Positions 1-64,000 of a stretch of 64,000 nucleotides of DNA are shown in pieces. The translations under genes were made by a program, and so were the position numbers. How positions within the stretch are numbered: the stretch's first letter is position 1; every line of letters starts with the position of its first letter. The DNA is from Bolinopsis microptera (lineage: Eukaryota; Ctenophora; Tentaculata; Lobata; Bolinopsidae), in the NCBI RefSeq assembly GCF_026151205.1, contig NC_087077.1, positions 19,527,975-19,591,974 of the forward strand, written 5' to 3'. The notes under the pieces were generated by a model. The model worked only from the letters and a program-made list of their open reading frames with translations, was not told where the DNA came from and did not search any database.

Positions 1-3000
1 TCCTTTCAGATGCTCATACCAACCTATAATTAGATTATTATTTAGCGTGCTCTCCTTTTTCAGATGCACATACCAACCTATAATTAGATTATTATTTAGC
101 GTGCTCTCCTTTCAGATGCTCATACCAACCTATAATTAGATTATTATTTAGCGTGCTCTCCTTTCAGATGCTCATACCAACCTATAATTAGATTATTATT
201 TAGCGAGCTCTCCTTTCAGATGCTCATACCAACCTATAATTAGATTATTATTTAGCGTGCTCTCCTTTCAGATGCTCATACCAACCTATAATTAGATTAT
301 TATTTAGCGAGCTCTCCTTTCAGATGCTCATACCAACCTATAATTAGATTATTATTTAGCGTGCTCTCCTTTCAGATGCTCATACCAACCTATAAATTAG
401 ATTATTATTTAGCGTGCTCTCCTTTCAGGTGCTCATACCAACCTATAATTAGATTATTATTTAGCGTGCTCTCCTTTCAGGTGCACATACCAACCTATAA
501 TTAGATTATTATTTAGCGTGCTCTCATTTCAGATGCACATACCAACCTATAATTAGATTATTATTTAGCGTGCTCTCCTTTCAGATGCACATACCAACCT
601 ATAATTAGATTATTATTTAGCGTGCTCCCCTTTTCAGATGCACATACCAACCTATAATTAGATTATTATTTAGCGTGCTCTCCTTTCAGATGCACATACC
701 AACCTATAATTAGATTATTATTTAGCGTGCTCTCATTTCAGGTGCACATACCAACCTATAATTAGATTATTATTTAGCGTGCTCCCCTTTCAGATGCACA
801 TACCAACCTATAATTAGATTATTATTTAGCGTGCTCCCCTTTCAGATGCTCATACCAACCTATAATTAGATTATTATTTAGCGAGCTCTCCTTTCAGATG
901 CTCATACCAACCTATAATTAGATTATTATTTAGCGTGCTCTCATTTCAGATGCACATACCAACCTATAATTAGATTATTATTTAGCGTGCTCTCCTTTCA
1001 GATGCTCATACCAACCTATAATTAGATTATTATTTAGCGTGCTCCCCTTTCAGATGCTCATACCAACCTATAATTAGATTATTATTTAGCGTGCTCTCCT
1101 TTCAGGTGCTCATACCAACCTATAATTAGATTATTATTTAGCGTGCTCTCCTTTCAGATGCTCATACCAACCTATAATTAGATTATTATTTAGCGTGCTC
1201 TCCTTTCAGATGCACATACCAACCTATAATTAGATTATTATTTAGCGTGCTCTCCTTTCAGATGCTCATACCAACCTATAAATTAGATTATTATTTAGCG
1301 TGCTCTCCTTTCAGATGCACATACCAACCTATAATTAGATTATTATTTAGCGTGCTCTCCTTTCAGATGCACATACCAACCTATAATTAGATTATTATTT
1401 AGCGTGCTCTCCTTTCAGATGCACATACCAACCTATAATTAGATTATTATTTAGCGTGCTCTCCTTTTAGTTGCTCATACCAACCTATAATTAGATTATT
1501 ATTTAGCGTGCTCCCCTTTTTCAGATGCTCATACCAACCTATAATTAGATTATTATTTAGCGTGCTCTCCTTTTAGTTGCACATTCCAACCTATAATTAG
1601 ATTATTATTTAGCGTGCTCTCCTTTTAGTTGCTCATACCAACCTATAATTAGATTATTATTTAGCGTGCTCCCCTTTTTCAGATGCGCATACCAACCTAT
1701 AATTAGATTATTATTTAGCGTGCTCTCCTTTTAGTTGCACATACCAACCTATAATTAGATTATTATTTAGCGTGCTCTCCTTTTCAGATGCACATACCAA
1801 CCTATAATTAGATTATTATTTAGCGTGCTCTCCTTTCAGATGCTCATACCAACCTATAATTAGATTATTATTTAGCGTGCTCCCCTTTTAGTTGCTCATA
1901 CCAACCTATAATTAGATTATTATTTAGCGTGCTCTCCTTTTCAGATGCACATACCAACCTATAATTAGATTATTATTTAGCGTGCTCTCCTTTTCAGATG
2001 CACATACCAACCTATAATTAGATTATTATTTAGCGTGCTCTCCTTTTAGTTGCACATACCAACCTATAATTAGATTATTATTTAGCGTGCTCTCCTTTTA
2101 GTTGCTCATACCAACCTATAATTAGATTATTATTTAGCGTGCTCTCCTTTTCAGATGCACATACCAACCTATAATTAGATTATTATTTAGCGTGCTCTCC
2201 TTTCAGATGCTCATACCAACCTATAATTAGATTATTATTTAGCGTGCTCCCCTTTCAGATGCACATACCAACCTATAATTAGATTATTATTTAGCGTGCT
2301 CTCCTTTCAGATGCTCATACCAACCTATAATTAGATTATTATTTAGCGTGCTCTCCTTTTAGTTGCACATACCAACCTATAATTAGATTATTATTTAGCG
2401 TGCTCTCCTTTTCAGATGCACATACCAACCTATAATTAGATTATTATTTAGCGTGCTCTCCTTTTAGTTGCTCATACCAACCTATAATTAGATTATTATT
2501 TAGCGTGCTCTCCTTTTCAGATGCACATACCAACCTATAATTAGATTATTATTTAGCGTGCTCTCCTTTCAGATGCTCATACCAACCTATAATTAGATTA
2601 TTATTTAGCGTGCTCCCCTTTCAGATGCACATACCAACCTATAATTAGATTATTATTTAGCGTGCTCTCCTTTCAGATGCTCATACCAACCTATAATTAG
2701 ATTATTATTTAGCGTGCTCTCCTTTCAGATGCACATACCAACCTATAATTAGATTATTATTTAGCGTGCTCTCCTTTTAGTTGCACATACCAACCTATAA
2801 TTAGATTATTATTTAGCGTGCTCTCCTTTTAGTTGCTCATACCAACCTATAATTAGATTATTATTTAGCGTGCTCTCCTTTCAGATGCTCATACCAACCT
2901 ATAATTAGATTATTATTTAGCGTGCTCTCCTTTCAGATGCACATACCAACCTATAATTAGATTATTATTTAGCGTGCTCCCCTTTTTCAGATGCTCATAC

Positions 3001-4043
3001 CAACCTATAATTAGATTATTATTTAGCGTGCTCTCCTTTTAGTTGCTCATACCAACCTATAATTAGATTATTATTTAGCGTGCTCTCCTTTCAGATGCAC
3101 ATACCAACCTATAATTAGATTATTATTTAGCGTGCTCTCCTTTTAGTTGCACATACCAACCTATAATTAGATTATTATTTAGCGTGCTCCCCTTTTTCAG
3201 ATGCACATACCAACCTATAATTAGATTATTATTTAGCGTGCTCTCCTTTTAGTTGCTCATACCAACCTATAATTAGATTATTATTTAGCGTGCTCTCCTT
3301 TCAGATGCACATACCAACCTATAATTAGATTATTATTTAGCGTGCTCTCCTTTTAGTTGCTCATACCAACCTATAATTAGATTATTATTTAGCGTGCTCC
3401 CCTTTTTCAGATGCACATACCAACCTATAATTAGATTATTATTTAGCGTGCTCTCCTTTTAGTTGCTCATACCAACCTATAATTAGATTATTATTTAGCG
3501 TGCTCTCCTTTCAGATGCACATACCAACCTATAATTAGATTATTATTTAGCGTGCTCTCCTTTTAGTTGCACATACCAACCTATAATTAGATTATTATTT
3601 AGCGTGCTCTCCTTTTAGTTGCTCATACCAACCTATAATTAGATTATTATTTAGCGTGCTCTCCTTTCAGATGCTCATACCAACCTATAATTAGATTATT
3701 ATTTAGCGTGCTCTCCTTTCAGATGCACATACCAACCTATAATTAGATTATTATTTAGCGTGCTCTCCTTTTAGTTGCACATACCAACCTATAATTAGAT
3801 TATTATTTAGCGTGCTCTCCTTTTAGTTGCTCATACCAACCTATAATTAGATTATTATTTAGCGTGCTCCCCTTTTTCAGATGCACATACCAACCTATAA
3901 TTAGATTATTATTTAGCGTGCTCCCCTTTTTCAGATGCACATACCAACCTATAATTAGATTATTATTTAGCGTGCTCTCCTTTTTCAGATGCACATACCA
4001 ACCTATAATTAGATTATTATTTAGCGTGCTCTCCTTTTTGTTT
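1..4043. repeat. 52-bp satellite array, about 78 copies
   Basis: Head-to-tail array of a 52-bp unit (51-54 bp through T-run differences) that begins at or before the window edge and ends abruptly near 4043. The core ACCAACCTATAATTAGATTA is almost invariant; variation sits in a short block just before it (CTTTCAGATGCTC, CTTTTAGTTGCTC, CCCTTTTTCAGATGCAC and similar). From about 1450 onward the variants alternate in a recurring order, giving a higher-order period near 210 bp (four units). Short open frames across it are by-products of units whose length is a multiple of three. No gene is seen in it. Confidence 0.97.
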
Positions 4044-5060
4044 TAAGGTATGTAAAAGTTACAAGATACCAGAAACAGGATAGTTTTTGGATATAACTGA
4101 ATAAAATTTGTTTATTTAATGAATTTAGCTGTTAATTCTATCAAGCAATAATGAGCGTAATGTTTTAAAAGGAATTTGACTTTTTGGAAACGCATCTCTT
4201 CGCGACATTCCACTCATAATTCTCAAGAAATCATTTGTAGCTCAGTGTAAAAACGTTACAAATAGTTGACGTCAAATACTCCGAACATTGATCCGAATAA
4301 AACATTCCAACCTTAATGAACACCTTGTGACTGTCTAAAGACCAGGTGGTTTTGTGACGATAGGGGAATGATTTACGTTGCCATAAACTATTATAATTAA
4401 TCTAGTAAGAGTGCAAATAATAGGATGATCTGTCTTTAATTATCCGTGCTAATTACGTTTTGACATGTTTCTCGTCACACCGTATGAATAATATTTCCCT
4501 TGTCATTCCTGGCTCTCGTATAATAATGGGTTTAGCTGCCACTCTGTCAATCATCATTTCTATTTAGTGTGATTTCATTTTGTTTCGAATAAGAAAATAA
4601 GAGAGGGTGTCTTAATTTGTGAGCTGTTTAAGTCGGACATTAACCTTAGCTTAACCTATGGAGTCCGTACAACTTATGTGAGTAACATTATATAGATTTT
4701 GAACCTATCGTAATGAGAATTCTTGCTATTTTCACCATTAATTTTTGGAATGTCTCAATTGAATGACGATAATGGAGAAACGTTGCTTCACCAATTCATC
4801 ATGACGAAAACCTTTAAACATTTTCCCCAAATTAATGGCGAATGGTATAGATAATGGTATAGTCTATAGATAATGGTATAGATAATGGTATAGATAATGG
4901 TATAGATAAATAACTTATATTCCGGTCCAATTTTAAGTGAGTCAGACCAGCAAGCTTATAACTATTTACTTATTACTAATATTGCATAGCTAAAATATTA
5001 CATATCAGTAATAAATATTAGTAATAAACCTCACGGCCCAGGAATGTTGACGGAGACTGG
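4044..5060. other. Upstream flank of GPCR 1, no gene seen
   Basis: AT-rich sequence without recognisable coding potential on either strand. It holds a short run of GATAATGGTATA-type repeats at about 4840-4910. A CCCAG just before the first receptor exon (about 5037-5041) could be an acceptor for an upstream 5' exon, so the true 5' end of GPCR 1 may lie in this stretch or further left. Confidence 0.6.
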
Positions 5061-8000
5061 ATGACTGTAAATGGGAGTGTCACTGTCACCTCTCCGCAAG
5101 CAATCCTCACAGAGGACATCTTTCTCCACCACACCATCAACCCCTCCACCAAGCTCTTCCTAGCTCTCTACTACACGCTCATCCTCATCATGTGTTGGAC
5201 TGGCAACAGTTTCACCCTCTACGCTACTGTTAAACACAATGCTATTAAGCTGGACAAGTTGTCTGTGTGGATCATACAGAACCTCTGCGTGGCTGATATC
5301 CTTCATGGTTAGTACCTTATATAGGCATCACGTGTAGTGCACACTCCTTATATAGGCATCACGTGTTGTCTGTGTGGATCATACAGAACCTCTGCGTGGC
5401 TGATATCCTTCATGGTATGTTTTTAGTACAAATTGTTCACGATTGTCTGTGATAATTGTAGTCGCCATTTTCGTCAAGAATTGCGAAAAAGGCGGGAAAT
5501 TTACTAAATTGTTCCCAATCTTATTATTTATTATTATGTCCGCAATCGAACATGCCAATATTGTTTTAATATACCTTTAAGTTCTACACTACCAAGATAA
5601 GATAATCTATGAGGATATCAGTAGTCAATGACTAGACAGGGTTATTGAAACTTACAAAGAATAAAATGGCGTCTGGACTTGGGACCAGCTCATAGTACAT
5701 TTCATTAATGCCTTCTGAAAACCATTCTGCTAGCTCAAATTATTGTTTATTATTATTAAAACTAAATATGCATATGTAACAAACCTCTCCCCAGGCTGGA
5801 TCCACGTACTCCCCGTAGTAATAGCCCTCTTCTTCAAATACGACCTGGAGCCCATCTGTAAACCGCTCCTCACAATAAAGTACGTCTTTATAGACGCTAA
5901 CTCCTTCTTGATTAACGCACTAGTGTTCAACAAGTTGTACCGGTGCAGGTAAACGAACGACTTATTATACATACCACATTTAAATCGTAATCATTTATTT
6001 TATTGAGCAATATACCACGCTACAATCAATATTATTCGTAACTAATTATATCCGAGGGATCACATTTGAATCGTAATCGATAGTTTGATCCAGTAATTTA
6101 CTACGTTACAATTAGATATGCTAGTCGTAACTAATTTCATCCAAGATACCATACATACCATTCAATTACTTTAAACTGACATATAGGTAAAGTCCTCGTC
6201 ACTTGTTTGGTATAATATAGGTAAAGTTCTCGTCACTTGTTTGGTATAATATAGGTAAAGTTCTCGTCACTTCATTAAACCAGTAGCGGTCGCCGTTCCG
6301 CAAGTGCTGTGGGTAATTTACCTATATTATATCTACTCAGGTTCCCCTTCCGGCCAGCTTCTACTGCTAATACCAGGGTCGGGTTAGTGTACACTCCTTA
6401 TATAGGCATCACGTGTAGTGTACACTCCTTATATAGGCATCACGTGTAGTGTACACTCCTTATATAGGCATCACGTGTAGTGTACACTCCTTATATAGGC
6501 ATCACGTGTAGTGTACACTCCTTATATAGGCATCACGTGTAGTGTACACTCCTTATATAGGCATCACGTGTAGTGTACACTCCTTATATAGGCATCACGT
6601 GTAGTGTACACTCCTTATATAGGCATCACGTGTAGTGTACACTCCTTATATAGGCATCACGTTTACCTATATTATATCTACTCAGGTTCCCCTTCCGGCC
6701 AGCTTCTACTGCTAATACTCGGGTCGGGTTGACGGTGTGTGCGGGACTGAGTGGCTGCTTGTACGCTGTCATCACTATCATCAAAGTTATTCATACCAGA
6801 CATGCTAGGTAAGCTTTCGTTTCTTTTTTAAATTCTTTCCTTTATTGAATTTTTCTTAAATTTTGTTTTCCTTGTACCATGTGTTATACTTTTCTTTTTA
6901 CCACTCATCCGTTAATGTTCTTTAATATTGTGGTAATTTATTGCATCTGGTAAAGAACACAGTTCTTTTTATGCATAATATTGCAATTCTAATTTCATAG
7001 CAATTTTATATAATTTATTGCACAATCACGACAGTTTATTAGATTAATGTTCTCCCCGAAGTAATTTGATTCTAGATTTTTAAGGCATTTTAGATCTTCG
7101 TTTGTTTAGTACTTATTAAACTAACCAACTTAATTTCATTGTAGCTAATAATAGAATGATGTAATCTTACGAAGCATACACTACATTTGCGTGTTTCACT
7201 GTCTAACCATAATCTCCCCGCAGGTTTCAAGAGAACTTCTTTGGTTGTGAGGCGGACGACCCAATGCCAGCCCGGTACAACAAGCTGGATCTGGTGATGA
7301 CGTGCATTGTTCTGGTTATACCCGTTACTACTCTTGTTATTGCTAATACTGCCCTTCTTATTATAGCACTGGGCAAAGGTGGGTTTCTTTCCGTTCATAG
7401 ATGTAGTGAAAATTATTTTTGACACATTTAATTAATATATTATGTATATACATATTATTAGGCTTTGGTTGACAAATTCAAAATTAAACTGAATCAATCA
7501 AAAATACGCGAAATTAAAGGCAATAAACTATCCTAACATTAAAAATGTTTTGAAACTTCAGTATGAGAGGGCCAATTATTTAAATGAAGCATTCAAACTA
7601 ATGTCCCAAATATTTGTATGATGATGATCTAGACAACCTTTTTGTTGTCTAGACAACAAAGTATCATTTCCAAACAAATGATCTGTCTGATCAAATGATC
7701 CTTTAGTTCGATGGCCAATTTTCCGAGAAAAATAAATTGAACAACTTTTCAATCGATCAAACAATGATATGAGTATTGCTGAAAGCACAGTGTAAGGCCT
7801 ACATTTAATGAGCGACGAAGATGAACAAATCGATCTTTAAAATACACTGCGATGAAATTTCATTGCGTTTAAATCGCATCGTTTTGACCGATTTGAAAAG
7901 TTCTAGTTCTGATTTAGGAGAACATATTTTGGAACAACGTAAAACAATTTGAACAATTAGAATCATGAGAGCATTAATTGTTCGACTGAAGAACAGTGTA

Positions 8001-8742
8001 AAATGCTGTAATTCATGTAATTAGTGTATTAATTATGTAATTAGTACTGTAATTATACGTTCAGTTAACCACAACCATCCCAGGTATGAACCTACCAGAA
8101 ACCCGAGAGCGAACCTCCAGCTTAACCGACCGCCGCAAATCAATCCTAAACGCCCAGATAAACAAACGCAGCTTTATCATTATTGGAGCTACCACCATAT
8201 TCTACACAGTAGCCCAACTCCCTTATCTCTACTTCTGTTTCGAGATGTACGGGATCACTAATACTCTGAGTGGACTGACCCTGGTCAGATTCACACGGTT
8301 CTCCTTTGTAATAATGCAGAGCTCCTGTTTTGTAAACCCTATAATATACTTCACGACTAACAGAGGGTTCAGAAGGTTCATGATAGAGTGCGTGTACAGG
8401 TGCATCGGTAAACACAGTGAGATTGAACGTAGAAGTTCAATAGCGGCTCTCTCCCGGAAAGAAACTAGAATGATGAACTCGGTATCTGAGAAATCAACTC
8501 GTTTCAGTACGGTAGCTCCGCGGTTGGAGAGTAAAACAAGCAGTGTTATTTTTAACGTCAGAGCGTATTACGGATGCTACAATGTTAATGTGCCCAAATG
8601 TAAGGGAATTAGTCTTTCAGCAAGAGGCTGCTGTCTCTCAGAACATAAACTAAATGGGAATGATGTAGATGGTATTAAAGATGATATGAATGGAAACAAT
8701 GGTAATCTTCTTGAAACAGAGATGAAAGAAGAGTTTACGTAG
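5061..8742 (+). CDS. Class A (rhodopsin-like) GPCR 1, five exons
   Basis: Predicted 445-residue seven-transmembrane receptor of the plasma membrane; ligand unknown. Exons: 5061-5307, 5795-5948, 6686-6808, 7224-7378, 8084-8742. All introns are GT-AG and all phases (1,2,2,1) join. Visible features: an N-glycosylation site NGS at residues 4-6; TM1 about 32-56 with the GN pair; TM2 with LCVAD; Cys104, the usual TM3 disulfide cysteine; ECL2 cysteine in FFGCEADD; TM6 about 257-280 with a proline; TM7 with NPIIY at 311-315; and a cytoplasmic tail of roughly 125 residues. The DRY box is NKL (128-130), exactly 24 residues after Cys104, followed by RFPF in place of RYPL. Exon 1 end and exon 3 start are both duplicated nearby. 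The start codon is the first ATG of the open exon; an upstream exon cannot be excluded. Confidence 0.88.
5261..5416 (+). repeat. Duplicated GPCR 1 exon 1 end plus donor
   Basis: About 50 bp covering the last 47 coding bases of exon 1 and its donor (5261-5310) recur almost exactly at 5366-5416. The donor is ATG|GTTAGT in the first copy and ATG|GTATGT in the second. Between them lie two copies of a CTTATATAGGCATCACGTG unit, the same minisatellite that is amplified next to exon 3. Using the second donor would require reading through the TAG just after the first, so the first is the likely functional one. Confidence 0.9.
6187..6275. repeat. 33-bp tandem repeat, three copies
   Basis: Three copies of a 33-bp unit containing TATAGGTAAAGTTCTCGTCA in intron 2 of GPCR 1. 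Each unit carries a donor-like ATAG|GTAAAG. No other feature is seen. Confidence 0.85.
6315..6731 (+). repeat. Duplicated GPCR 1 exon 3 acceptor around a 31-bp minisatellite
   Basis: A 72-bp block with the acceptor ATCTACTCAG|GTTCCCC and the first ~46 bases of exon 3 occurs at 6315-6386 and again at 6660-6731; the second copy leads into the complete exon. Between them are about nine head-to-tail copies of a 31-bp unit (TGTACACTCCTTATATAGGC followed by ATCACGTGTAG). The first copy is an orphan pseudo-exon start that ends at a GGGTTAGT donor-like site. The unit matches the pair found beside exon 1, more than 1 kb away. Confidence 0.93.
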
Positions 8743-8971
8743 ATTCAAGTTTCAAACTCGGCCTATTTTTTGTCTTTTTTAATTGTTTAGTAATTTAATC
8801 TTTTGTTTTTTATAGTTCAATTTAGCCGTTGAAACATTTTGTATTCATGACTACCAATATTCAATCGCTACCATTACCAAATGGGGTCAACTGGTAATTT
8901 TGATCGATCCTATTTTGCTAAATACAGCAATTGAAATGTTTTTAAAACGGATAAAAGTGTATTGACATTTT

Positions 8972-9023
<52 letters not shown>

Positions 9024-9039
9024 AAGTGGAATAACTTAC
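8743..9039. other. Gap between convergent genes with hexanucleotide repeat
   Basis: Region between the GPCR 1 stop codon and the last visible nardilysin exon on the opposite strand. It contains a (GTGAAA)n microsatellite at about 8978-9028 immediately beyond the GTAAGT donor of the nardilysin exon. No coding sequence that could supply the missing protease C-terminal half is seen here. Confidence 0.7.
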
Positions 9040-17455
<8,416 letters not shown>

Positions 17456-18452
17456 CTTTCAAGGCTGTGAAGGAGACGGGGTATCTAAACAATGAACTTG
17501 TAAAACGATGTGAAAAGCTATTGGTAAACAATATCATTCTTAGATTTTAAATAATTAGAAACCTAGACACATCATAAAATAGTCAGACATATTTATTATT
17601 TATACTTTAGTATAAGATTGGGATGAAATAAGTATCTTTGACTTTACCTTTTAAGTTATTCTATCAGAGTTCAGTTGAGATGTTAGTAGTCAGTATTATA
17701 TAAGATTACCATTTACCTGCTTCAAAAATTAGTCGTGTTCAAATGTTTAATTATATTCATTCAACATTGCCAGGATAATAATGATTGAATCTAATTTGAT
17801 TCTTTAAGTTTTCAAAAAACGGTGATAAAATAATAAAGACTTAATACAATTTAATTGGCAGTTATTATTTAGTGATATAATATTTAGAGTAGCTGTCAAA
17901 GCACTTTCACAGCTTTTTGACTTGAATTCCATTCTGATATAATTTACGATCTCAAATAACCGGGAGATCAAAGGGTGTTTATAAGAATAAAACTCTGTGT
18001 AACTGTTTAAATTACTGAATATTTACAAAATATTTATTTCAAGCCGAATTTTTTGCTTCAAATTCTGATATAATTTACTAGATTAATTAAGTTTAAAACT
18101 CTGAAGTTGCAAATTTCCTCATAAAGTTGTATCCTGAAAAAAAAAACCTGTTTCTTACAGGATGTACTCTGTGACACACTAGTTGCCTTATACTCTTATA
18201 ATATAAACATCAGCTATGCTGTCTACACGGTTATTTACACGATTTTGTATCCATTTAAAACACTTTTGCAACAAAATATCTGTTCTAAGTTCAGGCATCA
18301 CTCTGACTTATTCAACTATTAAAACATGTCAAATAGAGTGTTCAGCAATTTATATTATAACCTGAAACACAAGTTAATATCGCACACATATCATAATGCC
18401 AATAAATAGAACATGGTAGAACGTATTGTTGCTATTGAATATTCACATGATT
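17456..18452. other. Intergenic stretch upstream of nardilysin
   Basis: AT-rich sequence between two minus-strand genes. Nine bases upstream of the nardilysin ATG, the minus strand reads GTCTCCTTCACAG, a good acceptor, so a 5' untranslated exon or a trans-spliced leader site is possible. Nothing else is recognised. Confidence 0.5.
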
Positions 18453-18668
18453 TTAATATGAATTGCTGCTTTCAGTTTCAATTTGCATCTGTTGTTTGAC
18501 AGCTTGTTGAGCATCTTTCTGAATCTCTTCCATCCTCTCCAAGGTGATACTCTTAAGTGGCATTATTCTCGGTTTACACAGCACCATATGACTTGTTTCC
18601 TCAAAATAGAGTACCCCTTTCTTTGGTAGCACTTCAGGCAAAACAACTGAACTTTCTTTGTCTGACAT
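18453..18668 (-). CDS. BBIP1: BBSome-interacting protein 1 (BBIP10-like)
   Basis: Complete 71-residue single-exon frame. BBIP1 is the smallest subunit of the BBSome, the ciliary membrane-protein transport complex, and is linked in mammals to BBSome assembly and cytoplasmic microtubule acetylation. The central block EVLPKKGVLYFEE, then MVLCKPRIMPLKSITLERM, matches the family signature (lead-in EVLPKQG, then MVLCKP-LPLKSLTLEKLE) almost position for position, and the family's Gln-rich C-terminus is present. The human protein is about 92 residues; the difference lies in the variable N-terminus, so an upstream coding exon is possible. It lies about 1 kb upstream of nardilysin on the same strand. 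Confidence 0.88.
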   Translation of the reverse strand: MSDKESSVVLPEVLPKKGVLYFEETSHMVLCKPRIMPLKSITLERMEEIQKDAQQAVKQQMQIETESSNSY

Positions 18669-20089
18669 ATTTCTTGAGTAAAGGGAAATAATTAGTTACT
18701 TCATAGTACGCGTTGTTAAAGTCGACTTTTATTGAATGAAGCTAACTCCAGACATAAATAATACTACTTCTATTAACAAAGGGACTTGGAGTATAAACCG
18801 ACCAATTTTGCATAATTGTCTATCCAACCAAGAATTCAGGAGGCAAGGGTGGGTGCGTAAACTTTATGGTCTGCACTCTCAGATCCTGTATCACCCTGGA
18901 TTCATTTCGACGTACTTTTGGTAAAAGTATACATATACTTTCTGGTCACTCTCTTGCTACTCCAAGTCCCCTAAGATATATGGTCTAAAGTTTGCACTAG
19001 TTATATTTATAAAATATGTTTTTGTCTGCTTTAACTGATACTAAATAAAATTGTTTTTTTCTTGAATTGTTGTTTTCTTGTTTTTTTCTTGACTTGACCA
19101 CACCGTCACTCTCATTAGCGCAGTTGGTGAAAAGACCCAGGCAATGTTAATTTTTATTAGCCCTGCTTGACTGCTGAGAGTGACAATGGGTCTGACATTA
19201 TAGTATAGTCAAAAATCTGATAATATTGCTACACTCCAGTTACATTTAATTTGTAAGTTTATTTATTTTACAGCTGCTCGCAATACATTATAATTATACT
19301 TTTAGATATCACATGTTCAGTTAATAAACAAGAAATGCGGCCGCTTTTCTTTTGTGGATGGCCGCTCAATTTCCCGATCAGTGATTCAATATTATATACA
19401 ATCTGGGGACGGCCCAGTCTTTACTGTTTATATAAACATGCAAATATGGCGAAGTGACATGCCGACTGCCGAGCGCCGCCCAGTTAATATAATTCTATAT
19501 TGAATTTGAAAATCGTGTATACTTCTATTTAACCATATGTTTATTGTTTATGCAACCTGACACGGATCTGTGCAAAATAGTAATACTAACTCAAAATAAT
19601 AATAATATGCTATCAATTAGTGCCTAGTGGGATACGTACATGATGAAATTAATAATGTACTTGGTTGGTTCAGCGCTGTGCGCCAACAATTATATAATTC
19701 AGATTGTCACGCAAAATAACTTTGCGCAGGTAGTCACGTGGGCGATAACAGTGCTCGCAGGCACGTACGGTCGCACACTCGCAGGCACGGTCGCAAAGCT
19801 ACCATATTTTTAAAAAACCTCGATCGCTAACCCTTGTCCTTGACTCTTTTGTGCCTTCGGCACTTTGAGTCATGGATCGGGAAAAAATTATAGGAAATAG
19901 GTCCAAAACCAATACAAGCATGATACCAGACCAAGATCAACATTAAGAAAAACAAAACATCGAAAGCTGCAGCATAAATTATACTCAGATCAGTAAAATA
20001 ACATCACAGATGAGTCTCCATATTATATTATCTAAGTCACAATTTATCTAAGTTTTGTAATGACCTCCTCGTAGTACCAGCAATGAAAA
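18669..20089. other. Intergenic, no gene recognised
   Basis: AT-rich sequence. The only notable items are a short hairpin GTGCCTTCGGCAC near 19851 flanked by GACTC/GAGTC, and a GC-richer patch at 19320-19500. No open frame with recognisable content was found. Confidence 0.5.
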
Positions 20090-20275
20090 TACAGCAACAG
20101 TTGTAATGATTTTAGACCTGAGTGCTGCATTCGACACAGTTGATCATAGCAAGCTAATTAACATATTGAAGTGTGAGATTGGGATTGAGGGAACAGCCTT
20201 AAAATGGTTTACCAGCTTCATCCGTGGTCATTGTCAAAAAGTCAAGATTCGATCGGTGACCTAGAATTTGAAGAA
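20090..20275 (+). pseudogene. LINE reverse-transcriptase fragment
   Basis: The plus strand reads MILDLSAAFDTVDHSKLIN, then GTALKWFTSFIRG, which is the RT domain 2 block of CR1/L2-like non-LTR retrotransposons. It is cut off on both sides. Being upstream of an endonuclease fragment in the same orientation, it is out of order for a single element and is probably the remnant of another copy or a rearranged piece. Confidence 0.8.
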
Positions 20276-20310
20276 ACTGTTTCGGTATAACCAGCAGCTG
20301 GCTTGGGGTC

Positions 20311-20802
20311 ATGTCTAGGTGTGGTCTGGTTTTTCTATCTCTCCTTAATATTTCCCTGATAGTAATTTGTAATTGTTCCTTACTGAACCCTGGACCAAAT
20401 TTATCCGTTGTTTACAACAATGTCCATGGTTTCCTAAATACACGCGATTTAGCATCAGGAACACCACCACTAAATATGACCAAGATACATGAATTCCATG
20501 GTTATATCTACAAACATAAGCCTCACATCATTATTCTAAACGAGACATGGCTGAAAAATTCCATTCTCAGTAATGAGGTGCTCCCTGACAAATACAAAGT
20601 ATTTAGGCTTGACCGATCCTTAAGATCGCATCCAGTGGATGCAACCCAGCCCAAGAAATTCAGAAAAAACGGTGGTGGTGTTCTGATTGCCCATAGAACA
20701 GACATTGATATCTCGAGTCTAAAGCTCTCTAAAGTTAGTGTTCAAGCTGAATTATTATCCATCATAATTAAGACTCTTATATTTGATCCTTCGAACAGCT
20801 AG
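20311..20802 (+). pseudogene. LINE APE-type endonuclease, 5' portion
   Basis: Open frame of 163 codons encoding the start of an apurinic-type endonuclease: LLNPGPNLSVVYNNVHGF near the N-terminus, HKPHIIILNETWL, and GGGVLIAHRTDIDI, in the order seen in CR1/L2-like ORF2 proteins. It stops exactly where a large foldback sequence begins (20803). The frame appears to resume after the foldback. Confidence 0.82.
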
Positions 20803-21244
20803 TAAGGGGAAAAGTGGTCGATTTAAGGGTTCCGTTGGATTTGAATGTTCACAAGGATTTCTCAACGGAATATGGTAGTTAGGACCCCTACGAACATAAT
20901 TAGACTTGTTGCCAATTTTGTATCTCAACAGAAACACCACTTTTACCACTTTTTACCACCTTTGTACCACCTTTCTGGTTTGCCAAATATCTTTAGTTGT
21001 GAACGTCGTAGAAGGCTGCAAATTAACCTAGAATGTTTATCTTATCAAGGAGTAAAACTTTTGTATGAAAAATTTTTACATTGGACAATCAGCTAATTGG
21101 ATAATTACCAATTAGTTAATCACTAAAAAAAGTGAAAATTTTTTATTGGCTCAAAATGATTGAAATTGTTTGAAACACGGAGAAATGTAGTTTTTAGAAA
21201 AACTTCAAAAATTTTTCAGTTACAATTTTTTTTCGAGACTTGGA

Positions 21245-22790
21245 AAAAAGTTTGAAAATTTGAAAATATTTTTTTCCGCCAAAAGTGATCGAATTGCATG
21301 AAACGTGGATAAAAATGCTTTGCAGAAAAACTTCGAAGATTTTTAGATTGGGGAATACTAAAATCATCAATATTTGAAGTTGGAGTTCAGTAAATCTCGA
21401 CATATTTTAGTAATTAGGAATAGCTTAGCGGAAAGGGCTGAACCTGAAAAAGGTTAACCACACAATATTAGAGTTTCATAACTAATTACAATACAGCTTT
21501 ATCAAATTCCACATAAAGAAACAGCACAAAAGAACCATTTAAGATCGAACCGATTTTACCTGCTGTACTATCATTTTATTGATTTCAATGATCAAAACCT
21601 CTGTACCGTCAATCTTGCCAATCTATACCGGGTATCTGAATGTACCGGACCTCTTATTTACCTCTATAATTAGACCCAGTTGTGCAAGAAATGCGATTTC
21701 TCACAGGGGTTTCTTTTAACTGTGCACTTTTTGTCACTCTGGCAAGAGGCCTGGTATTATAGGGGGGTATAGGAAGCGAGTGTAAATATACCTTCCATCA
21801 TCCACTGTGGCTTTTTTGTATTGTGAATGCGCATGCCGCATCGTTTGCTATGCCAGATAACTCAAATAACCTCCATATCTCATTGCCAGGGTCGGGATAG
21901 AGCTGGAGATAGCATCGAGAGGTTGCTAGAAATAGCAAGATTTAGAGTAAACTGGTGGTAGCTGGGTGGTGCTAGCATGGATGTAGCAGAACGTAGCTAC
22001 ACGGGGTTTCATTGAAGTTTGAAAATTTGAAAATATTTTTTTCCGCCAAAAGTGATCGAATTGCATGAAACGTGGATAAAAATGCTTTGCAGAAAAACTT
22101 CGAAGATTTTTAGATTGGGGAATACTAAAATCATCAATATTTGAAGTTGGAGTTCAGTAAATCTCGACATATTTTAGTAATTAGGAATAGCTTAGCGGAA
22201 AGGGCTGAACCTGAAAAAGGTTAACCACACAATATTAGAGTTTCATAACTAATTACAATACAGCTTTATCAAATTCCACATATAAAGAAACAGCACAAAA
22301 GAACCATTTAAGATCGAACCGATTTTACCTGCTGTACTATCATTTTATTGATTTCAATGATCAAAACCTCTGTACCGTCAATCTTGCCAATCTATACCGG
22401 GTATCTGAATGTACCGGACCTCTTATTTACCTCTATAATTAGACCCAGTTGTGCAAGAAATGCGATTTCTCACAGGGGTTTCTTTTAACTGTGCACTTTT
22501 TGTCACTCTGGCAAGAGGCCTGGTATTATAGGGGGGTATAGGAAGCGAGTGTAAATATACCTTCCATCATCCACTGTGGCTTTTTTGTATTGTGAATGCG
22601 CATGCCGCATCGTTTGCTATGCCAGATAACTCAAATAACCTCCATATCTCATTGCCAGGGTCGGGATAGAGCTGGAGATAGCATCGAGAGGTTGCTAGAA
22701 ATAGCAAGATTTAGAGTAAACTGGTGGTAGCTGGGTGGTGCTAGCATGGATGTAGCAGAACGTAGCTACACGGGGTTTCATTGAAGTTGG
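21245..22790. repeat. 770-bp direct duplication in the left foldback arm
   Basis: The stretch starting GAAAATTTGAAAATATTTTT at about 21250 and ending GGGGTTTCATTGAAGTT near 22015 is repeated immediately at 22015-22787 with only a couple of base differences. The right arm has a single copy, so the duplication followed formation of the palindrome. Confidence 0.92.
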
Positions 22791-22969
22791 TTATTTTAAT
22801 GGCCAAAGAGTGCCGGAACTAAAGTTACTTAAGATTGCAGTTGAGGGGCAGTGTAAACCACGGTGTAGTCAGGGACACAGTGCTACAGTGCAGGAGTACT
22901 GCAAAAGAACAGTGCAAGTGATACAGTCTGCAACAGTAAAACGCCGAAGAAGGAGATAAGATTGTGGCT

Positions 22970-23205
22970 GCAGAGGAGGAGAGGAGCTGGAACCTGATTG
23001 TGTTTGGGTTGAAAGAAGAGGGGGAAGAATAGTTTCCTGCTCTGGTAACTGCATTTTTGGAAGAGGTGGGGTGCGAAATTATTTTCAAGCTCGACAAGGG
23101 TGGGCTGGAAGCAACCAGGTACAGCTATCCGACCTATTAAGATCACCGTCCTGAGCTTAACAGCCTTTCATCAGAATCTGATGAAAACAGAGAGACTGAC
23201 CCACC
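22970..23205 (+). pseudogene. Degenerate LINE ORF1-like fragment in foldback loop
   Basis: The plus strand reads RSWNLIVFGLKEEGEE, then a stop, then FPALVTAFLEEVGC and further broken text. The NLIVFGLKEE block resembles the RRM-like segment of ORF1 proteins of LINEs. It carries several stops and is not functional. Confidence 0.5.
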
Positions 23206-24899
23206 CTTTTTAGATCCAACGAAACCCTTTATATAAATCGACTTTTCCGCATGAATTACTTCATGGTATCTTCTTATCAAGGCTACAGACCTTACCGTAC
23301 CGGATTTATTGATCAAAGTGATTCTCTTTAGCCCTCTCCGTCTTTTGAGCTTTAGGTTAGTGATCAAACTCTTCGCTACTCGCTCTTCACTGGATCTATC
23401 AGGACAGATTCACATCTTTTTAGGTCTCAACCAGCCTTAGTTTTCATCATGTAGTACGTTTTGCTACCTCCATTTTAGCATCACCCAGCTTCCATCAGTT
23501 CACTCTAAGTCTAGCTTCGTCGGCGTTTAACTGTTGCAGAGTGCAGACTGTATCACTTGCACTGTTCTTTTGCAGTACTCCTGCACTGTAGCTCTGTGTC
23601 CCTGACTACACCCTGGTTTACACTGCCCCTCAACTGCAATCTTAAGTAACTTTAGTTCCGGCACTCTTTGGCCATTAAAATAACCAACTCCAATGAAACC
23701 TCGTGTAGCTACGATCTGCTACATCCATGCTAGCACCACCCAGCTACCACCAGTTTACTCTAAATCTTGCTATTTCTAGCAACCTCTCGATGCTATCTCC
23801 AGCTCTATCCCGACCCTGGCAATGAGATATGGAGGTTATTTGAGTTATCTGGCATAGCAAACGATGCGGCATGCGCATTCACAATACAAAAAAGCCACAG
23901 TGGATGATGGAAGGTATATTTACACTCGCTTCCTATACCCCCCTATAATACCAGGCCTCTTGCCAGAGTGACAAAAAGTGCACAGTTAAAAGAAACCCCT
24001 GTGAGAAATCGCATTTCTTGCACAACTGGGTCTAATTATAGAGGTAAATAAGAGGTCCGGTACATTCAGATACCCGGTATAGATTGGCAAGATTGACGGT
24101 ACAGAGGTTTTGATCATTGAAATCAATAAAATGATAGTACGGCAGGTAAAATCGGTTCGATCTTAAATGGTTCTTTTGTGCTGTTTCTTTATATGTGGAA
24201 TTTGATAAAGCTGTATTGTAATTAGTTATGAAACTCTAATATTGTGTGGTTAACCTTTTTCAGGTTCAGCCCTTTCCGCTAAGCTATTCCTAATTACTAA
24301 AATATGTCGAGATTTACTGAACTCCAACTTCAAATATTGATGATTTTAGTATTCCCCAATCTAAAAATCTTCGAAGTTTTTCTGCAAAGCATTTTTATCC
24401 ACGTTTCATGCAATTCGATCACTTTTGGCGGAAAAAAATATTTTCAAATTTTCAAACTTTTTTCCAAGTCTCGAAAAAAAATTGTAACTGAAAAATTTTT
24501 GAAGTTTTTCTAAAAACTACATTTCTCCGTGTTTCAAACAATTTCAATCATTTTGAGCCAATAAAAAATTTTCACTTTTTTTAGTGATTAACTAATTGGT
24601 AATTATCCAATTAGCTGATTGTCCAATGTAAAAATTTTTCATACAAAAGTTTTACTCCTTGATAAGATAAACATTCTAGGTTAATTTGCAGCCTTCTACG
24701 ACGTTCACAACTAAAGATATTTGGCAAACCAGAAAGGTGGTACAAAGGTGGTAAAAAGTGGTAAAAGTGGTGTTTCTGTTGAGATACAAAATTGGCAACA
24801 AGTCTAATTATGTTCGTAGGGGTCCTAACTACCATATTCCGTTGAGAAATCCTTGTGAACATTCAAATCCAACGGAATGCCACTTTTCCCCTTACTAAG

Positions 24900-25983
24900 C
24901 TGTTGAGCAATGAAACGCAAACATAATCTTAGCAAAATGAATATATTTCTTTTATCTTCAGCATTTAATCAGTAATTAAGACTCAGTGTGGAAGAAACTT
25001 TTGTATATCAACATTTTATAGAGTAGGAACGCTTGGCTTAGATAATTTTGAATCTTTCAAGAAACATTTTGTTACTTTAGCATCTGCCAGAAAATTGCAA
25101 AGGCACATTCTGGTAGGTGACTTTAATTCTTGGTTACCCTGACCATCACATAATCCAAAATGACATCAATAGATTATATGTTTGGTCAGTGAGAAATCGA
25201 ATGAAGTTCCACCCACAAAAGTGCAAAGCCCTCTCTGTGTCCCTGCAAAGAAACGTGCTGGATAACTTGCCATTCAATACCTTCTTTTATAAACTTTCTG
25301 GAAGTGATATTGACTTTGTGCCCTCTCAGTCAGATCTAGGAGTTGCAATAAACTCCAGGTTTAATTGGGGTGCACAATGTAAAGCGCTTGTTTCCAAAGC
25401 TACCTCTAGACTTGGACTACTTAAGAGAACATGTCATTTCACTACTGATAAAAGGCAGAAAAGATCGTTCTATTTAGCGTTAATTAGGTCTATATTTGAA
25501 CATTGTTCTGTCATATGGTCCCCTCAATCTGCAACTCATCTTCAACAGTTTGTTGCTATCCAAAAGAGGGCTATTAAATGGATCAATGGTGAACCTTACT
25601 CCAGTTATAATGACGATAAACTTGCTACAGAGCAAAAGAAACTAAATATTCTCCCTGTTAAACAGAAGTTTATTTATAACGATCTTATGACCTTCTATAA
25701 AATAGGGAATAGCATAATTCCAGTTTCGCTCCCTACATATATAGTCCTATGCCGTCCAGAGGGCACCCGATACACTAGACACAATGCTCAAATAATTGAT
25801 AGGTCGGATACTTCAACTTACATGAGTACCACTGTGCCCTGCTCGGATGCCTTCCGAAATAGCTTTTTTCATAGATCTATGCTGAAATGGAATAGTCTAC
25901 CAGTATGTATCCGGCAGTCAGAGCGGATTTCTACTTTTAAGGCCAAACTGATCAAGTACCTCTGGGCTGCCGATACAGATTAG
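24900..25983 (+). pseudogene. LINE remainder: endonuclease end joined to RT C-terminal part
   Basis: After the foldback, the plus strand reads ISTFYRVGTLGLDNFESF and then RHILVGDFNSW, the GDFN block of the APE endonuclease, which continues the frame broken at 20802. At about 25116 it jumps to the C-terminal region of an RT (NDINRLYVWSVRNRMKFHPQ, then SFYLALIRSIFEHCSVIWSP), so the RT core is deleted. The last open segment is 25117-25983 and ends in a natural-looking stop. Confidence 0.8.
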
Positions 25984-28390
25984 CTCATTATGAGTCTCAG
26001 AAATTTGTTTTTGTTGGTTACAATTCTGTCCGTCCAATTTCCTATCTGCTTGTCCTTTTCTTTTTTCTTTTTCAGTTGTGATGGAATTGTAATGAACAAA
26101 ATCCTTATAATTATTTAGCAAACACTAAACACAACATACATACGATACCAATTTGTACATTCGAAAAGAAAATATATCTGCTATCTAATTTAAAAAATTG
26201 TAGAATAAACCTGAAGAAGGAGAAGGAGAGAGGGGTTTGGGAGAGGCAGAGTAGGAAAACAACAGGATCCTGTGCCGCAGGATTTTAAAATTTGTTGTAT
26301 GATGATTCGTTTTGTTTCGTCTCTTAGATTAATATAGGTCTGATACCCTTGTCATGGTTCTTTGCAATAACACCGTGGTTTACTCATATGATTAAGTTTA
26401 GTTAATTAACCTATTTCAATGATAATTCATTTGCATCAAAGTTGTAACTGCACCATAGTTGTCTGTCATATTTAGATTGTAGTTCTAACAAAGCTTTCTT
26501 AAGATTATTCTTGAATATACTGATAGGAGTGGAGAAGTCTATTTCACTTGTTGACTGGCTATACCCAGTCTAATTGTGCATGATCGCACTACGAACTTAC
26601 CATTACAACGTCCGCCAAAATCGCAGATTTTCATATCAACCCCTTTCGCACCCTGTCCGGGTGTGTCCGAATTTTCAAAACCATCAAGAAAACAACAATT
26701 TCAAGAAAACAACAATTTTATTAAGTATCAATTAAAGCAGACAAAATGTTGTTTTTTCTACAAATGAAACCAAATATTTAAAATTAAGTAGCAATCGACC
26801 GAATTAGTTTTAAATTTAATCCATGAGAAGAATAATTTAACGAGCAATATTTGTTCATGACACTTGACAGATGTTACTCGTCTACATTTTTTCGAATTAT
26901 CGCGCGGCACCGGGCTATTCCATTAACAATGGACAAGATATTCGTAAAATATTTACTGGGCCGCGCTCAGCCTGTCATTCCGCCTAATCTTAATGAACAT
27001 AATAGCCTGGGGTCCCCAGGTAAACGTAACTCAATAGTTAATAATAACTATTTTAAATAATTGATTAATATCGATTTATACCAACAACCAAACATTAATT
27101 ATTCTTTAATAACCTTTTATATATGTGTTAAACGATCCATGGCATATCTAAAATTCGATAATGAACTTTATATTATTAGTGCCGCGTGCTGATACATATT
27201 ATGGGAATCAATCCACCCAATCGTGGCGATAACTTATCTTTGTGCTTGGCCGGTTTTAGGTTTGAGTTTGTGCTCCAAAAGTGGTAAATCGGGTGCTAGT
27301 AAAGCTCTTGCAGGCAACTGGCTCCTTTTGCCAACTGCTTTTGGTTTAAGCGCTGACTCACATTTGGAACTGGCACGGGTATAACATATAATTGTAATAT
27401 CCTACAAAGTCAGCATGCTATATTATTTCGCAAAACTCGTTTAATATCTTGACAATATTTACCCCAGAAAAGCTTACCGGCTGGCCGTGGTACTAGAGGT
27501 GGTTGTTTTTCGATGGCACGTGTGTCAGCGCGCGTGACGTAACGTTCACTGCATGATCGCTCGCTCGCTCGCGTGAATTAAAATCTGGAGTCATGACAAC
27601 GACATTACTTCGCAAAGTTTAAAAGCTGCGATCTTTTATTTAGCCCAAAATCAAACTTTTCGCGATAATTCAAAATCTACATTGTTTTGAATTTGGCTCC
27701 TGGGGAGCCTACTTTAGTTTTACGAGACGGACATTTTGTTGAAAACCGGACGTTTCTATCTCTTTTACTTCCGAAGTTAGGCCCCTAACAGTAAGGTTTC
27801 CTGGGACAATTTAAAGTTTATGGTTTTAGGTTTAGGCGCGGCGCACCGCTTATATGTTATCAGTTATAGCTCAATCATCTTCTATTTTCAGCGCTGTGTT
27901 GCTACACGCTGTATAGCATGTGGATCAAGCGCGGTGCCGCTCCTAAGCAGCAAAATAGTTATTTATTTTAAAATTTATTTTTGTATCTAGCAAAAATGAT
28001 GTAATGTTTTTAATATAACGTAGAATTAAAGCTATTTCCGTACAGCCTAAGTATGCTCGTTAGAAAAACTATCAACAATGAACATGCTAGCTTTCTTTAT
28101 TTTGTAAGTCGCGTCGGCTGACATCTTGGGTTGTTCTGGATGTAACAAGTTTATTATCGGATGTCTACTTATATTTATTATGATATCAATATCATTATTC
28201 ATTGTAATGGCAATAAAATTTAAGTTTTGTTTTACTTAAATTTTGTTTTACTTACTCAGTATAATAAGGTGATCGTGAATAATTAAAGCTTGGAGGTCAC
28301 CCAATTAAGCTGATCGGGTGCCTGTTAACTGCGTGGGAACTAGGTTCAGTTGTCGGTCACCCTGTAAACCACTGCAAGATGCAATTGCGG
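25984..28390. other. Intergenic, no gene recognised
   Basis: No coding sequence or RNA gene was recognised. A GC-richer patch around 27480-27580 contains GCGCGCGTGACGTAACG and TCGCTCGCTCGCTCGCG, which could be a CpG-containing regulatory stretch but has no adjacent gene to support that. Confidence 0.45.
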
Positions 28391-28391
28391 A

Positions 28392-28632
28392 GCTGTCCTT
28401 GACATACGTTGCATGCCACTTTTCGCGCGCGAAGCGCGCGCCGCCGAAGGCTGTCGCCGAAAGCTGTCCCTTTCCTAGTATACTAGTACAAACAAATTAT
28501 TTAAAGATATTAAGACAATGAAACTTACTCCTCAATGGGTGTCCTTAGTGACTGGTTAAAACTCTTCCATAATCCATTCTTGACATACGTTGCATGCCAC
28601 TTTTCGCGCGCGAAGCGCGCGCCGCCGAAGGC
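28392..28632. repeat. Two copies of a 50-bp GC-hairpin sequence
   Basis: The same ~54-bp sequence, with TTGACATACGTTGCATGCCA followed by a CGCGCGCGAAGCGCGCG hairpin and CCGCCGAAGGC, occurs at about 28399-28452 and 28579-28632, each next to unrelated sequence. It looks like an end or a fragment of an interspersed repeat family. Confidence 0.8.
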
Positions 28633-31831
<3,199 letters not shown>

Positions 31832-32124
31832 AACACATCTCTTATTAGGAATAATGACTCCCACGTGACACAATGATGATTCCCACGTGCTGCATTTCTT
31901 TTTCCCATTCACACTCACAGCGACGCAATACTAAAACGTGTCACAGATATATGCCCACGTGCCACATTGAATTTATATATTCTCGTTCCTATAATGCACA
32001 TGACTTGTAGTTGTGTGTAGGTGCAACCTGCTACTCTCTTTGTCACTCCGTTATTTTCTGTTTTTCTTTTCCGTAGTCCGATCTACGACACTATAGTTAT
32101 ACTTACATTAAGACTATTATTATA

Positions 32125-32640
32125 ATGCCCTCAGGGACGTTATATGTGATGATATGTCATGAGGGAGAAAAGTGATAACGCTAAATTTTTCTCAGGGAGC
32201 ATTATCAAAACAGGTATAGGAACAGCGAGAGACCACTTTCATTTCTCGTAATACATTTTCACTCTATCAGGCCGCGCAAACCCCTCACTACGTTCGGTGT
32301 TATCATGCGCGGCCCTCAGAGTGAGAGAGCATTATTGCGTTATAATGCCCTCAGGGACGTTATATGTCCCTGATTATATGTAATACGGAAACGTATTACG
32401 AGAAATGAAAGTGGTCTCTCGCTGTTCCTATACCTGTTTTGATAATGCTCCCTGAGAAAAATTTAGCGTTATCACTTTTCACCCTCATGGACATGACACA
32501 TTATCACATATAACGTCCCTGAGGGCATTATAACTGATAATACTCTCTCACTCTATCAGGCCGCGCAAACTCCCTCACTACGTTCGGGCGTTATCGACAT
32601 GCGCGGCCCTCAGAGTGCGAGAGCATTATTGCGTTATAGC
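32125..32640. mobile_element. Foldback MITE with ~135-bp arms and a repeated tail
   Basis: The left arm from ATAATGCCCTCAGGGACG (32125-32260) is mirrored by the right arm 32397-32533, which ends CGTCCCTGAGGGCATTAT. An ~85-bp block that itself folds (GGCCGCGCA ... TGCGCGGCC) and ends GAGAGCATTATTGCGTTATA is present in the loop (32262-32345) and again directly after the right arm (32551-32640). No coding capacity is seen. Confidence 0.85.
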
Positions 32641-32865
32641 TGTACCATGTTTACATTATATTACATTATAATGATTTAATGAGTCGAGCACACGTTCCGA
32701 GTTCAAGCGAGATTTTGTAACCTTATCAGCACCGAGTGTCAACTGCAGCATATCTTAACTGCAATTCAGGGCTCGATCAGTTAATTATATGCGCCGGATA
32801 TCTCATATCTAATTTTTGGAAAGCGGTCCGGTTTCCAAAATTCTCTTATTATTATATATTACAAT

Positions 32866-34524
32866 TACGGGTAAACCCCCCTCCCCCCCCCCCCCCTAAA
32901 ATGTCACCCACCCCTAAAACGCCACTCTTGATTGATTGGATCCCATCTTCTTAGAAAGTATCTTACCTAATCATTTGTAACTCCTAAACATAAAAAAATA
33001 TCATTCAGACCCTACCACATCCTGAAATTGAATCTAAATGATGCCATAAGGGCATTTTTTTCACTTTGTACGAATTTTTTACTTTTGAAAAAAAGCGCAC
33101 AATTTTATAACTCTGGAATTCATTAATATTAACTCAGTTTTGGTCTAGGATAGTGATATTTACATATTTTAGCAACTTTGTACATATGACTGGAGATATT
33201 GAAAGTTATACATTACTCAATATTACTACCCTCCCCTAAAATGTCACCTGGCCGCCCCCTAAAATGTCATTGCATTTTATCAGATTCTGGCTTTGAGACT
33301 ACAAGCACCATAAAACAGGTACCAGCCTATTAAACATCATATTTTATATTTAGCATCTAATGGTAATATTGGAAAGCTTTGGCAGCTCAAGGAATTAGTT
33401 TTATTTTATTAATCGCAATAAACATCCCCTAAAATGTCTAATTATCCCCCCTAAAATGTAATTTTAACCTGATCAAATTACTCAGGCTTTTCCTAAGATG
33501 CAATGCATACACTTCGTTAATAGTTGATGTTAATAATTAACAAGTGCCAAAACAAGAGCTATTATCGCACACCATGCGAACAAAATACAAATTTGACATT
33601 TTAGGGGAGAAAAAAAATGACATTTTAGGGGGCATATCATAGGTTTACCATAAACTAGTAAGTACCAAAAACCGTAGTTTTTGACATTCAATTTTGCTAA
33701 AAGCAGTCAAATCTAGTCTATAGAGAAGGTCAGATCGATTACTGGGTTGGCTTAGTTAACTACAGGTCACTAAAATTGCCAAGATGCAGGATGATGTTAA
33801 AAATCCCAAAAAATGCAATTAAAACATGCAATTTGCACAAGGTTGAAATCACATTGAAACCATTTCTTTTGTGCCAATTGTTAGTTTATAACTAGATAAT
33901 CTAACTACAGGTGTAAATTTTGTTGACTGAGTTACTGTTTTGCCGTAAGTTCTGGGTATTCAAAAAAAGTCCCCAAAATGTCACAAAAAGTAAATTGACT
34001 ATAAATTCCGCCATTTTTTTGCAACAGAGAGAGAAATTCTGGTCGACACCTCAGAAATAGGTTATATTAGTCCCAGAAGTGGTTAAAATTAATAATTGAG
34101 CAACATTCTGAGTGCTACACAACCTGTTTTAGCTGACGTTTTAGGGGTGGTGCACGTGACATTTTAGGGGGGTGATTACGGTTTTGAGGTACTTCCTTTA
34201 GTGAGTGAATGTTTTCAAGTAGCTTAATGTTTTAATAAGACAAAACAAATAGTACTAGTGACAAAAGGTACATCAGGCCTCCTGTACATTTTGTAATTAT
34301 CACACATATAGAAATGACATTTTAGGGGTGCTGTTTTAAAACGAACTCCATGTCAACGTCAAAAAAATTGTACCTGATTTTATTTTCAAATTTCCAACTT
34401 TTCCTGGCAGGCTAGAAAAAGGTTTAAATATTATTCCTAGACACTTCAGAACCCTGTAAATTTAGCCCTAACTCGGCAATCTGGGCCCAAAAAACAGGTG
34501 ACGTTTTAGGGGGGTTTACCCGTA
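32866..34524. mobile_element. 1.66-kb inverted-repeat element rich in CCCCTAAAATGTC
   Basis: Non-coding element with terminal inverted repeats TACGGGTAAACCCCCC and a candidate TA target duplication. It contains about thirteen copies of CCCCTAAAATGTCA or a close variant. All copies in the left half (to ~33460) are in that orientation and nearly all in the right half are reversed (TGACATTTTAGGGG); one variant at ~33973 is an exception. The motifs look like dispersed transposase-binding sites. A second, inverted and truncated copy lies at 59817-61036. Confidence 0.88.
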
Positions 34525-34692
34525 CCTATTAAAATTAACATTAATGGAATATTGGCTCTGTTTTTTCTCCGAAATTATAGCATTAGAAACCAGGCAGCAG
34601 CTAAACTACCTACCTTGGGTACCTTGGGTTCGTTTCGGGCTAGCACGCCCAGGCCAAGACATCTTGCGTCTCCACCACCGGTGTCTCCGTTA

Positions 34693-36805
34693 TCATGTCT
34701 TGCTCACAGCCCATTCCAAGATTGAATTGCCATTTGCCCCTGTATATCCAGGGGTAGGAGGGGTGTCGGGGACGGTATGGAGAAAGCGATCAAGTGCTGC
34801 CTTGAATTTTGGCAAGGTTGGGATAGACTTGATGTCGTGAGGAACAACGTTATACAAAGCAGAGGCCACTGAAGGGAAAGAATGGAACCTCATGGTGTTG
34901 ATGCTTTTGTATTTTGATCCGCCAAGAGGACGAAGACATGTAACTCCTCTTCTTTGAGAGTGTTGGAAAGAAATGTTTACACTGTTTGGAATCTCACCGT
35001 AGTAAATTTTCCAGACAAGGATGATCATGTACCTCTCGCGGCGGCGCTGTAGGGAGTAGAGATCAAGCTGCTTCAGGCGCTCCCAGTAGCTAAGATGCTT
35101 GTATCCTGCTATTTTCGCAGTGAATGAGCGTTGGATCGACTCAATCATGATTATGTCACACTGCAGGTGAGGCGACCAGAGAGCACAACAATACTCGGTA
35201 ATAGAGCGGACGTATGTCTTGAAGAGCATCATCATCGTGTCTTTGTCTCTGGTAGAGAAAGTTCTCAGTACCCATCCAGCTTTGCTCGCTGCCTCAGAAG
35301 ACTTTCTTGTGATGTGTTGACGCCAGGAGAGATCACTGTCAACATACACACCGAGATCTTTCACGACATCATCAGAAGATATCGATGCACCAGATGGTAA
35401 AATGTAGGGTTTCTTTAGCTCAGGGTTCTTACCATGCTGGAGAAGTTGGAACTTACTTTCGTTTAGCTCCATGTTGTTTGCTACTGCCCATCGCACTACT
35501 GCACAGAGATCTTCCTGGAGACATTTGCAGTCGGACGGGGAGCTGATGTTTTTGTGGAGCTTGGAGTCATCAGCAAACACTTTTACTTTGCAATGTCTTA
35601 CAACTAGGAACAGGTCGTTGATATACAAAATAAATAGCAGTGGGCCTAACACAGTGCCCTGTGGTACCCCACTTAGCACCATTATGACGAGAGATTCAAT
35701 ACCATCGACAACGACATGTTGGGTTCTTCCACTGAGGAAGCTTTCCAGCCAGCGGTGGGCGTTGCCCTGGATACCGTACATATGGAGCTTCTTCAATAGT
35801 ATAGCGTGATCTACCTTATCGAAGGCTTTGCTGAAATCAAGATACAGAATATCAGCATTTTCGTCACCATCTAAGTCATCCATGATGTCTTGGACGTGGT
35901 GAAGAAGTTGAGTAAGACAGCTTCTTCCAGCTTGAAAGCCGTGTTGATCGTGGTTGATGATGTCTTGAGCTACAATGTAGTCAACCAGCTTAGCGCGGAC
36001 GACCCTCTCGAACATCTTTATGAGGTTGGATGTTAGAGATACCGGTCGATAGTTGGCAGCAATCGACCTTTTCCCCTTTTTAAAAAGGGGGATAATACTC
36101 TGGTTCTTGAATTTTGTAGCTATTTGATATTTCACCAGAGCTTAGCGAAGCTTTCCAAAGCTTGGTTATCACAGGAGCTAGGACAATTCCACATTCCTTG
36201 AGGATTAGGACTGGGAACTTGTCAGGTCCGACTGCTGAGAAACGATTCATCGCTTTGATGGCGTCGAGGATATCTTGCTCATTAAAGTCGATGTCTGTGA
36301 TAGAATGAGGTTGCTCAATGACCTTGGACGTCCGGACTTCGGCTAGATTTGCCTTTTTAGGGTCACTGAAAGCACTCGCATATTGATCCTGTAAGATATT
36401 ACCCATAGTGGCTGGATCAGACTGGAGCTTGTCATCACTATCCAATAGGGGTCCGACAGATGCAGCAGGGGTTTTAAACCTCTTTGCGAAGGTATAAAAC
36501 GCTTAGGATTAGTCTTGATCTTACTAAGTTACTAAGAGCAACAAGTTCTTCTCTGGCTCGCTGCTGTTTAATGTCCGCTTTAAGGAGCATCTCGACAGCA
36601 GCCCTCTCTTCATCCAGCTTGCGAAGCTTGACATTATTGCGAGGCGGAGAAGGGCCACAAAATCTGTATTTAATACAGTTGATCCTGGCATTAAGGCGCT
36701 TTTTCTTTCTAAGGAGAGCCACCCTTGACCTTGGGATTTTTGAAGATGCTGCGGCTTGACGATTGTGGCTATGAGAAGGTGCGTGTTTCTTGCAGATCTG
36801 CACAA
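34693..36805 (-). pseudogene. Jockey/CR1-superfamily LINE ORF2, 5' truncated, frameshifted
   Basis: Reverse transcriptase of a non-LTR retrotransposon. Pieces in order on the minus strand: 36805-36474 (Lys/Arg-rich linker between endonuclease and RT), 36445-36080 (start of RT with NRFSAVGPDKFPVLILKEC), and 36135-34693 (RT core). The last piece has NYRPVSLTSNLIKMFERVV, LYLDFSKAFDKVDHAIL, GVPQGTVLGPLLFILYIND and the catalytic box VFADDSK. A frameshift separates the last two pieces near 36100 and another break lies near 36450-36474. The endonuclease is missing. The 3' side ends close to a run of TACCTTGGG-type repeats (minus strand: short tandem tail) at 34605-34630. Confidence 0.88.
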
Positions 36806-37035
36806 CTAGAGCGGTATTTGGAAACCTGTTTATCTGTTAGTTATTTCTAGTGACGATTGCCATTGGGTTCAGTTATCGTTTCAAAGTTTCAAAGTTAATT
36901 AGGTAGACTATGATTGGGTTTAAAGCTATTTTCCTAAGCTACCCTGTCTGGCTGTCTACTTCTAGGAAAAGTCTAAATTGTGTTCAGTTATCCGGTAGCT
37001 GCAAAACGTGCAGTTTTGTAATACCTTAGTTCAGC

Positions 37036-37314
37036 TTTTCAAAAGAGGAGAGGGAGAGGAAGAGGAAGAGGGAGAGGGAGAGGGAGAGGGAGAGGGAGAG
37101 GGAGAGGGAGAGGGAGAGGGAGAGGGAGAGGGAGAGGGAGAGGGAGAGGGAGAGGGAGAGGGAGAGGGAGAGGGAGAGGGAGAGGGAGAGGGAGAGGGAG
37201 GAGAGGGAGAGAGAGAGGGAGAGGGAGGGTTGAGGGAGAGGGAGAGGGAGAGGGAGAGGGAGAGGGAGAGGGAGAGGGAGAGGGAGAGGGAGAGGGAGAG
37301 GGAGAGGGAGAGTA
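37036..37314. repeat. (GAGGGA)n microsatellite
   Basis: Hexanucleotide GGGAGA tract, about 45 units, interrupted near 37200-37230. The long GEGEGE and PLPLPL frames across it are artefacts of the repeat. Confidence 0.97.
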
Positions 37315-38516
37315 GTGTAAAATAAGATGGGCACCAGACCAGTCCTCCCGAGGCGAACCAATGGTAAAAAATGCCTGCTCACAAGTCTCTCACTACACAC
37401 TATACTCTCAGTCGTTGTAGCGACTGACAACCGCAATAACTCACAATATCTAAGTATTGAACTCTACGTTAATATAACAAATACGATATTCTAGTACCGT
37501 ACACGGAATTAACAGAAAGGGATACTAAGGTGTTAATATCGAGAATATGAATCAAATGGGAAATATAAACTCGTTACGAACGCTAGTAGAAACACTAAAC
37601 TCTTAGAACTTGCACTTACTCTGAATTGACTGAAACACGATCTTCGAGTATCGAAAGCTTACTAATTTACCCCACACGGAAATAGGTGAGGCAACTTTAA
37701 TTTGAACGGTATAATGTGGTACAATTCGTTCCTACGCTAGTGTTGAACAAGGGAAACAGTTGAATCGATTAATAACGTTCGAAGATGAAATATACGGTTA
37801 ATTAACAACAATTAACAACTATAAACTGTGGCAATACGGGCCACGCCGGTTCGTTCCAGATCAGCGGTTAACACTTTGATTGAAAGTTAAACACGTCACC
37901 TAAAAAGCTTTTCCAGAACTGACTCCAACGTGTCCAGAACTGCGTTAACGACCCGCGCCACGTGATACCACGTGGTCACCCACGTGGTACCGCGCGGCTC
38001 GGCCCAGCCATAAAACTATAACAAAACCTACACGCCCGACTATCACGTGCCCTACTTTACACAAATCTCTAAACCTAACTACTCTAAATCTACACTAATC
38101 CTAACGGTTTTTCTTCACTTAACTGCAATATCCTAACTAAAACATGACTACTAAAAACTGCTTAAAGATCGCTGCAACCAGCCCACACATTACACTATAT
38201 CCCCCGGGAAAATTTAATCGATTTCGTCAATATCTCCAGGAGGTATTGACAAATTCGACTAAATCCCCCCTACCTCCTAAGTCCTAAATAAATCCTAAAA
38301 CTCCCTCTAAAACAACACCCTAAATAATATCCACAATAAATAATCAAATTACACGTACCCTAACGTGTCCAACTACAAATATAACAATACTTAAATAAAT
38401 TAAAATAAATAAATTACGTAAAAAATATTAACATCATCCCCGTGATACAACTACCCATAAAAAATTTCACGTGTTGCAATTATAAAAATCTATATAAAAA
38501 TACGTGTTACAACACG
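37315..38516. other. Flank of the copia insertion, no gene seen
   Basis: AT-rich, C-rich-for-G sequence with no recognised gene. It shares a style with 43552-44160 (low G, many CACGTG-like words), and the copia element appears to have inserted into a single pre-existing repeat-like region. Confidence 0.5.
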
Positions 38517-38681
38517 TGTTAACTTTAAATGGATCACTATGCAATGAAACACACCAGTTGTTACAAGTAATTATCAAACCCCACAGACAACATGTTTGTG
38601 GTACATTCTGAAATAGAACACAATTAGTATATATTATATCGACTATCATAAATATATAAACCAAATATATAGCAATTCACA
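38517..38681 (-). repeat. 3' LTR of copia element
   Basis: 165 bp, by eye identical to the 5' LTR at 43387-43551. Confidence 0.95.
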
Positions 38682-38821
38682 ATCTCCCGTTCTTTCTTAA
38701 AAAGGCTTTGAAAGATTTAAAATATTAAATATAAAATAAAGGTGTCACAAGAAAGACTATAATCTTTCTAAATATAACTTCCCTCTTTGTGGATACATGC
38801 ACAACATGTAATAGAAAATCG

Positions 38822-38920
38822 TTTTAAACGAGCACATTATATAAATCACAAATACCAATATATTCACTCTTTTAAACGAGCACATTATATAAATCACAAA
38901 TACCAATATATTCACTCTTT
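38822..38920. repeat. Tandem duplication in copia 3' region
   Basis: Two tandem copies of a 47-bp unit (TTTTAAACGAGCACATTATA and onward) in the non-coding stretch between the pol stop codon and the 3' LTR. Confidence 0.9.
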
Positions 38921-38999
38921 TAACTTCTTTAAGTTTCAAATTATTAAGATTATTAAAATCCTTCACACACAATATTAAAAACTTTGAATACAATGTTTA

Positions 39000-41900
39000 T
39001 TATTGGAATACAATTCTAAACAGTTCATTGTCAAATTCTCCTGACGACAATACCTCCCGTAGCAGTGAAGTTGGAGCTCCAGCTTTAGTCAAACAATCTG
39101 CAAGCTGTTTCTTTGTTGAAATCCAACGAACTGTCATTTCACTATTGTTCACTCGCTGTCTCAGGCAAGCTATTGGTATCCTCAATCCCTTGTCATCAAT
39201 ATTTTTCGAGGTTTGGATAGCATCATGTAGAGACTTGCAATCAGTCATTACAATGACATCAAGTTTTCCAGATAACATGATCTCACTCAGCTGAGCTTGG
39301 ATCAACTCACATGTTTCCACTGCTTCGATCATTGCCCAACTCTCCGCTGCTAAAGTACTTTTACATACTCTCCGGATTTTTCTACTCTGCCATGTAATGG
39401 GGCAAGATTTTCCTGTAAGCGAAACAAGGAAAATTATGAAGCCTCCCTGAGAGCTACCATCCTTCAAGTTTCCATACGATGCATCACAGAAAACCACTAA
39501 GACTGACTCAGGCAACAGTAGTTTCTTAAACCTGAGTGTTAGAGGATTCTTTTCTAAGAACTTAACTGTTTTGTTTACCATTTTCAAATCTGCGATGGTC
39601 CCTTCAGTCACAGAATTACTAGCAAAACATGTAGCATAAGCTACATCTGGCCGTGTCTGTGTTGATACCCACAACAACTGTCCGCACACAGTTCTCAGTT
39701 GTTGCTTTTCTTTCTCGTTGATTGGGAGCGTATTTCGATTCACTCGGGTGGGGTCGATCTCTATTCTTGAAATCTGGTCTGCATACCCCAGTTGTGATAC
39801 CAGAATTCCAGATTGTGTTTGCTTTACATCAAGACCAGTATAAGCAAATTCAACTTCGACCTCCGTACTTAGACGAAACTTCTTCTTCAGTTCCCCAATA
39901 ACTTCCCTTTCAAACTTCTTGCTTCCACTGAACATCAGATCGTCAACATGCACAGCAATGATACCCTCGAGTTTTCCTTCATCATACCAGAACATGAATG
40001 ACTCATCATATGACGATACCACAACATTTAACTTCACTAGAGTATCACGAAGCTCAACATACCACATTCTAGGTCCGTCTACTAACCCGTAAATACATTT
40101 GTTCAGTTTCCAGATTTTCCTCGTTTCAGCTTCCTTAGGAGGAATAATGAAGACATCTCTTGAAATCTTCTTGCCTTGCAAGAAGGCAGCCTGAACATCG
40201 ATGTGTTGTAACTTCCAACTTTCTGTTGCAACTATTGTAAGGAGCAGTCTTATAGAGTCCCTGTTACATGTTGGGGAGTCCTTTCGTATGTTGCTACTAT
40301 TTTCTTGATAACCAAGTGCCACTAAACGAGCTTTAACAGAACCTTCTGCTTTCTTTGTAATTACCCAACGAACACCAACATTGGACTGTTCGTTTGCATC
40401 AACTTCCACGTAAACCTTGTTTACTTTGAACTTCTCAAGCTCTGCTAGCTTGGCATCTACAACTGCTTGGTCATACATACTCACACTGGACAGCAACACC
40501 TCTTCTTCTGTTTCTGGTGACAGGTCATCTCTCCAATTCACAGCAAGCTCATACCAATCCACACATTGGATGCTCTCCTCACCATCAAGTTGAATATTTA
40601 CACAGTTTTTGTAACTGCCAGTTGATTTTCCCGCACGGCTATGGATATAAGCTTTATGCCAGATCTCACCATCCTCCTCTGGATACTTTGGAAGAAACTC
40701 CACGTGACTTCTTGCTTTAGGAAGTCCTGATTTGTGCTGAGGTCTGATTGTTGCTGTTGTCTCACTTTGAGGCAGTGTTTCTGTTTCCGGTACAGAAACT
40801 GCTGTTTCCATAGAGCAAGATGGTTGATCCTCTAGGAAATTTCTCTGCGTCTCTAATGGGGATTTTGGTGAACTTGATACAATACTCGGGTTAGGTTGCC
40901 CAACAACTGACTCTGAGGTAATGGGATATCCTGTTGTTGTATCCCTGGTTAGATGACATGCACTGCACTTATAATACTGATTTCCATGCTTTAAAATATA
41001 TAAATGAGTAATGTCTCTCCCCAGTATAACACCTGGCCCACTCCATTTTGCAGATCCTTTTCTCTTGTACATCACCTTTTCACCGTTGCTATAATACTCA
41101 TCATTGCTTGTCCGAACTTGGCTTTGCAGAGCTCTACGTATCTTGTTGCTACTTTCACACTTTGCAAATGCTTGCCTTGCACTGTGCATTGCATTAACAT
41201 TATCAGCCACGGTTTTACTCACCGTTGTTTCTTCTAAAGCTGGCAGTCTATCATCGATGACATTCGGAAGTGAAGGGTTACGGCCCATTGTCAACTGATT
41301 TGCAGAAAACCCACCAAACATCTGCATGGAGTTTTTCGCACTTAGTGCCCAACACAATGCAACTTCCCAGTTGCATTTTGAATCTTCCTTCGTTTTTACC
41401 ATCATCTCTGTCAGCATCTTATGATGACGTTCTACAATCCCATTGCTCCAAGGGCTCTCGGCAGCTGAATTTTGCACATCCACATTGAATCTTTGACACA
41501 TCTCAGTAAACTCCTCATTGGCGAACTCTCCACCATTATCAGCCATGAATTTCTTTGGATTTCCAAAGATGGATATCCATCCAGAGCAAATTCCTTGGAT
41601 GATTGTCTCTTTCTTCTTATTGTAGATTATTCTAGCTGCTGAATATCTTGTCACCGAATCAATCATATGCAAGATATACACATTAGGAGTGCCAGGAACA
41701 TTCTTAAGGTCCATTGCAACACATTCGTTGAACACCTTTCCTCTTGGGAGACCCACCACTGGTCTTGACTTGGGTTTCTTGTACATCAGACATATTTTAC
41801 AACTGCTGGATACCTCATCAATTGCTTTCATGTATTCTGGTCTCTTAAATCCTGCAGTTTTCAGCAATGTTTTCAGTTTATCACTAGGAGGGTGTGAGAA

Positions 41901-43364
41901 TTGTTTGTGGATTTTTTCCACTTTCCTCCTAATCTCCTTTTCGTCAGTACCAAACAAACCTTCTTCGCTGATTGTCATCACCAGATGTGGGGTCTTTCGA
42001 TCTGGCGGCCCAATGGTCATGCGTCTTTTATTACAAAGAGGAACGCAATAGTGCTTTGATTTAGTTTCAAACAAATCAACACAATCTCCACTGAATCTCA
42101 TTGTATCATTTGTGAAATCCAACACAGCACCAGCTCTCTTTAACGATGCTTTACTGAGAAGCAACGGCAGTTCTTTCTCAACAATGTTTGCTTCTATCCG
42201 AACATCTGTCTTTCCTATTCGCCCAGGGATGATAGTCTTTTCTGTGGAAATGACTTCGAGTCCATCCCCAAATCTAAAAGGCGTCGAGCAAGGTTCACTA
42301 ACCATCATTTTCAGCTGTTTTTCTTCCAGAGTTTCTCTGTAGTGATTCACCCAGTTCCTACCAACAACTGTCTTTGTACATCCGGAATCAATAACTGCAC
42401 ATGCTAATGACTCATATACAAGAGAACCAAGGTTCGTATCACTCATCAGGCACTCTTCAGGAATCTCAACAACATCTTCAGATTCAGACACCACCATGAA
42501 TGTTAAGAATGCACCCTCTGCTTCCATGGCCGTAACATTCTCAGCACCATCTTGTGCGAAATACTGTGCATTATCTGTTGAACTTGAAGAAGCTCTGTTC
42601 TTGCTTGTGCACCATCTTGCAATATGGTTTTTATCGCCACAAGCATAGCATCCAGTATACGCACTCTTTTGTCGATTATACGGATGATGATGATTCCCAC
42701 GTCCTCTTGACATCCTTCTGTAGTTTCCTCGTCCACCTCTTGGGGTTGAGTTGTATGTATAGTTACATTCCTCATGTTCCACCTTCACTGATATTGACGC
42801 AGGCGGTGTGGAAAGGTTCGATTGGACGGAGAAGATTTTCCCGATCGTTTCACACATATCTTTATAAGTAAGATCCTTTACAGTTGCCAAAGCGAGATCA
42901 TATTTTTCTGACGGAAGGTTAGCGCTGTTAAGGAATCTGTAGGCCAGGACTGCTTCAGGAAGAGTGATTTTGTGTCTCCTGAGATCCGCTAGCAACTTCT
43001 CAAACTCAGATATGTAACTCTGTAGAGACAACCCTTCTGGTCTCACATATTTTTCAAACTTACCGTAAACTCGGTAACAGGTTTGAGCTGAGTCCTCTAA
43101 ATAGATTTTGTCAAGATGACTTAAAATCTTCGCTATTGCATCCTCTGCAATTAGGACATCTTTCCCCAATGATCGTACTGTATCCTTTATCTTCCCTTGT
43201 TTCAATTCTAAGAGCAACGCAGTTCCTTGTCTCTTTTTCTCTAAACCTGTGAACTCTTGCCACAGCTGCAGGTCTAACTTCCAATTGCAGTAGTCCTGAT
43301 CCTCACTGTATGCCGGTGGGGCTTTGTAATTACTAGTTACTCTAACTGTCTCTGGGGGTGCCAT
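39000..43364 (-). CDS. Copia Gag-Pol polyprotein
   Basis: Single frame of 1,454 codons from the first ATG (43364); the frame is open a few codons further up into the primer-binding site, which cannot be translated in a normal way. Order of domains: Gag (UBN2/DUF4219-like), CCHC zinc knuckle CYACGDKNHIARWC (about residue 240), aspartic protease with VIDSGCTKTVVG (DSG instead of DTG), GAG-pre-integrase, integrase core with AMDLKN, MADNGGEF and NGIVERHHKM, then reverse transcriptase with LQHIDVQAAFLQGK, GLVDGPRMWY and the catalytic VHVDDLMFSG, and RNase H with FCDASYGN, LAAESWAM and MTDCKSLHDA. The order integrase before RT is diagnostic of Ty1/copia. GLVDGPRMWY recalls animal GalEa-like lineages. 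No stop or frameshift is seen. Confidence 0.95.
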   Translation of the reverse strand: MAPPETVRVTSNYKAPPAYSEDQDYCNWKLDLQLWQEFTGLEKKRQGTALLLELKQGKIKDTVRSLGKDVLIAEDAIAKILSHLDKIYLEDSAQTCYRVYGKFEKYVRPEGLSLQSYISEFEKLLADLRRHKITLPEAVLAYRFLNSANLPSEKYDLALATVKDLTYKDMCETIGKIFSVQSNLSTPPASISVKVEHEECNYTYNSTPRGGRGNYRRMSRGRGNHHHPYNRQKSAYTGCYACGDKNHIARWCTSKNRASSSSTDNAQYFAQDGAENVTAMEAEGAFLTFMVVSESEDVVEIPEECLMSDTNLGSLVYESLACAVIDSGCTKTVVGRNWVNHYRETLEEKQLKMMVSEPCSTPFRFGDGLEVISTEKTIIPGRIGKTDVRIEANIVEKELPLLLSKASLKRAGAVLDFTNDTMRFSGDCVDLFETKSKHYCVPLCNKRRMTIGPPDRKTPHLVMTISEEGLFGTDEKEIRRKVEKIHKQFSHPPSDKLKTLLKTAGFKRPEYMKAIDEVSSSCKICLMYKKPKSRPVVGLPRGKVFNECVAMDLKNVPGTPNVYILHMIDSVTRYSAARIIYNKKKETIIQGICSGWISIFGNPKKFMADNGGEFANEEFTEMCQRFNVDVQNSAAESPWSNGIVERHHKMLTEMMVKTKEDSKCNWEVALCWALSAKNSMQMFGGFSANQLTMGRNPSLPNVIDDRLPALEETTVSKTVADNVNAMHSARQAFAKCESSNKIRRALQSQVRTSNDEYYSNGEKVMYKRKGSAKWSGPGVILGRDITHLYILKHGNQYYKCSACHLTRDTTTGYPITSESVVGQPNPSIVSSSPKSPLETQRNFLEDQPSCSMETAVSVPETETLPQSETTATIRPQHKSGLPKARSHVEFLPKYPEEDGEIWHKAYIHSRAGKSTGSYKNCVNIQLDGEESIQCVDWYELAVNWRDDLSPETEEEVLLSSVSMYDQAVVDAKLAELEKFKVNKVYVEVDANEQSNVGVRWVITKKAEGSVKARLVALGYQENSSNIRKDSPTCNRDSIRLLLTIVATESWKLQHIDVQAAFLQGKKISRDVFIIPPKEAETRKIWKLNKCIYGLVDGPRMWYVELRDTLVKLNVVVSSYDESFMFWYDEGKLEGIIAVHVDDLMFSGSKKFEREVIGELKKKFRLSTEVEVEFAYTGLDVKQTQSGILVSQLGYADQISRIEIDPTRVNRNTLPINEKEKQQLRTVCGQLLWVSTQTRPDVAYATCFASNSVTEGTIADLKMVNKTVKFLEKNPLTLRFKKLLLPESVLVVFCDASYGNLKDGSSQGGFIIFLVSLTGKSCPITWQSRKIRRVCKSTLAAESWAMIEAVETCELIQAQLSEIMLSGKLDVIVMTDCKSLHDAIQTSKNIDDKGLRIPIACLRQRVNNSEMTVRWISTKKQLADCLTKAGAPTSLLREVLSSGEFDNELFRIVFQ

Positions 43365-43373
43365 TGCGTCCTT

Positions 43374-43384
43374 CTCTGCTACCA
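43374..43384 (-). other. Primer-binding site of copia element
   Basis: TGGTAGCAGAG on the minus strand, complementary to the 3' end of initiator tRNA-Met including its CCA, located just inside the 5' LTR. Confidence 0.85.
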
Positions 43385-43386
43385 CT

Positions 43387-43551
43387 TGTTAACTTTAAAT
43401 GGATCACTATGCAATGAAACACACCAGTTGTTACAAGTAATTATCAAACCCCACAGACAACATGTTTGTGGTACATTCTGAAATAGAACACAATTAGTAT
43501 ATATTATATCGACTATCATAAATATATAAACCAAATATATAGCAATTCACA
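43387..43551 (-). repeat. 5' LTR of copia element
   Basis: 165 bp; starts TGTGAATTGC and ends GTTAACA on the minus strand. It is expected to hold the element's promoter and polyadenylation signals, which were not located. Confidence 0.95.
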
Positions 43552-44869
43552 CACGTACCAATTCTGAATATCAAAAACTTTACGTGAAACAACTCACGCT
43601 TTACAAACAAACAAATTAATAAAACTTCGTGACAACCTTCACGTAATAAAATTCAAATATATAAAACAAATTTATAAATACAACTTGCTACCCTACTAAT
43701 TGTCCTTCTCCTAATTGTCCTTCCTACTCTTCTTACTCCTTCTGCCCTGCTGTTCTTTTGAAGTTGAAGTCCACCATCCCCCGTCTCTCCGTCTACCCCA
43801 CCCGTTGTTGCACACCCTCCACAACCATACTCCTAATCCAGGTACCGTACATCTAGGCACGAACCTACACTTACACCATTATTTCCGTACACCTAGTTAC
43901 GAACATAACTTACACCATTATTTCCGTACACCTAGTTACGAACATAACTTACACAATTATCTCCGTACACCTAGTTACGAACATAACTTGCATAATTATC
44001 TCCGTACACCTAGTTACGAACATAACGTATACAATTATCTCCGTACACCTAGTTACGAACTTCACAAAAGTCATTGCAGACCGTCATATTTATAGATATG
44101 AAGTCAAATCATCTAGATTAAACCTTATCGGCACACGATAAATCCAGTCATCTAAAGGCAAACCTAGGCATCAGGAGCGATGCTCTACCGGAACTCAAGG
44201 TGACTCACGCTCTACTCTTCTCCATGGTTCAACAACTAACTTGAATGGCATTTTCCCGCTTTTAGAACTGCTTACCCAACCTTTCACCCATTTGCCAACT
44301 ACATTGTTGTGAATTATTAACGAGTTGGAAAGTTTCTATTTGCCTGAAGATGCAGCCATTCAGTCTTGTCCTTATGGTGTCCACCTGTTTTGTTTTAACA
44401 ACCGTTTAATGTTAACAACCTGTTTATCACACCATTGATCAGTACTTAAAAGTTCCTAGATTGTTATTGAATACACCTACGGATTAGGAGGACGCTCAGT
44501 CAGTCCAGTTTGTAATTTTGGACCAAGAACCTGGGATTATATTTTTATCACAAATGAACATTAACTTCTTAATTATCACCAAATGAATATAATCTCTTAA
44601 TTAATGCTGCTTCTACTGCTTTGGTCAAGAGGACCACTGCACTTTACAGATAAAGCATTGAAGCCCTGTGCTTATCTTGGTATAATATATTATGTGGATT
44701 GTTAACTTTAGGTTTTTTCACATTTGGTGAAACGTTTCGTCGCATTTATGAAAACCAATTATCATGGGGAGTGAGTATTGTCCTCTATGTCTGGTCACAT
44801 TGAGATTAAAGAGTCAAATTATCTCCTTAAAGACCACTTTGGGCACTGACTATAAAGTGATCATCAATA
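43552..44869. other. Copia flank with a 39-bp tandem repeat
   Basis: Five copies of a 39-bp unit (TCCGTACACCTAGTTACGAA plus an A/T-rich part) at about 43865-44065. The unit is 13 codons long, so an open frame with RTPSYEHNLHNY repeats crosses it, but that frame has no ATG and no recognised relatives. The rest (44070-44869) shows no gene. Confidence 0.7.
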
Positions 44870-47800
44870 ATAAATAATAATAACGCTTTATTTGTATACC
44901 GCTTATGCAGTATAAGCGACAAAATTGGGGTTGATACTGCAAAAATGGCCAACAGCGGTGCATTAAGAAAACAATATTTAAGGAAAATTTTTATGTAAAG
45001 TTGTTTTAAAACCTTTGTTAACAAGGTAGTTAGTTCACAGTGTCTCGTATGGACTGTGGCCTGTTTTTGAGTTCGCTTTACCAGTTTGGGATTGATAGGC
45101 AAACTCGTCCACTCCATACTAGTTTGAAGTGAGTGGTGGACAATAAATGTCTCCCAAGTATAGCTAGCCTGATGGTCATCAGAGAGCATTGATGTAATTT
45201 AGTGCGAGCTAGGTCTCAAGTCCGACTCAATCATTTCATTTCTGTTGCAATAAACCAGTGAAGTTATTGGACTGTACTGATTACCTCCAAAAGCTACACT
45301 CTGTTGAATTAAGTTCAAAATACCTCTACTGGTCTTTAAGTTCCTCATTGAGAATTAGCTATCATTAAGGGGGCCGGGGGGGCCGGGGTCATCATCAAAA
45401 TTTCTCACGAAAACGAGTTTAATATTTGGTTTCTGTAGATGGGAGTGATATTATCAGCTGCTTTTAGGTTGCATGAAAAAAATACTTTTCCAGCCGAAAT
45501 TATCGATGGTCAAATGTCAGGCGCTTATGTGTAATTGTATTGCGCGAGCGATTTTTCATCGCACGTTTTGAAAATCTAGTCTAAAAAATCTATTTCTCAT
45601 ACATTTTCTGAGCAATGACCCTCTAACTTTCATGAATATGTCTTAGGAATCAGTTAGAGAGAAACTCGCGCAATACAATTACACCTTAAGCGATGACCTT
45701 TGACCAGCGATATTTGGCTAGGAACATGTTGTTTTTCATGGCAAAAGCAGCTGATAGTTTCACTCCCCTTATCAGAAAACAACTATATAAAGTCGATAAT
45801 TCGAGAGAATTTTGACAAGATCCCCCCCCCCCACCCCCGGCCCCTTGTACCTTTGTACATGCTGCCCTTGTTATTTATCTGGTTTTTAAAAAAAACTAGA
45901 ATCTAATTTTTAGCAATTTGTACGAATAAAAAGATGTAAAACAATTCTTAAGTATACAATGACATTTGGTGTATGACTTTCTGTCCTTGACTGCTAGTTT
46001 GATTTTGAAAGGACAGATAACTAAACGGGCAAGGAATGTGCATTGCCTTGTAATGCCCTAAAATCAACATGGGTTATCACTACCATAAATAAGATTTCAG
46101 CCTAGAAATTTAGGCGATTATATGGCATCTACATTCAACATTATTTATTATATTATATGAAATGGAAAATTAAATTAAGATTATTTTCTATTAAAAAGAA
46201 ATGGAATTTAACTAAGATTATTTTCATAGGAAAAAAATATAGACAAGGAATTATGAACTATATTTTCAATAATATTTGATTGTTAATACATGATAGAATT
46301 TAAAGTATAAAATGGGTTCGTTGTATATAAATTGGGTTGATTTTAAAAGTCTTCAATTTTTAATGGTCGATTTTAACATAGAAAGAGGCCGTGACACCTG
46401 GGTCCGTCAATATGCGGACAACATTAATATTTTATTTTATTTTTTTTTAGATCAAAAACTAATACATGAAAATCAAAGTAGGGTTAAGAAAACTTTGAAA
46501 CTTATAGCATAATAGGGAAAATGCAAAAATAATTAACAACAGGAAAAGTGGCGTGTGAGTGAGCTGCGCCACCAACCAAAACTAATGCAGAGGATCAAGT
46601 CGGGGCTTATGATTTAATTATATTATTTGATGTAAATAAAGGATAGAATTTAAAACTTGTTTCACTAAACTTGTTCCATAAACCTCTGTTAGTCTTGTCC
46701 GCATTATCACAGACATGACCATCGAAACATAACATCATTCAACTTTTCTCTGCTCTATTTGTATTTTCAATTTTTGTTTATATCAATCATTACCATAGCA
46801 GGAAAAAAGGTCTAATAATATCTTTGTGATCAAAAATTTGTATTTCTCAAGAGCTTATAAAATTTATCTATCATTTTGTCATTTGGCTGTGATCTATGAG
46901 TTGTGATCTATTATATTGTGTTAATCGATAACGTTGAATATCATAAAGCAGCTCTTAAAAACGTTTTATTTTTATTGAAACTTTTAAATGATAAATAATG
47001 TGTTGTGTCTGTTAGAATTTGGTAATTCGAGTTTTCAGGTTTTCATCAGAAGTGAAAACAATTCTTCAAATTAATGGAGCTAGGGTGTGAATACTACACT
47101 TCGGAAAATGTATAAAATGTACAATATTTCTAATGGAACTTAAAAACTTAAGTTTAAATCCAAATAAACTTAAGTTTTAAGTTCCATTAAGAAATATTGT
47201 ACATATTTATACATTTTTCAGAGTGTAGTTAGTTACACCCTAGCTCCAAATATGAAGAATTTGTTTCACTCTGGATGAAAATGAAAAAGCTCTAATCTAC
47301 AATTTAACAGACAAACACATTATCTTATCTTTAAAAGTTTCAAATAAAATATAACGTTTTAGAGCTGCTTTATGATATTCAACGATAACGATTACACACA
47401 ATATAAAAGATCAAACACATAGATCAAAGCAATGACAAAATGATAGGCTACGTATTGTATAAGCTCTGAGAAAACAAAATTTTGATCACAAAGATATTAT
47501 AGACCTTATGGTCTGCTAATGTATGATTGATATTAATCAAAAAATTTGAATACAATAGAGGCAGGAGAAAAGGTTGAATTGATGTTTTGTTTTCGATGAT
47601 CATGGGTCTGTGATAATGCTGACAAGACTTAAAGAGTTGAGGAACAAGGTTTTAGTGAAACAAGTTTTAAATTTATCTTTATTTACGAATCAAATTATAT
47701 AATTTAAATCATAAAGCCCCGTCATGATCCTCTTGCATTGTTTTGGTTTGGTGGACGCAGCTTCACTCACACGCACACTTTCCTGTTTGTTAAATATTTT

Positions 47801-49400
47801 TGCATTCCCTATATTCTATAAGTTTCAACGTATTCTTAACCCTACGTTTGATTTTCTGTGTATTAGTTGATACCATTTTATGAACTGGCAGCAATGATAA
47901 GGACCCAGGTGCCGGCTTTCCTTATGTTATCAACATGAAAAATGAAGACTTTAAAATAAACCCAATTATAAACAAGCGAAACCATTTATATTTTAAATTC
48001 TTATCATATTTAACAATCAAATAATATTAATATAGTTTCTAAGTTCACATGTCTATAGTTTTTTCCTAAGAAAATAATCTTAATTTAATTTCCATTCTTT
48101 TTATTAGAAAAATAACTTATTTTAAGTTTCCATTCATAATAATATAATAAATAATGTTGTGTGAAAGTAGATGCCATATTAATCGCCTAAAATTTTGAGG
48201 GGGGGGGCTGAATCTTATTTTATGGTTAGGTGGATTAACCCATGTTGATTTAGGCATTACAAGGATGCACATTACTTGCCCAGTTAGTTATCTGTCCTTT
48301 CAAAATCAAACTAGCAGTCAAGGACAAAAGTCATACAACCAACATGGGCAATATAAATTTAAGAATTGTTTTACATCTTTTTATTCTGTAAAAATGTGCT
48401 AAAAATTAGGATTCTTGTTTTTTTTAAAAACAAGATACAGTACAAGGGCAGCTGTACCAAGGTGCAAGGGGCCGGGGGGGGGGGGGGGGGGGGGGGGATC
48501 TTGTTCAAAAATTCTCTCGTAATATCGACTTTATGTTGTTTCTGATAGGAGGGGAGTGATATCTATCAGCTGCTTTTGGTCCCTGGTAAAAAACATTGTT
48601 CTAGCCTAAAATTATCGCTGGTCCAACGGTCAGCGCTATGTGTAATTGTATGCGCGAGTTCTCTTCTAACTGATCCTAAGAACATATCTTGAAAGTTTGA
48701 GGGTACATTGCTCAAAAACTGTATGAGAAGATAGATTTTTAGACTAGATTTTCCAAAACGTGCGATTGTAATCGCTCGGCACTACAATTACACATAGAGG
48801 CTGACATTTGACCAGCGATAATTTCGGCTAGAACCAGTAATTTTTCCATGCAAACTAAAAGCGTGATAAGAATCACTCCCTTATCAGAAACACTATAAAA
48901 TCGATTTCGAGAGAATTTTGATGAAGACCCCGGCCCCCCGGCCCCCTTAATGAGGAGCTATGTCAATGGAGGAACTTAAAGACCGTAGAGGTATTTGGAA
49001 CTTAATTCAACAGAGTGTAGCTTTTGGAGGTAATCAGTACAGGTCAATAACTTCACAGGGGTTATTGCAACAGAAATGGAATGATGAGTTGGACTTGAGA
49101 CCAGCTCTCACTAAATTACATCAATGCTCCTCTGATGACCATCAGGCTAGCTATACTTGGAGGACATTTATTGTCCACCCACTCACTTCAACGAGTCTGG
49201 AGTGACGAGTTTGTACATCATCCCAACTTGGTAAAGAGAACTCAAAACAGCGGCCACAGTCCCTTACGAGGACACTGTGATACTATAATACCTTGTTAAC
49301 AAATGTTTAAAAACAACTTTACCTAAAAATTTTCCTTAAATATTGTTTTCCTTAATGCACCGCTTTGTTGGCCAGTTGCAGTTAAACAACCCACTTTTGT
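44870..49400. repeat. 4.5-kb imperfect palindrome
   Basis: Two arms of about 2.25 kb in opposite orientation meet near 47163, where ACTTAAAAACTTAAGTTT faces AAACTTAAGTTTTAAGT. Paired landmarks include the C-run at 45823-45845 with the G-run at 48473-48498, GGGGGCCGGGG at 45369 with CCCCGGCCCCC at 48929, and TCACAGTGTCTCG at 45034 with CGAGGACACTGTGA at 49266. The arms differ by many substitutions and small indels. Short open frames at 45189-44827 and 48960-49205 share DDHQASYTW but are not recognised. It could be an old foldback element, or a read or assembly foldback artefact. Confidence 0.85.
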
Positions 49401-49663
49401 CCACATGATTCTTATTACAAATAGCAGAATAGTTAAGCACCTTTTACCATGAATCTTTTGATTTCCATCGGAGAGTTATCTCATTTATAGAGGCTAGGCG
49501 ATGTTTCAATTCTAAACTACGAGCAGTTGGATTACATGATAATATTAATATCTCTCGATATTTAGCCATCCGTAAAATTAAAAATTGATTGCAATGGTGG
49601 CCTCACTCCTGCGGTTTAATTATATTTATTTAAATTCATCATAAAATTCATCATAAAATAACA

Positions 49664-49723
49664 CAAGGTGTTATTTTTTTAGGGGCCCAATCATTGGGCC
49701 CCTAAAAAATAACACCTTGTGTT
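49664..49723. repeat. Long hairpin, stem about 26 bp
   Basis: ACACAAGGTGTTATTTTTTT and AGGGGCCCA are mirrored across AATCATT by TGGGCCCCT and AAAAAATAACACCTTGTGT, with one unpaired T. CACAAGGTGTTA recurs at about 49830. It is probably part of a small inverted-repeat element; no coding sequence is seen. Confidence 0.88.
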
Positions 49724-50049
49724 TTGCGTGAAACGTATTAGTTTGTTATTTGATGGTCGAGCAAAATGGTTTATAAAACATTCTGTTTAATAACATGGTT
49801 TTCTAGAAAAAATTAGCATGACGCAAATCACAAGGTGTTAAACATGCAATTTTTGGGTCATACAAAAAGTTTTATGATATTCGCATATTGGTTTCATTTC
49901 TTATAAAAACCATCTCAGTGCTTATCGTATTAAGTTTTTAATTTTGATATTCGGTCAGTTATATTTGTTGTAAAATCTAATATAAATACAGTTATAAAAA
50001 TTTAAAATAGAGAAAATGTGCTAAAAAACTAAAACATAGGTACCTCAGA

Positions 50050-53000
50050 ATGGCAACAACGCCGCCCTACCACCTAATCTACTTGGACCGTCTACTGGGA
50101 ACAGTATTCTGTCTGATAGCTCTTATCGGGTAATTAAACTTGCTAAAGACGAAAACGAAACGAAACGAAACACTGTATTTACTACCCCGCTACTATGCGA
50201 CAAAGATATTGTATAAAGTTAACTAAATAATTTACACAATACGGTGCCCATGTCTGAGCGGCTCTCCTCAAATAACTTTCTCTCCTCCTCGGAGCAGAAA
50301 GTTAAAAACAAAACACGGGTCTCATAAATCAAAAAATACTAAATAATGTTAAAGAGATCATATCAGATTAACTGTCGCAAAAAATGGTTAAAGTATGCAT
50401 ATTACATAATTGATTTTATTGACACACCGATAAAAACCAGAAGAACAAGAAGTGGATACTCGGAAAACAAAAAAAAAATAACACAAAAAAAGACTAGAAG
50501 CCACAAAAAATAGCTTAACCAGGCTAAAGTTGATCATACAAATAGTTCTTTAACTTACCCTTAAAAGAGACAATATTGTCGATGTTACGGACATTAAGAG
50601 GGAGAGAGTTCCATGATTCAGGTGCATAGTTGCTGAACCGCCTGCTAGTTGCCTTCAATTTAGAGAACTTAGGTATCTTCATAAGAAGGTTGCATGCTGT
50701 TTTTGTTCTGGTTTCTTTGACAGCCTTATCATCTCTGTTCATTTGAACCAACTCTTGGAGGTACATTGGTGCCAATCCATGCGTCACTTTGAAACAGATG
50801 AGACACACTTTGAAAAATATCCTCTTTTCAACAGGGAGAATATGAGCTTTCTTGTAGAAAGGAGACAAGTCAGTATTTCTGTCATAGATGTCGTAAATGA
50901 AACGTATCCCTGCATTTAGAACAGATTGCAGCTTCTTCACTCTAGTCTTTGAAAGATTCATGTAAAGGGCATTACAATAGTCCAGCTTTGATATGATCAG
51001 TTGTTTGACCAGCATGAGCTTAACTCTCTCATCTAGATACTTTCTGATAGTTCTAAGATTGTTCATTGTCCAGGAACAGTTCTTCCTAACGTTGTTAATC
51101 TGCCTTTCCATGTTGAGAGATTCATCTAGTAATACTCCAAGACTCTTCCAGGTATCGTTTTTACATACAGTTGGTGTAATAATGGTGTCACCAAACTTTA
51201 TTGTTATTTCAAGGTCAAACTTCTTCAGTACCAAAGGCTTTCCAATGACTAACAATTCTGTCTTGCTCTCATTCAGTTTCATGAAATTATTAACCATCCA
51301 TACTTTGATTTCAGACAGACAGTCATTGATCCTACTAGTGACATTCTGCAGCTCCATGGGTCTCATCGGGTGGAAAGCTATATAAAGTTGTGAGTCATCT
51401 GCATAAAGCTGAATATCGAGACCATACTTTCTAGCTATTTCCTGGAGCAGCTTAATGTATAAGATGAACAGGATCGGTCCCAATAGAGAGCCCTGGGGTA
51501 CCCCAAACAACAGACACAGGAAGTCAGATAATGAGTCATCTACCTTAACCTTGAAAAACCTGCCTGAGAGGTATGAACTAAACCATTTCAATGCAGAGTC
51601 CTTAATACCAAAATCTTTTGCCAGCTTCTTAAGAAGGATTGTATGATCAATCGTGTCGAAAGCAGCAGAGAGATCAAGTAGGACTACAATCACAATGTTG
51701 TTCTTCTGCACTTCCTTAAGAATATCGTCTGCCATCCTGACCATCAGGGTTTCACAACTGTGGTTCGCTCTGTATCCAGACTGAACTGGGCAATGCAGAC
51801 TGTTTAAATGTAAGTGATTGTTTAACTGCTCAAGTACAATCTTTTCAATCAGTTTAGACATAACTGCAAGATTTGAGACTGGTCTGTAATTCTTCAGAAT
51901 ATCTGGATCAGCATTCTTCTTCTTGATAGTGGGCTTGACCAGTGCAGTCTTCATCTCGGCTGGAAACACACCTTGCAACATAGAACCGTTTATTATGTGC
52001 AGGAGGATCGGTGCCAACTCCTGAGAGCATTTCTTCAACATGAAAGTTGGAATAGGGTCAAGACTACAAAACTTGTTAGACATCTTAGAAATGGTGTGTA
52101 ACAGGTGCTGCCTAGTGATGGAGTGAAATTTATCAAATGATGGCCCTGAATAGGTGCTTTCAAGATTCTCTGACGATGACAAGTTCCCTCCGATATGACT
52201 TCCTTCTTCTTCTATCCCAAGTCTGATATCATTCACTTTATCCGCAAAGATAAATTTTAAAACTTTCTGCCAGTTTTTTAGTGTCATTACCATGTGGCCT
52301 TTCTTGGGTAGTTTCACCCGTGAGTCTATAAACTTTCTTGTACAGAGCCTTCGTATCTCCCGCAGAGGCTAAGAGGGCTTTTCTATTGTAAGTAATCCTC
52401 TTCTGTCGCTCAATGACAATAAATTTGTTCCTGAGGTTGACAAAAATATCCTTCTGTCCCTTGCCTTTCAAGGGACAGAAGTATATTTATATATTAAATG
52501 CAGAATCACACTAGTAATTTCTAAATAACAGTACATTACAGATTCCTCTCGAATGGACTAATGGGAGTACACCTGATAGCTCTGAAGAAGAAGTTCAAAA
52601 CTAGGACTACCTCCCTGCTAGTTCAGATATCAGCTGCAGACTTTCTCACCTGTCTTACTGTTGCCCCAGCAGTTGGTGGTACGTTCATTATTGTTTAATA
52701 ATCTTTAAGTTAGTTAAACAACCCTTTAGTTAATTTAGTTAAACAACCTTTTAGTTAATGGTTAAACGACCTTTTATTTATTAGTTAAAATATTCCAAAT
52801 TCTGGTCACGCTCTTTATAATGTATATATAGGTTTTATAATTATGTTTCTTTAGATAAAGATTGGATGGCAGCGTTGTGTTTACACTATCTGTTATTTAG
52901 AACTTTAGTATATATATCCTAATTTCACAATTAGCATTTATCTCTAAATTTAGTAACGAAACCATAATCAGGCATCAGCATCATCAGTGACCTATCATTA

Positions 53001-56000
53001 AATACTTATCGGCACCAATAACCATTACAACTACCTGAACCATATACCAGACACATATTAGATATTCAGTCTCTAATTAATTACTAATTAGTCTCTAATT
53101 AATTACTAATTAGTATCTAATTAATTGCTAATTAGTTTCTGTTCCAGGTGGACTACTAAGTAATCGAGAGTTACCATTTTGGATCGGAGGGAGTTATGAA
53201 CGTACCTCATTCCTTGCTAATCTAACAGGTATGTTTATCTTCTTATCTTATAACTTTGCTGACGATCTTGCACTGACAACAGACACCGCAGAGCAAGCGC
53301 AAGATCTTCTCCTCAGTGTGGAGCTGGCTGCTAACTCCGTTGGACTTCACCTCAACGAGAGTAAGACGAAGTACATCAGAGTCAATCTCTCTGAGTCTGA
53401 CTCTACCGTCATTAAAGCAGCAAGTGGGCAGGAGATAGAGCAAGTAGATGACTTTGTCTACCTTGGAAGCAGAATAATGAGTGTGGAGAAGGACTTTAAT
53501 GTTAAGAAAGCAAAGGCATGGGGGGCCTGTCATCAGTTAAAGACAACCTGGAAGTCTGGAATGTGCAGGGACTTAAAGATCCGTGTCTTTCGAGCAACGG
53601 TTGAGCCCGTACTCCTGTACGGCTCTGAAGCTTGGACGATAAGCCAATCCATGACTAAGCGGATCAATGGATGCTACACTAGAATGCTCCGGATGGCCTT
53701 GAACATACGTTGGCCACAAATCATCAACAACATTGATTTATACGGCAACATCCCCAAGCCATCAGCGATGATAGCCTCCAGAAGAATGAGACTGGCTGGA
53801 CATGTAGCCAGGCATGACGACCTTCTGGCAAACCAACTTCTGTTCTGGGACCCTCAGCATGGATACAGGAGACCGGGGAGGCCCCACCTTACGTTTCTGG
53901 ACATGCTAAAGAAGGACACCAGCCTTTCCTGTGTTGAAGAGATAAGATCTGTTATGCTGGACCGCGACGTGTGGCGAGGAATTGTAGTTGCTCGGACCAA
54001 GAAGCCGACTTAAGTCAAGTCAGTCAAGTCTTATCATATAACAAGGTGTATTCATGAATATTCCATGCATATTCCATGAATATTCCATGAATATGCCATG
54101 AATATTAAAGGTATATTCCATGAATAATTTAATATGCCATGAATATTCCATGAATATGCCATGAATATTAAAGGTATATTCCGAGTATTCCTATAAGATG
54201 TACTGGTCAGAGATCGTACTCTGTATTCTGTACGTTGGCCAGATTGCCCTAAACAAAAATCAATTTTTAGATTTTAAGAAATTTATTTTTTACTCAATGT
54301 GTGCTTTTTTCTGAAATTTAAGTTATTTTCTGTTTTGTTGCACCTTTAAAACCCCACCAAATCACTTTTTGACCCATTTTTAACCCCACTCCCCCCTCAG
54401 CCCTCCGTAATCAATTTTACACATAGCTATTGTGTCAAAATTACACTAGCGTAATCATTTAGAAACCCCTCCCCCCTCGGCTGATTACGTAATATGTGAA
54501 CGGCCCCTAATTATTACAATGTTGCAACCCTATAAATTACAACATGTGCCGTAATCATTTAGAAATCCCTCCCCCTTCGGCTGATTACGTAATATGTGAA
54601 CGGCCCCTAATTATTACAATGTTGCAACCCTATAAATTACAACATGTGCCGTAATCATTTAGAAATCCCTCCCCCTTCGGCTGATTACGTAATATGTGAA
54701 CGGCCCCTAATTATTACAATGTTGCAACCCTATAAATTACAACATGTGCCGTAATCATTTAGAAATCCCTCCCCCTTCGGCTGATTACGTAATATGTGAA
54801 CGGCCCCTAATTATTACAATGTTGCAACCCTATAAATTACAACATGTGCCGTAATCATTTAGAAATCCCTCCCCCTTCGGCTGATTACGTAATATGTGAA
54901 CGGCCCCTAAGTATTACAATGTTGCAACCCTATTACAACCATATTACAGACAATCCTATTATAAAATTACAGACTACTGTATTATAAAGTACTAGTGTAA
55001 CCCGGCCTTCGGCCGGGATTTCACTGCCGCAGTTAAAAAGGGTAGGATAATTTACCCGTTGAGTCAAAACCCGCATTAGGTGAGCAATTCTATTCGGAGT
55101 GCCCTCACGTATCCAATGGTATCTTAAACAATAGTAATAGTATCTTAAACAATAATCAATAGAAATTAACCCTTAACACCACACCCGCCTATCATATTTG
55201 TGAACACGCATAACATTGTCGTATGAAAGTATGAACTCTCTCTCTGCAGTCCAAACAGTGCCCCCTCCCCTAATAAGATTATAGTATAGACAGCGAATCT
55301 TACACGGGTAACTCAGTTACACTAATTATGCAGCTACATATGCGAGCCCCGTAACTCTTATACTGTTGTGCTCAAGCCATTTTATGTAACATTTGTGGTA
55401 CAAAATCATCAATTAAACCACTTACCAACGACCGATTTAAAAAACCTTTATCATTTAACTTCGTCAGAGTTTTGTCGGCACTTTACCGAAAAAATCAGTC
55501 CCGCAACTCTTACCGTTTTCTTGATTAAGCCGCTCGGAAATTACAAACAGACAGACAGACAGACAGACAGAAAACACACATTCTGGGATTATTAGTTAGA
55601 TAACAGTAACTTAAATACCACGTGTTGACCAGACATTGAAATTACCGGTCTCGCTGAATTGAATCATAACCATCTCCATTTCTGAACAATCAAAAGATTA
55701 TCCACCCACTACCCCCCTCAGCCACTACCTTTCTCCCAGAGCAAACCGCCCTTTATGAGCCTTAATCTCATGAACTCTCTTTATATGGGCATCATGAAAC
55801 TTAACCCCCTACCCCCCTCAGGCTGGGTATCCTCAGCAATGAAACTTAACCCCCTACCCCCCTCAGGCTGGGTATCCTCAGCAATGAACGGAGCCTCTCT
55901 CTACTTGATCTGCGTGCTGAGTATAGACAGGTTCTACGCAGTGTTCTACCCCCTCCACCGGCCCTGCATCCTCACCAACACCCGCCTCACCGTCCTGTGT

Positions 56001-57457
56001 GCCACCTCCTGGCTCATCCCTGTTGTTAGCAACACCTACCCCTTCTTCAGGTAAATCCCTGTTGTTAGCAACACCTACCCCTTCTTCAGGTAAATACCTG
56101 TTGTTAGCAACACCTACCCCTTCTTCAGGTAAATACCTGTTGTTAGCAACACCTACCCCTTCTTCAGGTAAATACCTGTTGTTAGCAACACCTACCCCTT
56201 CTTCAGGTAAATACCTGTTGTTAGCAACACCTACCCCTTCTTCAGGTAAATACCTGTTGTTAGCAACACCTACCCCTTCTTCAGGTAAATACCTGTTGTT
56301 AGCAACACCTACCCCTTCTTCAGGTAAATCCCTGTTGTTAGCAACACCTACCCCTTCTTCAGGTAAATCCCTGTTGTTAGCAACACCTACCCCTTCTTCA
56401 GGTAAATACCTGTTGTTAGCAACACCTACCCCTTCTTCAGGTAAATCCCTGTTGTTAGCAACACCTACCCCTTCTTCAGGTAAATACCTGTTGTTAGCAA
56501 CACCTACCCCTTCTTCAGGTAAATCCCTGTTGTTAGCAACACCTACCCCTTCTTCAGGTAAATCCCTGTTGTTAGCAACACCTACCCCTTCTTCAGGTAA
56601 ATCCCTGTTGTTAGCAACACCTACCCCTTCTTCAGGTAAATTCCGGATTGGAATGTTATTTTTGAGTCGCATAGTTGAAATGTTTTCCTGATAAGATCCT
56701 TTTCCTTGTCGCATCAAACGGGATCAATAGCAATTTACCCAAGACAACCATCTTCAGGGGAGCCCACTTCTTCTACTACGATATCCTGGGTTTCTACGTG
56801 TCCACCCCCCTCGTCACCTCCGGTCACGAGCAGAACGTTATCTACATTGTAAGTAACGTGTCAGTACTTCTCCCCTTTTGTGTCACAGTTGGGTTCTGTC
56901 TAGCAGTAGTCAGCAGACTGGCTCAGTACGCTGGACGTCCTAAACCTGGCATTAACCTGGAGCTACACCAACCTGTCAGCGTGCTCGCTCCCAAGTCAAA
57001 GAAACTCTCCGTTAGATCCCATAGATCTTCCCGCAGACTAGGGCGGATCCTGACCAGGATGAAGAGGATCCCAACAAGTCAGAAGGTTCGGGTGTCAGCA
57101 GGGACGAGGAGGATTGCAGCTAAACGGAGGGCTGGGAGGAATACGGACAAGAACAATATTGTGACGGTGATTATTACTCTTTACATCCTCTGCTTGCTAC
57201 CTGGCATTCTAATGAATGTCTATGAACTCCTCAATACTTTCAATGCTCTGCCACAAAGTGCTTCTGTAACTAACATGTCGGACCAAATGTTGAGTACGTA
57301 TATCTATATTTCACTGTTATTTTCAACTCTACTGTTCACCCTTAATTCATGTGTTAACCCATTTATTTATTATTTTAGATGTAACCCTATATTTGCGCTA
57401 CCAAAACCCATCGCTAGGGCTCTTTACATTTGGAAAGTTAAGTTTCAATGTAAGTGA
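50050..57457 (+). CDS. Class A (rhodopsin-like) GPCR 2, five exons
   Basis: Predicted 393-residue seven-transmembrane receptor. Exons: 50050-50129, 52542-52678, 53148-53228, 55867-56050, 56758-57457; all introns are GT-AG and phases 2,1,1,2 join. TM1 carries LSNG (about 29-32), TM2 ISAADFLTCL, ECL1 the FWIGGSY tryptophan, TM3 ends in SIDRFYAVFYPLHRP (DRF at 120-122), ICL3 is long and basic, TM6 holds CLLPG, and TM7 has NPFIY at 361-365. The position of the usual TM3 cysteine is Ala96 and ECL2 also has no cysteine, so the canonical disulfide is absent. The N-terminus before TM1 is only about 12 residues, and CCTCAG precedes the ATG by one base, so an upstream exon is possible. LINEs occupy introns 1 and 3; exon 4 has duplications at both of its junctions. 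Ligand unknown. Confidence 0.87.
50524..52478 (-). pseudogene. CR1/L2-like LINE ORF2 in GPCR 2 intron 1
   Basis: 5'-truncated non-LTR retrotransposon inserted opposite to the receptor. The minus strand from 52471 to about 52240 encodes the linker (KKVYRLTGETTQERPHGNDT), shifts frame once near 52270-52310, and continues to 50524 through the RT: NYRPVSNLAVMSKLIEKIV, VVLLDLSAAFDTIDHTILL, FGVPQGSLLGPILFILYI and the catalytic QLYADDSQLY, then the usual C-terminal domain (RRFSNYAPESWNSLPLNV). Only the one frameshift is seen. A polyadenylation-type AATAAA follows at about 50420 on the minus strand. At the 5' end TTCTGTCCCTT and AAGGGACAGAA form a small hairpin. Confidence 0.88.
53240..54040 (+). pseudogene. 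LINE reverse-transcriptase C-terminal part in GPCR 2 intron 3
   Basis: Open from about 53231 to the stop at 54013. It starts at the catalytic box (FADDLALTTDTAEQAQDLL) and runs through DDFVYLGSRI, RVFRATVEPVLLYGSEAW, RMRLAGHVARHD and GYRRPGRP, as in the abundant animal endonuclease-reverse transcriptase LINEs. Everything upstream of the YADD-type box is missing. The 5' junction falls within about 20 bases of the receptor's exon 3 donor (53229). A short AAGTC repeat tail follows the stop codon (54012-54031). Confidence 0.85.
54050..54185. repeat. CCATGAATATT repeats
   Basis: Imperfect tandem copies of CCATGAATATT/CCATGAATATG, with a longer ~63-bp unit (ending AAAGGTATATTCC) present twice. Confidence 0.85.
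54450..54935. repeat. 100-bp tandem repeat, five copies
   Basis: Nearly identical units starting GTAATCATTTAGAAATCCCT at 54450, 54551, 54651, 54751 and 54851. Each includes CTGATTACGTAAT and CAATGTTGCAACCC. Located in GPCR 2 intron 3. Confidence 0.95.
54990..55610. mobile_element. Interspersed-repeat remnant with CCCGGCC hairpin
   Basis: Starts with a strong hairpin CCCGGCCTTCGGCCGGG (54998-55014) and ends in a (CAGA)n tract at about 55549-55571 followed by TTCTGGGATTATTAG. The layout resembles a SINE or other non-autonomous retroelement, but no tRNA-like promoter or clean target duplication was identified. Confidence 0.45.
55797..55890 (+). repeat. GPCR 2 exon 4 acceptor, two in-frame 45-bp copies
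   Basis: The unit (CTACCCCCCTCAG|GCTGGGTATCC and onward to GCAATGAA) is duplicated with a 45-bp period, giving equivalent acceptors at 55821 and 55866. Both stay in frame with exon 3. The upstream choice would add 15 residues at the top of TM3, so the downstream one fits receptor structure best. Confidence 0.92.
56012..56640 (+). repeat. GPCR 2 exon 4 donor, sixteen 39-bp copies
   Basis: The last 33 coding bases of exon 4 (encoding PVVSNTYPFFR) and the first six intron bases are repeated sixteen times with a constant 39-bp period; the junction GGT recurs from 56050/56051 to 56635/56636. Each unit contains CTACCCCTTCTTCAG|GTAAAT, a good acceptor and a good donor back to back. Units alternate between two variants (GTAAATCCC and GTAAATACC). 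In the receptor frame each donor is followed by TAA, so only the first donor gives a normal product unless sites are used in succession. Confidence 0.96.
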
Positions 57458-59281
57458 TCATCTCGGTGAGATTTTGGTCCTAAATATCGCTGTGAATTTA
57501 TTATAGTCTTTATGTTAAGAGTTTAAATTCCCAAATAGTCAGACTGAGCAGGTTGAGCTGTAGTAAAACACAGTACTGAGGTGTTAAAACATTTTCATTA
57601 CTATCTTCAGTAACATCCTGAATCAGAAACTCGGTTAATATCAGTTCCTACAAAGTGTAACATTGGAAATGAAATGACACAACTAAAAACGATATGAATA
57701 TTTAAAAAAAAAAACATAACTCTTGTGCCCCAATGCAATAGAAAACATTTAAGATAAATCCAATAATGGAATCCCAAACGGGTCCACGGCATTGAGCCCC
57801 AATAGTCTTTATGTTATGTATCCTGGGTTTGGATAGGATGTTACCCGCTTAAAATATTTCCATCGCGTTACATAATACTTAATAAATGTAATAGATTTGC
57901 AGTGTTGTAATTAGTTTATTATTCCAATATTAATTATTTATCTTTAACTTAAAAGTAACTGAATCGGTGGTATTGTGGTGATGAGGAATTGGTTTTGTGT
58001 TTTGTATTGTTGCTATTTATTTGTGATCTTATTTTCAAATTATGTATGTTGCTGAGGATTTATTTGTTTATTTTATAACAATCTGTTTGCAGTCACATCT
58101 TTTCCTAATTTACACTTTACAGTACTGCGAAACACTGAAATATCATGGTCTGCTAAACCACAAATTATTCAAATAACCGTAGATTCATAAGTCATGCTCA
58201 AACCAATACTCATTACAACGGTATTATGCATGCTCATAATCGGATCATAATTGAAATATAGTCCTGGGCCATGATCGAAAAGTTATTATGTCATGGTTTG
58301 AAGAGAACTTACTGTTCACACGCACTTTCACTTGGCTATCAAAGGTGCATCAAGAGACAGTTGATGTACGGTATAATAAGTGCTATAGGGCAGAAATATC
58401 AGTCCATTAAAATATTATATTATCGTGAAATCACTTTGAATGAAACAGCCCGGAATGGTTTGGTATTTAAAGTAGTCCCGAATTATTTTCTCTAGAATAA
58501 CTTCAAAGTCAAATGAACCGGTAGTTCTTAATGGACCATAAAGGTGCTTTATTAGCATTGGCAGTCTGAGAGCCCCGTTTTAAGGGGACGACACCATTTA
58601 ACTTTTAGCATTTTATATAGACTTGAAAATAAAACATGTTTTAATTAAAGTTGGTGCACCCTCTAACTACTGACTATGCTGACGTACACAATTACAAAGG
58701 TAAATGGTGCAATCTCTCCAAGCTGTATTATATACTGGCTGGTTTGAGAGGAGCAAGCCGAGAATGGTAAAGCTCAAACGTAGTGGAGCATGTCTGTTAG
58801 ATAGCTTGTGTCTGGTCTCTGGTATAAATTACAATCTATTAGGGAAGATCAAACAGCGCTGATTGTACTCTGAGAATAAAGATATATTATGTTAATCTTG
58901 CCTTCTTTGCTCTTCGTAGAAACCTACTTAATAAATATCAGAACCAGCTTGTGAAACAGAGGTTTCACAGCTTGGCCGACATCACAGGTGAACACCGTCT
59001 CCGGCTACATATTTTATGTCAGCAAGTTCAGGACCGTTCTTAGAATTGTGAAACTCGACCCCTTCGTAGGTTAAGTTGTAGTATAATGACAATATTTGAA
59101 CCATCCCTCAGTAACCACTTCCAGGCTGCTTCATTTCACCTCTTAACTTTCAGGGAAGTGGACCTAATAATTACAATTATACGCGAGTACCACGATCTAT
59201 ACTACCAAGGTAGCATAACTAACTAATAATAATATAAACTATTAACTACTAATATTCCGTCCCAGTTAGTGACACTAGGTG
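57458..59281. other. Intergenic, one doubtful exon-like patch
   Basis: No recognised gene. A plus-strand stretch at 58919-59043 (CTTCGTAG then NLLNKYQNQLVKQRFHSLAD) is open and flanked by acceptor- and donor-like sites, but the protein is not recognised and no partner exon is seen. Confidence 0.35.
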
Positions 59282-62200
59282 CTAGTCTTGAGAAATGATA
59301 ATATTCAACATGCCAGATGTAGTTTTAGTAGAGGTTACCCTACCCTTAGTGATAAGGGACACCTGACCAGTGAACCTGATATCAACCCACTGTTCGGTTA
59401 TCCCTGCTTGCTCTGGTGGTCTCTCTAATGTGGAGTACGTGTGCAGGAAAGTGGTGTAGCGTTGTAGAGATGTGGTCTGAAATAATGGGCTGTAGTTTAC
59501 GGTTCCTGAGTTGATATCTTCTGTGTTTCATAACCCTTATATCAAACCAAACTCCAAACAGTTACCCCTATTTGAGTATTTGATACGAAAAAAGAGTGAC
59601 ATGACTAACGATGAAATATTTCGTGTGAAGACAGATCAACCTTAAAATGTAATATCCTAATATTAACCTGTTTAGCTGCTGCCTCAATCACATCTCCAAC
59701 CTTGCGAGCCGCACCTGTTATCACGTCAATATATATTTTTGCCGGATTATCTGGTTCTGTTTCTAGATCCACTGTCCACATAGATGTCACTGTCACTCTA
59801 AAAAGTATTTTTCAATTACGGGTAAACCGCCCCTAAAACGTCACCTGTTTTTTGGGCCCAGATTGCCGAGTTAGGGCTAAATTTACAGGGTTCTGAAGTG
59901 TCTAGGAATAATATTTAAACCTTTTTCTAGCCTGCCAGGAAGATTTGGAGATTTGAAAATAAAATCAGGTACAATTTTTTTGACGTTGAAATGGAGTCAC
60001 TTTTAAAACACCACCCCTAAAATGTCAACTCTATATGTGTGATAATTACAAAATCTACAGGAGGCCTGATTTATCTTTTGTCACTAGTACTATTTGTTTT
60101 GTCTTATTAAAACATTAAGCTACTTGAAAACATTCACTCACTAAAGGAAGTACCTCAAAACCGTAATCACCCCCTAAAATGTAACGTGCACCACCTCTAA
60201 AACGTCAGCTAAAACAGGTTGTGTAGCACTCAGAATGTTGCTCAATTATTAATTTTAATCACTTCTGGGACAAATATAACCTATTTCTGAGAGGTGTCGA
60301 CCAGAATTTCTCTCTCTGTTGAAAAAAAATGGTGGAATTTAGTCAATTTACTTTTTGTGACATTTTGGGGACTTTTTGTTGAATACCCAGAACTTACGGC
60401 AAAACAGTAACTCAGTCAACAAAATTTACACCTGTAGTTAGATTATCTAGTTATAAACTAACAATTGGCACAAAAGAAATGGATTCAATGTGATTTTAAC
60501 CTAGTGCAAATTGCATGTCAAAAACTACGGTTTTTGGTACTTACTAGTTTATGGTAAACCTATGATATGCCCCCTAAAATGTCATTTTTTTCTCCCCTAA
60601 AATGTCAAATTTGTATTTTGTTCGCATGGTGTGCGATAATAGCTCTTGTTTTGGCACTTGTTAATTATTAACATCAACTATTAACGAAATGTGAGTATGC
60701 ATTGCATCTTAGGAAAAGCCTGAGTAATTTGATCAGGTTAAAATGACATTTTAGGGGGGATAATTAGACATTTTAGGGGATGTTTATTGCGATTAATAAA
60801 ATAAAACTAATTCCTTGAGCTGCCAAAGCTTTCCAATATTACCATTAGATGCTAAATATGATGTTTAATAGGCTGGTACCTCCATTTTATGGTGCTTGTA
60901 GTCTCAAAGCCAGAATTTGATAAAATGACATTTTAGGGGGCGGCCAGGTGACATTTTAGGGGAGGGTAGTAATATTGAGTAATGTATAACTTTCCATATC
61001 TCCAGTCATATGTACAAAGTTGCTAAAATATGTAAATAAAATAAATAAAATGTAAATAAATAAAATATTATAATAATACAATAAAAATACTTAATACTTA
61101 ATATTTAATAATTTGCTCAACCCGTGTACTTACGTAAGAGGGCTTGTAGATGACTGATGTTTTGTGTTCTGATAAGAGTCCACAATACTTGCTGACTCCG
61201 CAAACTTTATCCCTGTTATTCTGTAGCGAACAGAGCGTTCCTTGAATAATATGAGAAATAAGGGACAGTAAGCTAAAACCCTACCGTCCAACTTGAGAGT
61301 ACAAAATTAGTCATGTTATAGCCACATTATTTGTATGTCACGAGATATCGTCAACTGTATAAACTGAACCTGTATAAACTAACAGTTGAACCTGTATAAA
61401 CTCACAGTGTTGGGCTCCACAATATTAACTTGTAGTGTGTCCAGTAAAGGAGGTTTCCCCTCAGGTTGGTGGTAGATAGAAGAGGTGTAAGTAAAGGAGC
61501 TGAGAGGGATACCAGATCCAGCTGCCTTCCAGATCGTGCTCTCTAATCTCTTATCAGTCCTGTGTTACTCAGGTCACTCAGTAAAACAGATTACAGTTAA
61601 CTCTAATCTCTTATCAGTCCTGTGTTACAGGTCACTCGTTATCAGTAAAACAGGTTACAGTGTGTTAACTCTAATCTCTTATCAGTCCTGTGTTACAGGT
61701 CACTCGTTATCAGTAAAACAGATTACAGTGTGTTAACTCTAATCTCTTATCAGTCCTGTGTTACAGGTCACTCGTTATCAGTAAAACAGATTACAGTGTG
61801 TTAACTCTAATCTTTTATCAGTCCTGTGTTACAGGTCACTCGTTATCAGTAAAACAGATTACAGTGTGTTAACTCTAATCTCTTATCAGTCCTGTGTTAC
61901 AGGTCACTCGTTATCAGTAAAACAGATTACAGTTAACTCTAACGTGACTATGTCATATGTAAAGTGTGTTAACTCTAATCTCTTATCAGTCCTGTGTTAC
62001 GCAGGTCACTCAGTAAATTACAGTGTGTTAACTCTAGTGTAACTATAATGTAAGAAATGCATAAGATAGACAGATACAGAGACTTGGTTCTTGAATGAGT
62101 AACTTCCATAAGTAACTTTAGTAACTTTAGTAACTTTAGTAACTTTAGTAACTTTAGTAACTTTAGTGACTTTAGTAACTTTAGTAACTTTAGTAACTTT

Positions 62201-62384
62201 AGTGACTTTAGTAACTTTAGTAACTTTAGTGACTTTAGTAACTTTAGTAACTTTAGTGACTTTAGTAACTTTAGTAACTTCTGATCGTACCTTGCGAAGG
62301 TCCAGGATCCCTGGAGTGTATATCTCTTGTGAACACAGACGGTCTGGTTTACAGGAACAGTATCGTGGTTAGTCGCGTAAACTC
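59282..62384 (-). CDS. Unrecognised protein, C-terminal five exons
   Basis: Five phase-compatible minus-strand exons: 62384-62291, 61559-61406, 61240-61134, 59797-59610 (or ending 59668) and 59520-59282 with a TAG stop. About 258 residues are visible; the 5' part lies further right or outside. The text is rich in Thr, Ser and beta-type alternation (VHKRYTLQGSWTFAR; SVRYRITGIKFAES; VTVTSMWTVDLETEP; EQWVDIRFTGQVSLITKG) and suggests a secreted or luminal beta-rich domain. One N-glycosylation site (NQT) is present in the first exon, and no transmembrane segment is visible. A short faint resemblance of its last two exons to TMEM231 was judged too weak to use. The intron after the third exon carries a truncated CCCCTAAAATGTC element, and the second exon's acceptor is amplified. 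Confidence 0.6.
59817..61036. mobile_element. Second, truncated CCCCTAAAATGTC element
   Basis: Inverted relative to the copy at 32866-34524 and colinear with its last ~1.37 kb, at high identity. It begins TTACGGGTAAACCGCCCC and lacks the other end, stopping at TATGTAAATA next to an AAATAAAT repeat. It lies in an intron of the unrecognised minus-strand gene. Confidence 0.92.
61539..62035 (-). repeat. Unrecognised gene, exon acceptor repeated seven times
   Basis: A 68-bp unit, minus strand CTGTAACACAG|GACTGATAAG and AGATTAGAG plus upstream intron, is present about seven times (first and last copies with small changes). The leftmost copy supplies the acceptor (61560-61561) of the exon 61559-61406; the others are orphan acceptors with 20 bases of exon. 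Each unit also contains GTTATCAGTAAAACAG. Confidence 0.9.
62105..62281. repeat. 9-bp minisatellite (TAACTTTAG)n
   Basis: About 19 copies with TAAC/TGAC variation, ending about ten bases from the donor of exon 62384-62291. The MTLVTLVTL frame across it is an artefact. Confidence 0.95.
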
Positions 62385-62482
62385 CTGTATTGTGAGGATT
62401 ACTATATCATTATTTCATTTCAGCCAACCTGCAATAACTACTCAGTCCTCGCACGACTCCTACATATCCGTGTTCTATAGTA

Positions 62483-63424
62483 ACGGGTGATGATTAAAAA
62501 ATGGGACTTTTTTCAAGGGTCTTTTTAGTGTCGATAAAACTATTTTTGGTTCAAACCAATGAAACAGCGTTGTAAAACGGGCAATTTTGAACGAGTATGG
62601 TCAATGACAAGCGCCCATGAGCCCATTTTGATTGGTTCAGGAGGGCTTCTTTCATCAAGCTCAAAAATCCGTCTGTACAGTTGGGCCTAAAATCGTGTTG
62701 GCGCAGTCTCTTCTTTTGTGCCCTAAGGCCCATGTATGCTTGTAAGCCATATTCCGGGCATGTACATGTGTTGCCAGGACTCTAAAGAAGTCCTCTATGG
62801 GTTGAGATTGTCAAAATTTACTTTGGTCGATAACTTTTGGGACGAAATTGGCCCTTATGGCAAATAAAGATGTGGTTTTCCCAGAAAAATACGATCTAGC
62901 CCCATCCTAACGAACCACCTTCCACCCTTTGGGGATATTTTCTTGTAGGAACAACACCTGGCAAGGCTTCAAGCACTTTGATTTTTACGTGGTACCATTA
63001 TAGACCATGCTAAAGCCGATAGTTGACCTAGCCTCGATCTTTCACACGGTAAAATTTTACCCCTCAGGTGGTTTCTAGCCAAAATATCTTCTTACTGGTT
63101 TTAGCTACGCTGATGGGTGTTGAACCCTCGTCTTAAGCATAACATTCGGCATACTCTCTGCTAAATATTTTTTGGTATGGAAGCTTTAACTACCTGTGAG
63201 GCGACTTCTGTGAACAGAGCTTTGCTGTAAAGTTTTTATAGGACCCCTCCCCTAGTTCGAGACCATTATCGGGGACAAAGATCAACCAATTTTATCAAAT
63301 GGGGGTGGAAACTGTTCGAGTATCGTTCAGAGTAACTGGTGGTTGTGGTAAAATTTCAAAATTTTGTTCAGGTGGAATCTGAGGGCTAAAAAACATGTAG
63401 TCCCATTTTTTATTCATCACCCGT
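62483..63424. mobile_element. 942-bp TA-flanked inverted-repeat element
   Basis: Terminal inverted repeats ACGGGTGATGATTAAAAAAT at the left and its complement (one mismatch over 25 bp) at the right, with TA on both sides (62481-62482, 63425-63426). It splits the 26-bp minisatellite, whose first unit lies just left at 62456-62481. No transposase was recognised. Confidence 0.9.
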
Positions 63425-64000
63425 TACTCCTACATAGCCGTGTTCTATAGTACTCCTACATAGCCGTGTTCTATAGTACTCCTACATAGCCGTGTTCTAT
63501 AGTACTCATACATAGCCGTGTTCTATAATACTCCTACATAGCCGTGTTCTATAATACTCCTACATAGCCGTGTTCTATAATACTCCTACATAGCCGTGTT
63601 CTATAATACTCCTACATAGCCGTGTTCTATAATACTCCTACATAGCCGTGTTCTATAATACTCCTACATAGCCGTGTTCTATAATACTCATACATAGCCG
63701 TGTTCTATAGTACTCATACATAGCCGTGTTCTATAATACTCCTACATAGCCGTGTTCTATAATACTCCTACATAGCCGTGTTCTATAATACTCCTACATA
63801 GCCGTGTTCTATAATACTCCTACATAGCCGTGTTCTATAGTACTCATACATAGCCGTGTTCTATAATACTCCTACATAGCCGTGTTCTATAGTACTCCTA
63901 CATAGCCGTGTTCTATAGTACTCCTACATAGCCGTGTTCTATAGTACTCATACATAGCCGTGTTCTATAATACTCCTACATAGCCGTGTTCTATAATACT
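63425..64000. repeat. 26-bp minisatellite running off the right edge
   Basis: About 22 head-to-tail copies of ACTCCTACATAGCCGTGTTC plus TATAAT or TATAGT, continuing past the window end. The unit resembles 62449-62481, which on the minus strand reads EHGYVGV and may itself be the edge of an upstream exon of the unrecognised gene. Confidence 0.96.

Follow-up and report, generated by a model that had tools for sequence, protein, structure and literature searches.

Genes and duplications in the window

The window, by which we mean the whole stretch of 64,000 nucleotides that was analysed, lies at 19.53-19.59 Mb of chromosome C6 of the ctenophore Bolinopsis microptera. It holds four modelled genes, GPCR 1, nardilysin, GPCR 2 and an unnamed gene, and short tandem duplications affect all four (Table 1). 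The entire 6 kb to the left of the window is filled by a 52-bp satellite, and none of the remaining nardilysin exons was found in that satellite tract. An Rfam scan of the window at the gathering threshold and a tRNA scan gave no matches. A LINE reverse transcriptase of the window has a 98% match.

Table 1. Duplicated splice junctions, predicted new introns and an associated mobile element, in window positions
Feature	Position	Strand	Description
GPCR 1 exon 1 donor, duplicated	5258..5416	+	copies 5258-5309 and 5365-5416, 55-bp filler between
GPCR 1 exon 3 acceptor, duplicated	6317..6729	+	copies from 6317 and 6662, nine 31-mers between
Probable new intron following nardilysin exon K	9725..10374	-	CTTCAG|GT segment x3, TIR element in second copy
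MITE-like element	9752..10341	.	41-nt terminal inverted repeats; lies within the stretch 10374-9725
Predicted new intron within nardilysin exon G	12608..12822	-	exonic segment with CACCAG|GTTTAT x3, 10-mer repeat between copies
Nardilysin exon G acceptor	12874..12964	-	40-bp unit x2
Nardilysin exon F acceptor	13250..13480	-	56-bp unit x4
Nardilysin exon E donor	13754..14000	-	154-bp unit x2, AG microsatellite included
Nardilysin exon D donor	15134..15269	-	46-bp unit x2.8, decayed first copy upstream; either donor may serve
Nardilysin exon C donor	16105..16526	-	90-bp unit x4.8: exon end, donor, short filler
GPCR 2 exon 4 acceptor	55791..55891	+	45-bp unit x2.1, in frame, open
GPCR 2 exon 4 donor	56011..56648	+	39-bp unit x16, unit carries CTTCAG|GTAAAT
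Unnamed gene, second-exon donor	61362..61410	-	22-bp unit x2; absent from the initial annotation
Unnamed gene, second-exon acceptor	61536..62041	-	68-bp unit x5.9

An NCBI B. microptera protein is identical to the GPCR 1 model over 445/445 amino acids, and its splicing uses the first donor copy of exon 1 (5307|5308) and the last acceptor copy of exon 3 (6685|6686). The filler between the two exon 1 copies consists of variants of a 31-mer that is found also at 6385-6662, and exact copies of this 31-mer occur in one array only (8/8 places) of the 265-Mb genome. The 16 donor copies of GPCR 2 have a mean identity of 0.985, and the nardilysin exon C array, divided into five 90-base segments of which the last overruns the array, has a mean pairwise identity of 0.85 with a minimum of 0.69.

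The draft translation of nardilysin gave 120 listed matches that were 29-47% identical, most of them 30-40%, in a search that covered no full-length proteins. This draft query had small letter errors where exons F and I begin, and its join between exons D and E was a guess; the E-L part was re-searched with letters taken by script from the sequence. Exon L starts at 9126 and exon I at 11190, and the 36-mer at the exon I junction is unduplicated with the start set at either 11190 or 11199 (0.56 and 0.53). When an alternative-haplotype copy of exons F-G was sought, every scored candidate was either the window, one of its own copies or a minisatellite match.

Predicted new introns in the nardilysin gene

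The initial annotation had listed about twelve duplications of an exon edge together with its splice site. All twelve are present, that of exon D in decayed form, but two of them are better read in another way: what had been called an internal segment of exon G is a real duplication that makes up an intron, and the copies assigned to the donor of exon K probably do the same. Intron G, 215 bases long, is flanked by copies of a single exonic AG|GT segment, with CACCAG|GTTT at both ends, while the stretch at K reads CTTCAG|GT at both ends. If intron G is retained a stop codon is met, at a place that falls within the intron whether it is drawn with 215 or with 210 bases; if it is removed, so that 12823 is joined to 12607, a reading frame resembling insulin-degrading enzyme (IDE) stays intact. 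Exons E-L joined across G and K align with IDE (1.2e-41) over residues 1-346 of 346. In this alignment the G join lies within an ungapped run, with gaps of 1 residue and 5 residues just before it, and two 1-residue gaps come after the K join. The stretch 12822-12608 is, as predicted from these features, a new intron derived from a duplicated exonic AG|GT segment.

A second new intron is probably formed by the stretch 10374-9725, with a 24-base exon at 9724-9701 after it; if this exon is real, the stretch is exonic on both sides. The protein with the 24-base exon outscores the direct K-L join in 18/19 relatives matched by both versions, and among the 120 matches 39 belong to the version with the exon versus 21 to the K-L join; the gain in the IDE score is 1 bit (146.5 vs 145.5). 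The direct K-L join is also open and in frame, and the stretch may therefore hold copies of the old intron's donor instead. Three further long copies of the MITE-like element within it, at 98-99% identity, lie on C11 and C12.

Comparison of the donor and acceptor flanks of each intron gave a similarity score of 33 for intron G, obtained with the intron boundary 5 bases off (a 210-base intron), and of 61 for K, versus a control maximum of 20 among 506 mismatched pairs. These two stand out among 23 introns. In the other 21 introns of the window no fossil homology between donor and acceptor was detected, their scores of 9-17 all lying below the control maximum; the highest were GPCR 2 intron 4 (17) and nardilysin intron C (16), and the 95% and 99% levels of the control were 16 and 18.

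Junctions within the window

About half of some 24 junctions had been thought to be affected, a figure that has to be revised. We curated 46 junctions, and 48 pre-existing ones are obtained when the two of intron K are subtracted and four less certain ones are added; with about 48 junctions rather than 24, about a quarter therefore have a copy. The junction-centred 36-mer is duplicated at 11/46 curated junctions with both ends of K included, and at 9/44 without K, the GPCR 2 exon 4 acceptor being set one base early in this count. The earlier observation that no duplication lies wholly inside an exon holds for those that are unspliced: duplicated 36-mers are present in 8/29 exons (5,083 bp as drawn at that stage), and 8/8 such stretches extend to within 0-1 bp of an exon edge.

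Whether a junction excess is seen depends on the counting unit, bases covered versus events. A coverage test within the window, with low-complexity 36-mers left out, found no excess at junctions (11/46, P 0.30). When arrays were collapsed to one copy, 11 of the 28 events in the window lie across a junction that already existed, versus null means of 0.99 for the whole window, 1.65 without mobile elements and 2.79 for genes only (18 events), and 0/20,000 random placements reached 11 under each of the three nulls. This event count leaves out a 12-mer array, arrays with units of 6-10 bp and three duplications that lie in mobile elements; K and G are uncounted as junction events, and taking K as a donor copy would raise the number to 12. 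Uniform placement does not explain the event-level excess in the window. The choice of this window for the pattern weakens the excess and may not remove it.

Samples elsewhere in the genome

A strong process amplifying junctions had been proposed as a property of the genome, one against which a lack of enrichment elsewhere would count, and in the 255 kb sampled there was none. No junction-spanning duplication was found at the 77 junctions of six myosin loci, which were set automatically from match ends and splice matrices so that some will be wrong. Across 20 blocks of 10 kb spaced along C1-C3, 2/184 predicted junctions were duplicated versus 1.8 events expected under uniform placement, in a count that skipped exons with a duplicated core. 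The junction hit rate tracks the local duplication coverage: at threshold 20 the two are 12.9% versus 16.2% in the window, 1.1% versus 3.9% in the spaced blocks and 0% versus 2.3% in the myosin loci. Array loci with a period of 20 or more number 4.2 per 10 kb in the window versus 2.0 in the sample. A pattern that stands out in a single window can be absent when the same genome is sampled elsewhere.

The myosin sample used 47/73 matches, in six dense-exon clusters hand-picked from the match table, and one repeated exon (L030) was already visible in that table when the clusters were chosen. Myosins are conserved genes that may not represent all genes, and the spaced blocks represent three chromosomes. 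The splice matrices and the codon table were trained on four pieces of the window, one of which (nardilysin F-K, 883 bases) added noise, its frame having been lost through wrong draft boundaries of exons G and I. Reversed sequence as a control yielded 31 exons versus 70 in the real sequence at threshold 22, and 58 versus 134 at threshold 18; about 40% of the predicted exons are therefore false.

Origin of the duplications

We favour, at a probability of roughly 70%, the reading that short tandem duplications arise at a locally high rate and are sorted by selection and splicing, with no general attraction to junctions. Breaks or replication template switches would copy 20-90 bp next to the source, sometimes with filler taken from a repeat of the same gene, and the copies would then grow into arrays. 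If a duplication includes an existing donor or acceptor, the old mRNA would still be made, from the first of the donors or the last of the acceptors, and the remaining copies would become intron. Where an exonic copy carries AG|GT, the outer copies would supply the donor and acceptor of a new intron; through such splicing out of extra copies at least one of the duplications here would have become a new intron. Other exonic copies would disrupt the reading frame and be lost. Junctions elsewhere in the genome would be hit at the rate of uniform placement, as they were in the samples. This sorting by splicing and selection can be read from the sequence. Duplicated positions make up 2.4-4.3% of exon interiors versus 17-21% of introns and non-TE intergenic sequence, and a non-outermost copy tried in place of the outermost led to a frame shift or stop in 8/9 events, length being the sole criterion for two of these 8 (nardilysin acceptor G and donor E); only the 45-mer at GPCR 2 exon 4 behaved otherwise. 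Both results support the other suggestion of the initial annotation, that selection removes all other duplications.

A process directed at junctions, in which exon-intron boundaries start duplications through transcription-linked breaks or splice-site DNA, perhaps in some genes or regions, would account for the event-level excess in the window (11/28 versus 1.0-2.8 expected) and for the fact that all four modelled genes are affected. Independent junction-spanning copies also exist elsewhere, at a donor (L005:3894-4033) and at what by eye is acceptor-like (L014:7820-7960). We nevertheless consider such a process unlikely, given the junction counts in the myosin loci and spaced blocks, where one of the two cases, within a G-rich array of L021, may rest on a falsely predicted exon, and given a coverage test without excess even in the window. 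Equally doubtful is a regional form of the idea, in which duplication in some regions or gene classes starts preferentially at junctions or AG|GT, is templated from repeats of the same gene and makes junction copies and introns serially, the window beside the 52-bp satellite being one such region. It is less probable still that the copies have been selected as decoy donors or acceptors tuning splicing or expression. Donor motifs are indeed carried by the sixteen GPCR 2 copies and the 4.8 nardilysin C copies, but recent duplication alone gives arrays with intact motifs, as the near-identity of the GPCR 2 copies illustrates, and the units vary between events.

Insertion of mobile introns (introners) at exon edges, leaving long target-site duplications, might be suspected from the filler that separates two copies in several events and from the variants of one 31-mer at two GPCR 1 junctions. 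However, the exact-copy search with this filler found no copy elsewhere in the genome, fillers vary by gene (31-mer, 10-mer, AG repeat), and the duplicated units, 22-90 bp long or 154 bp where the AG repeat of exon E is included, far exceed the target-site duplications of 3-9 bp of some introner families (PMC9860276). The sole clear mobile element at these sites, that at 9752-10341, sits inside a copy of the duplicated segment, and we find this origin highly improbable. We give as little credence to the copies being collapsed or expanded artefacts of assembly. Near-identical arrays are where assemblies err, but copies within arrays are non-identical, as in nardilysin C, each listed junction array spans <700 bp, and the independent NCBI protein agrees with the GPCR 1 model.

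Relation to known systems

Tandem duplication of AG|GT is known as a route of intron gain (Hellsten et al. 2011 among others; PMC4974935, PMC3443670), and the B. microptera case belongs to this already known route. As in the introns described there, a copied exonic segment would give both donor and acceptor and leave the coding sequence unchanged, which fits nardilysin 12822-12608 and probably 10374-9725. The present case differs from those described: it has three copies, together with filler or a MITE, comes from a ctenophore and has many junction copies alongside. Fresh introns with readable source copies are scarce, and here one clear and one probable example lie in the same gene; with about ten junction copies of graded age beside them, they allow the birth of introns to be followed in what may be the sister lineage of all other animals.

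The local mode of duplication resembles the small tandem duplications of break repair, which are <100 bp and adjoin their source, although that mechanism was demonstrated in cultured cells (PMC8355091) whereas in Bolinopsis we infer it. In the potato RdRp intron, as here, the duplicated segment crosses an existing acceptor; as described, that duplication made a new intron, whereas the acceptor copies in the window merely lengthen an old one (PMC4974935). In human segmental-duplication genes, boundary repeats can form novel introns, and internal tandem repeats are likewise kept in exons or spliced out, the account of them drawing on paralogue comparison and transcript support (PMC2812944) and ours on a single genome. 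The tandem-repeat introns of fission yeast, SPOG_01682 and SOCG_00815, have the proto-splice site AGGC and some EST support (PMC3629103), whereas those predicted from the Bolinopsis sequence have AG|GT. They share with the latter multi-copy short exonic repeats, a proto-splice site and non-identical copies, and in both several copies compose one intron (PMC3629103).

Duplicated junctions and gene models

Duplications were sought with TRF, with a 36-mer scan of 46 curated junctions and with a 24-mer component scan (34 loci), and the junction duplications listed in the initial annotation were thereby confirmed. A copy of the junction's own 36-mer (at least 72% identity, within 1.2 kb) was found at 11 of the 46 curated junctions, two of these being the ends of the stretch after nardilysin exon K; the earlier estimate that roughly half of the junctions are affected was overstated. 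What had been described from the sequence largely stands, except that affected fraction; of the listed cases one, and probably a second, amounts to an entire new intron. To the eye, the nardilysin D-E intron resembles an extended series of exon D donor units that have decayed, which suggests an older, larger array of that unit.

The window (C6:19527975-19591974) belongs to a 264.65-Mb assembly of 232 contigs, and an extract of PMC11797021 gives 265 Mb for Bolinopsis microptera. GPCR 1, once spliced, agrees at all of its 445 residues (445/445) with the NCBI entry 'uncharacterized protein LOC134817202 [Bolinopsis microptera]', so the genome is that of this ctenophore. Nardilysin exons were modelled on homology to insulin-degrading enzyme, which the script-derived exons E-L match at 1.2e-41 (residues 1-346 of 346) and a longer join, an approximate query assembled by eye, at 2e-90 (residues 1-479 of 483); the exon D donor and exon E acceptor are placed tentatively. 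GPCR 2 was modelled from a single open frame across five exons, splice signals and a 7tm_1 match in the last exon, and the provisional model of the unnamed gene came from splice signals and from five exons whose open frames agree. GPCR 1 occupies, on the opposite strand, the place expected for the remainder of nardilysin beyond exon L (9040), and possibly sits inside an intron of nardilysin; nardilysin exons after L were found neither within the window nor in the 6 kb to its left.

Coordinates of features in the window and in sampled loci (L-numbers)
Feature	Coordinates	Strand	Basis or remark
52-bp satellite with TTTCAG	1-4037; L036:1-6000		77 copies in 1-4037
GPCR 1	5061-8742	+	
GPCR 1 exons	5061-5307, 5795-5948, 6686-6808, 7224-7378, 8084-8742	+	NCBI protein
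Nardilysin 24-base exon (probable)	9724-9701	-	follows third exon K segment copy
Nardilysin intron after exon K (probable)	10374-9725	-	
MITE-like element	9752-10341		590 bp, 41-nt inverted ends
Nardilysin intron in exon G (predicted)	12822-12608	-	
Nardilysin D-E intron	14060-14990	-	
Uninterrupted open frame	39000-43388		1462 aa; integrase core and RVT_2 domains
Large imperfect inverted repeat	44954-49364		fold-back about 4.4 kb
LINE-like reverse transcriptase	50524-52368		inside GPCR 2 intron 1
Element with terminal inverted repeats	62479-63428		30-nt repeats (97%)
26-bp minisatellite	63425-64000		
Donor array, spaced block	L005:3894-4033		67-bp unit x 2.1
Array resembling acceptor copy	L014:7820-7960		by eye
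Adjacent myosin exons	L030:3012-3485		

Predicted introns made of copies

In nardilysin exon G a CACCAG|GT segment occurs in three copies, with a TTGTTACACT-type repeat between them, bounding a stretch whose flanking exons form one open frame, ungapped at the join against insulin-degrading enzyme. Judged from its sequence, this stretch is a predicted new intron, more than a junction copy. After exon K a segment ending CTTCAG|GT is also present in three copies, the second of which holds the MITE-like element; three more long copies of this element, at 98-99% identity, lie on C11 and C12, and it probably moved recently.

The stretch after exon K is a probable second new intron, with 24 coding bases after the third copy and then exon L at 9126. 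The initial annotation had read the exon K copies as donor duplications, which they would be if K joins straight to L, and this direct join is also in frame. Against insulin-degrading enzyme it scores 145.5 bits compared with 146.5 bits when the 24-base exon is included. The version with this exon also matches 39 of 120 relatives, against 21 for the direct join, and scores better in 18 of the 19 relatives matched by both. When donor flanks were aligned with acceptor flanks in 23 introns, K scored 61 and G 33, the remaining 21 introns scoring 9-17; the maximum among 506 mismatched control pairs was 20.

Persistence of the copies

We replaced the outermost copy of a duplicated junction (the first donor copy or the last acceptor copy) with another copy at the duplicated junctions of GPCR 1, GPCR 2 and nardilysin exons C, E, F and G. 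A stop or frame shift arose from the second copy at GPCR 1 donor 1 and acceptor 3, from copies 2 to 5 at nardilysin donor C and from all three alternatives at nardilysin acceptor F, while copy 2 at GPCR 2 donor 4, the copy tried there, met a stop within the first added unit. At nardilysin acceptor G (40 bases) and donor E (154 bases) a frame shift was judged from length, and intron G, if retained, encounters a stop. The 45-mer of GPCR 2 acceptor 4 was the sole tested copy in frame and open, and this extra copy could be translated as well. Duplicated 36-mers were found in 8 of 29 exons, all eight stretches coming within 0-1 bases of an exon edge. From these results we conclude that what remains after selection is only the copies that splicing can hide.

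Excess at junctions

The window is rich in arrays (27 loci of period at least 20, or 4.2 per 10 kb versus 2.0 in the sample), and many of its junctions are therefore duplicated. With the junction set shifted along the window, the coverage test gave 11/46 against 7.5 +/- 4.9 expected (P 0.30), and stricter thresholds gave 10/46 (P 0.33) and 7/46 (P 0.44). The event test collapsed arrays to one copy and barred placements wholly within exons; for 48 junctions, 11 of 28 events spanned a junction, against null means of 0.99 (whole window), 1.65 (without mobile elements) and 2.79 (genes only, 18 events), and 11 was reached in 0 of 20,000 placements under each of the three nulls. This event-level excess is left over after array richness. 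Part of it, and we do not claim all, is due to the choice of window, since the genome holds about 4,100 such windows and one was reported for its pattern. Because the leftover is only partly explained in this way, we retain, as an unlikely reading, a junction-directed duplication process restricted to some regions.

Amplification of junctions throughout the genome, as had been proposed, was not borne out across 255 kb sampled elsewhere, comprising 200 kb of spaced blocks (20 x 10 kb, C1-C3) and 55 kb of myosin (six loci). None of 77 junctions in the myosin loci carried a copy (Fisher P 9e-6 versus the window's 11/46), and the 20 spaced blocks had 2 of 184 predicted junctions, versus 9 of 70 for the window with the same predictor (P 2e-4); one of the two (L021) falls within a G-rich array, and its exon is possibly spurious. 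Under uniform placement, 1.82 junction-spanning events were expected in the blocks and 2 seen (38 arrays), and 0.40 expected and 0 seen in myosin (14 arrays). The junction rate was at or under local duplication coverage in all three sets (window 12.9 versus 16.2%, blocks 1.1 versus 3.9%, myosin 0 versus 2.3%). The array in L005 copies the predicted donor TTGCCACG|GTGAGT and is an independent junction duplication; that in L014 was uncounted by the predictor. The adjacent exons in one myosin locus both encode one and the same head-domain stretch (positions 105-167 and 102-167), and resemble the mutually exclusive exons that the title of PMC3912159 mentions.

Origin of the copies

By eye, breakpoints of two-copy cases appear to carry short shared words (ATGAA at GPCR 2 acceptor 4, AT at its donor 4, TA at nardilysin acceptor G) or fillers. 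A filler 31-mer, exact or variant, lies between the copies at both duplicated junctions of GPCR 1; nowhere else in the genome does this 31-mer recur exactly. The exon G filler is 85-86% similar to a 10-mer array about 1.2 kb off in nardilysin, with weaker likeness to other genome repeats. Templating from nearby sequence, while breaks are repaired or DNA is replicated, fits these observations; dispersed mobile elements as the source of the copies do not fit them. That break repair generates tandem duplications of less than 100 bp is reported in an extract of PMC8355091.

Extracts of earlier papers describe intron gain by tandem duplication of AGGT segments (PMC3443670, a review whose table lists 188 events from several species), multi-copy cases of intron gain in fission yeast (PMC3629103), a duplication crossing a boundary in potato (PMC4974935), duplications of proto-splice sites in Drosophila (PMC2891723) and introns formed from repeats at exon-intron boundaries in human genes (PMC2812944). 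A high content of tandem repeats is known from ctenophores, 13% of Hormiphora being TRF-marked according to an extract of PMC8527503. Among the matches listed in the open-access literature there was no report of junction-spanning tandem duplication in ctenophores, which does not prove its absence.

Other repeats and elements

The 52-bp satellite fills all 6 kb to the left of the window (L036) as well as its first 4 kb, and extends over at least 10 kb. There are 44 arm pairs of the large inverted repeat in 44500-49400. A protein labelled Gadus morhua shares 73% identity over 79% of the reverse transcriptase, which would be odd for a cod genome. The long open frame is presumably copia-type. The element with terminal inverted repeats adjoins the 26-bp minisatellite, a unit copy of which also lies on its far side.
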